DNA of 64,000 nucleotides from Mesohalobacter halotolerans (GTDB lineage: Bacteria; Bacteroidota; Bacteroidia; Flavobacteriales; Flavobacteriaceae). The number at the start of each line of letters is the position of its first letter. Position 1 is the stretch's first letter. A program made the position numbers and the translations under genes. The stretch is from positions 620,001 to 684,000 of the forward strand of contig NZ_SWMU01000001.1 in NCBI RefSeq assembly GCF_006120725.1. Reading direction: 5' to 3'. Positions 1-64,000 of this stretch are shown here, one piece after another. Under the pieces are notes generated by a model. That model did no database searches and was not told the origin of the DNA. It saw nothing but the letters and a program-made list of their open reading frames with translations.

Positions 1-1
1 T

Positions 2-1963
2 ACCATTGATGTTAAGATTGGTAAAATACTGCGGTTTGCATATGTTGGATTCAAAACCAAAGAAGTCAAAATACAAGATTCCAATGATCTGACAGTCACA
101 TTAGAGGCTAATATGGAAGCTCTCGAAGAAGTTGTTGTAGCAGCTTATGGTAGAAAACCTAAAAGAGCAAAAACAGGGAGTGTAAAAATTAAGTCAGATG
201 CTGAGGTAAACGAAACCCTTCAAGGAAGAGTTGCAGGTGTTCAAATCAATTCTGCCTACGGAGAGCCAGATCATGCCTCAAACATCAGAATTAGAGGGAA
301 CACATCTATAAAAAACCAACAACCATTGTATATTGTTGATGGTAAACCCATGAATGTTAAAGAATTAGGCAATCTGAATCCTAAAGCAATCAAATCAGTG
401 AATGTTATAAAAACCAAGTCAGAACTTTTTATGAGAGGTTATGCGGAGAAAGCTAAAAATGGTGTTATTGAAATTTCAACACAAAATGAAAAGGATTCTG
501 ATATAAATCCTGATAGTATTGTGAACTGGTATAATCAGCATATTCACTACTACACAAACAACGAAGACTACGAAAGTTTTAAAGAAAACCCGTTTACCAG
601 TCCTTTATCTAAACCTTTATCGACATTTTCGATTGATGTGGATAGAGCAGCATATACCAATATCCGTCGTATGATCAATAGCGGGCAGGACGTCCCTAAA
701 GATGCTGTACGCATCGAGGAGATGTTGAACTTTTTTGAATATGATTACGACAGACCCAAAGATAAACATCCGTTTGCGATTCACACTACCTACAGTGACG
801 CCCCATGGAATGATAAGCATAAACTCTTGCGCATAGCCTTGCAGGGAAAAGATATTCCCCTAGAAAACTTACCAGTTTCAAACCTTGTCTTTCTGATTGA
901 TGTTTCTGGATCAATGAACAACCAAAATAAATTGCCCTTAGTCAAAAAATCTTTGAATCTTTTGGTTGACCAGTTGAGAGGAAAAGATAAAATTGCTTTA
1001 GTGACTTACGCTGGGAACTCGCAAGTGGTTTTACAACCAACTTCAGGTCAAGAGAAAACCAAAATCAAAAAAGCGATTAATACGCTTTCTAGTGGCGGCG
1101 GCACATACGCCAGCCAAGGGATAGAAACCGCCTACAGTCTGGCGGAAGAAAATTTCGTCAAAGACGGCAATAATCGGGTAATCATTGCTACCGACGGTGA
1201 CTTTAACATCGGCGTGACCCAAAGTAAAAGCCTTGAAGACCTGATTGCTAAAAAACGCAAAACCAACATATTTTTGACTTGCCTGGGTTACGGAATGGGG
1301 AATTATAAGGACAGCAAAATGCAAAGCTTGTCTCAAAAAGGGAATGGCAATTATGCCTATATTGACACCTATCAAGAAGCCCAAAAGTTTTTAGAACGTG
1401 AATTTAAAGGGAGTTTGTATGCCATCGCCAAGGATGTCAAAATTCAGATTGAATTTAACCCCAAACATGTGGATTCCTATCGCCTCATCGGCTATGAAAC
1501 GCGATTATTACAAGACCAAGACTTTGCTGATGATACTAAAGACGCCGGTGAAATTGGTGTCAATCATCAAGTAACGGCACTTTATGAAGTGGTCCCTAGA
1601 GGAGTGAAAAGTTCGTTTGGCGAATTTAAACCCGATTTGAAATACCAACAAGTTGAAGAGCCAAAACTTGAAGGCTATTCAGATGAATTGGCTACCGTAA
1701 AATTCCGCTACAAAAAACCCGATAGCGAAACTAGCTCAAAAATAGAACGTATTATCAAAAACAAATCTGTCAACCTTAAAAATGCAGATGCTGATTTTAA
1801 ATTTGCAACCGCTGTTGCTTGGTTTGGGTTGAAGCTCAGAGATTCGCAACTTATTAGCAAGGCTGATAAGGCAGATATTATTGAGTTGGCAAAGCAAGGC
1901 TTAGAAAATGACAAGGAAGGTTATCGGGCAGAGTTTATTCGGTTGGTGAGGTTATATAATTAA
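2..1963 (+). CDS. vWA domain protein with TonB-plug-like N-terminus (5' end outside window)
   Basis: The reading frame is open from base 2, so the start lies upstream; an internal ATG at 113 is not the true start. The first residues (ILRFAYVGFKTKEV) look like the end of a CarboxypepD_reg-like beta domain. They are followed by a SusC/RagA-type plug segment (LQGRVAGVQI, IRIRGNTSI, PLYIVDGKP). Next come a YfbK-type N-terminal region (FSIDVDRAAYTNIRRMI), a von Willebrand A domain with a MIDAS motif DVSGS near nt 899-913, and a C-terminal region typical of YfbK proteins (YRLIGYETRLL). Such proteins are common in Bacteroidota and are probably envelope-located; their role is not established. No beta-barrel follows the plug, so this is not a TonB receptor. 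Confidence 0.85.
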   Translation, partial: TIDVKIGKILRFAYVGFKTKEVKIQDSNDLTVTLEANMEALEEVVVAAYGRKPKRAKTGSVKIKSDAEVNETLQGRVAGVQINSAYGEPDHASNIRIRGNTSIKNQQPLYIVDGKPMNVKELGNLNPKAIKSVNVIKTKSELFMRGYAEKAKNGVIEISTQNEKDSDINPDSIVNWYNQHIHYYTNNEDYESFKENPFTSPLSKPLSTFSIDVDRAAYTNIRRMINSGQDVPKDAVRIEEMLNFFEYDYDRPKDKHPFAIHTTYSDAPWNDKHKLLRIALQGKDIPLENLPVSNLVFLIDVSGSMNNQNKLPLVKKSLNLLVDQLRGKDKIALVTYAGNSQVVLQPTSGQEKTKIKKAINTLSSGGGTYASQGIETAYSLAEENFVKDGNNRVIIATDGDFNIGVTQSKSLEDLIAKKRKTNIFLTCLGYGMGNYKDSKMQSLSQKGNGNYAYIDTYQEAQKFLEREFKGSLYAIAKDVKIQIEFNPKHVDSYRLIGYETRLLQDQDFADDTKDAGEIGVNHQVTALYEVVPRGVKSSFGEFKPDLKYQQVEEPKLEGYSDELATVKFRYKKPDSETSSKIERIIKNKSVNLKNADADFKFATAVAWFGLKLRDSQLISKADKADIIELAKQGLENDKEGYRAEFIRLVRLYN

Positions 1964-1991
1964 ACTATTTACCAGACCTCATAGGTCTCAA

Positions 1992-2318
1992 AGACCTTTG
2001 AGGTCTAACTCAGTCATTGAGACGAAAAGGTACTTAGAGACCCCTCGAGTTATCGACCACCTGACCCGAAAGGTTTTTATCCGAACAGATGCTAACCTTT
2101 TGGGTCTTAAATGTCGTGCGAAATAGAATAATGTTAGCTCTCAAAATGGGAAAACCCAAAAGCTACTTGAAGACCTTTCGGGTTTGATTAGTCTTTCAAC
2201 CCAAAAGATTTCCGTAACCTTTTGGGTCTTGTTTAGGAAATGTGAGATTAAAATATGATGTTAACTCAGAATAATTTTTAGTTTAAATTAAAGCGTTTTC
2301 AGATATCTTTCGGGTTAC
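1992..2318. repeat. Cluster of AACCTTTYGGGT-type palindromic motifs in the spacer
   Basis: The gene-free spacer after the vWA gene holds at least seven near-copies, in both orientations, of a motif close to AACCTTTYGGGTCT. They lie at 1992-2006 (AGACCTTTGAGGTCT, a perfect stem with a 3-nt loop), 2063-2076, 2094-2107, 2171-2185, 2198-2210, 2216-2229 and 2303-2318. Opposite-facing copies can pair into hairpins. They may act as bidirectional terminators or be an intergenic palindromic repeat family. The last copy touches the 3' end of the next gene. Confidence 0.6.
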
Positions 2319-3457
2319 CTAAAAACAGTTCTTTTTAAACGCTTTGAGATACTTTTTTTAAAGTCATGCGGATAAGTGCGTTCGCCCATAAACACATCGG
2401 TCATTCCGTCTGCGAGATGTTGACCAAACTTTTTCAACATCAAATTTCTCAGCCTTTTATTTTCATAAAACAATTTGGCCAATTTTACACCTGTTTTTAA
2501 TTCAGGAAGGAGTTTTTCGTTGAGTTTTTCATAGTAGTTAACTTCAGCTTGTTTTAAATTGGAATCACTTTCTGCAATCGCTTGAGCTGCAATTTTACCA
2601 CTATATATCGCATTTGATATACCTTCTGCTGTAACCGGATCGGCAAATCCTGCGGCGTCACCTATTAAGAATACGTTGTTTTTGACAAAACCATCGCTGC
2701 GAGGTGTTATCGGTATAATAAAACCATGTGCTTCAGAGGACAACACTTTTTTGACTCCTATAGTGTCTAAATAACGTTCGTAATAAAGTTTAAGTTTTGG
2801 GCTTTTTTTGTTTTTCATAAAATTACCCACGCCAACCGATAAGTGGTTTTTCTTTGGGAAACACCAGCCATAGCCTAACGGAACAGCGTCAATATCAAAC
2901 CGTGCTGAAGCCGATAGACGTTTGAAATCTTCGTCAGGAACTTTAATCTCATACTCTAATGCTGGGCACATCATTCGTGTTTCTTGCCAGCCGGCAAGTT
3001 TGGCGGTTGGACTCAAAGCACCATCAGCGGCGATAACAAATTTAGCTTGAAATTCGTTTCTAGTTGTTTTTAAGGTGGCTACATGACCAAGTTCTATCTC
3101 TATTAAAGCCTCACCCTGAATTAAACCTACCCCGTGTTTTTGTGCTTCTTTAACGATGAGGTGATCAAAAGTATCCCTCATGATCATAGTGACAATGGGT
3201 GAACTTCTTTTGGTTTTGAAGGCTAAATTTTTAGCATCAAATACAATATCTACCGCGTTAAATTCTTTTTCTACAACTTTACTGATATCAAAAGGCATGT
3301 GCTTTCGGCCACGAAATACAAAGCCACCACCACAAGTTTTGTAGCGAGGTAAAATTTCTTTTTCAATAATAATGGTTTTTAAGCCCAGTTTTGCCGCATG
3401 AAATGCTGCACTCGCGCCAGAAGGTCCACTGCCGATGACGGCTACATCGTAAATCAT
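2315..3457 (-). CDS. Geranylgeranyl reductase family FAD-dependent oxidoreductase
   Basis: 380 residues. The N-terminus carries a Rossmann FAD-binding motif (DVAVIGSGPSGASAA, residues 4-18) followed by the acidic ribose-binding residue in IIIEKE. The motif PRYKTCGGGF matches the PxxKxCGG signature of geranylgeranyl reductases, and a second FAD motif (FLIGDAAGFADPVTAEGI) lies near residue 265. Family members reduce polyprenyl double bonds in lipids, quinone side chains or pigments; the substrate here cannot be told from sequence. It stands alone, divergent from its left neighbour, with palindromic repeats after its stop. Confidence 0.85.
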   Translation of the reverse strand: MIYDVAVIGSGPSGASAAFHAAKLGLKTIIIEKEILPRYKTCGGGFVFRGRKHMPFDISKVVEKEFNAVDIVFDAKNLAFKTKRSSPIVTMIMRDTFDHLIVKEAQKHGVGLIQGEALIEIELGHVATLKTTRNEFQAKFVIAADGALSPTAKLAGWQETRMMCPALEYEIKVPDEDFKRLSASARFDIDAVPLGYGWCFPKKNHLSVGVGNFMKNKKSPKLKLYYERYLDTIGVKKVLSSEAHGFIIPITPRSDGFVKNNVFLIGDAAGFADPVTAEGISNAIYSGKIAAQAIAESDSNLKQAEVNYYEKLNEKLLPELKTGVKLAKLFYENKRLRNLMLKKFGQHLADGMTDVFMGERTYPHDFKKSISKRLKRTVFR

Positions 3458-3587
3458 AGTTAAAACTTAGATGTTATAAAAGTATTAAAAAAGTGGGAAA
3501 TGAAGAATTATAATTTGCTGACCATTTTACGTAGAGCAAGCAAAGTTTTTATGTAAGCCACAAAAAGTTAAGGGAAGAAATAAAATA

Positions 3588-4916
3588 TTAATGCAACTCA
3601 AAACGGCTGTAATCAGCTTTGATGTTTAGCACTCTGGAGGTGTTCTGAGAGTTTTTATTTTGGTAAATTTTAGCGTCAAATGCTTCACTGACTTTGTATT
3701 CCAAGCCGGAATCCAGATTAACCTCAGACGATTTCGAATTGATATAAAAATTATAAGACACATCTGGAACATTCACCTTGGCCTTGGAGTTTTTCAAATT
3801 GATATCAATTAAGTTAAAATTCTGATTAATATCTTTTATCACCAAATCTCCAAATGAGCCGTCTATTAATGCTTTTTGATTTACTAAATCGATAACTAGA
3901 TTTGAGGTTTTTGACGTAGAAATTAAATCATTTACTTCACCGATATTGACCCTTTTGGCATATTTAATATTCAAATTCAATTCGTTGGCTTTGGTGATAG
4001 CCACATTAGAATGACTGGCGCTTACACTACAGTTTTTACCGCTCAATTCATCGATTTGCAAACCTGAATAATTCAGGTTTGCATCGATTTGATTAAGACT
4101 GGCTATTTTCAGTTCACTGCGTTTGACGTCCAAGTCCAACTTGGCGTCTTTTGGCATTTTAATGATGATTTTCTTCTTGACTTTATGATCTGCACGAAAA
4201 CCATTAAGATGGCTTCTCTCTTCTTGCAATTCAGCCCTTTGTTCTTCTAATTCCTTTCTCATTTCTCTTAGAGCTGGTCGTATTTCGTCTTTCAACTTGT
4301 AAGTTAAGACTCTAATAGAATCTTTAAGGCCACTTTTTTCCATTTCTTCTTTAAACTTATCCTTCCATTCTTGCATTTCCTCTTTAAAGTTTGAGTCTCC
4401 AAACATTTCTCTAATTTCTTTTTGAAATTCAATAATATAGGCTTTACCTTCCTCATTGAACCTTTCCATATCAAAGTCCATGTCAATATTTCCAACAGAT
4501 GGCGGTAAAGGCGGTAGAGGTGGTGCAGGTGGCGCCTCAATACCTTTAATATCTTCAGTCAGAACTTCTATTTCACCTTCAGGAAAAAAATGGACACTTC
4601 CAGCATAGACATTCGTTCCTTTTCGCCCGGCTCTTATTTCAACTTTGCTCGAATTGCCGAGGGCTTCAAATTCAAAATTTTCTAAAATCTTATTGGCTAA
4701 TTTTTCATCCTCTACATCAACAGTAATTGTGGCTTCCACATCGACGCGGCTTTTGTTCCAGGTTTCGATGATAATTTCAGCATGGTCTGCTTTTAAAGAC
4801 ACTTCTGTATCTTTATTGACGTTAAAACTTTCTGTATAAGTTTTGCTTTTTTGTGCATATCCGGACAGGACAAACAGCAAGCATAAACTAAATTTGATAA
4901 ACGGAATTTTTTTCAT
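3588..4916 (-). CDS. Exported DUF4097-like adhesin-fold protein
   Basis: 442 residues with a Sec signal peptide (MKKIPFIKFSLCLLFVLSG). The N-terminal part (ESFNVNKDTEVSLKADHAEI) and the C-terminal half, rich in short beta strands, resemble the DUF4097 putative adhesin fold. The middle holds a proline-rich stretch (APPAPPLPPLPP, about residues 127-138) and a highly charged helical region (about 165-235, many E, K and R) likely to form a coiled coil. Its start lies inside the 3' end of the upstream anti-sigma-like gene (29-nt overlap), so it is the third gene of a sigma-factor operon and probably the periplasmic or outer-membrane member of that regulatory unit. The ligand is unknown. Confidence 0.7.
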   Translation of the reverse strand: MKKIPFIKFSLCLLFVLSGYAQKSKTYTESFNVNKDTEVSLKADHAEIIIETWNKSRVDVEATITVDVEDEKLANKILENFEFEALGNSSKVEIRAGRKGTNVYAGSVHFFPEGEIEVLTEDIKGIEAPPAPPLPPLPPSVGNIDMDFDMERFNEEGKAYIIEFQKEIREMFGDSNFKEEMQEWKDKFKEEMEKSGLKDSIRVLTYKLKDEIRPALREMRKELEEQRAELQEERSHLNGFRADHKVKKKIIIKMPKDAKLDLDVKRSELKIASLNQIDANLNYSGLQIDELSGKNCSVSASHSNVAITKANELNLNIKYAKRVNIGEVNDLISTSKTSNLVIDLVNQKALIDGSFGDLVIKDINQNFNLIDINLKNSKAKVNVPDVSYNFYINSKSSEVNLDSGLEYKVSEAFDAKIYQNKNSQNTSRVLNIKADYSRFELH

Positions 4917-5451
4917 TTTTATTTTGATTTAAATGGTTCAACTTTTGTTTGAGATCTTGAAGCAATTCTAATCTTAATTGTAAGTTGTCTATCATGGCAT
5001 TGATGATATCTTCTGATATGCCAACGCTGTTAAGCTCTTGTTCTAAATCAGTATAAGCCTTATTGATATTTTGCAACTCTTCCAAATAGCTGTCGACCAT
5101 GGCATCGTATTCCGGAGAAGTTTCTAAAGTGGCCAATTCCAACTTGATTGAGGTCAAATAGTAGTCTTCAATATTTTTCAATTCCGGAGACAAATCACCA
5201 AGTCCAATTTTTACGTTTTCAGTCTTTTCTAGAACGGGCTTATCAAAAAAAGACTGGTTTTGATTCATGATAAAAACCGTGCTTAAAACGGCAATAATCA
5301 ATACAGCTGCCATTTTATAAACCATACTCCAATCTTGTTTTGGTTTTTTGCCAAAGGCGTTATCCAATTTGTTTTCAAAGCTTTTCTCATGGCCTTTGGA
5401 CATTTTAAAAGATTTTGATTGGTAGTTAAAATCTTTACGCAAATCTTTCAT
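4888..5451 (-). CDS. Putative anti-sigma factor, single membrane span
   Basis: 187 residues. A cytoplasmic N-terminal segment of about 45 residues is followed by one transmembrane helix (AAVLIIAVLSTVFIM, about 48-62) and a periplasmic, largely helical C-terminus with acidic heptads (about 110-175). I see no zinc anti-sigma motif, so the assignment rests on topology and context. It overlaps the end of the ECF sigma gene by 17 nt and the start of the DUF4097-like gene by 29 nt, which implies translational coupling. By analogy it would hold the sigma factor at the membrane until an envelope signal arrives. Confidence 0.6.
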   Translation of the reverse strand: MKDLRKDFNYQSKSFKMSKGHEKSFENKLDNAFGKKPKQDWSMVYKMAAVLIIAVLSTVFIMNQNQSFFDKPVLEKTENVKIGLGDLSPELKNIEDYYLTSIKLELATLETSPEYDAMVDSYLEELQNINKAYTDLEQELNSVGISEDIINAMIDNLQLRLELLQDLKQKLNHLNQNKNEKNSVYQI

Positions 5452-5992
5452 GTTTCAAAGTTTTAAGGTGTTTTTTTAATTCATTTTTTCCTCTGTGCAA
5501 TAGGATGCGGGAGTTATTGGCTTTGATGTTTAAAATCTCACCGATCTCCTCATGGTCATAACCTTCCATCAAATACAATTTCAGGACTGTGGCATAGTTT
5601 TCAGGTAAATTTTCAATACAGTTCTCAACATCAGCCGTTGTCAATTGGTCTTCGACCTCCCAAGAGTTTCTTTCTTCATCGATCATTTCGAGTTTGTTTT
5701 CATCTATGGGGTCATAATATTTCAACTGCCGGCAATAATCTATGCTTTGGTTGATGACGATGCGTTTGAGCCAAGCCCCAAATGTCACGTCGCCGGAAAA
5801 GCTATCAATATGTTTAAAAGCTTTGATAAAAGCTTCTTGCACCGCATCTTCTGCCAAATCTTGTTGTTTCAAATACCGCATAGCAATGCGCAACATGGCA
5901 TCACAATATTTGTTATACAACTTGAGTTGCGCTTTACGCTTTCCTTTTTTACAATCTTCAATCAAGTCAGTTTTAAACACGCCGGCGGTCAA
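5435..5992 (-). CDS. ECF-type RNA polymerase sigma factor
   Basis: 185 residues, the usual ECF length. Region 2 is recognisable (MLRIAMRYLKQQDLAEDAVQEAF, about 33-55, then IKAFKHIDSFSGDVTFGAWL). Region 4 with its helix-turn-helix lies near 130-175 (YATVLKLYLMEGYDHEEIGE then ILNIKANNSRILLHRGK). It is the first gene of a three-gene overlapping operon with the anti-sigma-like and DUF4097-like genes. A TAnnTTTG box lies 34 nt upstream of the start, so this promoter is likely read by the housekeeping sigma factor. Confidence 0.9.
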   Translation of the reverse strand: MTAGVFKTDLIEDCKKGKRKAQLKLYNKYCDAMLRIAMRYLKQQDLAEDAVQEAFIKAFKHIDSFSGDVTFGAWLKRIVINQSIDYCRQLKYYDPIDENKLEMIDEERNSWEVEDQLTTADVENCIENLPENYATVLKLYLMEGYDHEEIGEILNIKANNSRILLHRGKNELKKHLKTLKHERFA

Positions 5993-6025
5993 TAAAATTA
6001 AAATTGCTTCACTTTAAATACGAGT

Positions 6026-6033
6026 CAAATTTA
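6026..6033 (-). promoter_or_regulatory. -7 box (TAAATTTG) upstream of the ECF sigma operon
   Basis: The minus strand reads TAAATTTG, a perfect match to the Bacteroidota TAnnTTTG -7 element, 34 nt before the sigma-factor ATG. No convincing -33 element was placed. Confidence 0.45.
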
Positions 6034-6121
6034 AGAGCGTTACAAACATTATGTTTTTTTCTATACATTTTTATGATTTTACTTTTAAATTTACAGTCAT
6101 ATTCAAGAATGAGGTCAATAA

Positions 6122-6427
6122 ATGATGAAAGCTAGAACTTGTCCGCATTGCGATTATCAATATTCTAGAGTGGAATATTTGAAATTACAGTTTGCAAAAT
6201 TTTCATTTTCCGAGTGGAATTGTAGAAATTGTAAACAGAATATCACTTTTAGTTTTAAAAGAAGAGCTCTTATTGCATTATTTAATGGATTATGGTTTTT
6301 TTTATTTTATTATTTAAAAAGTCATCTTGAAATGACACTACTTATTTGGATTGTGTTTCTACTGGTTTTTATTTTGGGACTGTGCTTTCTTATTACTTTT
6401 GAGGGATTTAAAAAAGTAGATAATTAA
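6122..6427 (+). CDS. Small zinc-ribbon membrane protein (CPxC...CxxC)
   Basis: 101 residues (starting at the first of two adjacent ATGs). CPHC at residues 7-10 and CRNC at about 34-37 form a four-cysteine zinc ribbon. Two hydrophobic helices follow (ALFNGLWFFLFYYL and LLIWIVFLLVFILGLCFLI). The layout resembles the cxxc_20_cxxc family of small Bacteroidota and Firmicutes proteins of unknown function; the spacing between the cysteine pairs here is 23 residues. It is a single gene with its own upstream AT-rich region. Confidence 0.65.
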   Translation: MMKARTCPHCDYQYSRVEYLKLQFAKFSFSEWNCRNCKQNITFSFKRRALIALFNGLWFFLFYYLKSHLEMTLLIWIVFLLVFILGLCFLITFEGFKKVDN

Positions 6428-6558
6428 TCAATTTTGGTTTGTTTTCTTCATTTAACAATTCCTGATTTTAAATCTGCGAACTTCATTTGAAAAATGTATA
6501 AAATTTTATGTTCGTTTTAGATAATATTTAGTCTATCGAGCTTTAGATTTACAACAAT

Positions 6559-8040
6559 ATGTGTAAACCCATTACCATACATTATTTCAAACGCGATTTG
6601 AGGTTGGAAGACAACGAAGCTTTATCTCAAGCTCTTAAATATAAAAACCCGTGTTTGTGTATTTATATTTTTGAAGACATTTTAATAGAAAACCCACATT
6701 ACTCAAAACGCCACTTTGATTTTATCAAACAGTCTCTGGCCGAACTCAACCAAAAGTTGAAAGTTTACAATAGCAGAATTTTGGTGGTTCACGCTGAAGC
6801 AGTCTCTTTTTTTAAAAATTTGTCTGAAAAGGTCGAGATTCATTCAGTATATTCCCATCAGGAAACGGGTTTGTATTGTACGTTTAAAAGAGATTTGAAA
6901 TTGGCTGAATTTTTCAAATCTAATGGCATCATATGGATAGAAACCCAAAATAATGGAGTACAACGCGGACGTAAAAGCCGTAAAAACTGGAGAAACGATT
7001 GGGAATGTTATATGAATAAACCATGTATTCCCTTTCAAGCTCACCGGCATGATTTTCTCTCCAATGCTGAAATTAACAAGCTTGGTTTTAAAGAAGTAAA
7101 TTTACAATGTGAAGTCTCCCAAAGATTTCAACCCGGAGGAAGAGACTTTGGATTAAAATACTCCGACTCGTTTTTTAATGAGCGCATTTTAAATTACAGC
7201 TCTCACATCAGCAAACCTGATTTATCTCGGGTATCTTGTAGCCGTTTGTCACCTTATATCGCTTGGGGAAATTTAAGTATACGTGAAATCGCCCAACGTA
7301 TAGCCAACATCAGGGTAAACCATCCAAAAGTAAAAGGTAAATCCATAAAAAGTCAACTCAATGCCGTGGCGTCTCGCTTAAGCTGGCAAAGCCATTTTAT
7401 CCAAAAATTTGAGCAGGAATGCCGGATGGAGTTTGAACCAATTAATAAAGCCTATGTAGATTTATTCTCGTTGAATAAAGAATACATCAAGGCTTGGAAA
7501 AATGCAGAAACCGGTTATCCACTCATCGACGCCAGTATGCGTTGTGTGATTGAAACCGGCTACTTAAATTTTAGAATGCGGGCTTGCGTAGCTTCGTTTT
7601 TTTGTCACCATTTGTTTCAAGGGTTTTGGCATGGAAGCGCGTTTTTGGCAGCGCAATTTTTGGATTTTGAGCCCGGTATTCATTATCCGCAATTCAATAT
7701 GCAAGCTGGTGTTACAGGAGTGAACACGATACGTGTATACAATCCGGTTTTAAATGCCCAAAAACACGATCCAGAGGCAAGCTTTATAAAAAAATGGTTA
7801 CCAGAGTTAAAAGATCTTCCCGCCGATATTGCACACCAACCCTGGATCATGACCGATATGGAGCAACAATTCAATAATTTTATCTTAGATAAAAATTATC
7901 CCAAGCCTATAGTCGACATAAAGAAAACACGACAATATGCCTTAGATAAATTATATGGACTAAGAAAACAAAAACTATCAAAAAAGGAAAGTCAAAGAAT
8001 TTTAAAGATGCATACTTTGCCTAATAGAAAAACATCTTAA
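6559..8040 (+). CDS. Cryptochrome/photolyase family protein
   Basis: 493 residues. The N-terminal alpha/beta photolyase domain starts with [18 protein letters not shown]. The C-terminal FAD-binding domain shows [38 protein letters not shown] and [15 protein letters not shown]. Members repair pyrimidine dimers with blue light or act as light sensors. In the region that aligns with the E. coli photolyase GGWQW segment, this protein reads [12 protein letters not shown], so the terminal tryptophan of the classical electron-transfer triad is absent. It therefore belongs to a divergent subgroup, and repair activity should not be taken for granted. Length and domain order are otherwise normal. Confidence 0.85.
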
Positions 8041-8119
8041 AAGAATTCTATAAAAAGTAGGGTAGATTAGATTTTGATTGTTTTATCAGTGAATAACAAA
8101 ATCTAAAATCACAAACATC

Positions 8120-9139
8120 ATGAAATCAATTTCAAAAATTTTAATGTTCTGTCTTGCTGTAAGTTTTATGGCATGCTCTGAGGAGGACAGTGTAGCTGAT
8201 GCCAACAATAATAACAATCCGGCAGATGGGCCAAAAAGTAATTTAACCGTAAAAGCTACAACAACATTTAACCCCACATCAGGAAGAGCTGTTGCAGCAG
8301 CTAACCTTGAGGTAGATCAGTTTCTAATTAATATTCGTAAAATTGAATTTGAATACGCCGAGGGGTTTTTCCCATCAACTGGTAGTCAAAATAGTGATGA
8401 TGATGACGAGGATATTAATCTTACTTTTGAACAGCTGCCAATTGAGATACAAAACTATATTTTAGAAAATCATCCTGATGATCCCTTCTGTAAGGCTGAA
8501 GAGGAGAATGACTCTGATGATGATCCTTATCAGTATGAAGTCGAATTAGCCAGTGGATTAGAGCTATATTTTAGAGCAGACTTTACACTCTATGCTCAAG
8601 AACAAGATGATAGTCCTTGTAATAGCGACGATGATGATAATGATGACAGTGGTGAAGATGATTCGTCAAGTTTTGGTGATGACGATGAATTTGAATTAGC
8701 CGGTCCGTTTGAAATCAATTTATTAGACGATGAAACCACAACGATTGTCAATATTGAAATTCCTATTGGGGAATATGAAGAAGTTGAGTTTAAAATGGAC
8801 AGAAGTTTAAATCCAACTTCAGATTTATTTCAAAAGTCGATTATGATAACTGGAACGCTGAATGGCATGCCAATGACTTTTTATCATACTTTCGACGAAG
8901 ATTTTGAGGTTGATTATGAAGATTCAGGACAGAATCTCATCATAGATGACACTAATAATAATGAAGTCATCTTTAATTTTGACCTTAATGCCGTTGTGAG
9001 TGCTGTCAATTTAGACTCAGCTACAGACGGGAATGGAGATGGCACTATAGAAATAAGCCCAACAGATGCAGATGGGAATAATGCTTTAGCCAATCAAATT
9101 AAAAATGCAATTGTTCAGTTTACAGAGCTCATAGACTAA
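8120..9139 (+). CDS. Acidic Asp-rich lipoprotein, function unknown
   Basis: 339 residues with a lipoprotein signal peptide ending in SFMAC (lipobox cysteine near residue 19). After an asparagine-rich linker (NNNNNP) the sequence is strongly acidic, with Asp runs SDDDDEDIN, NDSDDDP, SDDDDNDDSGEDDSSS and DDDEFE that could bind calcium. The core (TVKATTTFNP, LEVDQFLINIRKIEFE) recalls DUF4382-type surface lipoproteins, but I am not sure of this. It is probably anchored in the outer membrane. It stands alone between the photolyase gene and a strong terminator. Confidence 0.65.
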   Translation: MKSISKILMFCLAVSFMACSEEDSVADANNNNNPADGPKSNLTVKATTTFNPTSGRAVAAANLEVDQFLINIRKIEFEYAEGFFPSTGSQNSDDDDEDINLTFEQLPIEIQNYILENHPDDPFCKAEEENDSDDDPYQYEVELASGLELYFRADFTLYAQEQDDSPCNSDDDDNDDSGEDDSSSFGDDDEFELAGPFEINLLDDETTTIVNIEIPIGEYEEVEFKMDRSLNPTSDLFQKSIMITGTLNGMPMTFYHTFDEDFEVDYEDSGQNLIIDDTNNNEVIFNFDLNAVVSAVNLDSATDGNGDGTIEISPTDADGNNALANQIKNAIVQFTELID

Positions 9140-9161
9140 TCCAAATAGATATACCTTTAGT

Positions 9162-9197
9162 AACCCACCTGCACTCTTGAAGATCAGGTGGGTTTTT
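9162..9197. terminator. Rho-independent terminator, convergent genes
   Basis: A 10-bp perfect stem (AACCCACCTG with CAGGTGGGTT) is followed by a T run. It lies between two convergent genes and could serve both. Confidence 0.85.
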
Positions 9198-9216
9198 AGG
9201 TTAGAATAAACTTAAT

Positions 9217-10551
9217 CTATTTTGCATATTTGTAATATCTCTGGCCTACAAGTCCGTCTGTTTCAGTATTAATTTTATCCAAAAAGAATTCATTCTGAGG
9301 TCTAACTACAGATTGCGTTCTCATTTTGCGATGTAGGTCTTCGTAAGTTTTAAAAGAGATTGGAGTTCTATTCTTTAGTACTTCATCCAAATTTAAATGT
9401 GCGAGCTGTTTTGAGAATCCTTTAACCAATTGGCCTTCAAATACTTTAGCTTTTGAACCACTGCCATAGGCAATAAACCCTAGTTTATCACCTGACATTA
9501 GTCGTGACTGTTTATACCACAATTCTGAAATTAAACTCATAAATATTGAAGCAGAATACATATTACCAATATGAGAAGATGCTCTTTGCGCGTTCCGTAT
9601 CTTTTCTGAAACTAAATTTTGATATTCTTCAGTTTTTGATACAGTTTTCAATTCGTTAAAATCATAAAGATTTGATGTTACATCTTCTGAAGCTACATTG
9701 TCTTTTTCCAGCCTAAAGATTTCAGAAAATATACGTTTCCCGTGAAATGCGTAAGGTAAGTGAAAAATAAGACCCGACCAGGCTTCATGTAATTTAGACT
9801 GAATGTTTTTTAGGTTTTTGAAATGAAAATAGGCTTCGCAAATTCTATCCTGATAACATTGATTAGAAAATTGCCCATCAAACACCGGTTCTTCACGATA
9901 AACCTGTAAAATTTGATCAGTTGTAAGATGTTGAGAATTTTGGTTAATGGGATGATGACGTCTAGGCTTAAAAAAATCGTGTTCACTTTTATAACCTACA
10001 CCAAAAGTGCTATCAAAACTCATCAGTTTGGGATTTGATTCGACAAGCATAGCTACTGCGCCAGCACCCTGTGTATATTCTCCTGGAGAATTTAAATCGT
10101 ATTTTGCAAAATCTGAAGCAATCACTACGGCTTTGTCATTGGGGTTTGACTTTACGTAATCCAATGCGTTTTGTAAGACATCTACTGCTCCAATACAAGC
10201 AAACGTCATGTCTGTCACATCAGTGTGCTTAAATACTCTATCTCCTAAAAAGTTCTCTACCATTTCAACAGCATAAGTCGATGTGGGTTTTGAGCTATCT
10301 AATGCACTTTCAGTACCTAGATAAATTCGATTGATGCTTTTGGGGTCAATATTATTTTGCCTAAAAAGCTTGAGTAAAGCATTGGCAGCCAAAGTTGCCG
10401 TATCTTCATGTTGGTCTAAAAAAGCCATTTTATGAATGCCTAGCCCTTTTTTTAACTTTTCAGCATTTATTTGTCTTTCTTTTGAAAAATCCTCAATATT
10501 TAGGTATATTTTAGGAATATCGTATGTAATATGACTGATACCTGTGTTCAT
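9217..10551 (-). CDS. Hydroxymethylglutaryl-CoA synthase
   Basis: 444 residues from the ATG at 10551; an in-frame ATG at 10569 would add six residues, but the protein begins naturally at MNTGISHITYDIPK. The thiolase-fold catalytic residues of HMG-CoA synthase are visible: E81 in GTESALDS, C119 in TFACIGAVD and H264 in FHLPYAFHG. It condenses acetyl-CoA with acetoacetyl-CoA, an early step of the mevalonate route to isoprenoids, which flavobacteria use instead of the MEP pathway. It is transcribed alone, downstream of tRNA-Cys and its terminator, and ends against the shared terminator on its left. Confidence 0.9.
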   Translation of the reverse strand: MNTGISHITYDIPKIYLNIEDFSKERQINAEKLKKGLGIHKMAFLDQHEDTATLAANALLKLFRQNNIDPKSINRIYLGTESALDSSKPTSTYAVEMVENFLGDRVFKHTDVTDMTFACIGAVDVLQNALDYVKSNPNDKAVVIASDFAKYDLNSPGEYTQGAGAVAMLVESNPKLMSFDSTFGVGYKSEHDFFKPRRHHPINQNSQHLTTDQILQVYREEPVFDGQFSNQCYQDRICEAYFHFKNLKNIQSKLHEAWSGLIFHLPYAFHGKRIFSEIFRLEKDNVASEDVTSNLYDFNELKTVSKTEEYQNLVSEKIRNAQRASSHIGNMYSASIFMSLISELWYKQSRLMSGDKLGFIAYGSGSKAKVFEGQLVKGFSKQLAHLNLDEVLKNRTPISFKTYEDLHRKMRTQSVVRPQNEFFLDKINTETDGLVGQRYYKYAK

Positions 10552-10674
10552 AATGTATATTTTTAGCAAATAAATTAAATTATTTTAAATATCAATTTAG
10601 AACAATTGATTATTTTTTATGAAAATATTAGTTGGAATTATTAAAAAAATAAAATGAGAATATACTTTTAAAAG

Positions 10675-10702
10675 AAAACCCTGATGGTTTCATCAGGGTT
10701 TT
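10675..10702. terminator. Terminator after tRNA-Cys
   Basis: A perfect 12-bp stem (AAAACCCTGATG with CATCAGGGTTTT) with a 4-nt loop lies 14 nt past the 3' end of tRNA-Cys on the minus strand. Confidence 0.85.
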
Positions 10703-10716
10703 ATTGAGTTAAGTTG

Positions 10717-10787
10717 AGGTGTCGAGCGGATTCGAACCGCTGTACATGGTTTTGCAGACCACTGCCTAGCCACTCGGCCACGACACC
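10717..10787 (-). tRNA. tRNA-Cys (GCA)
   Basis: 71-nt cloverleaf. The acceptor GGTGTCG pairs with CGACACC, the anticodon loop is CTGCAAA (GCA), the T arm is GCGGTTCGAATCCGC, and the discriminator is U, as expected for Cys. CCA is not encoded. A TAnnTTTG promoter lies just upstream and a terminator downstream. A broken second copy lies at 11195-11273. Confidence 0.95.
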
Positions 10788-10801
10788 GTTTATTGAGATT
10801 G

Positions 10802-10809
10802 CAAATTTA
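10802..10809 (-). promoter_or_regulatory. -7 box (TAAATTTG) of tRNA-Cys
   Basis: The minus strand reads TAAATTTG 15 nt before the tRNA 5' end. The same box and flank are duplicated in front of the broken tRNA-Cys copy. Confidence 0.65.
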
Positions 10810-10885
10810 AATAATTTATTTCTACTTTAATTAGAAAAAAGAGGTTTTATAAGAAGTAAGTTACAATTTATAATTTTAAAAAAAA

Positions 10886-11170
10886 TCAATACTTTTTTGT
10901 TAATAAATCAGATAAAATTTCGGGGTTCTGGATTACTTTTTCAATGAATTTTCTACTTTTCATGCGTTTTATAAATTTTTTAAGAAAAATAGACTTACTT
11001 CGGTTAACGCATTTAAATTTTAAAACTACACGCCAGTCATTAGCAATTTTTGTAAATGGACCTTCATAATTACCATTGTTATGCAGAATTAATCTTTTCT
11101 CAACATTATGAGTTTCTCCAACATAATACCTGTCAATCTTTTTTGAATAAATTATATAAACAAAATGCAA
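10886..11170 (-). CDS. GIY-YIG nuclease family protein between two tRNA-Cys copies
   Basis: 94 residues if begun at the TTG at 11170 (HFVYIIYSKKIDRYYVGET). The frame stays open to an ATG at 11233, but those 21 residues (with SPEASG) are a read-through of the broken tRNA-Cys copy and its palindrome, so I do not believe that start. The GIY-YIG fold is shown by VYIIYSKKIDRYYVGE, then EKRLILHN and a basic helix (FLKKFIKRMKSRKF). Such short single-domain proteins are numerous in Bacteroidota; their substrate is unknown. It lies between a tRNA-Cys duplicate and the intact tRNA-Cys, all on one strand, so it may be cargo of a tRNA-targeting element. Confidence 0.75.
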   Translation of the reverse strand: MHFVYIIYSKKIDRYYVGETHNVEKRLILHNNGNYEGPFTKIANDWRVVLKFKCVNRSKSIFLKKFIKRMKSRKFIEKVIQNPEILSDLLTKKY

Positions 11171-11194
11171 TTTAGGTAAGAATATATTATTATT

Positions 11195-11273
11195 TGTCGA
11201 GCGCCCCGACGCTTCGGGGGAACCGCTGTACATGGTTTTGCAGACCTCTGCCTAGCCACTCGGCCACGACACC
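11195..11273 (-). pseudogene. Disrupted tRNA-Cys copy with palindrome in the T arm
   Basis: The 5' acceptor strand, D arm and anticodon arm match the intact tRNA-Cys with one substitution (CAGAGG for CAGTGG in sense). In the T arm, GATTC (plus strand) is replaced by the 16-nt palindrome at 11204-11219, and the last two acceptor base pairs are lost. It keeps a copy of the promoter. It cannot form a normal T arm, so it is probably not a functional tRNA. Confidence 0.8.
11204..11219. repeat. 16-nt palindrome CCCCGACGCTTCGGGG inside tRNA-Cys copy
   Basis: Six-bp arms CCCCGA and TCGGGG surround a CGCT loop. The same form occurs at 27761-27776 and 61817-61832, each time inside a partial tRNA copy. 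Confidence 0.85.
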
Positions 11274-11287
11274 TTTTAATCGGATTG

Positions 11288-11295
11288 CAAATTTA
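11288..11295 (-). promoter_or_regulatory. -7 box (TAAATTTG) of the tRNA-Cys copy
   Basis: The minus strand reads TAAATTTG, with a flank like that of the real tRNA-Cys promoter (GATTGCAAATTTAA in both on the plus strand). It may also drive the GIY-YIG gene. Confidence 0.55.
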
Positions 11296-11318
11296 AGAAT
11301 AATTAGAGAATATTACTC

Positions 11319-11681
11319 CTATTCTCTAAGTTTTGTCATTTTAATGCTCACAGCTTCGACATCGCCCATAATTGGCGGGTTGAGTTTGGAGACCTCAGTT
11401 TCGACCCGGCTAACGCTGCTTAATTCCCGAAGCACAGCTGTATTGATCCTTTCAACAACATGTTCGAGCAACTTTGAAGCTTTAGACATCTCTCGCTTGA
11501 CAATGGCGTTGAGATGCACATAATCTACAGTATCGTCCAAATGGTCTGACACCGAAGATCTCTTAAGATCTGTTTCTACTTTAAGATCAACTCTGTAGTC
11601 GCTGCCAATTTTAGTCTCTTCTGAAAGGCATCCGTGGTAGGCGTATACCCTGATATTTTTTAAAGTGATTTGATCCTTCAT
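11319..11681 (-). CDS. folB: Dihydroneopterin aldolase
   Basis: 120 residues, the normal FolB length. The N-terminus ITLKNIRVYAYHGCLSEET holds the conserved YxxHGxxxxE pattern, and the later segments TVDYVHLNAIV, LLEHVVERI and VSKLNPPIMGDVEAVSI match the family, including the PPI near the C-terminus. It cleaves 7,8-dihydroneopterin to 6-hydroxymethyl-dihydropterin in folate synthesis, as a cytoplasmic octamer. The broken tRNA-Cys copy and GIY-YIG gene follow it on the same strand. Before the integrative element arrived it sat just downstream of tRNA-Phe and that gene's terminator. Confidence 0.93.
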   Translation of the reverse strand: MKDQITLKNIRVYAYHGCLSEETKIGSDYRVDLKVETDLKRSSVSDHLDDTVDYVHLNAIVKREMSKASKLLEHVVERINTAVLRELSSVSRVETEVSKLNPPIMGDVEAVSIKMTKLRE

Positions 11682-11698
11682 GATTTAAATTTAAATAA

Positions 11699-11725
11699 AA
11701 AACCGCCTTTTATGGAGGCGGTTTT
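11699..11725 (-). terminator. Original tRNA-Phe terminator, now separated from its tRNA
   Basis: A stem AAAACCGCC with GGCGGTTTT, with a T run on the minus strand. It sits 7 nt beyond the left att repeat and just upstream of folB, the position expected for the terminator of tRNA-Phe before element insertion. Confidence 0.75.
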
Positions 11726-11731
11726 ATAAAC

Positions 11732-11744
11732 GTGGTGCCTCCAG
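11732..11744. other. Left attachment site (13-bp tRNA-Phe 3' end remnant)
   Basis: GTGGTGCCTCCAG, identical to the acceptor/T-arm end of tRNA-Phe at 27626-27638. Flanking bases differ on both sides (C/T here, G/G there), which sets the limits of the identity segment. Confidence 0.85.
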
Positions 11745-11870
11745 TACCACAAAAGTTCTTTTTTATCTTTACTTATCTTTATCTTATTTTAATTTAATAA
11801 ACTATAAAACAGATAGTTAAAATAATTTAGACACTGTATAAATTAAATAAAATAAGAACGAATAAAGTCT

Positions 11871-11895
11871 TATTTGTACCCTTATTTGTACCCTT
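11871..11895 (+). repeat. Left copy of 25-bp direct repeat (two TATTTGTACCCT units)
   Basis: Two tandem TATTTGTACCCT units plus one T. An identical 25-bp copy lies at 27547-27571 in the same orientation. The position near both element ends suggests integrase arm-type or excisionase binding sites. Confidence 0.8.
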
Positions 11896-11924
11896 TTTAT
11901 TATTTTTATATAAAATAATTCATC

Positions 11925-13226
11925 ATGCAAAGGTCAAAAGGAACATCAAGATTCGCATTTAAATCCATCAACAAACTTAAGGAAAATAAAAATAAAGATT
12001 TTACTATTTACTTATTTTTTACTTATGGATCAAGAAGATTAAAATACACAACAGGACTAAAAGTATGTTACAATGATTGGGATTTTAAGAGACAGAGATT
12101 TAAAAACAGACCACATATCTTAGATAAGGATGACAATAACACAAAGCTGTCTGATATTGAAGATTCAATTAATACTATCTATAGTGAGTTAGCAAAAGAG
12201 ACTACCGACATAACACCTGCTTTTTTAAAGAACAGACTGGATCAAAAACTCCAAGAAAAAAAAGTCAGCCTACAAAAAAATGAAAAACTTACATTTTCTG
12301 AACTTGTAGAGAGATTTATAAAATACAAGGAAGGCAACATTAAGGATGTAACACTAAGGTCTTACAAACAGGCACAAAGCCATCTGAGTAGTTTTGAAAA
12401 GCACCTGGGCAAATTATATGAGCTGGATGAAGTAGATTCACAATTTCACAAAGACTTTGTAAGCTATTTAGAGACTGAGAAAGACTTTAAAAAGAACACC
12501 ATAGGCAAGCATATCAAAACCATAAAAACCTTTATGAATTATGCCTTAAACGAAGGCTATACCACCAATCAAAGGTTTAAATCCTCAGAATTTAAAGTTA
12601 CAAAAGAAATTACAACACAAATTTATTTAAATGATGCAGAAATACAGGCGATGTATGAAATAGATTTAAGCAAATATAAGCAACTAGAACACGCCAGAGA
12701 TATTTTCTTAATGGGCTATTATACTGGGCAAAGGGTAAGCGATTATAACGCGTACAGCAAAGACGACATTAGAACCATTAAAGGAAAGAAGTATTTTGAA
12801 ATCGTACAGACCAAAAACAAATCCAAAGGAAGAAAAATCTACTGCCCTATAACAAAGGAAATGCAAGAGATAATGAATAAAAGACATGATGGACTACCGC
12901 CAAAAAAAATACCTGATAGCGATTTAAACGAATGGATAAAGCAGGTCGGGCAACACTTGGAGCTACCATCATTAAACAAAAAAATTAAATGCACTTACAC
13001 ACAAGGTGGAAAAGAAGTAATAGAATACATAGAAAAATATAACTTAATAGGTTCACACACCGCTCGACGTAGCTTCGCTACTAATATGTACAAAAAAGGC
13101 ATGCCAGTTTACGATATCATGCTTTTTACAGGTCATACCACCGAAAAAGAATTTTATAAATATATTCGCATCAAAGATGAAGAAAGAGCAACTCATGTGG
13201 CTAATTCTGGGTTTTTTAATATTTAA
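11925..13226 (+). CDS. Tyrosine recombinase / site-specific integrase
   Basis: 433 residues. An N-terminal arm-binding-like domain (about 1-100) and a SAM-like core-binding domain (about 120-215: LTFSELVERFIKYKEGNIK) precede the catalytic domain. Catalytic residues visible are R in YYTGQRVSDY (about 270), HTARR (about 378-382) and GHTTEKEFYKYIR (about 403-415), which holds the last His and the Tyr nucleophile. This is the usual Bacteroidota element integrase form. It lies just inside the left att site and points into the element. It should catalyse integration into and excision from the 3' end of tRNA-Phe. The next gene starts 14 nt after its stop. Confidence 0.93.
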   Translation: MQRSKGTSRFAFKSINKLKENKNKDFTIYLFFTYGSRRLKYTTGLKVCYNDWDFKRQRFKNRPHILDKDDNNTKLSDIEDSINTIYSELAKETTDITPAFLKNRLDQKLQEKKVSLQKNEKLTFSELVERFIKYKEGNIKDVTLRSYKQAQSHLSSFEKHLGKLYELDEVDSQFHKDFVSYLETEKDFKKNTIGKHIKTIKTFMNYALNEGYTTNQRFKSSEFKVTKEITTQIYLNDAEIQAMYEIDLSKYKQLEHARDIFLMGYYTGQRVSDYNAYSKDDIRTIKGKKYFEIVQTKNKSKGRKIYCPITKEMQEIMNKRHDGLPPKKIPDSDLNEWIKQVGQHLELPSLNKKIKCTYTQGGKEVIEYIEKYNLIGSHTARRSFATNMYKKGMPVYDIMLFTGHTTEKEFYKYIRIKDEERATHVANSGFFNI

Positions 13227-13239
13227 ATTGAAGGTCAAA

Positions 13240-14145
13240 ATGAATATAGACGATATCATCGAAAAAATTTATGATTTAGAGATTGAATACAATAATGAGA
13301 TTGAAAGCTACAGCAATCAAGAAATATTAAATATGAGGGAAGGGGCACCATATAATCCTCTTCTTGAAGATAAGCATGAAGAAACCATAGATAGGATAAA
13401 AAGTGAAGTTACTGTTTTAATATCTAAACTTAGAAAACTATCGGAAGATGAAAACTATTATTTTTTTGATTGCCCTTTTTCAGTATATGTAAACCATTAT
13501 GAAAAAAGAAAAGATTTTTTTATTAAAAATAATATAGATGCAAATGAAATTGATTTTGTTAAAGATGAAATAATAAAAAGAGTTGATAAAAGAAATGAGC
13601 GAATGCTGGGATATTCAGTGTTTGAAATTTATTATCATAGACTAATATATATTAAAAAAAGCCTAGATTATTCAGAAGATAAAAAAATTAATTTTTTAGA
13701 AAAAAAGTTGGCTGACTTTGGTTTTACTGTTGATTACTATTTTGATGAAGATAATGATAAAACTACATGTTTTTTCAACGAAATAGAGGACAATAATAAT
13801 CTTGACACAAATACCACAACAGTAATTAATACCGAATATGATACATCTAAAAGTAATAATCCTATAAGTGGTAATGAAAGAAAGATAGAGTGGATTGGTG
13901 GTCCATCTACATTAGGCTATATAATAGGTTATTTGGCAGAATATGGATATATAGATGCTCCTAAAAAAAAAGGTGGAGATATAAATTATTCAGCATTCGC
14001 TAGAGAAGTTATGAATACTTTTAAAATTGAGACTACAGCGAACACCCTTCAAAAATATTTAAATTTAGATTCTGAGAAATCAACAGAAATAAAGAGAAAG
14101 CTGGAAAATGCTAAGTTTTATATCCCTCATTTTAATGAATTTTAG
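13240..14145 (+). CDS. Hypothetical element protein, possibly RteC-like
   Basis: 301 residues from the ATG at 13240. An upstream in-frame ATG at 13177 lies within the integrase gene, so I prefer the start preceded by GAAGGTCAAA. The protein is highly charged. A central segment (EIYYHRLIYIKKSLDYSEDK) and a C-terminal segment (KIEWIGGPSTLGYIIGYLAE then NTLQKYLNLDSEKSTEIKRK) recall the layout of RteC regulators of Bacteroidota conjugative elements, but the likeness is weak. RteC proteins control excision genes; its place right after the integrase would suit such a role. A low-complexity acidic linker (about 185-215) joins the two parts. Confidence 0.55.
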   Translation: MNIDDIIEKIYDLEIEYNNEIESYSNQEILNMREGAPYNPLLEDKHEETIDRIKSEVTVLISKLRKLSEDENYYFFDCPFSVYVNHYEKRKDFFIKNNIDANEIDFVKDEIIKRVDKRNERMLGYSVFEIYYHRLIYIKKSLDYSEDKKINFLEKKLADFGFTVDYYFDEDNDKTTCFFNEIEDNNNLDTNTTTVINTEYDTSKSNNPISGNERKIEWIGGPSTLGYIIGYLAEYGYIDAPKKKGGDINYSAFAREVMNTFKIETTANTLQKYLNLDSEKSTEIKRKLENAKFYIPHFNEF

Positions 14146-14238
14146 ACAGTACTAGTACTGATTCAAGCACCATTAAGTACTGATAAACAGCATAATACCT
14201 GTTTAATTTGTTGTCTCAAACTTTAAAATTCAAAGGTC

Positions 14239-14535
14239 ATGAAACAACAAAAAACAATCCAGTTACTCAATGTAACACCAGAAGAACTCAAAGAAAGCAT
14301 AATTAAAGATGTAAGAGAAGAACTAAGCAAAATCAAGCTTAGTACAGAACCCCAACCACAAGAGGAATACCTTACACGTAAGGAACTTGCAAAACTCTTT
14401 AAGGTAACACTCCCAACCATTTCAGATTGGTCTAATAAGGGCATTTTAAAGCCTTATAGGCTTGGTAATCTTGTGCGATTTAAACGCTCAGATATCAACG
14501 AAGCTTTAAAAATCATTAACCCTAAAAACCAATAA
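14239..14535 (+). CDS. Helix-turn-helix protein (excisionase-like)
   Basis: 98 residues. The C-terminal half is a MerR/excisionase-type winged HTH: YLTRKELAKLFKVTLPTISD then WSNKGILKPYRLGNLVRFKR. The N-terminal half is an amphipathic helix. Proteins of this kind serve as excision directionality factors or regulators in Bacteroidota elements. It lies between the RteC-like gene and the primase gene, with 3 nt to the latter, so the two are probably co-transcribed. The leader CAAAGGTC just before the ATG resembles that of the preceding gene (GAAGGTCAAA). Confidence 0.8.
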   Translation: MKQQKTIQLLNVTPEELKESIIKDVREELSKIKLSTEPQPQEEYLTRKELAKLFKVTLPTISDWSNKGILKPYRLGNLVRFKRSDINEALKIINPKNQ

Positions 14536-14538
14536 GCC

Positions 14539-16842
14539 ATGGAAACGAAAAAGATAAAATTTTCAACATATAATGATCTTTATACACCAGCTACTATAAT
14601 AACTCTAGAAGAGTTTACAGATAGCATCAAGAGCAGCGAAATTTCAAATCAAATTGAACATATCAGAGAAGTTTATGAAAATGGTGATGAAGATAAATCA
14701 CAGCTTTTAAAGAAAAAACTGCCAGGCGTCACGGTGTCCGGTATATTCAAAGACAGAAGAAACGCAGATAACATTTCAGAGTATTCTCAACTGGTCATTT
14801 TAGATATTGACAAATTAGACAAAAACCAAGTAGTGTCTATTAAAAATAAATCAAAAATCGCACCTTATACGGTAGCCTCATTTATTAGCCCAAGAGGTAG
14901 AGGACTTAAAATAATAGTCAGAGTAGATTCTAATGCAGAGCATCATAAATTAGCAATAAGCCAAGTAAAAGAGTATTACAGAAAAGCACTCGAACTAGAG
15001 TTAGATGATGGTGATGATATTTGCAGATTATGTTTTATGTCTTACGACAAAGATTGTTATTCTAATTTCAACGCAAATGTTTTTAATGTAGATATACAAG
15101 CATTTGAGGAAGAAAAAAACAACTTAGAAGAATTGCAAGACGACATAACAAAGCAGAGAACACAGGTACAAACAAAATCTTCGGAAGATAGTATTCAAAC
15201 CCTATCAACTTTCGAATTATTAGAAAGATGTATCAAATTCACCGAAAAAAAGAGCCAATATATTGAAGGCAATCGCAACAATTTTATCTATATGTTCGCT
15301 TCAAATGCCAATAGATTTGGTATTGACGAATCTGACACCTTGGATTTTTGCTTAACTAATTTTGATCTAGACGAAAGAGAAATTAAATCATCTGTAAAAA
15401 GCGCATACAAACACCATTCTCACGAGTTTGCAAAGTTTGCAAAGTTTGCAAACGATGCAAAGCTTGAAAAAGCATTTGATAATGATGAAAACAGTATAAA
15501 GGACAGTTCAATTTTAAACAATACACTATCAATTCCTGAAAGCGTATATGAATCGCTACCTGCTTTATTTCAATTAGGAATTAAATATTTAAAGACAAAA
15601 AGGGATAAAGACGTTTTCTTGACTGGTGCTTTTTCAATTATATCTGGTTGCTTGCCAAATGTAACAGGCTTATATCATGGTAAAGAAGTTTACCCCAACT
15701 TATATGCATTCATTTTAGCGCCTGCCGCATCAGGCAAAGGTTCTCTCACGTTTTCTAAAATGTTGGCAGATAAATACCATGATGAAGTATTATCTGAATC
15801 AAAAAATTTACAGGAAGAGTACAAACAAGAATTAGAAGTACATAAACAAACTAAAAAGTATCTGAAGAAAGGCGAGCTACCACCACCACCGCCAGAAGAA
15901 CCCGTATTTAAAGTGGTTTTTATTCCTGCAAATACCAGTAATGCAAAAATGATGAAACATTTAGAAGATAATGAAGGCTTTGGCATTGTATGCGAAACAG
16001 AGGCTGATACTCTGGGTCAGGTATTCAAAAACGAATGGGGTTCTTATTCCGATTTATTAAGAAAAGCATATCATCACGAGAGAATATCCAGCTCAAGAAA
16101 GACAAACAATGAGTATTTTGAAATCAATAACCCTAGAATCTCAGCAGTTTTATCTGGAACACCTAATCAAATTCTGAATATCATAGACTCAGCAGAAGAT
16201 GGCCTATTTAGTAGATTTATGTTTTATGTGTTTAGCTCAGAACCTATTTGGTTAGACCCATCACCAAAAGCAAATCCTGTTAACTTAACAGAGCACTATA
16301 AAAGACTATCTAAATATGTTTTAGAAATGGTACGCTTTTTTGAAAGTTCCCCAACTAATATAACACTATCAGAGGAGCAATGGGATAGATTTAACCCACT
16401 TTTTAACGAGTATTTATTCAGAATATACAACTTAGTACATCAAGAGGCTACAAGTATTGTAAAGCGTCTAGGGTTAATTGTATTTAGATTTTGTATGATG
16501 TTTACCGCTATGCGTAAATATGAAAATAAAATGACAGAAATGAGCTTAGAGTGCACAGATCAAGACTTTGAAAATGCCATTTTATTAGCCAATATGTATT
16601 TAGAACATAGTATTTTAGTGTATAACAGTTTGCCAAATAACAGTTCTGAAATTGTGTTTAAAAGCGCTACAGCTCATAAATTCTATGATAAACTCCCTAA
16701 GGATTTTCAAAGAAAAGAAGCTGTTGACATTGGAAATAAAATGAATTTAAGCGAACGTACAGTTGATGGCTATTTGTCTAAACTAGAAAAAGCAAGTTAT
16801 TTGTCTAAACCAAAAGCAGGATTTTACATCAAAATGAAGTAA
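14539..16842 (+). CDS. VirE_N / DUF3987 primase-helicase-like protein
   Basis: 767 residues. The N-terminal part (about 70-150: SQLVILDIDKLDK, VASFISPRGRGLKIIVRVD) is a BT4734/VirE_N-type primase-like domain. The C-terminal part (about 340-650) is a DUF3987 domain with a P-loop-like APAASGKGS (about 394-402), a proline run (LPPPPPEEP) and downstream motifs AVLSGTPNQI and DGLFSRFMFYVF. The last 50 residues look like a winged helix (MNLSERTVDGYLSKLEKASYL). Such proteins are the replication or mobilisation-linked proteins of Bacteroidota integrative elements. The coding sequence includes an in-frame TTTGCAAAG array, and a second array follows the stop codon. Confidence 0.82.
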   Translation: METKKIKFSTYNDLYTPATIITLEEFTDSIKSSEISNQIEHIREVYENGDEDKSQLLKKKLPGVTVSGIFKDRRNADNISEYSQLVILDIDKLDKNQVVSIKNKSKIAPYTVASFISPRGRGLKIIVRVDSNAEHHKLAISQVKEYYRKALELELDDGDDICRLCFMSYDKDCYSNFNANVFNVDIQAFEEEKNNLEELQDDITKQRTQVQTKSSEDSIQTLSTFELLERCIKFTEKKSQYIEGNRNNFIYMFASNANRFGIDESDTLDFCLTNFDLDEREIKSSVKSAYKHHSHEFAKFAKFANDAKLEKAFDNDENSIKDSSILNNTLSIPESVYESLPALFQLGIKYLKTKRDKDVFLTGAFSIISGCLPNVTGLYHGKEVYPNLYAFILAPAASGKGSLTFSKMLADKYHDEVLSESKNLQEEYKQELEVHKQTKKYLKKGELPPPPPEEPVFKVVFIPANTSNAKMMKHLEDNEGFGIVCETEADTLGQVFKNEWGSYSDLLRKAYHHERISSSRKTNNEYFEINNPRISAVLSGTPNQILNIIDSAEDGLFSRFMFYVFSSEPIWLDPSPKANPVNLTEHYKRLSKYVLEMVRFFESSPTNITLSEEQWDRFNPLFNEYLFRIYNLVHQEATSIVKRLGLIVFRFCMMFTAMRKYENKMTEMSLECTDQDFENAILLANMYLEHSILVYNSLPNNSSEIVFKSATAHKFYDKLPKDFQRKEAVDIGNKMNLSERTVDGYLSKLEKASYLSKPKAGFYIKMK
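15427..15462. repeat. Iteron-like TTTGCAAAG array inside the primase gene
   Basis: Four 9-bp units in tandem (TTTGCAAAG twice, TTTGCAAAC, GATGCAAAG). In frame they encode FAKFAKFANDAK. The same core TTGCAA recurs just after the gene. Confidence 0.75.
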
Positions 16843-16850
16843 ATAGAACT

Positions 16851-16882
16851 TTGCAACATTGCAAACTTTGCAAAGCTTGCAA
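16851..16882. repeat. Second TTGCAA array after the primase gene
   Basis: Four TTGCAA cores start at 16851, 16859, 16868 and 16877, 8-9 nt apart, within 9 nt of the stop codon. The rest of the spacer up to 17034 is AT-rich and gene-free. This could be an origin or a site bound by the preceding protein. Confidence 0.65.
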
Positions 16883-17034
16883 TTAAATATTTAACTATGC
16901 CGGCAGTTAAATATTCGATTAAACAAATTCCTCAGACAAATAAGGTCAATACAGGATTATTTTAAATTTCTATGGTTCTGTTACGCATAAAAGTTTATAT
17001 TTTAGCACTTAAAAAATAATCAGTCTTAATATTT

Positions 17035-18975
17035 ATGACCATAATCGTACCATTAGAACACGTCAGACAGATTTTAAAGTTAGAGGATACAGATGATATT
17101 ATAAATCAACTGAAAAATGTTTACAGTGGTTTAGAAATTGATATTAGTTTAAATAAACTCAGCATTCATATAGACGATATAAATCTAATGACAGATGAAG
17201 TCCATAATAACTTAATAAACCTGTGTGAAAAAGGGAATTACAAAAAAGCATTAACTAAAGCAATTTCTCTTTTAGATAAATATAATGAATCTTCAGAGTT
17301 AAATCGTATAATTGCTCAAATATACTTTGAAACTAACGAAATAGAGAAAGCTGAAAATTACTTAATTCAAGCTTTAAAACTCAATCCAAGAAACACGAGT
17401 GCCTTAATATTAATGGGTAACTTTTATTATAGTAATAAAGATACTCAAACAGCGCTTAAATATTGGAATTCAGCATTAAAATTTAATCCTGATGATTACT
17501 TATCACTATCTAACATAGCTGGCCTACTAGCTAATCAGAATGAGTTAGATCAAGCAAAAAAATTCTTTGAAGAGTCTTTAAGTATAAATCAAAACTTCCC
17601 CAACGTTTTATATGGTTTGGCATTAGTGTATTTCAATCAAAATAATTTTGAAAAATCATTTTCTAATACTATTAAAGCTTTAAAAAATTCATCATTAAAA
17701 GATAAAGTCAATAATAATTCTTTAAATCTTTTGTTAGAGACGGCAAAGAAACTTACCAAACAAAATTTATCTCAAGTAGAGTCAGAGATTCATAAGTTAA
17801 AAGATAAAATTGTAATCAAATCAGGTAAAGATGTCGAGATTTCAATATCTGATAATATAGATACAGCAGCAAAGTTAGAAGTAGCTGAGTATCATAAACG
17901 TAATAAGCACAGATTAATTTATAAAAAACAAGACTTAACAGTACCTCATTTAATGTTGCATGAACTCTATCATTTACAACTTATAGCAGAAGCAAGAGAG
18001 TTCAAAAACAACTATTTATTTACATCAACACAATACCACCAAGAAAAGTTTTCTGAAAAATTAAGTAGTTATAAAAAAGCTTTAATAAAAAAAGGAATAC
18101 CTACAGATAATATTTCTAGGCTAATAGAATCATTGTTTTCAGGCTTAAACTCTCAAGTTTTTAATACTCCAATAGATTTGTTTATCGAACAGCGTATTTT
18201 CGAAAATCATCAATCAGCACAACCTATTCAAGTATTATCCTTATACAATTTAATTTCAGAAGGTATCAAAGCTACAACTGATAAGCAGATTATTAATTTA
18301 ATGCCAAAAACCATCATATCTAAATCAAAAATTTTAAATATGGTGAATGCTTTATGGCTTAAAGATTACTATGGCATAAACCTAATTTCTAAATTTAAAT
18401 CTAATAAAATTGAACGCCAACAGGCTGAAGATTTTTATAATGAATATTTAGAATATGCCAAAGACAAAGAGCCTTCTGAAGAATATGAATTATTACAAAA
18501 TTGGGCTGAAGATCTTAAGCTAGATGATTTATTCAACCTTAAAAAGGAAGAAACCAATAAATCAAAAACACCTGATGAAGTCATGGATGAAATAAACAAA
18601 GATCCATATGGCGTTGAAGATGAAGAGCTAGAAGAGGTAAAAGAGCAGCGTAGAAATTTTATTGAATCTCATAGTAACGATGAGGTAAATACTGCAGTAG
18701 TTATGTACATGGTTAGCGCTTTAGATTTTTTTAAAAACTTTTCAAAAGAAGAAATCAAAAAAATAGCATTCGAGTTTGCAACTTTAGGGATGACAGGGAT
18801 AGATCCAAAAAAAACTAATTACGAAGTTCCTTCAATAAATAAAAAAATGTCAGGCTATCAAGCTTTATCCTACTATTATGTAAGTTGGGCTTTAGCTATA
18901 CCCGAAATGCTATCTAAATTAGGAATGCCTTTTGATGAAGAATTTGACTTAGCACAGCAAGCGATTAGAAACTAA
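17035..18975 (+). CDS. TPR protein with HExxH metallopeptidase-like domain
   Basis: 646 residues. Tetratricopeptide repeats fill about 65-240 (for example SELNRIIAQIYFETNEIEKA then ENYLIQALKLNPRNTSALIL). After a linker, LMLHELYHLQ (H309-E310-x-x-H313) gives a zinc-peptidase-type HExxH motif, with DLFIEQRIFE (near 382-391) as a possible third ligand. The C-terminal 250 residues are helical and acidic. There is no signal peptide, so it should be cytoplasmic. It heads a tight three-gene cluster (4 nt to the MazG-like gene, then DUF2075). A sensing TPR part joined to a peptidase suits a defence effector, but that is inference. Confidence 0.65.
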   Translation: MTIIVPLEHVRQILKLEDTDDIINQLKNVYSGLEIDISLNKLSIHIDDINLMTDEVHNNLINLCEKGNYKKALTKAISLLDKYNESSELNRIIAQIYFETNEIEKAENYLIQALKLNPRNTSALILMGNFYYSNKDTQTALKYWNSALKFNPDDYLSLSNIAGLLANQNELDQAKKFFEESLSINQNFPNVLYGLALVYFNQNNFEKSFSNTIKALKNSSLKDKVNNNSLNLLLETAKKLTKQNLSQVESEIHKLKDKIVIKSGKDVEISISDNIDTAAKLEVAEYHKRNKHRLIYKKQDLTVPHLMLHELYHLQLIAEAREFKNNYLFTSTQYHQEKFSEKLSSYKKALIKKGIPTDNISRLIESLFSGLNSQVFNTPIDLFIEQRIFENHQSAQPIQVLSLYNLISEGIKATTDKQIINLMPKTIISKSKILNMVNALWLKDYYGINLISKFKSNKIERQQAEDFYNEYLEYAKDKEPSEEYELLQNWAEDLKLDDLFNLKKEETNKSKTPDEVMDEINKDPYGVEDEELEEVKEQRRNFIESHSNDEVNTAVVMYMVSALDFFKNFSKEEIKKIAFEFATLGMTGIDPKKTNYEVPSINKKMSGYQALSYYYVSWALAIPEMLSKLGMPFDEEFDLAQQAIRN

Positions 18976-18979
18976 AAAT

Positions 18980-19588
18980 ATGATTAGTATCCATTTTCCT
19001 AGAAACGACAAAGAAGCTTCTGTTTATGGTGGTTACCTGAACAGAGAAGGCGATTTTGAAAAGTTATTTCCTGAAAGTGAATTTGATTCAATTCAAGATT
19101 TAAACAAATCTATCAATCAATTTTTAATAGAAAATGCTTACGATGAGGTAAACTTCAACTCGGTACAAGATACTATCATTTTAGATAATAAAATTATCTG
19201 TATTTCAAGAGTAGATACAAAAGCTTCTATTTTACTAACACTTAAAAAACAACCCAACATAGGGTTCACATCCTTAATTTTAGAGCTATTAGAATTTAGG
19301 CAGAAAAGGGATTGGGAGCAATTTCATAAACCAAAAGACTTAGCCCTAGCTTTGTCAATTGAAGCAAGTGAATTATTAGAATGTTTCCTATGGAAGGATA
19401 TTAAGTCCGCAAATAGGTCTAATATTAAAAATGAAATCGCAGATATACTATCTTATCTCTTGTATTTAGCAAATGATTTAGATATTGACCTAGAAGAAGC
19501 GACTTTATCTAAAATAAAACAAAACGAAATAAAGTACCCTGTATCTAAGTCAAAAGGAAAATCAACAAAATATAACCAATTAAAATGA
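18980..19588 (+). CDS. MazG-like nucleotide pyrophosphohydrolase fused to unknown N-terminal domain
   Basis: 202 residues. Residues about 98-190 form a MazG/dUTPase-like helical domain. The acidic metal ligands fit E128 and E131 (SIEASELLE) and E152 and D155 (NEIADILSYL), with the preceding RDWEQFHKPKDLALAL typical of the family. The N-terminal 90 residues (ISIHFPRNDKEASVYGG) are not recognised and may be a partner- or ligand-binding domain. Family members hydrolyse NTPs or dNTPs to NMP and pyrophosphate. It starts 4 nt after the TPR gene and precedes the DUF2075 gene, which suggests shared function. Confidence 0.78.
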   Translation: MISIHFPRNDKEASVYGGYLNREGDFEKLFPESEFDSIQDLNKSINQFLIENAYDEVNFNSVQDTIILDNKIICISRVDTKASILLTLKKQPNIGFTSLILELLEFRQKRDWEQFHKPKDLALALSIEASELLECFLWKDIKSANRSNIKNEIADILSYLLYLANDLDIDLEEATLSKIKQNEIKYPVSKSKGKSTKYNQLK

Positions 19589-19665
19589 TTCCTATTGGTA
19601 TTTAGCTATTTTCAATTTTTCATTTATTAAAAAATCTAATCAATACATATAAAACTCATCTAACC

Positions 19666-21519
19666 ATGCTAGTTTATAACAAAACAAAAGAAGATTTTAG
19701 TAATGATGTCTTAACTAATAACATCCATAACATTGTATCAAATCAAATTTTAGAGCGTACAGGCAAAAAAGTTGCTGATAATGAATTGAGGTCGTTTCAG
19801 AACTCACTACAATATATGGATAGGGTACTAAATGATGGTGATATACCTGAGGATTGTGGCATTTCCATAGAATATCACTTACCACAAACATCTAAACGTG
19901 TTGACTTTATTGTTTCAGGTACTTCAAATAGTCAAGAAAATGTAATTATCATTGAACTTAAACAATGGCAAGAAGCTGAGGTTACAAATAAAGATGGTAT
20001 TGTAAAAACTCGCTTTCAGCATGGTGTTACAGAAACAAGTCATCCTTCTTATCAAGCATGGTCTTATGCTGCTCTTTTAAAATCATTTAATGCAACAGTA
20101 GATGAAGATCAAATCAATTTATATCCTTGTGCATATCTTCATAATTATGTCCCTGATAATAACATAACTAATGAATCTTATAATTACTATTTAGAGAAAG
20201 CACCTGTTTTTCTTCAACCAGATGCTTTAAAATTAAGAAACTTCATAAAACGTTTCATTAAAGAAGGCGACCAATCAAATATTATGTTTAGGATAGATAA
20301 TGGTAAAATTAAGCCTACAAAAAGCCTAGCTGATAGCTTAAAAAACATGATAAAAGGTAATCAAGAGTTTGTTATGATTGATGACCAAAAAGTGGTTTAT
20401 GAAACAGCTCTAGATTTAGCACTAAAATCACATGAGAAAAACAAAAACGTATTGATTGTAGAAGGTGGTCCAGGCACTGGTAAGTCTGTGGTGGCGATTA
20501 ATTTATTAGTTGAGTTAAATCGTAGAGGTAATATGTCACAATACGTAACTAAAACCTCAGCACCAAGAGATGTTTTTTTTGAGAAACTATCTGGCACAAA
20601 GAAAAAAGTAGAACTTAAAAATCTCTTTGTTGGTTCAGGTACATTTATAAATGCACCTAAAAATGCTATAAATACATTAATTGTAGATGAAGCTCATCGT
20701 TTAACAGAAAAAACAGGATTTCTAAAACGAGGTAATAACCAAATTATTGAAATATTGGATACAGCATTATCTTCAATTTTCTTCATAGATGAAAACCAAA
20801 GAGTTTCGGTTGGTGACTATGGTGAGTCTTATTTGATTGAAAAATTTGCCAAAGAAAGAAATATAAATGTTACCAAGTTAACATTAGAATCTCAATTTAG
20901 ATGTAATGGTTCAGATGGTTATTTGGCTTGGTTAGATAACACATTAAAAATTAGAGAAACAGCTAATGTAAATTTAAATAACTTAGATTATGAATATGAT
21001 TTTAAAGTGTTTGACGATCCATTAGCATTGCAACAAGAAATTTTCGAAAAGAATAAAATAAATAATAAAGCACGTTTAGTTTCAGGGTACTGTTGGGCTT
21101 GGGATAGCAAGAAAAATTCAAACATATACGATTTTAAAGAAGAAGAATTTGGCTTCAATATGAAATGGAATATGACCGATTATGGTGGTAAATGGATTAT
21201 AGACCCTGAGTCAGTTACTGAAATAGGGTGTATCCACACAGCTCAAGGACTAGAGTTAGATTATGTAGGTGTCATTATAGGTGAAGATTTAATCGTAAGA
21301 GATGGAGAAATTTTAGTTCAGCCATCTAAACGTGATAAAGGAGATAGAACAGTATTTGGTTGGAAAAGCGGTATTAAAACAAATCCTGCGTATTGGAAAC
21401 CATTACTTAAAGACGTGATCAAAAACACCTATCGTACTTTAATGACAAGAGGTATGAAGGGCTGTTATATTTATTGTAAGGATAAAGAGACTAGTGAATA
21501 TTTTAAAAATAACACTTAA
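19666..21519 (+). CDS. DUF2075 helicase with N-terminal PD-(D/E)XK nuclease-like domain
   Basis: 617 residues. The N-terminal domain shows D80 in RVDFIV and E97-x-K99 in IIELKQW, the pattern of PD-(D/E)XK nucleases. The helicase core follows: Walker A GGPGTGKS (267-274), Walker B LIVDEAHRL (about 338-346), FIDENQRVS, a motif IV/Q-like SQFRCNG, IHTAQGLELDYVGVIIG (motif V) and NTYRTLMTRGMKGCYIY (motif VI). This matches the Schlafen-3-like/DUF2075 superfamily 1 group often found in phage-defence loci. It would act on DNA or RNA in the cytoplasm. It is the last gene of the three-gene cluster, 77 nt after the MazG-like gene. Confidence 0.85.
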   Translation: MLVYNKTKEDFSNDVLTNNIHNIVSNQILERTGKKVADNELRSFQNSLQYMDRVLNDGDIPEDCGISIEYHLPQTSKRVDFIVSGTSNSQENVIIIELKQWQEAEVTNKDGIVKTRFQHGVTETSHPSYQAWSYAALLKSFNATVDEDQINLYPCAYLHNYVPDNNITNESYNYYLEKAPVFLQPDALKLRNFIKRFIKEGDQSNIMFRIDNGKIKPTKSLADSLKNMIKGNQEFVMIDDQKVVYETALDLALKSHEKNKNVLIVEGGPGTGKSVVAINLLVELNRRGNMSQYVTKTSAPRDVFFEKLSGTKKKVELKNLFVGSGTFINAPKNAINTLIVDEAHRLTEKTGFLKRGNNQIIEILDTALSSIFFIDENQRVSVGDYGESYLIEKFAKERNINVTKLTLESQFRCNGSDGYLAWLDNTLKIRETANVNLNNLDYEYDFKVFDDPLALQQEIFEKNKINNKARLVSGYCWAWDSKKNSNIYDFKEEEFGFNMKWNMTDYGGKWIIDPESVTEIGCIHTAQGLELDYVGVIIGEDLIVRDGEILVQPSKRDKGDRTVFGWKSGIKTNPAYWKPLLKDVIKNTYRTLMTRGMKGCYIYCKDKETSEYFKNNT

Positions 21520-21677
21520 AATATATTATGTATTTGTTCTATGATGAAAACCTATTAGATTTATACTTGTCTTATAGTGTAAAAGTAAGGGTAAAAAATA
21601 ATCCTGAAATAATCTTTTATATTCATCTCTTTACATTGAGTATTTGTATTACCTTTAATTCTTGAAAGCATTATTTT

Positions 21678-22331
21678 ATGTTAAGCGGAAAAAAATTACC
21701 TCCAACTTTTTTTACTAAAGAAACCGAGTTGGCGTTAAAAAACTACATATTTGAAAACATAATTGAAAAAAATGATGACAGGGAAAACATAGAATTTAAA
21801 TTTGATTATTGTAAAGATGATTATTTCAACGACGGATATGGTTATGTAACTACGATTGCCATAGAAAACAAACCATATAAAAATTTGCTTAATATATATT
21901 TACACACTTATAAAATGTCAACTATTTCTTTAAATATATCACGAGAATCAAATAAAATACATTATAAAGCTATTTACAAAATACTAGATAAAAAACTACT
22001 AATAAGGAAAATAGTCTATTATGACAATTATACTACTCTTACCTTGATAGCATGGTTTTTATCATTTATTTATTTACTAACTTTTTTTGCGAAAGGTCGT
22101 GAAAATTTTATCGTTCAATTATCACTTTTTGTTTTTTTGTTTATTACTTCGAAATTTTCTCTTTTTAATAAGATAGTACCTAATACTAGTTTTGATATTT
22201 TGCATAATAACATTTTAAAGGAAAAATTTGGCTCAGCTATCTTTATAATTATTCTGATTAGCTACTTAATTTTGTCCTTTTCGAATTATAATATTTTTAT
22301 GATTTTAGAATATTTAAATAGCGGTAAATAA
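21678..22331 (+). CDS. Hypothetical membrane protein
   Basis: 217 residues, family not recognised. The N-terminal 115 residues are soluble and charged. Three likely transmembrane helices follow (TLTLIAWFLSFIYLLTFFA, FIVQLSLFVFLFITS and SAIFIIILISYLILSF). There is no signal peptide. It lies after the DUF2075 gene with a 158-nt spacer that holds only a doubtful 45-codon frame (21527-21664), and it ends 7 nt before the next gene. It is very AT-rich, like the rest of the element cargo. It might be the membrane partner of the preceding module, but nothing in the sequence proves this. Confidence 0.5.
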   Translation: MLSGKKLPPTFFTKETELALKNYIFENIIEKNDDRENIEFKFDYCKDDYFNDGYGYVTTIAIENKPYKNLLNIYLHTYKMSTISLNISRESNKIHYKAIYKILDKKLLIRKIVYYDNYTTLTLIAWFLSFIYLLTFFAKGRENFIVQLSLFVFLFITSKFSLFNKIVPNTSFDILHNNILKEKFGSAIFIIILISYLILSFSNYNIFMILEYLNSGK

Positions 22332-22338
22332 ATTAGAA

Positions 22339-22809
22339 GTGAAATCGGTCATAACAGTAAGTATATTAAAAATAGTATTAGCAACATTCTTGTTGCTTTG
22401 TTTATTTGATATGCCTTATGGTTACTATCAGTTAGTAAGATATATTGCATTAGTTGGTTTTGGTATAATTGCATATTATGAATTCAAGAGTAATAATAAG
22501 ATTTTAGGTGTAATATTTTTTTCATTAGCTATTTTATTTCAACCATTTATAAAGATTTCTCTAGGCAGTGAGATATGGAAAATTGTAGATGTTATAGTTG
22601 CTATTTTTCTTTTGGCATCACTTTTCATTAAAAAAGATAATAACAAGACCAAGATATTTTTAGGTGTTTTAATAATATTAGCTTTTTTGACGCCTTGGTT
22701 ATTTTACGATGATATTCATACACCAAAAAAAAATCCAGTAATTAAAAAACGTATCAATTTTAATCGTGGGGCTTTTGATGGTTTTAATATAGACATGGAT
22801 ACTAATTGA
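22339..22809 (+). CDS. DUF6804-like small membrane protein with frameshifted repeat tail
   Basis: 156 residues from a GTG start at 22339. Four transmembrane helices are predicted by eye; the segment LLCLFDMPYGYYQLVRYIAL then IFFSLAILFQPFIKISLG and IWKIVDVIVAIFLLASLF resembles DUF6804 proteins. The C-terminal tail enters an Asp/Ile/Asn repeat (FNIDMDTN) and meets a TGA at 22807. Moving one base forward, the repeat continues for 48 more codons (to TAG at 22951), so a 2-nt loss in the repeat has probably cut the protein short. The intact protein would be about 205 residues with a long acidic tail. Confidence 0.55.
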   Translation: MKSVITVSILKIVLATFLLLCLFDMPYGYYQLVRYIALVGFGIIAYYEFKSNNKILGVIFFSLAILFQPFIKISLGSEIWKIVDVIVAIFLLASLFIKKDNNKTKIFLGVLIILAFLTPWLFYDDIHTPKKNPVIKKRINFNRGAFDGFNIDMDTN

Positions 22810-22951
22810 CTTAGATACAGACATCGATATGGATACTAATATAGACATCGATACAAACATAGATGTAGATACTAACATCAATATGGATGGCTTAAACATA
22901 GATGCAGATGATATTGATATCGATATGCACGATATAGATGTAGATTTTTAG
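22785..22951 (+). repeat. Degenerate GATAYNNACATNGAT tandem repeat with frameshift
   Basis: Short units such as AATATAGACATCGATAC repeat with variation and encode a run of alternating Asp/Ile/Asn (for example DIDMDTN, NIDIDTN, NIDVDTN, NINMDG). The first unit has ACTAATTGAC where later ones have ACTAATATAGAC, a 2-nt difference that breaks the frame. Confidence 0.7.
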
Positions 22952-23037
22952 ACCGTTAAACTTACATATAGTATTGTAATAACACTATGCTTATTTATAA
23001 CTTAATTATTCTGTATTTTCTTAAGTCAGCGTTATGT

Positions 23038-23907
23038 TTAATCTTCGAACTCATCTCTATAATATTCAATTCTTCTTTTAACTCTGATATTTAGGGTATT
23101 ATATATGTATATATCTTTTGTTATCCAATTGCCTTTATCATCATTAATAAAGTTGTCTGTCCTTGTTATTTCATTGTTTTGACACCAATTAATCGTTGTT
23201 AAGTAGCCAGATTTATCGTACTTATAATATTTTCTATTTATACGATTATGTTCAGGAATTCTTTCAAATTCCCTAGCGTATTCTACCACATTAAGCTTAT
23301 TGTCTTTATATTTATACGTATAATAGATATATCCAAATGAGTCTTTCTGTCTACTCATTTTTTTATTCTGGTTTTTATCAAATAAGGTTTGTTTCATAAA
23401 ATCCTTATGATTTCTAGATTCTACTCTAGCATATGAGTCAATTCGGCATATTTTGTTATTAAGAAAATAGAATTCTTTTGTGATTAGGTTATTTTGTGGT
23501 TCTGATAACCATTTTGTGATTTTATTGTTAGAGTATAAATACTTAAAGTTGTTCGTAAATAATATTTTGTTATCATGGTTTCTATATATTTCTTTATTGC
23601 AGAAACCATCACGCTTTATATATTCTAAACTTTTTATATAATCTATCTTTTCGTTGTTAATGTATTTAGTTTCTTGCATTAGATATCCTAGATGGTTATA
23701 CATTTTATCATATCCATAATCATTAGTATTTGCATCAGCCCAAGATTCTGGGGGCATTTTATTTGGTTTGTTTATTAAAGTAACATGTTCTGAAATTGAC
23801 TTTACTTTTCCATTCAATCCATCTTTAATTAAGTCATTTTCTAGTCTCCATTTTTTGTTTTTATAAAAGCTACTCAATATACGCTTATCAATTAATGATA
23901 ATCTCAT
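23038..23907 (-). CDS. Hypothetical protein, repetitive beta-rich
   Basis: 289 residues, no signal peptide or membrane span. The family is not recognised with confidence. Recurrent short segments rich in Tyr, Asn and Lys (YDKMYNHLGYLMQETKYI, YYKYDKSGYLTTINW, DKGNWITKDIYIY) resemble the YD/RHS-like beta repeats seen in many Bacteroidota hypothetical proteins. It is the first leftward gene in the element cargo, opposite to the genes before it, so it is an independent unit, perhaps from separate acquisition. AT content is very high. Confidence 0.5.
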   Translation of the reverse strand: MRLSLIDKRILSSFYKNKKWRLENDLIKDGLNGKVKSISEHVTLINKPNKMPPESWADANTNDYGYDKMYNHLGYLMQETKYINNEKIDYIKSLEYIKRDGFCNKEIYRNHDNKILFTNNFKYLYSNNKITKWLSEPQNNLITKEFYFLNNKICRIDSYARVESRNHKDFMKQTLFDKNQNKKMSRQKDSFGYIYYTYKYKDNKLNVVEYAREFERIPEHNRINRKYYKYDKSGYLTTINWCQNNEITRTDNFINDDKGNWITKDIYIYNTLNIRVKRRIEYYRDEFED

Positions 23908-24818
23908 TTCATCTTATTTTATAGAATAAATTATAAACAAATATAATGGATTAATGTAAGTATATAAACAATAATGAAATAGTATAATATATTCTGCTTC
24001 TTATACTTAGGGCATAATGAAGGTTTTTGTTTTCAGTAGTCCATTTTTAGATAAGTACACGATTCGTGGCAGGTAATAAGGTGTGCTTCCGTCATTCCGT
24101 TTTGTTCCATATAGCATAGTTACAAGGGGTTTTAAGGTAAATATGATAGTTAATTATATCAATAAAAATAATTGCTCTAATAAGCTAATACGTTTTCATA
24201 AAGCCCTTGTACCTACCACTCATACGCTTTCTTTCGCTTGTAGCTACATAAAGCTATTCATTTGCCATATTACACACACTACATTCCTACAGCACCCGTA
24301 GCTACTCTTGTACCCAAACCAATAAGGTTTTGCTATTGCAAGTATTTTATTTGGGTACAACCGCTACTTCATAATTGTGCGAGCCTGCTGGTCACAACTG
24401 GCGGATAGTTTGTCACAGTATTTGTAGCATCCAAGTTGTCATAAAGCTTGTTTTTGCTCCTATCGTCACAAAAAAAAGCCTTATTCCAACCGCGCAAAAA
24501 GAGCTGTTTCTCCATTGCATTACACACATTTGATTAAGAATTTCAGTTATTAAAATTAGATGGTATCATACTCCGTAAATAAGTTGTCATCAGTTAGTAA
24601 TCAAGACGCCATCAAATGTATTTCATTCCATTTCGGCACAGCCCTTTTTCTTTGCCCACAGAACAATTACTGCGCCAAACAGTGTTTGCAACATAGTATT
24701 GGTGGCTTATCAGCCTTCCTCCCAATACACCAGTTGTTCCACTCGCAGGCGGCTCGCGCCTTTAGATTACCTGCCATTAAAACGTTTTTAGTTATTTTTG
24801 TATAATTACTTTTTAGTT
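23908..24818. other. Gene-free region with higher GC than its surroundings
   Basis: About 900 bp with no convincing gene; frames at 24083-24301 and 24560-24805 lack any family features. From about 24300 to 24790 base composition is clearly richer in G and C than the flanking cargo. It includes an inverted repeat at 24308-24360. It may be an eroded insertion or a long untranslated region of the endonuclease I gene. Confidence 0.45.
24308..24360. repeat. 11-bp inverted repeat TTGTACCCAAA
   Basis: TTGTACCCAAA at 24308-24318 and TTTGGGTACAA at 24350-24360 pair perfectly around a 31-nt loop; GTAGC and GCTAC lie further out on each side. The TTGTACCC core is also the core of the 25-bp repeats near the element ends. 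Confidence 0.6.
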
Positions 24819-25868
24819 ATGTATTTTCGTTTATTAATATTATTATTTGCTTATTCTACATATGCTCAGATTCCTAGCTATTATAGTAGTATAGATTTCT
24901 CACAGTCAAATAGCGATATAAAAAACCAATTAGCAAGTTTAATTACAGCAACACATGTAGAAGATTTTCCTTACACATCCAATAACACTGATACATGGGA
25001 TATTCTGAAATTATCAGACGAAGTTTTATCATCACCAGTTGATGTTTATTTAGTTTATGGGTCAGATGATAGTAATAGCATCATTGTAGACGATTATACA
25101 CGTGCTAAGTCTCTTTCGTGTCACCAGTCAGGATGCAGTGGTTTATGGAATAGAGAACATGTATTCGCTCGTTCTTTAGCAAATCCACCTCTAGTTACAG
25201 ATGTTGAAGGTTCAGGTACTGACGTTCATAATTTAAAACCATGTGATGGTGATATGAATTCTATAAGAAGCAATAGAGTTTTTGAGGATAGTTTTGGTGT
25301 AGCCAGTATTACTCAAAATGGTAGTTGGTTCCCTGGTGATGAATGGAAAGGTGATGTTGCAAGAATTGTAATGTATATGTATTTGCGTTATAATAATCAG
25401 TGTTTACCTAATACTATTGCAAATAGTAATAATACGTATAACGTAGATATGCCCGATATTTTTTTACAGTGGAATGTAGAAGACCCAGTATCTCCGCTAG
25501 AAATTCAAAGAAATAATATCATTGCATCATTTCAAGGCAATCGTAATCCATTTATTGATAATCCTTATCTAGCGTCATTAATATGGGGTGGTCCAATTGC
25601 ACAAGATACTTGGAATACTTTTTCAACAGTAGACAATTTCTTTAGTAATATAACAATTGTCCCAACTTTTGCTGATGATTCAATTTCAGTTAGCAATGCA
25701 GATAACTTAATTCTATATTATTATATATATAATATATCAGGTCGTTTAGTTCAATTAGATAGTTTAGAAAATAAAGTTATTGATATTTCAAATTTATCAG
25801 ATGGCATATATATTTTAGCTATACATAAGAATCATAAAAGAAAAGTTTTTAAATTTTATAAAAAATAA
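24819..25868 (+). CDS. Secreted endonuclease I family protein with type 9 sorting domain
   Basis: 349 residues from the ATG at 24819, which gives a clean signal peptide (MYFRLLILLFAYSTYAQ); an ATG at 24798 would add seven residues. The endonuclease I (EndA/NucM-like) domain spans about 20-250, with the family motif LWNREHVFARSL, then DVHNLKPCDGDMNSIRSN and WKGDVARIVMYMYLRY. The C-terminus (about 285-349: YYYIYNISGRLVQLDSLENK then SDGIYILAIHKNHKRKVFKF) is a type A C-terminal signal for the Bacteroidota type 9 secretion system. It should be exported to the surface or medium and cut DNA or RNA non-specifically, for nutrition or against competitors. It is cargo within the tRNA-Phe element. Confidence 0.85.
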   Translation: MYFRLLILLFAYSTYAQIPSYYSSIDFSQSNSDIKNQLASLITATHVEDFPYTSNNTDTWDILKLSDEVLSSPVDVYLVYGSDDSNSIIVDDYTRAKSLSCHQSGCSGLWNREHVFARSLANPPLVTDVEGSGTDVHNLKPCDGDMNSIRSNRVFEDSFGVASITQNGSWFPGDEWKGDVARIVMYMYLRYNNQCLPNTIANSNNTYNVDMPDIFLQWNVEDPVSPLEIQRNNIIASFQGNRNPFIDNPYLASLIWGGPIAQDTWNTFSTVDNFFSNITIVPTFADDSISVSNADNLILYYYIYNISGRLVQLDSLENKVIDISNLSDGIYILAIHKNHKRKVFKFYKK

Positions 25869-26143
25869 AAAAACAAGTTATATGGCTCAGCTCCAGCCCA
25901 TGCTATCGGGCAGTAAAGTTCAAGCCCTGCGGGTTTTTGAAAAAACTTTTTTCTTCTTCACGCTTTCAGTCAATATCAAGTTTCATATTTAAAAAAAACT
26001 TTTTCCAAAAAAACTTGACAGCCCTGCCACGCCATATGTGATATTGCTTTCTTTTTTTCATTTTTTCTTTGCCAAAAAAATATTGAAGGGATTGTGGTAG
26101 TATTTGAATATTTATATTTGAATAAATAAGTTTTGATTTAGTG

Positions 26144-26338
26144 ATGAAGGTATTGAAATTTATAATTAATGGTCTAAAAAAATCAATTGAAGGTTTTTTT
26201 GATTTAGTGTTTCCTGAGGAAATTGATGAAAACGACAATGTTATAGAATCTAATGATGACATTAGCTTTAAATTGAAATTATTATTTTTTCTATTCTTAG
26301 TTTTAATTATGACAGCATTATTTCTTTATTATTTATAA
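26144..26338 (+). CDS. Small single-span membrane protein
   Basis: 64 residues from the ATG at 26144 (a GTG lies one codon before). A basic, amphipathic N-terminus (MKVLKFIINGLKKSIEGFFD) is followed by an acidic stretch (EEIDENDNVIESNDD) and a C-terminal transmembrane helix (LLFFLFLVLIMTALFLYYL). The family is unknown. A strong terminator directly after the stop supports it as a real gene. The 275-nt spacer before it, after the endonuclease gene, holds no recognised feature. Confidence 0.45.
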   Translation: MKVLKFIINGLKKSIEGFFDLVFPEEIDENDNVIESNDDISFKLKLLFFLFLVLIMTALFLYYL

Positions 26339-26344
26339 AAATGA

Positions 26345-26374
26345 AAAGCCCCACAAACTGAATTGCAGGGCTTT
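26345..26374. terminator. Bidirectional terminator
   Basis: Stem AAAGCCC (26345-26351) with GGGCTTT (26368-26374), between two convergent genes. A CAAAGGTC motif just after it copies the leader seen before the HTH gene of the element. Confidence 0.65.
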
Positions 26375-26405
26375 CTAAAATTCAAAGGTCAATTTGAACA
26401 AAAAC

Positions 26406-27155
26406 TTATGCCACTTCAACAACGCTTAATACATTAAAAGCACCATTGTTTAAACTGTACTGACTGCCATTAACTTCCTGATAAAACTCGATTAAAATCA
26501 ACATAAAATCAAAACCAGTACCTGATGGAACAGCAGGTGGAACCAATGATTGCGTTGCAGTCGTGTTATCAATCGGTAAATTAACCTCAGGGCTGATTTC
26601 AATTGAATTTTCGCCCGTATCAAAATCCACTTTTGCATAAGCAGACGTTAAACTCACATGCGTAGCACCACTTGGATAAGCAATGTCATTCATCGGATTA
26701 AGATCTGTTAAAGTGATTTCACCAGTTGCAGTATCTATCGTATAAGGTGCAAATAAAACTGAACCGATAATTGCTCTATTGTTGAAATTAAAGCCTTTTA
26801 AAAGTTCTTTACCTTCTGGAGTAGCTAAACCAATTGAAACCTTTCTTTCTCCTCTGTCAGAAGTTGAATCAAGGTTTTTAATTTGTGTCATTGCTTGGGT
26901 TAAACGACTAGCAACTCTAGCATCTTTAGCTTTCATCAATAAATTTCTTATTGAAGTTCGTAACAGCTTACCAGCTGATGCAGAAGCACCAAACTCAGCG
27001 CCGTTTTCACGAGTTCTAACGAATGCAGGGTCATTCTGGATTCGGTCTTTAGATACGCCACCTTTTGTTCTTACAAGGTGTCCATCTTTGGTTTTGTAGA
27101 ACGTCATACCATCTAACGTTCCTTCAATTTTGAGTATTCCTCCTAACTTTGCCAT
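26406..27155 (-). CDS. Conserved hypothetical protein of Bacteroidota elements
   Basis: 249 residues, no signal peptide. The N-terminal segment (KLGGILKIEGTLDGMTFYKT then LVRTKGGVSKDRIQNDPAFV then TRENGAEFG) is highly ordered and rich in glycine and charge. The middle is helical and basic (RTSIRNLLMKAKDARVASRL), and the C-terminal half is beta-rich. I recall similar proteins as frequent hypotheticals in flavobacterial genomes, but no function is known to me. It faces left at the right end of the element, paired with a divergent 63-residue gene. A structural or DNA-packaging role is possible but unsupported. Confidence 0.65.
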   Translation of the reverse strand: MAKLGGILKIEGTLDGMTFYKTKDGHLVRTKGGVSKDRIQNDPAFVRTRENGAEFGASASAGKLLRTSIRNLLMKAKDARVASRLTQAMTQIKNLDSTSDRGERKVSIGLATPEGKELLKGFNFNNRAIIGSVLFAPYTIDTATGEITLTDLNPMNDIAYPSGATHVSLTSAYAKVDFDTGENSIEISPEVNLPIDNTTATQSLVPPAVPSGTGFDFMLILIEFYQEVNGSQYSLNNGAFNVLSVVEVA

Positions 27156-27340
27156 AACAATTGGGTTTTATAAGTTAATATGATACAAACATACAAAAAA
27201 TAATAGCTTTTAATTATAGTAAATACACTTTCGATAGTTATTTCCTATATTTGTTATATATTCCGCTTTTGAATATTTCAAAGTCAAGGTTTAAGTATAG
27301 ATAAAGTATAGATAGTGTATGAAAACGATAAGTAAAATCT

Positions 27341-27532
27341 ATGAAAAAAAGAATTTGTATCTACCCTAAAGACGTGGCCATAATCACAGGCAAAACAGAA
27401 AGATACGGCAGGAGCTTATTAAAACGTATCAGAGAGCGTTTAAACAAGGAAAAGCATCAAGTGGTAAGCGTGTCTGAGTTCTGTGATTATATAGGCTTAG
27501 ATGAAGAAGAAGTTAGGCGAGTTATGATGTAG
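27341..27532 (+). CDS. Small conserved element protein
   Basis: 63 residues, basic, helical (YPKDVAIITGKTERYGRSLL then KRIRERLNKEKHQVVSVSEF). The pattern suggests a small helix-turn-helix-like DNA-binding protein. It lies 15 nt before the right 25-bp direct repeat, divergent from the 249-residue gene with 185 nt between. It may act at the right end of the element, for example in excision or regulation, but this rests only on position. Confidence 0.6.
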   Translation: MKKRICIYPKDVAIITGKTERYGRSLLKRIRERLNKEKHQVVSVSEFCDYIGLDEEEVRRVMM

Positions 27533-27546
27533 AATATATAGGCTAC

Positions 27547-27571
27547 TATTTGTACCCTTATTTGTACCCTT
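27547..27571 (+). repeat. Right copy of 25-bp direct repeat (two TATTTGTACCCT units)
   Basis: Identical to 11871-11895 and in the same orientation. It lies 55 bp from the right att site; the left copy lies 127 bp from the left att site. Confidence 0.8.
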
Positions 27572-27582
27572 CCTAAAAAAAG

Positions 27583-27619
27583 AAACCCTAAAAGCTTGTT
27601 TATTAAGCGATTAGGGTTT
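27583..27619 (-). terminator. Element-supplied terminator of tRNA-Phe
   Basis: Stem AAACCCTAA (27583-27591) with TTAGGGTTT (27611-27619) with an inner GCTT/AAGC, and a T run on the minus strand. It is inside the element, 8 nt beyond the tRNA-Phe 3' end. Confidence 0.75.
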
Positions 27620-27625
27620 TAAAAG

Positions 27626-27638
27626 GTGGTGCCTCCAG
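27626..27638. other. Right attachment site in tRNA-Phe
   Basis: GTGGTGCCTCCAG, matching 11732-11744 exactly. It covers the acceptor 3' strand, discriminator and edge of the T arm of tRNA-Phe. Confidence 0.85.
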
Positions 27639-27699
27639 GAATCGAACCAGGGACACAAGGATTTTCAGTCCTTTGCTCTACCAACTGAGCTAAGGCACC
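27627..27699 (-). tRNA. tRNA-Phe (GAA)
   Basis: 73 nt. Acceptor GGTGCCT pairs with AGGCACC, D arm GCTCAGTTGGTAGAGC, anticodon loop CTGAAAA (GAA), T loop TTCGATT, discriminator A. CCA is not encoded. Its 3' end is the integration site of the element. No TAnnTTTG box lies directly upstream; a truncated copy with a promoter lies about 40 nt further up, so that promoter probably transcribes the intact gene. Confidence 0.95.
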
Positions 27700-27740
27700 A
27701 GTTTTAATTTCCCAATTATGGCTTTTACTTTAATTTTTAA

Positions 27741-27788
27741 TTTTCAGTCCTTTGCTCTACTCCCGAGACTTCGGGAAGCTAAGGCACC
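27741..27788 (-). pseudogene. Truncated tRNA-Phe 5' half with palindrome in the D arm
   Basis: The sense strand starts like tRNA-Phe (GGTGCCTTAGC), then TCAGTTGG is replaced by an 18-nt segment containing the palindrome 27761-27776. The match to tRNA-Phe (TAGAGCAAAGGACTGAAAA) then resumes and stops after the anticodon. It lies between the promoter and the intact tRNA-Phe. Confidence 0.82.
27761..27776. repeat. 16-nt palindrome TCCCGAGACTTCGGGA inside tRNA-Phe copy
   Basis: Six-bp arms TCCCGA and TCGGGA, loop GACT. Same form as the palindromes at 11204-11219 and 61817-61832. Confidence 0.85.
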
Positions 27789-27801
27789 AGTTTTGGGACT
27801 G

Positions 27802-27809
27802 CAAATATA
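27802..27809 (-). promoter_or_regulatory. -7 box (TATATTTG) before the tRNA-Phe copy
   Basis: The minus strand reads TATATTTG, 14 nt before the 5' end of the truncated tRNA-Phe. It is the only good promoter candidate for the intact tRNA-Phe further on. Confidence 0.6.
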
Positions 27810-27857
27810 TATGCAATTATTGTATTGCCAAAACAATTATTCAAAAAAATCATTTAT

Positions 27858-27865
27858 TACATTTG
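27858..27865 (+). promoter_or_regulatory. -7 box (TACATTTG) very close to coaX start
   Basis: TACATTTG ends 6 nt before the coaX ATG. If used, transcription would begin at or next to the start codon, giving an almost leaderless message. Confidence 0.45.
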
Positions 27866-27871
27866 CCGTTT

Positions 27872-28606
27872 ATGAATACAGTTATTGACATTGGAAACAC
27901 TTTAGTCAAAGGTGCAATTTTTCAAAACGACACAATGTTGTGGTCTGAAAAAGCTAAGCCTGAAGTATTTCTTGAATTAATAAAAAGCAAAATATCCAAA
28001 GCTGTAGAGACACCAAACTTGTTATACGCTGCATCAGGTTATGTCGATCCAAAGTGGCTTGATTATTTTAACGCTAATTTTAAAATTTACCATTTCAACC
28101 ACAAAACACCATTGCCTTTTGTCAACACTTACAAAACACCAGAAACACTAGGATTAGATAGAATAGCTTTAGTCGCTGCAGCAAGTAAACTGTATCCACA
28201 AACCAATGTTTTGATAATAGATACTGGAACTTGTATCACTTATGACTTTATATCTGATAAAAACACTTATTTGGGTGGAAACATATCTCCAGGATTAGAT
28301 ATGAGATTTAAAGCTCTTCATCACTTTACAGCCAACTTACCTCGGTTAAAACGCGACCACCCCGCGACAAGGCCACTTGGTCAAACAACAAAAGATGCTA
28401 TACTAAATGGTGTAATTCAAGGTGTTGTTGATGAAATAGATCAAAATATTAAACGTTATAAGTCTGAGTATAAAGATTTAACAGTTATTTTAACAGGTGG
28501 AGACCAACAATATTTGTCTGCACAACTAAAAAATAGCATATTTGCCAACCCAACTTTTCAGCTTGTTGGATTAAATGCTATACTCGAATATCTTTTGAAT
28601 GACTAA
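27872..28606 (+). CDS. coaX: Type III pantothenate kinase
   Basis: 244 residues from the ATG at 27872. The frame is open upstream to an ATG at 27752, but that part reads through the truncated tRNA-Phe and is not credible. CoaX motifs are present: phosphate-binding VIDIGNTLVKGAIF at the N-terminus, ETLGLDRIALVAAA, the second ATP-binding motif LIIDTGTCITYDFI, and GGNISPGLDMRFKALH. It phosphorylates pantothenate in the first step of CoA synthesis and needs a monovalent cation. It begins a co-directional run with an outer-membrane protein, a TPR protein and lptC; the next gene overlaps its end by 8 nt. Confidence 0.93.
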   Translation: MNTVIDIGNTLVKGAIFQNDTMLWSEKAKPEVFLELIKSKISKAVETPNLLYAASGYVDPKWLDYFNANFKIYHFNHKTPLPFVNTYKTPETLGLDRIALVAAASKLYPQTNVLIIDTGTCITYDFISDKNTYLGGNISPGLDMRFKALHHFTANLPRLKRDHPATRPLGQTTKDAILNGVIQGVVDEIDQNIKRYKSEYKDLTVILTGGDQQYLSAQLKNSIFANPTFQLVGLNAILEYLLND

Positions 28607-29840
28607 AAAAATAATTCTTTTATTTCTATTGATGACCACAAGTCTTTCTGCACAAGAAGGAAATTTTTCGCCATACTCTTTTTTTGGGGTGGGTAATAAC
28701 ACCTTTAAAGGTACTACGGAAAATAGATCGATGGGTGGCATCAGTATGTTTTCTGACAGTATTCACCTTAACTTACAAAACCCGGCCGCCTATTCTAAAT
28801 TAAAACTCACCAATTTTAGTATTGGAGCGACGGCCAATAGTTTAGAACTTGAACAAGGCTCAACAACCGACGATATTAATTTTTCTAGTGTAGATTATAT
28901 TGGGGTTGGAATTCCTTTAAATAAATTTGGTGTGGGGTTTGGTCTCAAACCTCTGTCATCTGTTGGTTATGAAATCCAAAGTTTAGAAGGAGATGTAGCG
29001 AAATCCTTAAACGGAAGAGGCGGTATAAATACAGTTTATCTGTCTGGTGGATTCAATATTATTGATAATTTAAGTGTTGGTCTTTCGTTAAATTATAACT
29101 TTGGAGATATAGAAAATAAAAACCTAATCGCTCAAAATGGTATTGAGCGTTCATCAAGAGAAATAAATTCATCTGATATAAATGGATTAACCTATAATTT
29201 AGGTATTCAGCATGATTTTAAATTTAAAAATAAATTTAGAGTGAGGAGCTCTGTTTCATTTTCACCTGAATCTACATTAAACATAAATAATGAAAGACAG
29301 TTGGCAACTATTATTTTCGGGAACGATGGTAGTGAAATTGTAATCGACAGCAATGATCCAATCGAATCTTCATCTGAAGTTGACTTTGGTTCAAAAATTA
29401 ATGCTGGATTAGGTATAGGTCAAGATCGTAAATGGTTTGCAGGGATAGAATATGAATATCAAAGTGCGAGCAATTTTGACGCCATAAACTTTAATAATAA
29501 TGTCGATATTAATTTTATTGAGTCAAGTCAAGTTAAGTTAGGCGGATATTTTATACCTAGATATAATGCTCCACGAGGTTACTTTAATCGAATAGTCTAT
29601 AGAGCAGGTTTACGATATTCAGAGACTGGTCTAGAATTTAGAGGTGAGTCGATAGATGAGTTTGGCATATCTTTTGGAGTAGGTTTACCAGCAGGACGAT
29701 ATTTTACAAATATAAATTTTGGAGCTGAATATTGGATGCGCGGAACAACATCAAATAACCTGATTCAAGAAAATTATTTCAGCTTTTTTGTAAGTTTGTC
29801 TTTTAATGATTTATGGTTTCAAAAACCTAAGTATAATTAA
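28599..29840 (+). CDS. Outer-membrane beta-barrel protein
   Basis: 413 residues with a signal peptide (MTKKIILLFLLMTTSLSAQ). The mature protein starts EGNFSPYSFFGVGNNTFKGT and has alternating strands throughout, a pattern of Bacteroidota barrel proteins related to OmpP1/FadL-type channels. The conserved feature NLQNPAAYSKLK near residue 57 supports this group. It ends in an aromatic-rich strand (YFSFFVSLSFNDLWF), typical for insertion by the Bam complex. It overlaps coaX by 8 nt and is followed 14 nt later by a TPR gene. Substrate unknown. Confidence 0.75.
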   Translation: MTKKIILLFLLMTTSLSAQEGNFSPYSFFGVGNNTFKGTTENRSMGGISMFSDSIHLNLQNPAAYSKLKLTNFSIGATANSLELEQGSTTDDINFSSVDYIGVGIPLNKFGVGFGLKPLSSVGYEIQSLEGDVAKSLNGRGGINTVYLSGGFNIIDNLSVGLSLNYNFGDIENKNLIAQNGIERSSREINSSDINGLTYNLGIQHDFKFKNKFRVRSSVSFSPESTLNINNERQLATIIFGNDGSEIVIDSNDPIESSSEVDFGSKINAGLGIGQDRKWFAGIEYEYQSASNFDAINFNNNVDINFIESSQVKLGGYFIPRYNAPRGYFNRIVYRAGLRYSETGLEFRGESIDEFGISFGVGLPAGRYFTNINFGAEYWMRGTTSNNLIQENYFSFFVSLSFNDLWFQKPKYN

Positions 29841-29854
29841 ACAATAAAAATTCT

Positions 29855-31222
29855 ATGAAAACTAAATTATTTGTATTGTCAATTGCTCTTTTTATAGGGT
29901 TTAATAGCAGTTATGCTCAAGAATGTACCAAAAACTTAAGCTTATTTAACGATAGTGCTAAAGCCGGTATTTATCAAGATGCCCTACCTCGATATAAAAA
30001 ATTGATAGAGGAGTGCCCTAAAGTCAATATTGTACTTTATCAAAGAGGCGAAAAAATGCTTGAAGATATGATTGACGAAGAAAAAGATGAAGCTAGAAAA
30101 AAAGAATTAGCACAGTTACAAGTTAATAATTTAAAACTTCGGCTTGAACATTTTCCCGATAAATCACCAGTAGGTAAAATCTATGTTGATATAGGTAAAG
30201 TCATGTATCAGAACAAGTTAGGGACTCTTGAAGACCAATTTAAATATTTTGACGATGCCTGGAATTTAGACCCAGACAATTTTAAATCGCCCAAAGGGCT
30301 ATACGAATACTTCTTGATTTTTGATAAGTTAGAAGATGCTGGTAAAAAAGATATCAATGAGCTCTTTGTGAAATATGACGAAATTGTCAACCAAATTGAG
30401 CGGATGGAAAATGAACAAGCTTTGGTGGCAAAACCTCTCATGGCAAAAAAAGAAAATCAAGAAGAATTTACTTCTAGAGAAAAAAGAAAACTTAAAAACT
30501 CTGGAATTTACCTTAAAAATTATGCTGTAATTAAAGGTGCTATAAATGGAGTACTTGGTAGAAAAGCAGATTGTGACAATTTAATCCCAATGTACAATAA
30601 AGACTTTGAAGAAAAGAAAACCGACAAAGACTGGTTGAGAATAGCAGCCTCGAGAATGAATGCTAAAGACTGTACTTCTGATCCTCTATTCTTTAAACTT
30701 GTTGAAGCATTACACGATTTAGAGCCTTCGTCAAAAACAGCATTTTATTTAGGTCGATTGGCTAAAGCCAACGGAGATATCAATAAAGCTCTAGAGTATT
30801 ATAAAAACGCAGCCGATTTAGAAGACGAACCTTTGGACAAAGCCAAAGCTTATTTCAGCATAGCTGAAGTTTACAAAAAGAGAGGTTCTTTTTCTTCAGC
30901 TAGAAAATATTACAACTTAGCTTTAGATAATAAACCTTCAATGGGTCTAGCATACTTGCGTATTGCGAGTATGATTGCTAGCAGTGCTAACAACTGTGGT
31001 GATAGCACATTTAACAAAAGAGCGGTGTACTGGAAGGCTGCAGATTATGCAAGACGTGCAGCTAGTGTTGATGCTAGCTTAAAAAGTAATGCTTTAGAAA
31101 CCGCTGATAGTTATCAACAACGCGCCCCTTCAAAATCTGATATTTTCCAAGAAGGGATGCAGGGCAAAACTGTATCATTTTCTTGCTGGGTTGGAGGTAG
31201 TGTAAGAGTGCCTAATCTTTAA
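29855..31222 (+). CDS. Exported TPR protein
   Basis: 455 residues with a signal peptide (MKTKLFVLSIALFIGFNSSYAQ). Tetratricopeptide-like helical pairs occur at about 35-100 and clearly at about 285-370 (KTAFYLGRLAKANGDINKAL, KAYFSIAEVYKKRGSFSSAR). The C-terminus ends GKTVSFSCWVGGSVRVPNL. It is probably periplasmic or attached to the outer membrane. It lies between an outer-membrane barrel gene and lptC (1 nt apart), so a role in outer-membrane biogenesis is plausible but unproven. Confidence 0.75.
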   Translation: MKTKLFVLSIALFIGFNSSYAQECTKNLSLFNDSAKAGIYQDALPRYKKLIEECPKVNIVLYQRGEKMLEDMIDEEKDEARKKELAQLQVNNLKLRLEHFPDKSPVGKIYVDIGKVMYQNKLGTLEDQFKYFDDAWNLDPDNFKSPKGLYEYFLIFDKLEDAGKKDINELFVKYDEIVNQIERMENEQALVAKPLMAKKENQEEFTSREKRKLKNSGIYLKNYAVIKGAINGVLGRKADCDNLIPMYNKDFEEKKTDKDWLRIAASRMNAKDCTSDPLFFKLVEALHDLEPSSKTAFYLGRLAKANGDINKALEYYKNAADLEDEPLDKAKAYFSIAEVYKKRGSFSSARKYYNLALDNKPSMGLAYLRIASMIASSANNCGDSTFNKRAVYWKAADYARRAASVDASLKSNALETADSYQQRAPSKSDIFQEGMQGKTVSFSCWVGGSVRVPNL

Positions 31223-31223
31223 G

Positions 31224-31787
31224 ATGTCTTTTAACAAATTAATTTTAAAAAGCATTGCAGTGGTAACATTGGCTGCAATGCTTTTTGCTTGTGAAGGCAA
31301 TCTTAATGAGGTCAATAAATTTAACATTGAGGTAGATAACCCTCAAGGTATTGCCAAAAACATAAACCTCTTTTATACAGATAGTGGGCATGTAAAATCT
31401 AATTTAAGAAGCCCAAAAATGTTAGACTATTCACAAGAAAAATATCCATATAGAATATTTCCAATAGGTGTGGAGGTCGATTTTTTTAATAAAGACTCCA
31501 CAAAGAACACTATTATTGCAGATTCTGCCATCATACACTCCAATTCTGATCTTATAGACATGAGGCATAATGTCAAAATAATTACTGCAGATAGCTTAAT
31601 TTTAACGACATCTCAACTTTTCTGGGATACTGAAAAACAATGGGTTTTTACAGATAGAGATTATAAAATTCGTTTGGCTAATGGAACAGAAAACAACGGT
31701 ACCGGCTTTGATGCAGATCAAGAATTCACAGTATTTAATTCAAGGTCTAATACTGGTGTTCAAGTCATAGAAGATAAATCCCTATAA
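31224..31787 (+). CDS. lptC: LPS export periplasmic protein LptC (lipoprotein form)
   Basis: 187 residues. The signal peptide ends in a lipobox (AAMLFACEG), usual for the Bacteroidota form. The beta-jellyroll sequence (MLDYSQEKYPYRIFPIGVEV then DFFN, DSAIIHSNSDLIDMRHNVKI, LTTSQLFWDTEKQWVFTDRD) matches LptC. It links the inner-membrane LptBFG extractor to LptA in lipopolysaccharide transport. The start codon follows the TPR stop by 1 nt, so they are translationally linked. Confidence 0.88.
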   Translation: MSFNKLILKSIAVVTLAAMLFACEGNLNEVNKFNIEVDNPQGIAKNINLFYTDSGHVKSNLRSPKMLDYSQEKYPYRIFPIGVEVDFFNKDSTKNTIIADSAIIHSNSDLIDMRHNVKIITADSLILTTSQLFWDTEKQWVFTDRDYKIRLANGTENNGTGFDADQEFTVFNSRSNTGVQVIEDKSL

Positions 31788-31869
31788 GTAAAAATTACAA
31801 GCAAGTTTTTACAATATAAACAATGGCTTAATATTTTCTTACATTTGTAAACATCAATTTATTTATCTG

Positions 31870-32055
31870 GTGAAGTTTTTTAAATATTTTCAATACGCCT
31901 ATCTCGTATTTGCTATTTTATTTTTAGTCGAAGCTTTTTTGGTTTGGCAAGAGTCTTATCAACGGGGATTACTTTTTATATTTTTAGCTATTGTTGCAAT
32001 TTTTATGTTTTTCTTTAAAAGGCACTTTAAAAATAAATACAAAGACAAATCTTAA
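31870..32055 (+). CDS. Small membrane protein, GTG start
   Basis: 61 residues from GTG at 31870; no ATG is available in frame. Two transmembrane helices (YAYLVFAILFLVEAFLVW and GLLFIFLAIVAIFMFFF) and a basic C-terminal tail (KRHFKNKYKDKS). The stop codon overlaps the ATG of the next gene (TAATG), a sign of translational coupling and of a real gene. Function unknown; similar small proteins often sit before CNNM/CBS genes in flavobacteria, as I recall. Confidence 0.65.
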   Translation: MKFFKYFQYAYLVFAILFLVEAFLVWQESYQRGLLFIFLAIVAIFMFFFKRHFKNKYKDKS

Positions 32056-33347
32056 TGCAAATCGAGTGGCTGATTATAATCATTTCCCTTTTGCTATCTG
32101 CTTTTTTTTCAGGTATGGAAATCGCCTATGTCTCCTCCAATAAACTTCACATTGAGATAGAAAAAAAACAGAATAGCTTTATCGCCAAAGCGCTTAAAAA
32201 TTTAACCGAAAAGCCTTCCAAATTCATTGCAACCATGTTACTTGGAAATAATATCGCCCTGGTTGTATACGGATTGTTTATGGGTGATGTTTTAACAGAG
32301 TGGCTTGCTCAAATTCATACAGATTATTCAATTCTGTATTACTTTACACACGATGCCAAATTATTTACCCAAACATTGATATCTACTGCACTTATATTAA
32401 TCACTGCAGAGTTTTTGCCTAAAGTTTTTTTTCAGATTTATGCCAATCAAATCATTAGGATTCTGGCTTTACCAGCCATTATTTTTTATTATATATTTTG
32501 GCTTTTTACAGACTTCATCATCGGGTTTACTGACCTTATTCTTAAAAAGATCTTTAAAGTTAAAGGTGATACTGTCCAGCTTAATTTTACTAAAGTTGAG
32601 CTTGGCCACTACATTAGTGAACACATGGAATCTACTGAAGTTGATGAAGAGATTGACTCAGAGATTCAAATCTTTCAAAACGCCCTTGAATTTTCAAATG
32701 TAAAAGCTCGGGAAGTGATGATTCCTAGAAATGAAATTATTGCAGTGGAAATTGATGAAAATCCCAAAAATTTAATTGAATTATTTACCAAAACAGGTCT
32801 TTCTAAAATCTTAGTGTATAAAGAAACCAATGACGATATAGTAGGTTATGTTCATTCTTTTGAAATGTTTAAACACCCGGAGCATATTTCAGAAATCTTG
32901 AGGTCTGTAATTTTTGTACCAGAAACTGTCCATGTCAAAGAGATTTTAAACAACTTAATCAAAAAACAAAAAAGTATCGCAGTTGTTATTGACGAATACG
33001 GCGGAACCAGCGGGATGATGACGGTTGAAGATATTGTAGAAGAACTCTTTGGCGAAATAGAAGACGAGCATGACCCTGTTGTACTAATTGAAGAAGAAAT
33101 TGATAAAAATACTTACCAACTATCTGCTAGACATGAAGTAGACTACCTCAATGAGAAATATAAAATAGGCATTCCAAAAAGTGAATCTTATGAAACCTTA
33201 GGCGGTTATATCATGAGTCACACAGAAGAAATTCCTGAAGCCAGTACAAAGCTAGTATTTGACCATTTTAAGATAAAAATTCTTGAGGCTTCTAGCAAAA
33301 AGATAGAACTCATTCAACTTTCTGTAAATGAGATTGAAGATCGATGA
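32055..33347 (+). CDS. CNNM/CBS domain membrane protein (HlyC/CorC family)
   Basis: 430 residues. An N-terminal CNNM (DUF21) membrane domain (about 1-190: LLLSAFFSGMEIAYVSSNKL, TMLLGNNIALVVYG) is followed by a CBS pair (about 210-340: REVMIPRNEIIAVEID then KILVYKETNDDIVGYVHSFE and AVVIDEYGGTSGMMTVEDIV) and a CorC-type transporter-associated domain (about 350-428). Family members are linked to magnesium or cobalt efflux, and the Bacteroidota gliding protein GldE is related. Its start overlaps the stop of the small membrane protein gene. Confidence 0.87.
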   Translation: MQIEWLIIIISLLLSAFFSGMEIAYVSSNKLHIEIEKKQNSFIAKALKNLTEKPSKFIATMLLGNNIALVVYGLFMGDVLTEWLAQIHTDYSILYYFTHDAKLFTQTLISTALILITAEFLPKVFFQIYANQIIRILALPAIIFYYIFWLFTDFIIGFTDLILKKIFKVKGDTVQLNFTKVELGHYISEHMESTEVDEEIDSEIQIFQNALEFSNVKAREVMIPRNEIIAVEIDENPKNLIELFTKTGLSKILVYKETNDDIVGYVHSFEMFKHPEHISEILRSVIFVPETVHVKEILNNLIKKQKSIAVVIDEYGGTSGMMTVEDIVEELFGEIEDEHDPVVLIEEEIDKNTYQLSARHEVDYLNEKYKIGIPKSESYETLGGYIMSHTEEIPEASTKLVFDHFKIKILEASSKKIELIQLSVNEIEDR

Positions 33348-33444
33348 AATAGTTCCAAACCTATCCAGAAATAATAAGCTTATACTTTCTTAATATAAAA
33401 CAAAAACCTTATTTTCGCCAACTATATTTTTTAAAACATAAATC

Positions 33445-35508
33445 ATGGCGATTTTAAATTCAATACGAAAAAAAACAGCGATATTAATCCTTATAATCGC
33501 AATGGCATTATTTGCATTTGTATTATCAGATTTAATTGATACAAATAGTTTTTCTTCAGAAAAAGCTGTTGAGTCAATAGGTATGGTTGGCGACAAAAAA
33601 ATTGATCGCGTAGAATTTGCAAAGAGTGTTGAAAACTATATTCAGCAAACACAAGGTCGTTCTACAACTATGCAGGCCGTAAAACAAGTTTGGGATGCTA
33701 AAGTTCAAGAGTTAGTCCTTGAAGAAGAGTTTGAAGAACTTGGTATTGAAGTTGGGCGCGACCAGATTATTGCCAAACTTTCTGAAAGCTTAGCAGGAAA
33801 CCCAAATTTCTCTAATGATGAAGGGTTTTTTGATGAAGCTGTGATGACAGAATATTTGGCAAACCTTAAAGAAACACAACCCCAACAATTTCAACAATGG
33901 CAGAATTATGAAAAAAGTGTTGCCAATCAGGTAAGAAGAGAAATCTATTTCAATCTCATAAAAGCTGGTGTTGGTGCTACTTTACTTGAGGCCAAAACAA
34001 ATTATAAATTACAATCTGATAATGTAAGCTTTCAGTTTGTACGCATACCATTTGACAAAGCAGAAGATGTAGAAGTGTCAACTTCTGAAATTAAAACATA
34101 CGTAAAAAATAATCCTAAAGAATTTAAACAAGATGCCCAGCGAGACATCCAATATGTATTATTTGAAAATAAACCTTCTCAAGAAGATATCGCCAAAGCA
34201 AAAGCTGATTTAGAAAGTTTGCTTGAAGAGTTTAAAAGTACAGAGGACGTTAGCGCTTTCATAAATATGAATTCTGATGTGCCTTATAACGCCAGGTTTA
34301 AGTTTGAAAATCAATTGCCATCAGAGAAAAAACAAGAACTACTCGCATCAGATGTTGGTGATGTGTATGGGCCTTATAAATCTTCTGAAGCTTGGAAAGC
34401 TACAAAACTTGTAGAAACCCAAAAAATGTCAGATTCTGCTAAAGTCAGCCATATTTTAATTTCTACTCAAGGTCAGAATAGCCAGCGGTCTCCGGAGGAA
34501 GCTAAAAAATTGGCAGATAGCTTATTAAATATTATTAAAGCCAATCCCTCAAAAATGAAAGAATTGGCTAAAAAATTCTCATCAGACACAGGAAGTGCTG
34601 AAAAAGGAGGTGATTTGGGTTGGAACACTTATGGTAGATTTGTACCCGGATTTAACGATGCAGTGTTTAATAATGAACCAGGATTTAAAGGCGTGGTTGA
34701 AACGCGATTTGGCTTTCATGTTATTCACTTAAATGAACTTTCTGATAAAAGCGAGATGTACAAATTTGCAGATTTAGTGATTAATATCAAACCGTCTCCA
34801 GAAACCTTAAATGAGGTATACCGTCAAGCAGGTAACTTTTATTTAGATGCCCAAGAAGGTGAATTTGCAAGTGTAGCAAAAGACAACGGTTATGAAGTTA
34901 AACCGGTCTTAGGTGTCAAAGCTTTAGATGAACAAATCCCTGGTTTAGGTGCTCAAAGACAAATTATAACTTGGGCTTTTGAAGAAGAACGCTCAGCTGG
35001 CGATATCGTTCAGTTTAGTATAGACAAAGGTGAAATAGTTGTACAACTTAATAAAGTTATTAAAGTAGGTTTACAAAATGCACAACAAGCATCGGCAAAG
35101 GTAACTCCAATTTTAGAAAAAGAGAAAAAGGCAAAAACAATTATGTCACAAATCAATACCAAAGACCTCAATGAGGTGGCAAGCCAATTTAGTGTAAGGA
35201 TTCAAAATGCCAGTGCTGTTAATATGGAAAGCCCATTAATCCCTGCAGCTGGTAAAGAACCCAAAGTTGTAGGTGCAGCATTTGCCTTAGATAAAGATGA
35301 AATAAGTCAACCTGTAGAAGGTCAAAAAGGGATTTATGTCATTAAATTGACTCAAAAAACGGAAGCGCCCGCTTTAGCTTCTTACAAAGATGCAGCGCTG
35401 AAGGAAACTCAAAAGCGCATGCAAAAGCTTCAAAACCCAAATAATGATGTTACCGAAGCCTTAAAAGAAGCTAAAGAAATTGAGGACAATAGGTCAAAAG
35501 TATATTAA
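33445..35508 (+). CDS. PpiD/SurA-like peptidylprolyl isomerase
   Basis: 687 residues. One N-terminal transmembrane anchor (ILILIIAMALFAFVLSDLI, about 12-30), a SurA_N-type chaperone region (about 45-220), and a parvulin domain at about 330-435 (AKVSHILISTQGQ, FSSDTGSAEKGGDLGWNTYG, TRFGFHVIHL). A second, degenerate parvulin-like part follows. It should face the periplasm and help fold exported proteins. It is the last gene of the run that starts at coaX and is closed by a strong terminator. Confidence 0.88.
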   Translation: MAILNSIRKKTAILILIIAMALFAFVLSDLIDTNSFSSEKAVESIGMVGDKKIDRVEFAKSVENYIQQTQGRSTTMQAVKQVWDAKVQELVLEEEFEELGIEVGRDQIIAKLSESLAGNPNFSNDEGFFDEAVMTEYLANLKETQPQQFQQWQNYEKSVANQVRREIYFNLIKAGVGATLLEAKTNYKLQSDNVSFQFVRIPFDKAEDVEVSTSEIKTYVKNNPKEFKQDAQRDIQYVLFENKPSQEDIAKAKADLESLLEEFKSTEDVSAFINMNSDVPYNARFKFENQLPSEKKQELLASDVGDVYGPYKSSEAWKATKLVETQKMSDSAKVSHILISTQGQNSQRSPEEAKKLADSLLNIIKANPSKMKELAKKFSSDTGSAEKGGDLGWNTYGRFVPGFNDAVFNNEPGFKGVVETRFGFHVIHLNELSDKSEMYKFADLVINIKPSPETLNEVYRQAGNFYLDAQEGEFASVAKDNGYEVKPVLGVKALDEQIPGLGAQRQIITWAFEEERSAGDIVQFSIDKGEIVVQLNKVIKVGLQNAQQASAKVTPILEKEKKAKTIMSQINTKDLNEVASQFSVRIQNASAVNMESPLIPAAGKEPKVVGAAFALDKDEISQPVEGQKGIYVIKLTQKTEAPALASYKDAALKETQKRMQKLQNPNNDVTEALKEAKEIEDNRSKVY

Positions 35509-35533
35509 TCTTTTAAGCTCATTAAAATTTAAG

Positions 35534-35564
35534 AAAGCGGACCTAAATGGGCCGCTTTTTTTAT
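35534..35564 (+). terminator. Terminator after the PpiD-like gene
   Basis: Stem AAAGCGG (35534-35540) with CCGCTTT (35552-35558), followed by a T run. The inner bases ACC/GGG extend the stem with one mismatch. Confidence 0.85.
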
Positions 35565-35597
35565 TTAATTAAAGTCGGATAATTTTTTGAAATTTAT

Positions 35598-36242
35598 TTA
35601 AGTTAAAGTCTTAATAGTTTTTACGACGACACTATCAAGGCTCGGCTTTGATGCAATGATCACTTTTTTTGTAAAAAATCCTGCTGACTTTGCCGTAGTT
35701 TTACCAATGCAAATGGCCAGGGGTTTATAGTCGTGAATTTTGTAATAGCTTTTTACTCCAAGTGGACTAAAGCATAAAACAGCGTCAAATACATTAGGAA
35801 AAGTCTTAAAACTACAAACCGAATCATAAAGATGATATTCTTTTAAAGACACCTGATGTTTAGACAATACATTTGGTAAATCGTCTCGTCGTTGTGCAGA
35901 ACAAAAAAAATCAAAATGGGCTTTGGTGTATTTTTCAGAAATTTGAAGCGCTAAGTCTTGGGCATAATCTGCTTTAAGCTGAACATTAAGCCCAAAACTT
36001 TCAATGTATTTTGCGGTTTTGTCACCTACACAAAATATCTTATCAATTTTTATGTCTTTTGCCATTGCTAGTTTCACAGCATTTTGACTTGTAAAAATTA
36101 CATTTTTAAAAGTATGTGTTGGCAGTTCAGGGTTTAAAGTTTTTATCTTAACGGCATTGTAATCTACCAATCCTATATTAGCAGCAAATAAATGTTGTTT
36201 TTGTATTGGGCTTAAGATTTTGGTAGATAAAACAGTCGGCAT
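35598..36242 (-). CDS. hemD: Uroporphyrinogen-III synthase
   Basis: 214 residues. The two-lobed HemD fold is suggested by FKNVIFTSQNAVKLAM, KIFCVGDKTAKYIES, then AVLCFSPLGVKSYYK and AICIGKTTAKSA, the usual SxxA and GxxT anchors. It closes hydroxymethylbilane to uroporphyrinogen III in haem synthesis. It is somewhat short but full-length for Bacteroidota. Its start lies 5 nt after the hemC stop, so the two form an operon. HemD sequences are poorly conserved, so the assignment rests partly on this neighbour. Confidence 0.85.
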   Translation of the reverse strand: MPTVLSTKILSPIQKQHLFAANIGLVDYNAVKIKTLNPELPTHTFKNVIFTSQNAVKLAMAKDIKIDKIFCVGDKTAKYIESFGLNVQLKADYAQDLALQISEKYTKAHFDFFCSAQRRDDLPNVLSKHQVSLKEYHLYDSVCSFKTFPNVFDAVLCFSPLGVKSYYKIHDYKPLAICIGKTTAKSAGFFTKKVIIASKPSLDSVVVKTIKTLT

Positions 36243-36247
36243 AATAG

Positions 36248-37153
36248 CTAAAGAATTTGTCTTAATTTATCCATTAATTTATCACCACCCTGATTTAATA
36301 TTTCTTGAGCACAACACTCTCCAAATCCCTTATAGTTATTAATTTTACATTTCTTTTTAATATAGAAACGTTGCTTGCCGTCAAGGCTTAAAAGTACTCC
36401 CTCAAAATGAATATCATTTTCATTTACTTGAGCTAAAGCGCCAATAGGTGCAGTACAACCACCTTCCAGAGTTCTTAAAAACGACCGTTCTATGCTTACA
36501 CAGATTTCTGTGGTTTTGTCATTGAGTGGTTTAAGAGCATTCAGAACTTGAGTGTTTTTTTCATTTGAGACGACTAACATCGCACCCTGAGCAGGCGCGG
36601 GAATCATCCAGTTTATAATCTGACTGTTTTTTGGTGTAAGCTGAATGCGACCTAGTCCTGCAGCAGCAAAAATAGCAGCATTCCAGTCATTATTTTTTAA
36701 CTTTTTTAAACGTGTATTGACATTGCCTCTAAGATTGCTGACCTCATGATTAGGGTATCGGTTTAGCCACTGGGCTTTTCGTCTGAGACTACCTGTGGCA
36801 ATATGACCTTTTCCATCTAAAAAGTCCAAGCCTTTATGGACTAAAATATCATAAGGATTAGCACGATTTAATACGGCGGCTTGCACTATTGTTTTAGGTA
36901 ATTGAGTTGGCACATCCTTCATTGAATGTACGGCTAAATCAATTTCTTTCTTGATCAAAGCAACATCTAAACTTTTGGTAAAAATACCTGTAATACCCAT
37001 TTCATAAAGCGGTACATCCAAATTGAGGTCACCACTGGATTTAACAGGATGTAATACGCTATCTACACCATTATTTTTTAATTGAAGTTGTACAGTTTTG
37101 GCTTGCCACAAAGCAAGTTCGCTGTCACGTGTACCAATAACCAAAGGTTTCAT
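36248..37153 (-). CDS. hemC: Hydroxymethylbilane synthase (porphobilinogen deaminase)
   Basis: 301 residues from the ATG at 37153, which gives the usual start MKPLVIGTRDSELALWQAKT; an ATG at 37219 would add an unlikely 22 residues. Family motifs: SGDLNLDVPLYEMGITGIFT, AVHSMKDVPT, ATGSLRRKAQ, NLRGNVNTRL and the dipyrromethane cofactor cysteine in LEGGCTAPIGAL. It condenses four porphobilinogens into hydroxymethylbilane. It is the first gene of the leftward hemC-hemD pair. Confidence 0.95.
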   Translation of the reverse strand: MKPLVIGTRDSELALWQAKTVQLQLKNNGVDSVLHPVKSSGDLNLDVPLYEMGITGIFTKSLDVALIKKEIDLAVHSMKDVPTQLPKTIVQAAVLNRANPYDILVHKGLDFLDGKGHIATGSLRRKAQWLNRYPNHEVSNLRGNVNTRLKKLKNNDWNAAIFAAAGLGRIQLTPKNSQIINWMIPAPAQGAMLVVSNEKNTQVLNALKPLNDKTTEICVSIERSFLRTLEGGCTAPIGALAQVNENDIHFEGVLLSLDGKQRFYIKKKCKINNYKGFGECCAQEILNQGGDKLMDKLRQIL

Positions 37154-37263
37154 AGCTGAAATTAAAATTTCAATCAAAAATAAAGTTTTAATGGGTTTTA
37201 TAGCTATGTTTTGATGCAATTCCTTTTAAAATTATCTATTTTTACAAAACTTGAAATATACCA

Positions 37264-38415
37264 ATGTCAAAATCATCAAAAATCTGGTTATCCTCACCAC
37301 ATATGGGTGGTAATGAATTAAATTTTATACAAGAGGCTTTTGATACCAATTGGATTGCACCATTAGGGCCAAACGTCAATGGGTTTGAAAGTGATATCCA
37401 GGCCTATTTGAAAACAAAAAAGTCTATAGCAGCATTGAGTAGTGGAACAGCTGCTATTCATTTAGCACTTGTTCAACTTGGTGTGAAAAATGGCGACGAA
37501 GTGATTTGTCAAAGTTTTACTTTTTGCGGTTCAGTCAATCCCATTATCTATCAAGGCGCAAAACCTATTTTGGTAGATAGTGAACCCCAAACCTGGAACA
37601 TCTGTCCAATAGCTCTAGAGGAAGCTATAGAAGACCGGATAAAACGAGGTAAACGCCCTAAAGCTATCATTGCTGTTCATCTTTATGGTATGCCTTATCA
37701 AGTAGAGGCTATACATCATATTGCTGATAAATACAAAATACCTATAATTGAAGACGCCGCAGAGGCTTTAGGTTCTACTTACAATAATCAAGCTTGTGGA
37801 ACTTTTGGCGAGTTCGGCGTATTATCCTTTAATGGCAATAAAATCATTACAACAAGTGGCGGTGGAGCCTTAGTTTGTGAAAATCAAACTGTAAAAGACA
37901 AAACTGTGTTTTACGCTACGCAAGCTAGGGAAAATGCACCACACTATGAACACACCCATATTGGGTTTAATTATCGCATGAGTAATATTGTCGCCGGTAT
38001 AGGTCGTGGACAGATACAGGTTTTAGATAAACACATCGGTATGAGAAGAGCTATGCACTCCTTTTACAAAAGTATTTTTAAAGATGTAGATGCCATTAAT
38101 GTTTTTGAAGACAAAAGAGATAATATATTTTCAAACCATTGGTTATCAGCAATTACCATAAAAAAAGATGCCAATTTTACCCCAGAAGACTTAAGGTTAG
38201 CGCTTCTTGAAGACCAAATAGAAAGTCGACCGCTATGGAAACCAATGCACATGCAACCTGTATTTAAAGATTTGCCATTTTACGGACAATCTACAGCAGA
38301 AGATTTATTTGAAAGAGGTTTGTGCTTGCCATCGGGCTCAAATTTAACTGATCATGAGAAAAATAGAATTTCTATAAAAATCAATGAATTTTTGAAATAC
38401 TATGGACTTATTTAA
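37264..38415 (+). CDS. DegT/DnrJ/EryC1/StrS family aminotransferase
   Basis: 383 residues, normal for the family. The PLP lysine is probably K193 in SFNGNKIITTSGGG; other motifs are ALSSGTAAIHLALVQLG, VICQSFTFCGSVNP, IIAVHLYGMPYQV and IEDAAEALGS. These enzymes aminate nucleotide-linked keto-sugars for glycans, O-antigen or protein glycosylation; the start IWLSSPHMGGNELNFI resembles those acting on UDP-sugars. No other sugar genes are close by, so the pathway is not defined. The next gene starts inside its last 14 nt. Confidence 0.88.
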   Translation: MSKSSKIWLSSPHMGGNELNFIQEAFDTNWIAPLGPNVNGFESDIQAYLKTKKSIAALSSGTAAIHLALVQLGVKNGDEVICQSFTFCGSVNPIIYQGAKPILVDSEPQTWNICPIALEEAIEDRIKRGKRPKAIIAVHLYGMPYQVEAIHHIADKYKIPIIEDAAEALGSTYNNQACGTFGEFGVLSFNGNKIITTSGGGALVCENQTVKDKTVFYATQARENAPHYEHTHIGFNYRMSNIVAGIGRGQIQVLDKHIGMRRAMHSFYKSIFKDVDAINVFEDKRDNIFSNHWLSAITIKKDANFTPEDLRLALLEDQIESRPLWKPMHMQPVFKDLPFYGQSTAEDLFERGLCLPSGSNLTDHEKNRISIKINEFLKYYGLI

Positions 38416-38962
38416 AGCAATAAAACAAAGACGTTCAATTTACCCTCATCAGTTTAATGATAAAATCATTGCTGATGCAGATATCAAAAAACTTTTAGAA
38501 TTGGCCAATTGGGCACCGACACATCGCAAAACTGAACCTTGGCGGTTTAAAATCATATCTGGTGATTTTAAGCAAAAAGCCGGTAAATTTTTCAAAATGG
38601 TGTATTGGAATAACACAGAAAAGCCTAAAACATTTAAAGCCAAAAAAATCCTCCAAAAATTTGAACAATCAAGTCATGTTATTGCCGTGTGTATGCAACG
38701 CGATCCAAAAGAAAGTGTTCCGGAATGGGAGGAAATTGCAGCAACAGCCATGGCAGTTCAGAATATGTGGATAGCATCAAGTGCTTTAAATATTGGTATG
38801 TATTGGAGTACGCCAAGCTTTAAAGAAAGCCTTCAGGACTTAATCCCTTTAGCCGAAGGAGAACGATGTCTGGGCTTTCTATATTGTGGATATTTTGAGG
38901 ATGAGGTAAATTTATTAGAACGTCAATCTGATATTAGCACGAAAGTCATTTGGAAAAAATAA
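38402..38962 (+). CDS. Nitroreductase family protein
   Basis: 186 residues. The nitroreductase signature for FMN binding is seen in AIKQRRSIYPHQF (first 20 residues), LLELANWAPTHRKTEPWRFK, and AATAMAVQNMWIASSALNIG then YWST. Family members reduce nitro compounds, quinones or related substrates with NAD(P)H. It overlaps the aminotransferase gene by 14 nt, so the two are co-expressed; a functional link is not obvious. Confidence 0.87.
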   Translation: MDLFKAIKQRRSIYPHQFNDKIIADADIKKLLELANWAPTHRKTEPWRFKIISGDFKQKAGKFFKMVYWNNTEKPKTFKAKKILQKFEQSSHVIAVCMQRDPKESVPEWEEIAATAMAVQNMWIASSALNIGMYWSTPSFKESLQDLIPLAEGERCLGFLYCGYFEDEVNLLERQSDISTKVIWKK

Positions 38963-39037
38963 TATTTCTTATTTAAGCCAAAAACCACGATTTAAAGCCT
39001 TTACTGATTTAAGCAATTTACTTTAAAAAATATTATT

Positions 39038-39640
39038 ATGGCACTAGTAAAACCCTTATCACCTGAGCATGACCAAGAGACTAAGGAGCTGGCAGATTTT
39101 TTTAATGAGACTTTGGGCTTTTGTCCCAATTCGGTTCTTACGATGCAGCATAGACCGGCAATAAGTAAAGCTTTTATTAATTTAAATAAAGCTGTCATGG
39201 CCAATGAAGGTAAGGTCACATCAGCATTAAAGCGAATGATTGCATGGGTAAGTAGCAATGCAACGGGTTGTCGATATTGTCAAGCTCATGCCATTTGTGC
39301 AGCTGAACGTTATGGTGCCGAGCAAGAGCAGCTTGACAATATTTGGGAATATAGAACGCATCCGGCCTTTTCTGAAGCAGAACGCGCGGCATTAGATTTT
39401 TCTTTAGCGGCAAGCCAAGTCCCCAATGCCGTAAATGCTGAAATTAAAGAAAGGCTCTACAAATACTGGAAGGAAGGTGAAATTGTAGAAATGCTAGGCG
39501 TGATATCTTTATTTGGATATTTAAACCGATGGAATGATTCTATGGGGACGACAATGGAAGAAGGCGCCATTGAAAGCGGGAATAAATATTTAGCCAAACA
39601 TGGTTTTGAATTGGGGAAGCATGATGGAAATTCCTATTAA
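39038..39640 (+). CDS. Carboxymuconolactone decarboxylase family (AhpD-like) protein
   Basis: 200 residues. The AhpD-type redox motif C78-x-x-C81 with H84-x-x-C (ATGCRYCQAHAICAAERYG) is intact. The second half (AALDFSLAASQVPNAVN then IVEMLGVISLFGYLNRWND) matches peroxidase-related CMD proteins. Such proteins likely reduce peroxides or act as thiol oxidoreductases in the cytoplasm. It stands alone between the nitroreductase gene and the convergent fabI-like gene. Confidence 0.88.
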   Translation: MALVKPLSPEHDQETKELADFFNETLGFCPNSVLTMQHRPAISKAFINLNKAVMANEGKVTSALKRMIAWVSSNATGCRYCQAHAICAAERYGAEQEQLDNIWEYRTHPAFSEAERAALDFSLAASQVPNAVNAEIKERLYKYWKEGEIVEMLGVISLFGYLNRWNDSMGTTMEEGAIESGNKYLAKHGFELGKHDGNSY

Positions 39641-39670
39641 TTTTTCTTTAAAGTCTCAACATTCAAAAGT

Positions 39671-40495
39671 TTACCCTACGATATTATATCCACCATCCAC
39701 ATGTCTTATTTCACCTGTTATTTTCATATCTGGTCTTAACAAATGTGTAACTTCATAAGCTAAATCTTGTGGATTAGCATTGCCTAAGGGGCTTTTGTTC
39801 GCTGCATGGTCTACATCTGAAGTATTTAATGTTGCAGTCCCTGCTTTACTTCCCAAATATGGAGAAAAACGAACACAATTAACACGTGTACCGTTTTGAC
39901 GACCCAATTCATCTGCTAACTCAATTGTAATTCGTTCTAAGGCAGCTTTAGCAATGCTGATGTTTCTGTAGGGATGAAAAGTCACTTTTTTGGCAGCGAT
40001 ATAACTCAGTGAGCAAATAGATGACCCAGCGTTTAATAAGCTGTGATCTTTTAACTTTGACGTTATGCTCACCAAGGAGAAAGCCGAGACTTCCATAGTA
40101 TCACAAAATTCATCAAAAGTAACTTCAAGAAGAGGTTTTACAATTTTGTTACGGATAGTTTTATCCATAGCAATGGCATGCAGCAACCCATCAACTTTAA
40201 GGTTTTTAGCTTTTAATTTTGAACAAAACTCTTCAATACTTTCTGGTAAAGTAACATCAAGAATATGGGTCTCAACATCTTTTCCTAATTCCTTTTCAAC
40301 ACTTTCTTTAAAAAGGCTATAGCTTTTATGAAGGAAGCTTTTTGCACGATCAGAAAGGTTTTTGTGATGTTGACTTACACCTAAACCTGTGCAGATAACT
40401 TGACCATTGTGTTTTACAATTTCCTTAGCAACATACATCGCTAAAGAATGCTTGTCTGCTATGCCTGTGATGATATAAGTTTTTCCTTTAAACAT
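39671..40495 (-). CDS. FabI-like enoyl-ACP reductase (SDR)
   Basis: 274 residues. The cofactor motif TGIADKHSLAMYVAKEI matches the GxxxxxSxA form of FabI, and the catalytic Y176-x6-K183 (PYRNISIAKAALE) with the fatty-acid-specific spacing is present, as is the HVDGGYN near the C-terminus. It would reduce the enoyl-ACP double bond. It lies 46 nt after a fabH-type gene on the same strand, so the pair probably serves a specific fatty-acid or polyketide-like pathway rather than bulk synthesis. The middle part is more divergent than in housekeeping FabI proteins, so another SDR substrate remains possible. Confidence 0.78.
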   Translation of the reverse strand: MFKGKTYIITGIADKHSLAMYVAKEIVKHNGQVICTGLGVSQHHKNLSDRAKSFLHKSYSLFKESVEKELGKDVETHILDVTLPESIEEFCSKLKAKNLKVDGLLHAIAMDKTIRNKIVKPLLEVTFDEFCDTMEVSAFSLVSITSKLKDHSLLNAGSSICSLSYIAAKKVTFHPYRNISIAKAALERITIELADELGRQNGTRVNCVRFSPYLGSKAGTATLNTSDVDHAANKSPLGNANPQDLAYEVTHLLRPDMKITGEIRHVDGGYNIVG

Positions 40496-40541
40496 ATTTT
40501 AGTATTAATCATTAGATTGTAACTGCGAATAAGAGTTGAGT

Positions 40542-41516
40542 CTACCATTTATAAAGTGCAGTTCCCCAAGTCCAGCCCGCTCCAACAGCTGCAAAAATAA
40601 GGTAATCTCCTTTGTTAAATTTTCCTGCTTGATGACTTTCGTCTAGAACCAAAGGAATGGTGGCTCCAGAAGTATTGGCGTATTTATCCATATTGGTGGT
40701 GACCCGATCAAATGGTAAACCTATGGTTTTTGCAATACTTTTAAGGATACCTATACTAGGTTGATGTGGTATCATATAGCTAATTTGACCAACGCTTACC
40801 CGATTGCGCTGAAGAATACTTTCAATTGATTGAGGAACAACTTTTGTAGCTGTATCAAACACTTCACGACCATTCATTTGAAAATAATGTTGTTTGTTTT
40901 TAAGGCTATCTGAAGATGCAGGTTGCTCTGCGCCACCTCCAGGGATAGTAAAGTGCTCCTTACCGCGCCCATCTGAGTGCAAATCAAAATCTATAAAACC
41001 TTTATCTTCATCAGTTTGGCTTAGCACTAAAGCGCCTGCACCATCTCCAAAAAACACTGAGTCTCTGCGGTCCCAATCTGTAATGGTAGAAAAGGTATCT
41101 GCACCAATCACTAATACATTGTTGTAACGACCAGTTTTTATAAACTCATGGGCTACAGCAATGGTAAATAATGCTCCTGAGCACACTGCTGCTACATCAA
41201 AAGCAACAGCCTTATAAGCTTTAATTTTATCTTGTACAAAACATGCACAAGACGGCGCTTGTCTATCTGGTGTAGTTGTAGCAACCACTATCATATCAAT
41301 ATCTTTAACCTCAAGGTCAGCGTCTTGAATTGCATTTAAGCCTGCTTTTGCTGCTAAGTCTGAAGTCGTTTCATTTTCAACAATTCTTCTTTCTTTAATA
41401 CCGAGATTGTTGTAGATCCACTCATCGTTAGAGCCCACTTTTTCAAAATATGAATTTGGAACAACTTTTTCAGGCGTATAAGATCCTGTACCACTGATGT
41501 AAATGTTCAAGCTCAT
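40542..41516 (-). CDS. Beta-ketoacyl-ACP synthase III (FabH family)
   Basis: 324 residues. The catalytic triad is visible: C112 in VAAVCSGALFT, His in MIPHQPSIGIL and Asn in KYANTSGATIPL. The GGGAEQPAS segment and the C-terminal AVGAGWTWGTALYKW fit the family. It starts chains by condensing an acyl-CoA with malonyl-ACP. It is not next to plsX or rpmF, the usual place of housekeeping fabH, but pairs with a fabI-like gene, so it may be a second FabH with its own starter preference. A TAnnTTTG box lies 27 nt upstream. Confidence 0.88.
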   Translation of the reverse strand: MSLNIYISGTGSYTPEKVVPNSYFEKVGSNDEWIYNNLGIKERRIVENETTSDLAAKAGLNAIQDADLEVKDIDMIVVATTTPDRQAPSCACFVQDKIKAYKAVAFDVAAVCSGALFTIAVAHEFIKTGRYNNVLVIGADTFSTITDWDRRDSVFFGDGAGALVLSQTDEDKGFIDFDLHSDGRGKEHFTIPGGGAEQPASSDSLKNKQHYFQMNGREVFDTATKVVPQSIESILQRNRVSVGQISYMIPHQPSIGILKSIAKTIGLPFDRVTTNMDKYANTSGATIPLVLDESHQAGKFNKGDYLIFAAVGAGWTWGTALYKW

Positions 41517-41542
41517 TAGAATATATTTAATATTTTAACCCC

Positions 41543-41550
41543 CAAATCTA
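41543..41550 (-). promoter_or_regulatory. -7 box (TAGATTTG) upstream of the fabH-like gene
   Basis: The minus strand reads TAGATTTG, 27 nt before the start codon. No clear -33 element was found. Confidence 0.45.
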
Positions 41551-41731
41551 TAAAAAAATTACATTGTGAAGTTATAATTGAGGTTATTTGTCTTTTTGGC
41601 ACCTAAAATTATCAAAATGAAAATAATGTAAGCGTTTACATTAATTATTTGAGGTTTGTATTAATTTTTTTTACATATATTCACAACTCTATTTATAAAC
41701 ATAACGTAATTATTTCTTAAAACATGGTAAT

Positions 41732-43450
41732 ATGAATGATTTATCTATCATAGACTTAAGCGTCATAGTAATCTATTTGGTTGGGATTATAGTTTATGGT
41801 ATCAGTAAATCTAAACGTAGCGGTTCAGAAGATTATTTCTTAGGTGGGCGAACTATGACCTGGCCTATTGTTGGGATTGCTTTGTTTTCTGCAAATATTT
41901 CAAGTTCTACCTTGGTTGGTCTAGCTTCTGACGCCTATCAAACCAACGTACATGTGTATAATTATGAGTGGATGGCTGTCATTATATTGATATTCTTTTC
42001 TATATTTTTCTTGCCATTTTACTTGCGTTCTAAGGTTTATACAATGCCTGAATTTTTAGAACGCCGTTACGATAGACGTTCTCGGTATTATTTTTCTATG
42101 ATAACTGTAATTGGTAACATTCTTGTAGATACAGCAGCTGGACTTTATGTTGGAAAAATCGTTTTATCGCTCTTATTTCCGGAGATCAGTTCAACAGTTA
42201 TACTTGTTATTTTAGCAGTAGCTGCTGCTGCATATACTATTCCGGGAGGTTTAAATTCTGTAATACAAACAGAAGTGATACAGGCTATTTTGCTCATCAT
42301 CGGCTCATGTTTAATCACTTATTTTGCCTTTGACCAACTTGGCGGTGGTTGGGACGCTATGATGGCTGGCTTAGATGGATTACTACAATCTGGTGATGTA
42401 GATTTTGCAGAGCGTATAGAGAGCGGTAAACATATTCCATCCGATTCCAGTGAAGTCTTCAGTTTAGTTCGACCATCTAATGACGAATTTATGCCTTGGT
42501 GGGGTTTGCTTACCGGTGTGCCCTTGCTCGGCTTTTACTTTTGGGCTAATAACCAATTTATGGTACAACGTGTTTTGGGTGCAAAAGACCTGAACCACGG
42601 TCGTTGGGGTGCTTTATTTGCCGGTTTACTGAAACTACCTGTAATTTTAATCATGGTTGTACCTGGTGTTTTAGCTTTGTTGTTATTTCACGGCCTGGAT
42701 ATTTCTGAATTAAACTATGTCTTGACCGATGGCAGTATATGTAATGATTTAGCTAACTGTCCAAATTTAACTTACCCGGTATTGCTTTTTAAATTATTAC
42801 CAACCGGAATTTTAGGTTTAGTTGTTGCTGGCTTGATGGCTGCGATGATGTCGTCGGTTTCGGCAACATTTAATTCGGCTTCTACTTTGGTAACCATGGA
42901 TTTTATCAGAAATATTAAGCCTGATTTTACCAGCAAACAATTGGTTTATGCTGGACAAATTACAACGGTCATTTTAGTAATACTAGCTATTGCCTGGGTG
43001 CCATTTATTGAGCGGGTCAGCGATTCACTTTGGACGTATTTGCAGTTGGTCATCGCTTATACCAGTCCACCGGCTGTAGCAACTTTTATTTTAGGTTTAT
43101 TCTGGAAACGTGCCAATGCCAATGGTTCAATTGTGAGTTTGGTCAGTGGTTTTTTCTTAGCTTTATTTGCTATTTTTTCCCAAGTATTTGATTGGGTACC
43201 ATTTATCAATGATTTGCACTTCTTGGCCATTGCCACGTGGTTGTTTATCATATCAGTGATTATACATGCTGTAGTGAGCTTAGCAACTTCTGCACCACCT
43301 CAACAGCAAGTGGATGAATATACCTATAAGCGTTCTATATACAAAGCGGAAACCGAAGAGCTGAAAGGTGTTAAATGGTATCATAACTTTAGGATTTTAG
43401 CCATTATTTTACTTATTATTACAGCAATAATCGTTATTAGTTTGTGGTAA
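41732..43450 (+). CDS. Sodium/solute symporter (SSS/SGLT family)
   Basis: 572 residues with about 14 hydrophobic helices. The sequence near the start (GGRTMTWPIVGIALFSANIS then SSTLVGLASDAYQ) matches the sodium-binding helix 1 of SGLT-type carriers; GLLTGVPLLGFYFWANNQFM and GLMAAMMSSVSATFNSASTL are further family motifs. It imports a sugar or similar solute with Na+. A trehalase gene follows it directly, so trehalose or glucose is the likely substrate; this is inference. Confidence 0.87.
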   Translation: MNDLSIIDLSVIVIYLVGIIVYGISKSKRSGSEDYFLGGRTMTWPIVGIALFSANISSSTLVGLASDAYQTNVHVYNYEWMAVIILIFFSIFFLPFYLRSKVYTMPEFLERRYDRRSRYYFSMITVIGNILVDTAAGLYVGKIVLSLLFPEISSTVILVILAVAAAAYTIPGGLNSVIQTEVIQAILLIIGSCLITYFAFDQLGGGWDAMMAGLDGLLQSGDVDFAERIESGKHIPSDSSEVFSLVRPSNDEFMPWWGLLTGVPLLGFYFWANNQFMVQRVLGAKDLNHGRWGALFAGLLKLPVILIMVVPGVLALLLFHGLDISELNYVLTDGSICNDLANCPNLTYPVLLFKLLPTGILGLVVAGLMAAMMSSVSATFNSASTLVTMDFIRNIKPDFTSKQLVYAGQITTVILVILAIAWVPFIERVSDSLWTYLQLVIAYTSPPAVATFILGLFWKRANANGSIVSLVSGFFLALFAIFSQVFDWVPFINDLHFLAIATWLFIISVIIHAVVSLATSAPPQQQVDEYTYKRSIYKAETEELKGVKWYHNFRILAIILLIITAIIVISLW

Positions 43451-43495
43451 AATGCATATGAAATATTTTAAAAACACGATTTTACAGGTGTATTC

Positions 43496-45427
43496 TTGTT
43501 TGCTTTAGCTTGTCAGGATCGATCTTCAAAACCAGATGTCCTTAAAGTAAATGTGGATACCACCTTGTCAGATTTAGAATACGATGAAGATACGGACCAA
43601 GATAAAAAAATCACCATAGAAGATACTGCTGATAAAGTATTTGAGGTTAAAACGAAAGACGGGAATGAGGTGAGCATTGAAAGCACTTATCATCTCTCAA
43701 ATTTACTTCAAGAATTAGCAAGAGCCAAAAATGAAAGTTTAACTGAAGCAGATATTAAAATGAGCCGTGTTGAAGAAGAACCAGCTGATAGAATTTCAAG
43801 ATTGATCAAAACCAAATATTGGGATAACCTCACTCGACAAGTCGACAAACCTGGATTAGAACGGATTTTAACTGACACCAAAGCTTCAGACAGCACGATG
43901 AGACGACTTTATGTGCCGTCAACCGATAGTGTTGGAATCGCTTATTTTAAGTCGATTGAAAAGGATTTTAAGAATTTTAAAGTGGTGGTTTTACCTCAAA
44001 ATATTACGCCAGAGTATGTCAAATCTATCAACGATAAACCTGGAATTTTAAGCTTAAAGCTTAAAAATGGGAAAGGTGTACCATTTGTCGTACCTGGCGG
44101 ACGTTTTAACGAAATGTACGGTTGGGATTCTTACTTTGAAGGTGTTGGTCTCAACATTGACGGGCGACAAGATTTGTCTAAGGCTATGGTTGAAAACTTT
44201 GCTTATCAAATTGAGCATTACGGTAAAATTTTAAATGCCAATCGCAGCTATTATTTAACTCGGAGTCAACCGCCATTTATGACCTCTTTTATCAGAGAAA
44301 CCTATGAAAGTACAGATGAAAACGATACTTTATGGTTAAAAGTCATGACACGAGCAGCAATGCAAGAATATTTTGAAGTTTGGATGGAAGACGGTAAGAA
44401 ATTAACTTCCAACGGATTAAACCGATACTTTGCGGAAGGTATTGGCATACCACCAGAAACAGAATCCGGACATTTTGACGAGCAGTTAGCAATTTATGCT
44501 GAAAAATACAATATGCCTATCAGCAAATTTACGGAAGCATACCAAAGCGGGAATTTACCATCTCAAAATCAAGTAAAAAGCGATTTAAGTTTACCAAGTT
44601 TAGATGATTATTTTTTACACGATAGAAGCCTCAGAGAAAGTCGACATGACACCACTTGGCGGTTAGATGGTGTTTGTGCCAACTTAAATACAGTGAGTTT
44701 AAACAGCTTGCTTTACAAGTATGAAACCGACTTTGCTTATCTTATCCAAACTTATTTTGATGATTCCTTAACTTATGACAATCAAACCTTTGATGCTCAA
44801 TATTGGCTAGACAAAGCGGAAGCAAGGAAACAATTAGTTAATCAATTGCTTTGGAACGAAGATGACAAAGTATTTTACGATTACAATTTTGTTACCCAAT
44901 CCCATTTGATTTATGAATCAGCAACCAATTATTATCCCATGTGGGCTGAACTTGTTACTAGTGAACAAGCTGAACATCTTAAAAATAGACTTCTTGCTAC
45001 CTTAAAAGCTAAAGGTGGAATTTTAGCCTCATCGAAATTTTCTGTAGAAAAATTTGCGACCAGCGACGTCGCTCGACAATGGGATTATCCCAATGGCTGG
45101 GCACCACACCAAATGTTGATATGGAAAGGTTTGATGAATTACGGCTATGACGATGAAGCACAAGAGCTGATTTATCGTTGGCTGTGGATGATTACTAAAA
45201 ATGCAGTTGATTATAACGGCACCATCCCAGAAAAATACGATGTCGTCAGTAGAACCCATAAGGTTTATGCAGAGTATGGCAATGTAGGAACAAAATTCGA
45301 TTACATCACCCCATCAGGATTCGGTTGGATGAATGCCTCATATCAGTATGGGTTGAGTTTGCTTAATGAGGATTTAAAAACTAAACTCAATCAATTGGTA
45401 GAGCCGGAGGTATTATTTACACCATAA
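43496..45427 (+). CDS. GH37 alpha,alpha-trehalase lipoprotein with apparent frameshift in the signal peptide
   Basis: 643 residues from TTG at 43496. Both GH37 signatures are present: PGGRFNEMYGWDSYFEG (about 200-216) and QWDYPNGWAPHQM (about 527-539). It hydrolyses trehalose to glucose. The frame entering the gene reads FLFALACQD, a lipoprotein lipobox without a start, while the only ATGs (43453, 43459) lie in another frame and reach TAG at 43507. A single missing base near 43484 (ATTTTA-CAGG) would join them to a normal signal peptide beginning MKYFKNTIL. Either the gene is inactivated, or the sequence has an error, or TTG is used. The symporter before it suggests a trehalose uptake and use pair. 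Confidence 0.83.
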   Translation: MFALACQDRSSKPDVLKVNVDTTLSDLEYDEDTDQDKKITIEDTADKVFEVKTKDGNEVSIESTYHLSNLLQELARAKNESLTEADIKMSRVEEEPADRISRLIKTKYWDNLTRQVDKPGLERILTDTKASDSTMRRLYVPSTDSVGIAYFKSIEKDFKNFKVVVLPQNITPEYVKSINDKPGILSLKLKNGKGVPFVVPGGRFNEMYGWDSYFEGVGLNIDGRQDLSKAMVENFAYQIEHYGKILNANRSYYLTRSQPPFMTSFIRETYESTDENDTLWLKVMTRAAMQEYFEVWMEDGKKLTSNGLNRYFAEGIGIPPETESGHFDEQLAIYAEKYNMPISKFTEAYQSGNLPSQNQVKSDLSLPSLDDYFLHDRSLRESRHDTTWRLDGVCANLNTVSLNSLLYKYETDFAYLIQTYFDDSLTYDNQTFDAQYWLDKAEARKQLVNQLLWNEDDKVFYDYNFVTQSHLIYESATNYYPMWAELVTSEQAEHLKNRLLATLKAKGGILASSKFSVEKFATSDVARQWDYPNGWAPHQMLIWKGLMNYGYDDEAQELIYRWLWMITKNAVDYNGTIPEKYDVVSRTHKVYAEYGNVGTKFDYITPSGFGWMNASYQYGLSLLNEDLKTKLNQLVEPEVLFTP

Positions 45428-45466
45428 CGTTAAAATAAAAAAGATAAATAACTTGGGCTTGACTTA

Positions 45467-45859
45467 TTAAAAACATTTACTTTTTTCAGGCCACTGATTT
45501 TTTGGTAAATCTTTGAGATTAAAATATTCTACGCTCACATTGCCGAGTCGTGATGAGGAGCCACATAAATAAAATGAATATTTTCCTTTATTAGCGAGCT
45601 TGTAGGTCATATCTTGTCGAGCAGCTTTTTGTTTGCCATTGACCTCGTAACAGATTAATACACCATAAACACCAGTATTTCTATTATACTTTGGATCTGA
45701 TGGACTTACCCTTGAGTGAGGTTGTATCTCAAGATATTTATTGCCATATTCATTTTCAACAATTTTATACTGGCTAAATTCAACGATTTTTTGAGCTTGA
45801 ATATTTAGAATTGGTGTTGATGCAATTAAAATAAATAGAATAAATTTAAAATACTTCAT
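45467..45859 (-). CDS. Exported hypothetical protein
   Basis: 130 residues with a signal peptide (MKYFKFILFILIASTPILNIQAQ). Family not recognised. The mature part is a small mixed domain (KIVENEYGNKYLEIQP, NRNTGVYGVLICYEVNGKQK) with two cysteines (CYEV, LCGSS) and a third at the C-terminus (KSKCF). It is the last gene of the leftward exported-protein cluster and lies 19 nt after the FISUMP gene. Confidence 0.6.
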   Translation of the reverse strand: MKYFKFILFILIASTPILNIQAQKIVEFSQYKIVENEYGNKYLEIQPHSRVSPSDPKYNRNTGVYGVLICYEVNGKQKAARQDMTYKLANKGKYSFYLCGSSSRLGNVSVEYFNLKDLPKNQWPEKSKCF

Positions 45860-45878
45860 AGGTTAAGTTTTTTTATAG

Positions 45879-46496
45879 TCAATTTTTTACACATCTCACT
45901 GAAAGTCCCATAGTCTTATATTGAGGAGATCTTGTGGTGTTTTTTTGAGATGCGTCGAAAGTTACCCCAAAAGCATCTTCATCAGTGAGCTCAGTGCTTG
46001 TCCAATAAATGACCATTTTACCTTGATGAAAAAAATTGGGAACGCCTCGAATTCCAACCGGATAAGCAGAAAAGTTTGAAGAATTACTTCCGTAAAAGCC
46101 TCCTTTCCAACCTTCCTTTGTTTTTAACGGATAAGCATGATTATGTTTTGGATAATTTCCTAATAAAGTTTCCCAGTCTTGTTTTGAAGCTACCTTCCAA
46201 CCTTCTGGTGCAAGACCTCGATCATCGTTTACAGCAAACCAATTGTATAACAACCCATGCTTATCTGATGTTGATGGGTCATTATTATAGTAGCACCAAG
46301 CTGGTTCTTTATTTTCAGCAGCTTTTTTCCATTCAGCTGCGGTTTTTGCTCGTGGTATAGGATCTCCGTTTCTAAATTGTTTGATATTTAAATTCATTGA
46401 CCATTCTTGAGAACCTATGGTAACAGAATTTTGAGAATTACAAAATTCGTGAGCTCCAAAAATTATGATAAAAAAAGAGATTAAAATTGTTTTCAT
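45879..46496 (-). CDS. Exported FISUMP-domain protein
   Basis: 205 residues with a signal peptide (MKTILISFFIIIFGAHEFCN). The whole mature protein is one Fibrobacter succinogenes major paralogous domain: VTIGSQEWSMNLNIKQFRNG, AWCYYNNDPSTSDKHGLLYN, APEGWKVASKQDWETLLG, YWTSTE and GLSVRCVKN at the end. This domain is common in secreted or surface Bacteroidota proteins; its function is unknown. It lies between the CsgG-like gene and a short exported protein gene in the same direction. Confidence 0.82.
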   Translation of the reverse strand: MKTILISFFIIIFGAHEFCNSQNSVTIGSQEWSMNLNIKQFRNGDPIPRAKTAAEWKKAAENKEPAWCYYNNDPSTSDKHGLLYNWFAVNDDRGLAPEGWKVASKQDWETLLGNYPKHNHAYPLKTKEGWKGGFYGSNSSNFSAYPVGIRGVPNFFHQGKMVIYWTSTELTDEDAFGVTFDASQKNTTRSPQYKTMGLSVRCVKN

Positions 46497-46527
46497 ATAT
46501 ACGGTTTAATTTAGAGTACGGTATTTT

Positions 46528-47499
46528 TTACCACCATCCTTTGATATTATAAATGGTTTCCGGTTGATTATTAGCATAGGCTAAAGCAATTTCTTTAGAA
46601 ATTAGCAAACGGTTTTTTTCAACTTCAGCGCTAAATTTTTGTTGGTTTTCAATGAAATTCCATTCTCTGTCTGTATTTTTCTTAACGCCTTTTTGAATAG
46701 TATTGGCAATTCCTTTTACTTTAGAATAGCACTTAGAATCGGGCTCGATTTGATTGAGATAAAATCCGGCTTTTTTAGCAGCTTCGTAATTTTGACCACT
46801 ATTCCAGGCATTATTGGCCATATTGAGCAAAATATCACAGTCTCTATTGATTTTTTGTTTATACACATCGGCTGCCATATCTTGAGCCTTGTTAAAACAT
46901 TCTTTGGAAACGAAAGGAACAGAAGTTAAAGAAAATAAAGCCTCATCAAATTTATTTTGTTTCGTAAGGCTTTCAGCTTCTTTAATAATAAAGTCGCAAC
47001 CATCGTTGTAGTAGGCCAAAATTTGTTCTTTAGCTTTGTCCACTAAGTTTTTAATTTGGGAATTACTGGAGCTGATATTTTTAAAGGCTGATAAATAAGC
47101 TTTGTTTTCGTTACGACCAACACCTTTTACAGTAATGGCAGTGCTGCCAAACTTAGTTCCACTTACGCCATCACCTATATAGAAAGCCACTTCTAAGACT
47201 AAAGCAACCTTTGGTGGCGCCCCCGCAACGACATCTTTTGAAAGCACGGAGACATTTGGTGTAATAATAAATCTTGAATTATAATTTGTGGAGCCTGCAA
47301 TACCATTGGCTGTAAGTATTTGAGCCATTTTGCTTTGCAGGTTATTCTTTGCTGAAAGTGGTATATTTTCAACTTGATTGGCGACGTAAGGTACAATTGC
47401 AATACGTCCTAAATCATCAATTTTTTCTAGATTGTTTTGAGCTTTAGAAACACTAAAACCTAAAACACAAATGACCAGTATTATGAGTATGTTTTTCAT
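46528..47499 (-). CDS. Exported protein with CsgG/LPP20-like part and helical tail
   Basis: 323 residues with a signal peptide (MKNILIILVICVLGFSVSKAQ). The N-terminal half (RIAIVPYVANQVENIPLSAK, NLQSKMAQILTANG, VALVLEVAFYIGDGVSGTKF) has the beta/alpha pattern of nucleotide-free TolB_N/CsgG-like domains that build outer-membrane assemblies. The second half is helical, with a TPR-like stretch (DFIIKEAESLTKQNKFDEAL) and cysteines at regular places. It lies 7 nt after the DUF6175-like gene. The comparison to CsgG rests on pattern only. Confidence 0.55.
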   Translation of the reverse strand: MKNILIILVICVLGFSVSKAQNNLEKIDDLGRIAIVPYVANQVENIPLSAKNNLQSKMAQILTANGIAGSTNYNSRFIITPNVSVLSKDVVAGAPPKVALVLEVAFYIGDGVSGTKFGSTAITVKGVGRNENKAYLSAFKNISSSNSQIKNLVDKAKEQILAYYNDGCDFIIKEAESLTKQNKFDEALFSLTSVPFVSKECFNKAQDMAADVYKQKINRDCDILLNMANNAWNSGQNYEAAKKAGFYLNQIEPDSKCYSKVKGIANTIQKGVKKNTDREWNFIENQQKFSAEVEKNRLLISKEIALAYANNQPETIYNIKGWW

Positions 47500-47506
47500 C
47501 GTTATA

Positions 47507-48463
47507 TTATTTACTGCCTAGATATATAGTCGCCTCGCCTAAACCTCTAGTGGTGATTTTATTTTCTATATTAAATGGAGAATCTCTTAAAAAACGGCTT
47601 AACATGGAAGCAAATCGCCTAGTATCCATAGCGCGTTGACGGCCTCTTCTTTCAAAATATAAAGGGATTCTTACTTGCTCAAATACAATCATATTTTCCG
47701 TGGCATCTTTGGTATTAAAGCGACCATTGACTGAATTTTCTGCCACCCAATCTTCTATGAGAAACCCGAGTTCTTCTTGCTCGGGACCGTAGTAACTTTC
47801 TAAGTCGCCATCCCAGTCGTCCCACCGTTTTACTGTAATACTAACTTCTCGACCATTTTCAAACAAATCGTCAAAATGCGTCTGCAATCGGCTTGTAAAT
47901 GGTCCCATATAAGAAACCACGGCTTCTTCTAATAATACAGGAAGTTCAACAGAAAATGATGGTGCACCTGTTCCTGCTGCCGTAGCAATTTGCTTGTTTG
48001 AATAAGCATCAATGCCTTGAAGGTTAAATGTAATTGATCGATTAGGGCCAGATTTGTTGACCGACCAAGTCATTTGAATAATAATGTCTGCTTTGGCTTG
48101 ATTGAGTAGCTGATCGACAGGACTTTCGGCAACTTCGGCACCAGTAGATTTTGAACTGCGCATGGCATCTAGTGCACTAACCTGAGAAATACTTTTTATT
48201 TCAGACTCCATGTTTTTTAATGGGAAACCTCTATCGGCCATCATTCCATTAATCTTACTCACAACCAAAAGTAAGTCTGAACTTTCTTGAAAGGCTCTTT
48301 TATAATCCGGTATAACTTCTTTGATACCTTGATTGTCAAATTCTAGCGTATAACCATTAGTGATACACCAATTGTCACTAGGAACAACCATTAAAGTGGG
48401 TTTCTTGGCCTGAGAAAACATCAACCAAGGAAATATTAATGCTATTACATAAAGTTTATTCAT
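47507..48463 (-). CDS. Exported DUF6175-like protein
   Basis: 318 residues with a signal peptide (MNKLYVIALIFPWLMFSQA). The segment KKPTLMVVPSDNWCITNGYT then IPDYKRAFQESSDLLLVVSK and INGMMADRGFPLKNMES matches what I recall of DUF6175 proteins of Bacteroidota. The later part (LFENGREVSITVKRWDDW, RRFASMLSRFLRDSP) is conserved-looking and mixed alpha/beta. Function unknown. It is the middle gene of the exported cluster, 9 nt after a lipoprotein gene. Confidence 0.65.
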   Translation of the reverse strand: MNKLYVIALIFPWLMFSQAKKPTLMVVPSDNWCITNGYTLEFDNQGIKEVIPDYKRAFQESSDLLLVVSKINGMMADRGFPLKNMESEIKSISQVSALDAMRSSKSTGAEVAESPVDQLLNQAKADIIIQMTWSVNKSGPNRSITFNLQGIDAYSNKQIATAAGTGAPSFSVELPVLLEEAVVSYMGPFTSRLQTHFDDLFENGREVSITVKRWDDWDGDLESYYGPEQEELGFLIEDWVAENSVNGRFNTKDATENMIVFEQVRIPLYFERRGRQRAMDTRRFASMLSRFLRDSPFNIENKITTRGLGEATIYLGSK

Positions 48464-48472
48464 AATTTGTGA

Positions 48473-48961
48473 TTATTGAATTAAATTATCTCTTTTCATT
48501 TGCTCTCGAAGCCCCATAACATCAACTTCTATAATGATCTCATAGGCTAATTTTCCATCGTTTTTTTTATTGGTTTTGAGTTTTCGTCTCAACCAATTTT
48601 CGTCAGGTAGTCCTGCGTATTGTTCAAATAGGCCTTTAGGTGCATAAAATCGATTGAAATAATTAATATTATCTCTTCTTTTATTAGGGTTTAAGATAAT
48701 AGGTCTAATCTCGCAAGATGAATTTCCACCTCGTATACCTTTAAACAGAATATCGTCTACGGCTCTTCGTCTGGCGTTGAGGATAGCTTCTTTTTCGTTC
48801 AAGCCAATACCCCAAGCTTTTACAGTTTGAATACCATTTCGATCTACCGAAACACATTCAGTTTCATAATCATAATATCCTGATACGGTTTCTATTTTAG
48901 ATTTACAAGCAATACATAGGACTGCTAACACTACTATTTTTAGAAAAACTAATTTTTTCAT
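48473..48961 (-). CDS. Lipoprotein, paralogue of the next gene
   Basis: 162 residues with a lipobox (LAVLCIACKS). The pattern GLNEKEAILNARRRAVDDIL then FKGIRGG resembles its upstream neighbour at 48972-49502 (VEQSKKNAVHAVIFRGI), and both end with a strand and helix VDVxGLRExxxxxxxI. The arrangement (beta strand, then a helix of repeated A and R, then a strand) resembles LPP20-type lipoproteins. The two probably form a complex together. 10 nt separate them. Confidence 0.55.
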   Translation of the reverse strand: MKKLVFLKIVVLAVLCIACKSKIETVSGYYDYETECVSVDRNGIQTVKAWGIGLNEKEAILNARRRAVDDILFKGIRGGNSSCEIRPIILNPNKRRDNINYFNRFYAPKGLFEQYAGLPDENWLRRKLKTNKKNDGKLAYEIIIEVDVMGLREQMKRDNLIQ

Positions 48962-48971
48962 ATTGAAATAT

Positions 48972-49502
48972 TTAAAATCCAGAGGATAAACTTTTGATGA
49001 TACCTGCTGCTTCGAGTTCTTTTCTTAAACCAGCAACATCTACGGAGACAATTAAGCCAATTTTATATTCTCTTCTACCTACTTTAAGTCGGTCGCCAGG
49101 CGCAATAGCACCGTCTGTTGTCAGCGTTACAAATTTTTTATAATCTCCATTTTCAGAGAAAAAATTATTGAAAAAATCTCGGTTTTTTTCTTGCAGGTTA
49201 GGGTGTCTAGCCAAAGGCGGCTGTCTCACACAACCGACTTCATTTTGTGGAATGCCTCTAAAAATGACAGCATGCACCGCATTTTTTTTTGACTGTTCGA
49301 CAGCGACATTTTTCTTTTTGGAATACGAAAATATTTTGACAATGTATGAGCCTTCAGAAGCTACATTGAGGCATTGTATCTCGTATCTCCAATTTTTAGT
49401 ATCCTCATCAGCTTTTTTCTTAGCTCTTCTTTGAGCATCGACGTTTGCTGATAAAATTAAAAATACGGTTAACAATGAAGTTTTTAAAACTGAGTGTTTC
49501 AT
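48972..49502 (-). CDS. Exported protein, paralogue of the lipoprotein gene after it
   Basis: 176 residues with a signal peptide (MKHSVLKTSLLTVFLILSANVDAQ) and no lipobox. The mature domain (YEIQCLNVASEGSYIVKIFS, AVEQSKKNAVHAVIFRGI, YKIGLIVSVDVAGLRKELEA) has the same order of elements as the 162-residue protein, so a tandem duplication is likely. It starts 6 nt after the stop of the 940-residue gene, so both are on the same transcript. Confidence 0.55.
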   Translation of the reverse strand: MKHSVLKTSLLTVFLILSANVDAQRRAKKKADEDTKNWRYEIQCLNVASEGSYIVKIFSYSKKKNVAVEQSKKNAVHAVIFRGIPQNEVGCVRQPPLARHPNLQEKNRDFFNNFFSENGDYKKFVTLTTDGAIAPGDRLKVGRREYKIGLIVSVDVAGLRKELEAAGIIKSLSSGF

Positions 49503-49508
49503 AATATG

Positions 49509-52331
49509 TTATTTAAGTTGTCTAATAAGCATTCCCGGTGCAACCTTATTATTTCTCCCTTTGAAAATTGTGTAGGGTTTACTGGTTTCTGCGCCAGCTT
49601 CATCCGCTAAGTAGGTGTTATCCCAGATGTGGTTTTTATCTACCTTAATTGTGGTAACACGTTCATATTCTGTTGTACCATCTTCATTTAAAACTTGTTC
49701 TAGAACTTCAAATTTATCTCCTTTTTCTAGGCCTTCTTTTAAGCCAATTTTAGCTGCGATTGGCTCTGCAGAAAGCAAAGGGGTTTTCACTCTAAATTGC
49801 TCATAGCTCCGTTGTAATTTTCCTATATTTTTATCAACGGCCTTAGTGGTTGCAATATCAATGAGTTGCTCATTTGATTTTGAAGAGAAAATGGTAGATT
49901 GCAAATTGTTTCTAGAAATTTCACTTCCCACATATTCCAGTTTAAATAGATTAGAATTTTCAAAAGCCTCTTTTTTGCTTTTGTCATCACTATTTTCATC
50001 TATCCATAAATTGTCATAAAATTCTTTAGCAATCTCATCGTTCCAAACTAAGCGATACAGGTAACTTGTTGTTCTAACAAAGTAGCCTTTCCCAACAACA
50101 TCTGAAGCTGCAGTAGCAAGGGTAGATATATTTGCGACGTCTTCGCCCCCTGGGACAAAAGATGCTACTGTGGTTACTGCATTGAGTATACCTTTTCTTT
50201 TTTTGGCTTGCTTTTGCTTGTTGGTGTATTTGTAGTCATAAACAATCACAAAAGTATTTCGAATGAGTTCTCTGCCTGCATCTGATAAAAGTGCTTTACC
50301 TCTCATAGAAGATTGAGCGACTTTAAGGTCTATCTCTGAGGCATTGTATTGACCACGCTTTGCAATAAGATTCATATCAAAGTGCCCATTTTCATCTCTA
50401 TTAAACCAGCGTGCAACCAAATTTCTAGCCACACCATTGGCATTGAGATAATCTTCTATCAATAGCGTTTGATCTTTTTCTCCGCTCATACCGTGAGCTG
50501 GAATTAAATAAGGTCCTATATTATGGTTATTAAACTTTTCAGACAACTCTGTGTTCCCAAAAGCATCTTTAATGACATTGTAGTATTCTCTTGTATTGTC
50601 GTCGACCATTAAAGTGTAGAGTGAACTTCTTCTGTATTTAAGTTTTCCAGCATTGGCGGCATCCATTTTACTTATGCGTTCTCTCTCACCAGTAGACTCT
50701 ACGGTAGGTGCTGTATTTGTAGAAAATCCTGAAGTAGAAGATGAGCCCGCTTCTTTTTGTTTTACAAGCATAAGTTGATAGGCTTGTTCTCGTTTGTTTA
50801 GGTTTTTGAAAGCCTCTGAGTTTATCAAATCATCTTCTGTCTCAGCTGTAATTACGGGTGAGCTTGATGCTGAAGAATTGGTTTGACCTATAGGGCTACC
50901 GGCATCAATACTAGTGGTTGGAATAGCAGCAAGATTGCCAGCTACATCATCGAGGGGTTGGTTTGCATACTTTTCAAATGATTCATTGAAACTATAGTCA
51001 ACAGTAGATTGAGAATTTATTTTGGTGTCTACATTTGTGCCTTTATTGGATATTTGTGATGTAATTAAGGTTGGTCTTTTAATACCATTAAAGTCTTTAT
51101 AGTTTTTAAATAAAGTGATGGATGAAGTTTTAAAACCATTAACTGTAGATGCATTTTTAGAGGCTACCTTGGCAAAGGTTTGTGTGTCGTAATAGTCTTC
51201 TATTGTTGTAGGTTGACCGTTTTGAATAAGGCTATATTTTACACTATAAACTTCGTTGTTTTCAAATTTCTTTACGCTGACTTCTGAATTTTCAGGAGCC
51301 TTTTGCTCCGTAAAATAAAACTGGCTATTTTTCTTGAAAGTCTTTATAACTTGGGGTGTGAGTTTTGTTTTGTAACCGTTGTTTAATTCTGTGTAACCAC
51401 CTGTGCCATCAAATACCGTTTTTGAGTTCATACTCGGCATTTTCATAATTCCGACAACTTTTCCTTCTCTGGTTCTTAAATTTAAATTCACAAAATTGTT
51501 TTTCATTTCAGAACCATTGGCAATGGTTAATGTGGCAGAGGACTCAATTTTTGTGATGCTTTGTATGCTAGTAATTTGATTGTTTGGGTCAATGTAAGCG
51601 AGGTAATTGTTGTAGATTTCTGAGACGCTAATGCTATCTATTGTGTTTTGTTCTACTTTATCACTTGTGATAGATGCTGTAGAATTTTCCTTTTGAAGCA
51701 CTTTCTCTTTAGCAATTGCCATATCAATCGCATCCTCAAGTTTTTCTCTTTCATTTTTCTGTCCTGTATTTTCCGCTAGGCTATTTCCGGAGGTATTATT
51801 AAGTAATGCTTTTACGTTATCATTATGAGCGATAATTTGATTTATTATTTCATCATCCGATAGTGCAAGGTCTTCTTCATATACTTTAGATAATCGTTTT
51901 CTATATTTTGATAAATTTTCTCTTTTTTCGTCTAAAGTTACATTTAAAAGTTCTTCAGAATTAACCCTTTTAATAACCTTTCGCTTTAATTTTTCATCAT
52001 TATTGACGCTTTTTAATACATATACTTTAGATAAATTGACATTGACGTAAGTTGGGTAGCCTGGATTTAAGTTTACTTCAATTGATCTTTTTAAGCCAAA
52101 ATTTGACATCAGTCCTATTTTAAGCTTTGCTTTATTGGTCTTATAAATGATATAATTTTTGTTTTTTAATTTACCGAGATATTCATAATCGGCAAACATG
52201 TGAGCTGGTGCTCCCGATCCTGCAAATCCATTATTTCTTGCGATATAAACTGTAGAGACTTCTTGGGAATAATTAATTAATGTAAATAAAATAAAAAATA
52301 AAAGAATAGATTGGTTAATTAATACTTTCAT
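49509..52331 (-). CDS. Large exported multi-domain protein heading the envelope cluster
   Basis: 940 residues with a signal peptide (MKVLINQSILLFFILFTLI). The first about 100 residues (STVYIARNNGFAGSGAPAHM, FADYEYLGKLKNKNYIIYKT) resemble DUF2846. A charged helical region follows (about 110-245), then a beta-rich region (about 250-450: SATLTIANGSEMKNNFVNLN, NSQFYFTEQKAP) like lipoprotein-carrier folds, a Ser/Thr-rich linker (about 470-560) and a C-terminal part (about 570-940) with a hydrophobic stretch (ILNAVTTVASFVPGGEDVAN). It probably acts at the periplasm or outer membrane. It heads seven leftward genes and has a good promoter box 20 nt upstream. Confidence 0.6.
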   Translation of the reverse strand: MKVLINQSILLFFILFTLINYSQEVSTVYIARNNGFAGSGAPAHMFADYEYLGKLKNKNYIIYKTNKAKLKIGLMSNFGLKRSIEVNLNPGYPTYVNVNLSKVYVLKSVNNDEKLKRKVIKRVNSEELLNVTLDEKRENLSKYRKRLSKVYEEDLALSDDEIINQIIAHNDNVKALLNNTSGNSLAENTGQKNEREKLEDAIDMAIAKEKVLQKENSTASITSDKVEQNTIDSISVSEIYNNYLAYIDPNNQITSIQSITKIESSATLTIANGSEMKNNFVNLNLRTREGKVVGIMKMPSMNSKTVFDGTGGYTELNNGYKTKLTPQVIKTFKKNSQFYFTEQKAPENSEVSVKKFENNEVYSVKYSLIQNGQPTTIEDYYDTQTFAKVASKNASTVNGFKTSSITLFKNYKDFNGIKRPTLITSQISNKGTNVDTKINSQSTVDYSFNESFEKYANQPLDDVAGNLAAIPTTSIDAGSPIGQTNSSASSSPVITAETEDDLINSEAFKNLNKREQAYQLMLVKQKEAGSSSTSGFSTNTAPTVESTGERERISKMDAANAGKLKYRRSSLYTLMVDDNTREYYNVIKDAFGNTELSEKFNNHNIGPYLIPAHGMSGEKDQTLLIEDYLNANGVARNLVARWFNRDENGHFDMNLIAKRGQYNASEIDLKVAQSSMRGKALLSDAGRELIRNTFVIVYDYKYTNKQKQAKKRKGILNAVTTVASFVPGGEDVANISTLATAASDVVGKGYFVRTTSYLYRLVWNDEIAKEFYDNLWIDENSDDKSKKEAFENSNLFKLEYVGSEISRNNLQSTIFSSKSNEQLIDIATTKAVDKNIGKLQRSYEQFRVKTPLLSAEPIAAKIGLKEGLEKGDKFEVLEQVLNEDGTTEYERVTTIKVDKNHIWDNTYLADEAGAETSKPYTIFKGRNNKVAPGMLIRQLK

Positions 52332-52350
52332 TGTAGACGTTTTAGATAGT

Positions 52351-52358
52351 CAAATATA
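52351..52358 (-). promoter_or_regulatory. -7 box (TATATTTG) of the exported-protein cluster
   Basis: The minus strand reads TATATTTG 20 nt before the ATG of the 940-residue gene. The spacer 52359-52637 holds no other recognised feature. Confidence 0.55.
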
Positions 52359-52637
52359 TATGTTAAAATATTTGTTAATGCCAGTGTTGTCGTGTTTTGT
52401 CACAAGTGGTATAAAAAACGACGTGACTAACATTATCACTTTTGTTTACTTAATTTGGTTGAATTACTAGAAGGATTTTTGCGTCTTAAATCCAAAGTGT
52501 GGATTTAGGAATTAAGATAGTTTTAATTGAAAATGATTAAATTTTGTCATTTATTTTTAATACAAAATTTAAATCATTTAAAGGATAATTTATACTTAGT
52601 TCTAGTTTATGTCAAGGTCTATGAATCTTGTAAAACA

Positions 52638-52668
52638 ACAACCCAACCGAGAATGGTTGGGTTGTTTG
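52638..52668. terminator. Terminator between the two leftward units
   Basis: An 11-bp perfect stem (ACAACCCAACC with GGTTGGGTTGT), 6-nt loop. On the minus strand it follows the lipoprotein gene at 52687. Confidence 0.8.
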
Positions 52669-52686
52669 GATAAGGTGTAAAGAATA

Positions 52687-53226
52687 CTAGTCGAATATTG
52701 GTTCATGCATTACTTCAAATGTAGTTGTTGTACATCCACCTGAACTTTGTTCTGACCACCATTTAAGACCATTATTATTAAGTTCAGAAAAATAGAAGAC
52801 AACACCTTGAATAACAACACCAGTTTTGTCACCATTAAATTCCCATTCTCTTGATGAGCTTATTTGATTGCCACCCTCGTCAGTATATTCTATGACGCCA
52901 GAAGGTGTAAAGGCTACATAATAGTCTCCTGATAAAGTACTACTTTGCTCTGGACAATCATCTGAGTTGATTTCACCGTAATTATAATTCCATCGTTTTT
53001 GAATATCGACTCTTTGTTCACCTGAAAGTTGGTCAAATCCAGTGAGCGCAAGAGTTCGTTCATCTGCTGGTACAATTACACCGGAAGGTACTCCGTCAGG
53101 AACTTCCACAGAAGAGGTATTGTTTGTACTACTATCATCATCACTACATGATAAGATAAAGAAAAGCAACACTAGAACTCCAAGTTTAAACACTGTTTGA
53201 CTGAATTTAACTTTTTGATTTTTCAT
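52687..53226 (-). CDS. Lipoprotein, function unknown
   Basis: 179 residues. The lipobox is FFILSCSDDDSS, and the Ser/Asp-rich tether directly after the cysteine is typical of Bacteroidota surface lipoproteins. The mature part is a beta-rich domain (YYVAFTPSGVIEYTDEGGNQ, WEFNGDKTGVVIQGVVFYFS) that resembles lipocalin-like lipoproteins, but no family is certain. Two cysteines (DDCPEQ, GGCTTT) could pair. It is a single-gene unit with its own terminator. Confidence 0.6.
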   Translation of the reverse strand: MKNQKVKFSQTVFKLGVLVLLFFILSCSDDDSSTNNTSSVEVPDGVPSGVIVPADERTLALTGFDQLSGEQRVDIQKRWNYNYGEINSDDCPEQSSTLSGDYYVAFTPSGVIEYTDEGGNQISSSREWEFNGDKTGVVIQGVVFYFSELNNNGLKWWSEQSSGGCTTTTFEVMHEPIFD

Positions 53227-53391
53227 AATAAAAGAATTTTAAATGTTAAGATTGGGGTCAAACATAGAGATTAAGCGGCTTGTTTAGAAATAAATGTCTT
53301 GAGTTGCTTTAAAAATGTCATGAATGACAAAATTTTGCGAACTTAAAATTTAAAAGTACTTATCTGAAATAAGGTTAAGACATTGATGAGG

Positions 53392-55104
53392 CTAGCTTGA
53401 AACAATAGGATGTTTTATTTTTTTAAGCTTTTGCTTATAAGTCCTAGAAAAGGGAACTTCTAAGGTCTTTTTTAATACAATGCGGTCTGATTTTACGGCC
53501 TTTACCTTTTGCGTATTGATAATATACGACCGATGCACCCTTATAAAACCGTAGTCCTGTAACTTTTCTAATATTGTATTTAATTTTTGTCGCTCTACAA
53601 TGGGTGTTTGACGATTTTCAATGTGATATCTTAAATAATGCCCATCGCTCTCGACATATAATAAGTCTTTGGTGTCTATAAAATGATTGTTCTTAAGTTT
53701 AATTTTTGTATGAACATTTTGAGATTCAAGCTGCTTTTGAAGTTTTTCAAGTTGAGTAGTGTTGGTTTTAACAAGTTTTTTTGCGGCTTTATGCTTTGAT
53801 TTTGTTACTCTGTAACGCCAATAAAAAACAAAAGCCCCTAATAATAAAACAATTGAAATGACACTGATTATGATAAGATCACTTTCTAGGCGTTGTTTGC
53901 TTTCTATAAAAGCTTTCATTTCCTGTTCTCTACTATCCAGTTGATATTTTGTAATAGTTTCTTGGATAACTTTAATTTCTTGTACATTCTGAAGGCTGTC
54001 TCTTAGTGTAGTATAGCGTTCATAATATTTTGTAGCAGGACGATACTTTTCAAGGGATTTAAGGATCTCTGCTTTACGTAAATATAATGGAAATAAGCGA
54101 TTGGGAAGTTTAAATTGTTGCGCTAGAAAAATAGCAGAGTCAATATGCACCAAACTCTCATCATATTGTTTTATAGCATTGTCTAGTTTTGAAGCCACAC
54201 TATAGATTTGAATTTTTCTTTCAATATTGGTTCCGTTAATAATCAAGGGTTTTGCTAGGTTGAGGTATTTTCTAGCTTGATTAAAGTCTTTATTATGTAT
54301 TGAAAGCTCTGATAAACTTTGGTAAAGTAAAGTTTTATAAAATGTATTGAGTTTGTTTTCTCTCAACAATAATTGGTTATAGTAAACTTGACTAGAATCG
54401 TACTGTTTTAATGTTTTATAATGGTTAGCAAGATTATTTGTCGCTCTAATTTTTAGCCGATCAATTTGGTGAATTTGGGCATCTTTGTAGGCTTTTTGAA
54501 ACCACTTAAGAGAAACTGTATCTTGACCGAGAATATCGTAGGCAACAGCAACATTTGTGTAGGTATTGACTAATCCAGGATTTTTTAAAGACTCGTATAA
54601 ACGACTGGCTTCAATATAATCATCAATAGCAAGTTCTAAATTTCCTTTTTCCTTATAAATTATACCTCTTTGATTGAAAGCGTGAGCCAATAATAAACTG
54701 TCGTTATTTTTATTTGCCAATTCAAACATTTGTTCAGCATAGTCTAGCCCCATATCGTTTTTTCCTGCGTTAACCGCAGTAATCAAAGACATTCTTATCG
54801 CTCTTGATTTTAGATTTGTTTGATTTGCAAATTCTATAGCCTTTTGAAAATTGACGAGAGCGCTGTCAATTTCCATATTGTTTCTAAAGGCATAAGCTTT
54901 TGCAAAGTAGCCTTCATATTGCGCTGTGGAATCATTTATTTTTAGTAAAAGTCTAGAATAATAAAAAAGACTGTCAGCATTGTTAGAATTTTTCTGACAG
55001 CGTTGTTTATAATGGTTTATTTGTTTCAAATTGTTTTGGGCAATCGATTGGAAACCACAAACTAAAAAGATAATAATTTTTAAAAACAATATTTTTTTCA
55101 GCAC
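53392..55104 (-). CDS. TPR sensor with LytTR DNA-binding domain
   Basis: 570 residues. A signal peptide or signal anchor (MLKKILFLKIIIFLVCGFQS) is followed by periplasmic tetratricopeptide repeats (about 60-400: LLAHAFNQRGIIYKEKGNLE, LKIRATNNLANHYKTLKQYD), one transmembrane helix (LIIISVISIVLLLGAFVFYW, about 409-428), a coiled coil and a C-terminal LytTR domain (about 468-562: LLYVESDGHYLRYHI, FIRVHRSYIINTQKV). It thus joins periplasmic sensing to cytoplasmic DNA binding in one chain, a known Bacteroidota architecture. Targets may be the adjacent genes. Confidence 0.85.
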   Translation of the reverse strand: MLKKILFLKIIIFLVCGFQSIAQNNLKQINHYKQRCQKNSNNADSLFYYSRLLLKINDSTAQYEGYFAKAYAFRNNMEIDSALVNFQKAIEFANQTNLKSRAIRMSLITAVNAGKNDMGLDYAEQMFELANKNNDSLLLAHAFNQRGIIYKEKGNLELAIDDYIEASRLYESLKNPGLVNTYTNVAVAYDILGQDTVSLKWFQKAYKDAQIHQIDRLKIRATNNLANHYKTLKQYDSSQVYYNQLLLRENKLNTFYKTLLYQSLSELSIHNKDFNQARKYLNLAKPLIINGTNIERKIQIYSVASKLDNAIKQYDESLVHIDSAIFLAQQFKLPNRLFPLYLRKAEILKSLEKYRPATKYYERYTTLRDSLQNVQEIKVIQETITKYQLDSREQEMKAFIESKQRLESDLIIISVISIVLLLGAFVFYWRYRVTKSKHKAAKKLVKTNTTQLEKLQKQLESQNVHTKIKLKNNHFIDTKDLLYVESDGHYLRYHIENRQTPIVERQKLNTILEKLQDYGFIRVHRSYIINTQKVKAVKSDRIVLKKTLEVPFSRTYKQKLKKIKHPIVSS

Positions 55105-55214
55105 AAAAACAGTATTGAATTATTAATAGACTAACGCGTAATTAAAACTTCCATAAAAAATTAAAAAATCACTTAATTTTTAAAATACGATAGGTTGAAA
55201 TAGTTATTCCTTAT

Positions 55215-56378
55215 TTAAGGACTCACAAAGTTGATACTGACATTAAAGAAAAATGGATTATCAAGGTTGTTGACCATAGCAAACTGCTGGTCTCCAAAAA
55301 AGCCTCTAAAGAAATCATTGTTGCCATCCAATTGATCTGCATCGTAAGACCAATTCCAGCGGTAACCGGCTTGAAGACTTAGCCAAAAATAGCCCATAAG
55401 TTTCATTTGATACTCTATTTTTGGTCTGACTTCTCCTCTTCTTATTTCAAAAGAATTACCATCTACAGAATAATCTTCTATCCTGTAACTTTGACCCTCT
55501 AAATCGAAGCCAGCCAGTAACAAAGAATTTTTATTGATATTATAACGCACATACGCTCTGGCCGGGAAGAGTATTTCAGTTCCCCATTTTCTGTTTTTTG
55601 AGCTCCAGTCGTACATAATTACAGGAACATAATTCAATGCGCCAACTCTATAAGTTCTGGCAAGGCCAATTCCCCATCTATAATAGTCATTTACACGACG
55701 TCCGTAAACAGCTGCGGCACTATACCGAATTGTGTTTAAGGGCTGTAAGTCGTCAAAATCATAGTTGCCGCTTAAATCCATTTGACCTTGAAAAACTATA
55801 AATTCTGTTTCGTTTAATGGAAAAAAGACAGTATTAGTCCAATTGAGATTTCTTAATCCATCTTCATTCAATATTTGACCCAGGCTTCTGGCTTCGGAAC
55901 CATCGGGTAAGGTCACAGGTTGTCGTGGTGAGTTGAGACTTTCTGATATATTGTAACTGGTATCCTTATAATTGATACCGGACTGCCACACAAAACTACT
56001 TTTTGATATAATAGGGATATTAGACCCAAACCGAAAACCACCAGTAAACTTTGCTCTTCCAGTTTCATTTATAGTTGGGTTTTCCTCTTCTACATCATAA
56101 CCGCTATTTGGGTTGGTCTGTGGGAAACGAACATCTGAAAATTCATATTTGTAAGGCATCTGCGCATCAAACCCTACACTTATAAATTTCTGTGGGCTCA
56201 TTCCTAAGATTGTAGGCTTTGCATAACGCTTTACAGGTGTGTCATCAACAGCTTCAAAATCATCATAAATACTGTAATCCTCTTCTTCCTCTTCTTTTTC
56301 ATCTTCAACTTGTGCGAAATTGTATTGAAAGCTTCCTAGAAGTACCAATACTAATATTAAACATGATGGAGTTCTCAT
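55215..56378 (-). CDS. Outer-membrane beta-barrel protein (DUF6268-like)
   Basis: 387 residues from ATG at 56378, which gives a normal signal peptide (MRTPSCLILVLVLLGSFQYN); the ATG at 56426 lies inside the preceding gene. The mature N-terminus has an acidic run (EDEKEEEEEDYS). The rest shows alternating strands (SFVWQSGINYKDTSYN, WGIGLARTYRVGALNYVPVI) and ends in an aromatic strand (FFFNVSINFVSP), so it is a barrel. The match to DUF6268 is by memory of the pattern. It starts 1 nt after the DUF2147 gene. Confidence 0.68.
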   Translation of the reverse strand: MRTPSCLILVLVLLGSFQYNFAQVEDEKEEEEEDYSIYDDFEAVDDTPVKRYAKPTILGMSPQKFISVGFDAQMPYKYEFSDVRFPQTNPNSGYDVEEENPTINETGRAKFTGGFRFGSNIPIISKSSFVWQSGINYKDTSYNISESLNSPRQPVTLPDGSEARSLGQILNEDGLRNLNWTNTVFFPLNETEFIVFQGQMDLSGNYDFDDLQPLNTIRYSAAAVYGRRVNDYYRWGIGLARTYRVGALNYVPVIMYDWSSKNRKWGTEILFPARAYVRYNINKNSLLLAGFDLEGQSYRIEDYSVDGNSFEIRRGEVRPKIEYQMKLMGYFWLSLQAGYRWNWSYDADQLDGNNDFFRGFFGDQQFAMVNNLDNPFFFNVSINFVSP

Positions 56379-56379
56379 C

Positions 56380-56829
56380 TTAATTTTTTTTCTTTTGTAA
56401 TCTTTTCCAGGTATCTGTTCGCCCAAAAGTCTTTAAACCGACATAACCTCGGATATCGAGTGTATTCTCATCTTTAAGATTGATCACACAATCATAAGTG
56501 GTTCCATTTTGTGGGTCGTAAATGGTGCCGTTTTCCCAAACGCCGTCACCCTTGTATTCAAAATCTTTAAGCATTCTGTAGCCTCGTAACGGAACATCAC
56601 GCATGCTCTCATCAGGATTGTTTATATCGGTTTTAGGCTCGCCTGTCTCAGGATCTTTAGGTTCCCTTAACCAAACAATTTTGCCGTAATATTTATCGTC
56701 AATTTTATCAATTTTGACATAGACTTTTCCATTACTTGGTTCCCATACGCCAACAATTGCATCGGCTTCTTGTGAAAAACCAATGTAGGCAAACAAGCAA
56801 AAGGTAATGATAAGAATTTTAGTTTTCAT
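56380..56829 (-). CDS. DUF2147 family exported protein
   Basis: 149 residues with a signal peptide (MKTKILIITFCLFAYIGFSQ). The DUF2147 pattern is clear: IVGVWEPSNGKVYVKIDKID, YYGKIVWLREP, GDGVWENGTIYDPQNGTTYD and LDIRGYVGLKTFGRTDTWKR. Its structure is a lipocalin-like barrel and a periplasmic binding role is suspected; the ligand is unknown. It is in an operon with the barrel protein gene (1 nt) and follows the 173-residue lipoprotein gene (22 nt). Confidence 0.87.
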   Translation of the reverse strand: MKTKILIITFCLFAYIGFSQEADAIVGVWEPSNGKVYVKIDKIDDKYYGKIVWLREPKDPETGEPKTDINNPDESMRDVPLRGYRMLKDFEYKGDGVWENGTIYDPQNGTTYDCVINLKDENTLDIRGYVGLKTFGRTDTWKRLQKKKN

Positions 56830-56851
56830 AGTATAAATTGTATTTAGATTA

Positions 56852-57373
56852 TTATTTACGGGTTTGTATTTCGAATGTAGCTACTAAATCAAATGTCAAG
56901 TCATCAAAATATTCTTCATCTAACATATCGAAATCAGCAACAAAAGTTAACTTTTCGTCTTTAAAGGCTTCATTGAAATCTTCTTGAACTTCTGCAACAT
57001 TGAAATTGTTGGCTTGACTATTATCAAAATTAGTCTCCAATAAACCCACTCGCGTCATATTAGTATTTTTAGGTTTCATTTCCATGACCACTTTACCTAA
57101 GTTTGGATATTCGACATTTTTTTGAGGAATAATTTTTATGGTCGATACTCTTGCATTTTCTATAACGATTTCGTTTTCAGTTTCAGAAAAAAGCTCTTCT
57201 AATGAATATTCCCAAGTTACGGTTGCGGTATTAGGACCTTGAAAAAGTGGCCCTGTTGCTTTTAATTCTAAAACCGGGGTTTTTACAATATGAGTTTCGG
57301 TTTCAACTGAACAGGATATAGCTGTAATAAATATGGTAAGCAGTAAAATATTTTTGAAATAATTTCTCATCAT
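56852..57373 (-). CDS. Lipoprotein, function unknown
   Basis: 173 residues with a lipobox (FITAISCSVE). The mature part has an immunoglobulin-like beta pattern (PNTATVTWEYSLEELFSETE, LGKVVMEMKPKNTNMT, DDLTFDLVATFEIQTRK). The family is not recognised. It is first in a leftward unit with the DUF2147 and barrel genes, so the three may form an envelope set. Confidence 0.6.
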   Translation of the reverse strand: MMRNYFKNILLLTIFITAISCSVETETHIVKTPVLELKATGPLFQGPNTATVTWEYSLEELFSETENEIVIENARVSTIKIIPQKNVEYPNLGKVVMEMKPKNTNMTRVGLLETNFDNSQANNFNVAEVQEDFNEAFKDEKLTFVADFDMLDEEYFDDLTFDLVATFEIQTRK

Positions 57374-57487
57374 TAATGATTTATTATTGTGATAAATTTA
57401 AATTTATTTTTTAAACAAATCTAAAAATTTAGAGTATTATTTGCTTTTAAAGTGTCTTTAAATTGATTCACAGTATTTTAAATAGTC

Positions 57488-58693
57488 TTATTCTTCGATA
57501 TCCGGATATAAAAAATTATTGTAAGGAAAACGGGTCACATGAATACCTCTCACTTTTTTATAGACCTTTTCTCTAAAAGATTTAATGTTTTGTTTTTCGA
57601 TAGCGGAGATAAATATCGCATCATCACCCACTTTGTTCATCCAGGTGTTTTTCCAGTCTTTTAAAGAGAAATGTTTTTCTGTTTTTTCTGTCATTAAATC
57701 GTCTTCGTCTATTGTCTCAGGCTCATATTTATCAATTTTATTAAATACCATCATACAGGGTTTGTCTTGTGCATCGATTTCATCTAAAATTTGATTGACA
57801 GAATCAATATGATCCTGAAAATTTGGATGCGAAATATCAACCACATGCAGAAGCATATCGGCTTCTCGCACCTCATCTAAAGTCGATTTAAACGACTCGA
57901 CCAATTGAGTCGGTAATTTTCTGATAAACCCCACGGTGTCAGAAAGCAAAAAAGGTAAATTGCGAATAACTACTTTACGCACTGTAGTGTCTAGCGTAGC
58001 AAAAAGTTTGTTTTCAGCAAAAATATCGCTTTTACTAATGATGTTCATTAAGGTCGATTTCCCCACATTGGTATAACCTACAAGCGCCACACGAACAAGG
58101 CTTCCACGATTGCCGCGCTGCACGGCCATTTGTTTATCTATCGTTTTCAATTTCTTTTTAAGTAAAGCAATCTTATCACGAACAATACGGCGGTCCGTTT
58201 CAATTTCGGTTTCACCCGGACCACGCATTCCAATACCGCCGCGCTGTCGTTCAAGGTGTGTCCATAAGCCGGCCAAACGAGGTAATAGATATTCATACTG
58301 TGCCAATTCAACTTGTGTACGGGCATAACTAGTAGTTGCACGTTGCGCAAAAATATCTAAGATGAGGTAAGTCCGGTCAACGACTTTGCATTTAAGTATT
58401 TTTTCGATGTTTTTTTGTTGTGCAGGAGACAGTTCGTCATCAAAAATAGCCGTTCCAACATCGTTGGCTTTCACAAACTGTCGAACTTCCTCAATTTTTC
58501 CGGAACCGATAAAGGTTTTGGGGTTGGGTTTGTCAAGCTTCTGTTGAAATCGTTTGAGCACTTCACCACCGGCAGTATAGGTTAAAAATTCAAGTTCATC
58601 AAGGTATTCGTCAGATTTGTCTTCATCTTGATATTGGTTAACAATACCAATGAGGACAGCGGTTTCGTATGTTGTTTTTTTGGGTTCAAGCAT
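57488..58693 (-). CDS. hflX: GTPase HflX
   Basis: 401 residues. The N-terminal HflX domain (YLDELEFLTYTAGGEVL, PKTFIGSGKIEEV, FDDELSPAQQKNIE) and the connecting motif (YEYLLPRLAGLWTHLERQRG then GIGMRGPGETEIE) precede the GTPase domain: G1 GYTNVGKST, G3 DTVGFIRKLP, G4 NKID and G5 ISAIEKQN. It binds and splits 70S and 50S ribosomes under stress. Length is normal. It is a single gene. Confidence 0.95.
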   Translation of the reverse strand: MLEPKKTTYETAVLIGIVNQYQDEDKSDEYLDELEFLTYTAGGEVLKRFQQKLDKPNPKTFIGSGKIEEVRQFVKANDVGTAIFDDELSPAQQKNIEKILKCKVVDRTYLILDIFAQRATTSYARTQVELAQYEYLLPRLAGLWTHLERQRGGIGMRGPGETEIETDRRIVRDKIALLKKKLKTIDKQMAVQRGNRGSLVRVALVGYTNVGKSTLMNIISKSDIFAENKLFATLDTTVRKVVIRNLPFLLSDTVGFIRKLPTQLVESFKSTLDEVREADMLLHVVDISHPNFQDHIDSVNQILDEIDAQDKPCMMVFNKIDKYEPETIDEDDLMTEKTEKHFSLKDWKNTWMNKVGDDAIFISAIEKQNIKSFREKVYKKVRGIHVTRFPYNNFLYPDIEE

Positions 58694-58780
58694 ATATTAA
58701 TATGTCTTACAAAGGTAAGTAAATTAGTGGTTTTGATAATTGCAAGTATGAAAGTTCCAGATCGGTAAGTTTAAAAAATA

Positions 58781-59170
58781 TTATTTTTCCATATCCGCTA
58801 ATTGAATGTTGAGGGCTTTGACACTGATTTGTATTTCTATAATAGACAAAATAAGCGATATCATTAATAAAACTAGAGATATTCCAAATATGATGCTTCC
58901 ATATAGCTGCAATTCTTCAAAAATCAAAAACATGCTTAAAACACATAAAAATAATGATAAAATTCCAAAGATTTGCATATTTCTAATCAGATTGACTCGC
59001 TTTTTGAGATTAGAAATTTGAGCTTTAATGCTTTTACTAGGGTTGTCTTTGTAGGCTTTATAGAGGTTTCTGATCAGACCTGCAATGGTCAAAAATCTGT
59101 TGGTATAGGCTAATAGTAATAACGAAATAGCAGGGAAGAGCAGAGCCGGCGTAGTTAAAGAAACATTCAT
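58781..59170 (-). CDS. DUF2721 membrane protein
   Basis: 129 residues with three hydrophobic helices (ALLFPAISLLLLAYTNRFLT, IFGILSLFLCVLSMFLIF and SIIFGISLVLLMISLILSII) and a basic cytoplasmic loop. The pattern of helix 1, the TNRFL motif and the RNMQIFGILSLFLC segment match DUF2721. The family has no known function. It lies between hflX and the divergent phosphate transporter gene. Confidence 0.85.
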   Translation of the reverse strand: MNVSLTTPALLFPAISLLLLAYTNRFLTIAGLIRNLYKAYKDNPSKSIKAQISNLKKRVNLIRNMQIFGILSLFLCVLSMFLIFEELQLYGSIIFGISLVLLMISLILSIIEIQISVKALNIQLADMEK

Positions 59171-59304
59171 ATCCTATATATTTTTTACAAAGTTAAGGCT
59201 TAAAATTGTAGTCTTACCAAAAGGAATAATTTTAATGCAAGTCTTAACGATTTGATAATAAGTTTTTTTAAGTTATCAACATCGGATAGTTGATTTTTGC
59301 AAAT

Positions 59305-59312
59305 TATTTTTG
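59305..59312 (+). promoter_or_regulatory. -7 box (TATTTTTG) of the phosphate transporter gene
   Basis: TATTTTTG lies 11 nt before the ATG at 59324, so the leader would be very short. Confidence 0.45.
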
Positions 59313-59323
59313 CATCATTGATT

Positions 59324-61585
59324 ATGGAAACTTTTTATACGGTTTTAATCATATTACTTTTTGTGCTCGCTATAGCAGATCTTATAGTTGGGGTAAGTAA
59401 TGATGCGGTCAATTTTTTAAATTCTGCAATAGGGTCAAAAGCCATTCCGATGCGTACCATTTTAGCAGTTGCGGGTGTAGGTGTCTTAGTGGGTGCTATT
59501 TTTTCAAGTGGATTAATGGAAGTGGCAAGAAAAGGTATTTTTATGCCGGAGTTGTTTTTCTTTGATGAAATTATCATCATTTTTCTCGCAGTTCTAATTA
59601 CAGATATTTTACTTTTAGATGTGTTTAATTCATTTGGTATCCCTACATCGACCACAGTATCGGTAGTTTTTGAGTTGCTAGGAGCTTCGGTGTGCATTGC
59701 AGCTTTAAAAATATATTACGACCCAGCAAGTGAAATCGCATTAAGTGAATACATCAATGTTGATAAAGCTTCAGATATCAGTATAGGAATATTAATGTCT
59801 GTCTTGATAGCTTTTGTAGTAGGTGCCATTATTCAATATATCAGTCGTTTAATTTTTAGTTTTGAGTATTACAAACAACCGATTTGGCTTAAGGCTTTGT
59901 TTGGCGGTATTTCACTTTCTGCAATCACCTATTTCATATTAATAAAAGGCATCAACAGTATCCAATTTATCGATGATAATTTTATCACTTTAGTAAAATC
60001 TAATACTTTATTAATAATAGTCTTTAGTTTACTTACTTGGACAGTTGTTTCATGGTTGGTTCAAGCTTTGAAATTTAATTTATTTAAATTTATTATTGTC
60101 CTCGGTACATTTGCTTTAGCTTTAGCTTTTGCCGGGAACGATTTGGTCAATTTTATCGGTGTAAGTATTGCAGCCTGGCAATCTTTTGAATTGTGGCTTG
60201 TCGCTTTTCAAACGCAAGGGGTTTTGCCTTCAGAATTTAGTATGACTGCCTTATCGGGAGAAGTTGAAACACCTGAATATATGTTAATTATTGCTGGATT
60301 TATAATGGTATTGACCTTATGGTTTTCTAGCAAAGCTCAATATGTCGTGCAAACCGGAGTCAATTTAAGCCGACAGGGAGAAGGTGATGAACGCTTCAAG
60401 GCCAATCTCTTATCGCGGAAAACTGTAAGACTTTTCTATTATTTTGGTTTAGGTATAAAAACCATATTACCTAAATCTATACAATCATTTTCAAATTCTC
60501 GGTTTGAAAAAGGAAATGAAGAAACGACCAAACAAGGCATTACGAAGCCTGCTTTTGACTTACTAAGAGCATCAATAAATTTGGTTTTAGCCAGTATTTT
60601 AATTTCAATTGCTACAAATTTTACGCTGCCTTTATCCACAACCTATATCACTTTTATGGTAGCCATGGGAACTTCATTTGGAGACAAAGCTTGGGGCAGA
60701 GAAAGTGCAGTTTACAGAGTAGCCGGAGTTTTTAATGTGATAGGGTCTTGGTTATTAACTGCTGTTATTGCTTTTGCTATTGCAGCAGTAGTTGCAATTA
60801 TTATTTATTATGGTGAGATTTATGCTATTGTAGGCCTTGTAGCTTTCGTTATGTTCTCTTTAATTAGAAGTGGATTAAGACATGCCAAGCGAGTCAAATC
60901 TCAAAAACAGAAAAAACGCTTTAAACGTAGCGATATAATTACAATCAATGATATTACGGCAGAATCTTCACATAATATAGTATCTGTGATTAAAGGGATT
61001 GATGTCAGGTATACAGATTTAGTTAATAATTTAGGCTACCACGATTTATCAAAATTGAAAAAAATTCGTAAGGATTTGCCTGATTTAGAAAATGAAATCG
61101 ATGACTTGAAAGACAATATTTTTTATTACATCCGGTCTTTGGAAGACGATACAGTTGAAGCTAGTAAATTTTATATCTTGACATTAGATTATTTGCAAGA
61201 TATGGAGCAATCTATGGCTTATATGATAAGAACGAGTCATAAATATGTCAACAATAACCACAGGAATCTAAAGTTTAATCAAATACGAGAACTCAAAAGC
61301 ATTAGCCGAGATTTAACTGCTATTTTTGAGCACTTAAAAATTGTATTTCAAAAAAACGAATTTGACGATATCGAATTTTTGATTGAACAGCAAAAAGAAC
61401 TTCAAGACTTAGTTTCAGCTCTAATTCAGAAGCAAATCGAGCGTATTCGTACGACAGATATGGGCCAGCAAAATACCAAATTGTATTTTGGTTTGCTTTT
61501 AGAAACTAAAGACATGATCACGGCGTGTATTAATATGTTAAACCTCTTTTACGACTACTATTCAGAAGCCAAAGAAGAATTTTAA
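59324..61585 (+). CDS. PiT family inorganic phosphate transporter with PhoU-like tail
   Basis: 753 residues from ATG at 59324; the ATG at 59297 overlaps the promoter box and adds nine residues. Two PHO4 repeats are marked by LIVGVSNDAVNFLNSAIGSK and FAGNDLVNFIGVSIAAWQSF, with FGIPTSTTVSVVFELLGASV and FTLPLSTTYITFMVAMGTSF as the paired motifs. Residues about 530-753 are cytoplasmic and helical (LKKIRKDLPDLENEIDDLKD), resembling the PhoU-like regulatory tail of Bacteroidota homologues. It imports phosphate with protons or Na+. It is a single gene, divergent from the DUF2721 gene. Confidence 0.9.
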   Translation: METFYTVLIILLFVLAIADLIVGVSNDAVNFLNSAIGSKAIPMRTILAVAGVGVLVGAIFSSGLMEVARKGIFMPELFFFDEIIIIFLAVLITDILLLDVFNSFGIPTSTTVSVVFELLGASVCIAALKIYYDPASEIALSEYINVDKASDISIGILMSVLIAFVVGAIIQYISRLIFSFEYYKQPIWLKALFGGISLSAITYFILIKGINSIQFIDDNFITLVKSNTLLIIVFSLLTWTVVSWLVQALKFNLFKFIIVLGTFALALAFAGNDLVNFIGVSIAAWQSFELWLVAFQTQGVLPSEFSMTALSGEVETPEYMLIIAGFIMVLTLWFSSKAQYVVQTGVNLSRQGEGDERFKANLLSRKTVRLFYYFGLGIKTILPKSIQSFSNSRFEKGNEETTKQGITKPAFDLLRASINLVLASILISIATNFTLPLSTTYITFMVAMGTSFGDKAWGRESAVYRVAGVFNVIGSWLLTAVIAFAIAAVVAIIIYYGEIYAIVGLVAFVMFSLIRSGLRHAKRVKSQKQKKRFKRSDIITINDITAESSHNIVSVIKGIDVRYTDLVNNLGYHDLSKLKKIRKDLPDLENEIDDLKDNIFYYIRSLEDDTVEASKFYILTLDYLQDMEQSMAYMIRTSHKYVNNNHRNLKFNQIRELKSISRDLTAIFEHLKIVFQKNEFDDIEFLIEQQKELQDLVSALIQKQIERIRTTDMGQQNTKLYFGLLLETKDMITACINMLNLFYDYYSEAKEEF

Positions 61586-61626
61586 ATTAATCTTGATATA
61601 AAGTTTTTGATAATTTAAAATTAGTT

Positions 61627-61634
61627 TATATTTG
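61627..61634 (+). promoter_or_regulatory. -7 box (TATATTTG) of tRNA-Val(UAC)
   Basis: TATATTTG lies 13 nt before the tRNA start, the same spacing as in front of the other tRNA genes of the window. Confidence 0.65.
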
Positions 61635-61647
61635 CATCCGCATTTTA

Positions 61648-61722
61648 GGGTGCGTAGCTCAGTTGGTTTAGAGCATCTGGTTTACACCCAGAAGGTCAGG
61701 GGTTCGAATCCCTTCGCACCCA
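61648..61722 (+). tRNA. tRNA-Val (UAC)
   Basis: 75 nt. Acceptor GGGTGCG pairs with CGCACCC, D arm GCTCAGTTGGTTTAGAGC, anticodon loop TTTACAC (UAC) on a TCTGG/CCAGA stem, T arm GGGGTTCGAATCCCT, discriminator A. CCA not encoded. Confidence 0.95.
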
Positions 61723-61723
61723 C

Positions 61724-61753
61724 AAAACCCAAACAGATGTTTGGGTTTTTTGT
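61724..61753 (+). terminator. Terminator of tRNA-Val(UAC)
   Basis: A 12-bp perfect stem (AAAACCCAAACA with TGTTTGGGTTTT), 2-nt loop, T run. A near-identical copy follows the partial tRNA copy. Confidence 0.85.
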
Positions 61754-61811
61754 AAAAAGTCTCGGAATATTGTTCATTTATTTTGTGGTATTGAGGAGTT
61801 TTGAAGACAGA

Positions 61812-61873
61812 GGTTCCCCCGAAACTTCGGGGTCTTCGCACCCACAAAACCCGAACAGATGTTTGGGTTTTTT
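61812..61873 (+). pseudogene. Partial tRNA-Val 3' end plus terminator, with palindrome in the T arm
   Basis: GGTTC is followed by the palindrome 61817-61832 and then by TCTTCGCACCCAC, the tRNA-Val 3' end, and a second copy of the tRNA-Val terminator with one A-to-G change. The 5' half of the tRNA is absent. About 90 nt of unrelated sequence separate it from the first terminator. No intact gene lies in between. Confidence 0.82.
61817..61832. repeat. 16-nt palindrome CCCCGAAACTTCGGGG inside tRNA-Val copy
   Basis: Six-bp arms CCCCGA and TCGGGG around AACT; third member of the series with 11204-11219 and 27761-27776. Confidence 0.85.
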
Positions 61874-61879
61874 TATCCC

Positions 61880-61954
61880 GGGTCATTAACTCAGCTGGTT
61901 TAGAGTGTTACCTTGACAGGGTAGAAGTCACTGGTTCGAATCCAGTATGACCCA
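61880..61954 (+). tRNA. tRNA-Val (GAC)
   Basis: 75 nt. Acceptor GGGTCAT pairs with ATGACCC, D arm ACTCAGCTGGTTTAGAGT, anticodon loop TTGACAG (GAC), T arm CTGGTTCGAATCCAG, discriminator A. It starts right after the duplicated terminator. Confidence 0.92.
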
Positions 61955-61964
61955 CATCAAGCAG

Positions 61965-61996
61965 AATCCCAACACCGCACGGTGTTGGGATTTTTT
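61965..61996 (+). terminator. Terminator of tRNA-Val(GAC)
   Basis: A 12-bp perfect stem (AATCCCAACACC with GGTGTTGGGATT), 4-nt loop, T run. Confidence 0.88.
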
Positions 61997-62011
61997 ATTT
62001 TGCAGGAGCCT

Positions 62012-62335
62012 AAGCTTGCTTAAAGGCGAATGGAAAATAAAAAATCCCAAAAGCCTGCAGCAGCTGGCTAGGATTCTATTTGCAGGAGTGGGCTTCATTT
62101 CTGGATCAACTTGAGTTAATCCAGTTTTCATAAGCCCAAGCTTGCCTGAAGGCTTGTGTTAAATAAAAAAGCCAAAAACTGTGCTAGCAGTTTTGGATTT
62201 CTATTTGCATGAGTGGGCTTCAACTCTGGATCAACTTGAGTTAATCCAGTTCTTTTTGAGCTTGACAGGACAAATAAAAAATGTGCAAAATCTTTGTGGT
62301 TCTATTTGTAGGCGTAGGCTTCAATTCTCAATCTA
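62012..62335. repeat. Three degenerate tandem units of about 125 bp with hairpins
   Basis: Units start at AAGCTTG 62012, AAGCTTG 62138 and GAGCTTG 62258, spaced 126 and 120 bp. Each holds AATAAAAAA, a variable hairpin and a TTCTATTTG/TTTCTATTTG stretch before GTGGGCTTCA. Units 1 and 2 end in the same 24-nt stem-loop (62101-62124 and 62226-62249; stem CTGGAT with ATCCAG, AACT with AGTT inside); unit 3 is decayed there. No gene is seen from 61955 to 62432. Confidence 0.78.
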
Positions 62336-62380
62336 GATGATTTTGTAAATACCTTTGTAGAGGAGTTAAAAATAAAACAT

Positions 62381-62409
62381 AAATCCCCATGACACTACCA
62401 CAGGGATTT
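62381..62409 (-). terminator. Terminator of the small ORF
   Basis: Stem AAATCCC (62381-62387) with GGGATTT (62403-62409); on the minus strand it follows the stop codon at 62433 by 23 nt and is followed by TTTTATTTTT. Confidence 0.6.
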
Positions 62410-62432
62410 TAAACGCTTTTTTTAAAGATGTT

Positions 62433-62621
62433 TTATATTTCAAAATTAGGCTTCAGTCTTAAAGCAAAGGCCTTATTTAAAATATCTATCAACTTCGTTT
62501 TAGTCGCATTCTTTTGCTTTACTGTCTTATCTATTTTATGGTTTTTTAGGCGTTCTATTTCTCGTTTATCATTTATAAGATCTAAATTATTGGGGTTGGC
62601 CCACATCATCGGTGTATTCAT
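62433..62621 (-). CDS. Small hydrophilic hypothetical protein
   Basis: 62 residues, basic and helical in the middle (LINDKREIERLKNHKIDKTV), family unknown. Favoured over the overlapping plus-strand frame (62428-62649), which reads as its hydrophobic mirror, because this one has a TATGTTTG promoter box 73 nt upstream and a terminator after the stop. Evidence for a real gene is modest. Confidence 0.45.
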   Translation of the reverse strand: MNTPMMWANPNNLDLINDKREIERLKNHKIDKTVKQKNATKTKLIDILNKAFALRLKPNFEI

Positions 62622-62693
62622 CTGTTCTCATTTTAAATTAGAAAATTAGTTTTAATCTTAGCTTTTCAACCAAATTAATTATGTCTCATTGTG

Positions 62694-62701
62694 CAAACAT
62701 A
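62694..62701 (-). promoter_or_regulatory. -7 box (TATGTTTG) upstream of the small ORF
   Basis: The minus strand reads TATGTTTG, with a TTG about 20 nt further upstream as a possible -33 element. Confidence 0.45.
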
Positions 62702-63068
62702 TATTCTTTTTTCCTAAGGGACAATGAATTAAGCAATAAATTAACCTTAAATATTTATTTATCTATCTGAAATACAGGGTTTTATATTCTGTCATAAAAT
62801 GTTGTAGCAAATTGTAAAGCACTGACATACAGTTAATTAAAAAAAATACCTAAAAGCGTTAATTTGATAACAAAAATTTTACATATATCTATTTAATATT
62901 TTAACAATTATGTTAAAATACTGAAATATTTATGCTCAAAATGTATTTGATTCTAGGATTTGCTGAGTTGTGTAGAGATGTCATATCTTTAATAATATCG
63001 AAACCGCTGACCTTTGTTTTCGTTTATAAAATAAATTATTTTTTGCCTTGATTTTAGTCTTTTGATTT
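62702..63068. other. AT-rich spacer without recognised genes
   Basis: About 370 bp of AT-rich sequence. The part near 63068 is the expected position for the lost C-terminus of the GIY-YIG remnant, but I cannot follow the protein past the stop at 63069-63071. Confidence 0.5.
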
Positions 63069-63290
63069 TTATTCAAAACTAAACGCTTCACTTCTAGTCT
63101 TAAAAGCTTTTGGCCATATTATTTTCCAAGGTCTGAATTTCTTAGTATAGTTTGAATATCCTTTGTTATGATAGGCTAATCTGTTTTGCAAATCTTGTGT
63201 TTGACCGATATAAAATCGCCCATCGTAAAGGGATTCTAATAAGTAAGTGTAGTAAGTAATGCCAGATAATTTTACAATTTGTAAAGGATT
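63069..63290 (-). pseudogene. Decayed GIY-YIG nuclease gene next to tRNA-Ala
   Basis: The minus strand is open for 73 codons and encodes a good GIY-YIG domain (ITYYTYLLESLYDGRFYIGQ, LQNRLAYHNKGYSNYTKKFR, PWKIIWPKAFKTRSEA), but there is no ATG in frame, and a stop follows SEAFSFE, where related proteins continue with another 15-20 residues of a basic helix. It begins 16 nt past the 3' end of tRNA-Ala on the same strand. This is the second GIY-YIG gene in the window, and both are beside tRNA genes. Confidence 0.78.
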
Positions 63291-63308
63291 CTATCAGCAG
63301 AAAAACAG

Positions 63309-63382
63309 TGGAGAATATCGGATTCGAACCGATGACCCCTACGCTGCCAGCGTAGTGCTCTAGCCAACTGAGCTAATCCCCC
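63309..63382 (-). tRNA. tRNA-Ala (GGC)
   Basis: 74 nt. Acceptor GGGGGAT pairs with ATTCTCC with two G-U pairs, D arm GCTCAGTTGGCTAGAGC, anticodon loop CTGGCAG (GGC), T arm TCGGTTCGAATCCGA, discriminator A. Confidence 0.93.
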
Positions 63383-63393
63383 ATTTGTGCAGA

Positions 63394-63401
63394 CAAATTT
63401 A
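63394..63401 (-). promoter_or_regulatory. -7 box (TAAATTTG) of tRNA-Ala
   Basis: The minus strand reads TAAATTTG 12 nt before the tRNA start, as for tRNA-Cys. Confidence 0.65.
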
Positions 63402-63462
63402 CTATTATTTTTATTTTTAAATCCAAATTAATTGATATTTTGCATGATTAAATATTATTCTT

Positions 63463-64000
63463 ATGCTCGCAGACTTTTGGTTCAATTTAAAACTTGGTTT
63501 GTTTCACGTTTTAGACTGGAATGCTTACGATCATATTTTATTCTTGATTGCTTTAGTCGCCGCTTACACCTTTAGCGAAGGCAAACGCGTGTTTTGGCTG
63601 GTGACAGTTTTTACGTTAGGTCATACAGTTTCTCTAACTTTATCGGCATATGAGGTGATTCAAATGGATAGCGGGTTAATAGAATTTTTAATTCCAGTGA
63701 GTATTTTATTTACAGCGATTTACAATATTATTTTTGCCAATAAGAATATTGCAAAGCAAAAAGTTAATGGCCTTTATGCGTTAACTTTAATTTTTGGTCT
63801 GATTCACGGTTTTGGGTTTTCTTCTTATTTTAATTTGGTCTCACAAGGCACAGAAAACAAATTGGTCATGTTAGTAGAATTTGCTCTTGGGGTAGAATTG
63901 GCCCAGCTGTTTGTTGTGGTCCCGGTGTTAATTTTAGGATTTCTAGTTCAAAACCTGTTTCGTTTTTCTAAAAAAGACTGGATACTGATCAGTTGTTCTA
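63463..64000 (+). CDS. HupE/UreJ-like membrane protein (3' end outside window)
   Basis: At least 179 residues, cut by the window end. Hydrophobic helices are spaced regularly, with motifs GLFHVLDWNAYDHILFLIAL, VFTLGHTVSLTLSA, FGLIHGFGFSSYF and FALGVELAQLFVV, the conserved histidines and ELAQ of HupE/UreJ proteins. Such proteins are linked to nickel or cobalt uptake in some bacteria; the Bacteroidota branch has no proven substrate. It starts about 60 nt from the divergent tRNA-Ala promoter. Confidence 0.83.
   Translation, partial: MLADFWFNLKLGLFHVLDWNAYDHILFLIALVAAYTFSEGKRVFWLVTVFTLGHTVSLTLSAYEVIQMDSGLIEFLIPVSILFTAIYNIIFANKNIAKQKVNGLYALTLIFGLIHGFGFSSYFNLVSQGTENKLVMLVEFALGVELAQLFVVVPVLILGFLVQNLFRFSKKDWILISCS

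Follow-up and report, generated by a model that had tools for sequence, protein, structure and literature searches.

A candidate GIY-YIG mobile element lodged in tRNA genes of Bacteroidota, with hairpin-capped tRNA halves

Truncated tRNA gene copies, in which loop bases give way to a short hairpin, probably mark a small mobile element that lodges in tRNA genes and encodes a GIY-YIG nuclease, the tRNA being rebuilt with the half that the element brings and the displaced half being capped by the hairpin. Three parts would make up such an element: a single-domain GIY-YIG gene, a duplicated half of the target tRNA, and an end capped by a hairpin. A stem-loop within the tRNA gene, namely the T loop, the anticodon arm or the D loop, would serve as its point of entry. 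Its tRNA half would join the resident half, so that an intact tRNA persists, and the displaced half would come to lie at the opposite end, where it is fused with a short stretch copied from the other half, the hairpin standing in place of loop bases. Two mirror forms exist, one with the truncated copy downstream and accompanied by the tRNA terminator (Val in the window and most Phe loci of relatives), the other with the truncated copy upstream (Cys and Phe in the window). Units could later multiply as tandem repeats, and bare copies would remain where the nuclease gene is lost; copies without this gene do look like derivatives of a fuller form. We infer from the loci which side is inserted and which is resident; the nuclease would cut the loop of the tRNA gene and would either recognise the hairpin or be blocked by it. 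Presence and absence at sites, together with the spread of the loci, point to mobility, possibly by break repair in a homing-like manner.

Truncated tRNA copies in the window

The window is the whole analysed stretch of 64,000 nucleotides from Mesohalobacter halotolerans, whose genome was treated as a Psychroflexus. The features that concern us here are the following.

10716..10787, minus strand: intact tRNA-Cys (GCA), the inner copy (ARAGORN and Rfam RF00005)
10886..11170, minus strand: GIY-YIG nuclease open reading frame, 94 aa from TTG (PF01541, E 1.6e-9)
11195..11203, minus strand: short copy of the tRNA-Cys 3' half, CGCTCGACA, within the truncated copy (comparison with the intact gene)
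11204..11219, unstranded: Cys hairpin CCCCGACGCTTCGGGG, replacing T-loop GAATC (palindrome search and comparison with the intact gene)
11220..11273, minus strand: displaced tRNA-Cys 5' half, at the tRNA position of empty sites
27625..27699, minus strand: intact tRNA-Phe (GAA) (ARAGORN and Rfam RF00005)
27740..27760, minus strand: short copy of the part of tRNA-Phe behind the D loop, 21 nt
27761..27776, unstranded: Phe hairpin TCCCGAGACTTCGGGA, replacing D-loop CAGTTG (palindrome search and comparison with the intact gene)
27777..27788, minus strand: first 12 nt of tRNA-Phe, displaced (arrangement matched in L198 and L210)
61648..61723, plus strand: intact tRNA-Val (TAC) (ARAGORN and Rfam RF00005)
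61810..61816, plus strand: short copy of the 5' side of the tRNA-Val T arm, GAGGTTC (comparison with the intact gene)
61817..61832, unstranded: Val hairpin CCCCGAAACTTCGGGG, replacing T-loop GAATC(C) (palindrome search and comparison with the intact gene)
61833..61873, plus strand: displaced tRNA-Val 3' end with a copy of the tRNA terminator (97.5% identity over 40 bp)
63048..63254, minus strand: GIY-YIG pseudogene with two internal TAA, 55 bp from tRNA-Ala (PF01541, 55.9 bits)
63308..63382, minus strand: tRNA-Ala (GGC), adjoining the GIY-YIG pseudogene (ARAGORN)

The partial copies of tRNA-Cys, tRNA-Phe and tRNA-Val described in the earlier note are real and lie on the strand of their intact genes (ARAGORN and comparison with the intact genes), and in each of them loop bases are swapped for a palindrome: GAATC of the T loop in Cys, CAGTTG of the D loop in Phe, and again T-loop bases, GAATC or GAATCC, in Val. 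With at most one mismatch, YCCCGANNNTTCGGGR is matched six times (three sites, both strands) against 0.04 matches expected, and none of 100 shuffles reaches six. An assembly artefact can be dismissed for the Phe copy, since it recurs at identical spacing in two other species. The supposed rule that the loop bases end in CT holds for the three window palindromes on the plus strand and does not extend to palindromes in general. For the tRNA-Ala gene, a genome-wide scan for same-strand copies near tRNAs returned no partial copy.

At the Cys locus, a small GIY-YIG nuclease gene sits between the truncated and the intact tRNA copies. The truncated copy and its upstream sequence match the intact locus at 93.5% identity across 77 bp, and the displaced 5' half starts 45 bp behind the stop of folB, as the tRNA does in empty sites. 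Orthologous Cys sites behind folB are empty in some Psychroflexus and filled in others, and a GIY motif occurs in 6 of 23 Psychroflexus Phe loci, four of which 23 offer less than 200 bp of downstream sequence. Presence and absence at an orthologous site, as in homing endonucleases, is hence seen at both the Cys and the Phe loci of this genus.

It had been proposed that the palindrome is the scar of a small element which lodges in tRNA genes and duplicates part of its target. The lodging, the partial duplication and the palindromic end fit most of the findings; a single fixed scar does not, because the palindrome differs between nuclease clades. One intact tRNA beside a displaced half, moreover, comes closer to a tRNA-regenerating insertion than to a scar, and the fuller form carries the GIY-YIG gene (10886-11170). 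Genomic islands that target tRNA genes also restore the gene they enter and leave a displaced tRNA fragment next to it, which is their described signature (PMC4383910), so that attachment scars of a tyrosine-integrase island or phage come into question. We consider this origin very improbable and disfavour it. The units measure only about 50-500 bp (about 370 bp for array units in L085, about 490 bp for the Cys insert), on the order of 0.4 kb; no integrase gene lies between the tRNA copies in the loci examined, where GIY-YIG is the sole open reading frame; and, unlike in such islands, the displaced part bears a hairpin at the junction and can be the 5' as well as the 3' part, the former being the case at the window Cys and Phe loci.

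GIY-YIG genes beside tRNA genes

Across the source genome, a partial copy on the same strand lies no farther than about 1.5 kb from 18 of the 37 tRNA genes (two Glu genes share a single copy). The original observation is thereby confirmed and is far more widespread than first described, and, given this proportion, the element may shape tRNA loci at large scale. The expected proximity of the palindrome to tRNAs is borne out by 12 of its 16 genome-wide sites, each with a tRNA no more than 600 bp away (zones that make up 1.37% of the genome; P about 7e-20); the other four lie elsewhere, and we count them against the element. Small GIY-YIG genes show the same preference, eight of 11 in this genome being that close to a tRNA (P about 2e-13).

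The nuclease matches PF01541 above the cut-off, and the loci of its GIY-YIG relatives (n=107) are almost all from Bacteroidota. NCBIfam profiles match the nuclease far below their cut-offs throughout, and the closest solved sequence is the UPF0213 protein 1zg2 (E 2.3e-4). Carriage by phages or plasmids was rejected, as 50,697 phage and 72,556 plasmid records contain no match at E 1e-6. In the alignment, the catalytic Glu column holds E in 68 of 70 rows and K in the window nuclease and L107. The window nuclease is therefore probably inactive, its active-site Glu being replaced by Lys, which is counted against the element; in its relatives, the GIY-YIG domain and conserved catalytic residues that are a hallmark of homing endonucleases are present.

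When 78 relatives are picked by protein similarity alone, disregarding tRNAs, a same-strand tRNA lies within 200 bp upstream of the GIY-YIG gene in 51 (50 of the 68 whose upstream sequence spans 300 bp), compared with four that have such a tRNA within 200 bp downstream and none with one on the opposite strand. An intact same-strand tRNA is found near the GIY-YIG gene in 90 of the 107 loci, the remaining 17 having none in reach and the locus of the window itself (L224) being left out. In 66 of these 90, a hairpin stands between two pieces of the local tRNA, or in 65 without L232, whose match is an ordinary T arm; the control yields 25 of 900. The test detected no hairpin in the other 24, which also weighs against the element.

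These counts bear on a passive origin, in which tandem tRNA duplications provide a spare copy, independent REP-like palindromes enter stem-loops and persist in that copy alone, and GIY-YIG is a passenger sheltered behind tRNAs. Many partial copies (Pro, Val, Met, Tyr) indeed lack an adjoining GIY-YIG gene. Array units, furthermore, are 94-100% identical in nine of ten arrays with at least two full units (77% in L100), so the arrays stem from duplication, and repeated insertion was rejected for most of them; this too counts against the element. Hairpins of the YYCCG type also occur without any duplication in rnpB, in nine of 20 readable Psychroflexus genes, which speaks for a passive origin and against the element alike. 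The upstream tRNAs in the tRNA-blind sample and the hairpins beside GIY-YIG genes in 66 of 90 loci stand against it, as does the lack of a transposase that could disperse palindromes: no Y1 transposase (PF01797; RAYT/IS200) is found in the source genome, compared with matches in five of 14 control genomes, and mobilisation by RAYT/IS200 was rejected on this ground. We therefore regard a passive origin as unlikely.

Hairpin pairing and nuclease clades

What the copies have in common is a hairpin, in most cases YYCCG...CGGRR, whose sequence varies between nuclease clades. Among Phe-type copies, 33 with a 16-nt insert were aligned, and each of them forms all six pairs, with exchanges between C-G and T-A at pair 1 (21/12) and pair 2 (30/3); the pattern that selected them asked for the insert and an intact right part of Phe, not for pairing, and 45 of the 78 loci departed from it. 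These include the Phe-linked copies of L102, L116 and L121, whose stems are damaged, an observation counted against the element. The outer copy lacks the loop bases and the intact tRNA retains them, so that the host gene would itself be open to cutting, a difficulty for the element.

Conserved pairing, along with the position of the hairpin between T-stem pieces and ahead of the tRNA terminator, could also indicate a role at the RNA level, with the capped half serving the transcript, for example by blocking the processing of truncated tRNA or by ending the nuclease mRNA. This appears improbable to us, more so than a passive origin, as one of the three species with the Phe D-loop copy lacks a Watson-Crick stem pair, copies occur in several states of decay, and those of the upstream type sit away from the end of the nuclease gene.

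On the nuclease tree, which comprises 67 rows from the 78 loci (sequences below 70 aa and those containing two or more stops dropped) and three from the source genome, tRNA types are clustered, with 14 changes against a shuffled mean of 29.2; L148 was relabelled from Tyr to Val, as ARAGORN overlapped the fragment. The grouping of every Phe-linked nuclease in a single clade is rejected (p-AU 0.0016), so tRNA targets have been switched. The same test does not reject one clade for the Phe-type nucleases of Psychroflexus (p-AU 0.118), and horizontal transfer within this genus is unsupported by the tree, which we also count against the element.

All ten classified GATAGYTATC hairpins lie to one side of one branch (SH-aLRT 94) and belong to Asn, Phe, Met and Thr tRNAs, in a tree where 22 of 93 rows are unclassified and may fall inside the groups and where rows without a tRNA label, such as L136 (core GATAGCTATC), were left out. 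Spanning four tRNA types, this hairpin class is thus restricted to a single nuclease clade, which argues against a passive origin. Hairpin classes change five times on the tree (shuffled mean 27.1) and tRNA types 15 times, an unfair contest since hairpin classes have fewer states; the shuffles are the test, and related rows are non-independent. The classes were set by hand after the sequences had been viewed, "others" being a mixed class.

Relation to known systems

The Ssn family (Nat Commun 2025) reportedly comprises site-specific single-strand GIY-YIG nucleases with genomic repeats. Compared by description alone, the element proposed here shares with it a single-domain GIY-YIG protein and a dispersed repeat, and the confinement of a hairpin class to a nuclease clade would fit cutting at a cognate repeat; lodging in tRNAs and duplication of a half are not, to our knowledge, features of Ssn. 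In REP/RAYT systems, palindromes are likewise linked to one enzyme family, which here is GIY-YIG, Y1_Tnp having no matches. Short hairpins are also dispersed over the genome in Rickettsia (RPE), and we know of no linked nuclease gene or tRNA regeneration in these or in organellar hairpin elements. The latter resemble our hairpins in the same respect, sponge RHE (PMC2800124) and Volvox palindromes (PMC2670323) being short and genome-spread.

SegB of phage T4 lies between tRNA-Arg and tRNA-Ile, with the tRNA intergenic region as its listed target (PMC2988022, in part). As in SegB and other free-standing GIY-YIG homing endonucleases, the gene found here is small and stands without an intron; SegB, however, is a phage gene whose description in that portion of PMC2988022 includes neither a duplicated tRNA half nor a hairpin cap, and the present element resides in bacterial chromosomes. 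No title or abstract opening in the literature searched, from which most subscription papers are absent, dealt with GIY-YIG elements that occur together with palindromic fragments at tRNA genes, and the main text of PMC9897764 does not mention GIY-YIG.

More broadly, these loci could represent a new, Bacteroidota-wide class of mobile element, whose one-gene GIY-YIG nuclease would act on tRNA stem-loops, recognise its own hairpin, rebuild the tRNA gene and seal the displaced half with that hairpin, while similar hairpins would also get into the loops of further RNA genes, for instance rnpB; we hold this tentatively, at somewhat less than an even chance. If true, a minimal element that has neither integrase nor transposase would regenerate tRNA genes, and it would give many small GIY-YIG genes and tRNA fragments of Bacteroidota a common home. 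Because hairpin class and nuclease clade are linked, recognition of the site by the enzyme can be tested directly. Such genes and fragments also confuse annotation, as in the window, where the mechanically called open reading frame of the nuclease continues through the tRNA-Cys remnant.

Partial tRNA copies in the window and its genome

The palindrome-bearing partial copies of tRNA-Cys, tRNA-Phe and tRNA-Val described in the earlier note are borne out by comparison with the intact genes, and they lie among the following features of the window:

10716-10787, minus strand: intact tRNA-Cys
10886-11170, minus strand: open reading frame with a GIY-YIG nuclease domain, between the truncated and intact Cys copies
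11195-11273: truncated tRNA-Cys copy
27625-27699, minus strand: intact tRNA-Phe
27740-27788: partial tRNA-Phe copy
61648-61723, plus strand: intact tRNA-Val
61810-61873: partial tRNA-Val copy
62060-62330: imperfect repeats with GGGCTTCA...CTGGATCAACTTGAGTTAATCCAG, behind tRNA-Val (GAC)
63048-63254, minus strand: second GIY-YIG sequence, a pseudogene with two TAA stops, 55 bp from tRNA-Ala (GGC)

In tRNA-strand order, the Cys copy consists of the first 54 nt up to GGTTC, a hairpin replacing GAATC and then CGCTCGACA; the Phe copy of the first 12 nt, a hairpin replacing CAGTTG and 21 nt reaching the anticodon arm; and the Val copy of the 5' side of the T arm, a hairpin replacing GAATC(C), the 3' end and a terminator copy. 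The palindrome motif has 6 matches in the window, both strands counted, against 0.04 expected by chance. Across the whole genome (2.65 Mb, 11 contigs) the palindrome pattern occurs at 16 sites. Eleven of these lie within 200 bp of one of the 37 tRNA genes and 12 within 600 bp, surroundings that cover 0.55% and 1.37% of the genome, respectively. Furthermore, 18 of the 37 genes share an exact match of at least 12 nt with their own same-strand flank; such a match is found in 16 of 1376 pairings of tRNAs with other loci's flanks, and in 0 of 38 pairings with the antisense of the own flank, Val-GAC being entered twice among these 38. By eye, the copies in this genome comprise T-loop (Pro, Pro, Val, Cys, Tyr), D-loop (Phe, Arg-TCG, Glu) and anticodon-arm copies (Asn, Arg-TCT), and their palindromes are of several different sequences. 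GGTTC followed by the palindrome is present in 13 of 40 genomes searched (own included), all within the window's genus, and the reversed control pattern in 0 of 40.

At locus L068 of this genome (contig C1 near 87211), the intact tRNA-Asn gene is preceded by three truncated copies in tandem, in which TCCCGCACATGCGGGA replaces much of the anticodon arm, and is followed by a GIY-YIG reading frame.

GIY-YIG nuclease genes and their tRNA neighbours

The genome holds 13 GIY-YIG matches, two of which belong to long reading frames of 454 and 600 aa; eight of the remaining 11 lie within 410 bp of a tRNA, and at two Arg loci the nuclease gene and a truncated tRNA form repeated units. The window's Cys nuclease is probably dead, because the position of the active-site Glu is occupied by Lys, which only one other of 70 aligned rows shares. 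The pseudogene at 63048-63254 is probably a decayed element of the kind proposed below; no partial tRNA-Ala copy was found beside it. Two GIY-YIG genes distant from tRNAs (L060, L065) have repeated palindromes of other kinds around them, CTGAAACAAGTTCAG and CATTGCGAGG-like ones; these may be repeats belonging to the two genes.

A scan of relatives with five GIY-YIG proteins as queries and one genome per species gave a sample of at least 78 loci. Among the 78 listed, hosts are by title Bacteroidota except for one Ignavibacteria and one Balneolaceae, and in 51 an intact tRNA gene lies on the same strand no more than 200 bp upstream (Phe 35, Asn 8, Val 3, Leu 2, Asp 2, Met 1); no locus has an opposite-strand tRNA in that interval. 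In many of these 51 listed loci, a hairpin-capped partial copy of the neighbouring tRNA lies 3' of the nuclease gene. In a second sample, 36 of 158 genomes of the phylum carry a close relative, and the sequence covered contains a tRNA in 27 of 29 loci examined, own locus set aside; the tRNA types include Met, Thr, Asn, Asp, Lys, Gly, Ser, Val, Pro and Leu. When both samples are pooled, a same-strand tRNA lies no further than 1300 bp away in 90 among the 107 loci listed, and in 66 of these 90 a hairpin lies between two pieces of the local tRNA, although one of the 66 (L232) owes its hit to an ordinary T arm. The control, in which the local tRNA is exchanged for tRNAs of other isotypes, is positive in 25 of 900 cases.

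Site occupancy, hairpin anatomy and nuclease phylogeny

In Psychroflexus, as the window's genus is called here, the tRNA-Cys gene lies behind folB, and the first tRNA-like start follows the folB stop by 43-88 bp in 15 of 17 measurable loci and by 147 and 954 bp in the other two. In the window and in one relative (G024) this first start belongs to a truncated, hairpin-bearing copy, and the intact Cys gene starts 486 or 492 bp further, with the nuclease gene between. The 15 other measurable loci have a single tRNA-like start: 12 are empty, no partial Cys copy being seen within the stretches examined, and in three (L162, L166, L181) a partial copy lies downstream, that of L166 matching the palindrome pattern. 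In G017, whose locus is outside the 17 measurable ones, a copy precedes the Cys gene by about 494 bp. Downstream of tRNA-Phe, a GIY-YIG motif is found in 6 of 23 loci of the genus, four of the 23 having less than 200 bp of downstream sequence covered. The Phe D-loop copy is common to the window and two relatives (G010, G013). The Phe loci of these three genomes (L191, L198, L210) are near-identical upstream and differ by species downstream, which suggests rearrangement at the tRNA; in G013, folB-like DNA lies downstream of tRNA-Phe.

In 33 Phe-type copies, selected for a 16-nt insert and the Phe right part, a 16-nt hairpin replaces five T-loop bases after GGTTC or variants, and pairing is full in 33 of 33. 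C-G and T-A exchange at pair 1 (21/12) and pair 2 (30/3), and CCGA....TCGG is invariant; damaged stems exist among Phe-linked copies outside this set (L102, L116, L121). The hairpins of other nuclease clades differ from this one: TTCCGATAGCTATCGGAA occurs beside Asn, for instance, and TCCCGACATACTGTCGGGA in the Val anticodon arm. Tandem units occur with a nuclease gene (L085, L022) and also without one: tRNA-Ala of G004 is followed by seven units of about 91 bp each, Met of G003 by five, and Arg of G021 by three and the degraded remains of a fourth. Units within an array are 94-100% identical in 9 of 10 arrays, so the arrays expand by duplication.

Since tRNA type changes 14 times on the nuclease tree, which few columns support, against 29.2 times in shuffles, and the test rejects a single clade uniting all Phe-linked nucleases (p-AU 0.0016), nuclease clades tend to keep one tRNA, yet have switched targets. 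The ten hairpins classified, by hand, as having a GATAGYTATC core are all confined to the same side of a single branch (SH-aLRT 94), although the tRNAs they accompany are of four types, Asn (7), Phe, Met and Thr. The barest rival explanation, in which duplication, independent palindromes and a passenger nuclease account for the loci, does not readily explain a hairpin class bound to a nuclease clade across tRNAs.

Proposed element, known systems and hairpins away from tRNAs

The observed layout is the expected outcome of the mechanism that we propose, in which an element bearing one tRNA half would enter the loop of a tRNA gene, presumably opened by the nuclease, so that the resident half and the element half would together form an intact tRNA. 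The other resident half would end up outside, behind the short copy and the hairpin, and the half carried by the element would set whether the upstream or the downstream mirror form results. The hairpin may be the cognate site of the nuclease or, alternatively, a cap rendering the outer copy uncuttable; the cap alternative would not by itself explain why the intact tRNA gene is spared.

Ssn nucleases are reportedly GIY-YIG enzymes paired with repeats. We know of no system that joins SegB-, island- and Ssn-like features. The homing endonuclease SegB of T4, which is of the GIY-YIG type, lies within a tRNA cluster (PMC2988022). Genomic islands rebuild tRNA genes (PMC4383910), as the element would. 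We place the element beside the tRNA-lodged or free-standing GIY-YIG elements, as a variant of these and a member of no known system, because cutting is putative, no integrase was seen in the element loci read and a Y1 transposase is absent from the window's genome.

In the window's genome, a repeat of about 175 bp is dispersed to two places on contig C1 (L002 near 390624, L003 near 403349) with 96% identity; it carries TCCCGAAATTTCGGGA in its middle, and no tRNA was found in the 3-kb stretch. Of 21 rnpB genes found in Psychroflexus, 20 are readable. YYCCG...CGGRR hairpins are present in 9 of the 20, five of these hairpins being by position in the first variable stem-loop, and the pattern detects none in the other 11; such hairpins are therefore gained and lost, without duplication, in a single-copy RNA gene too. 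The differences among the rnpB loci (L008, L250-L270) are TCCCGATAGCTATCGGGA-type hairpins, some of them nested, in variable stem-loops.
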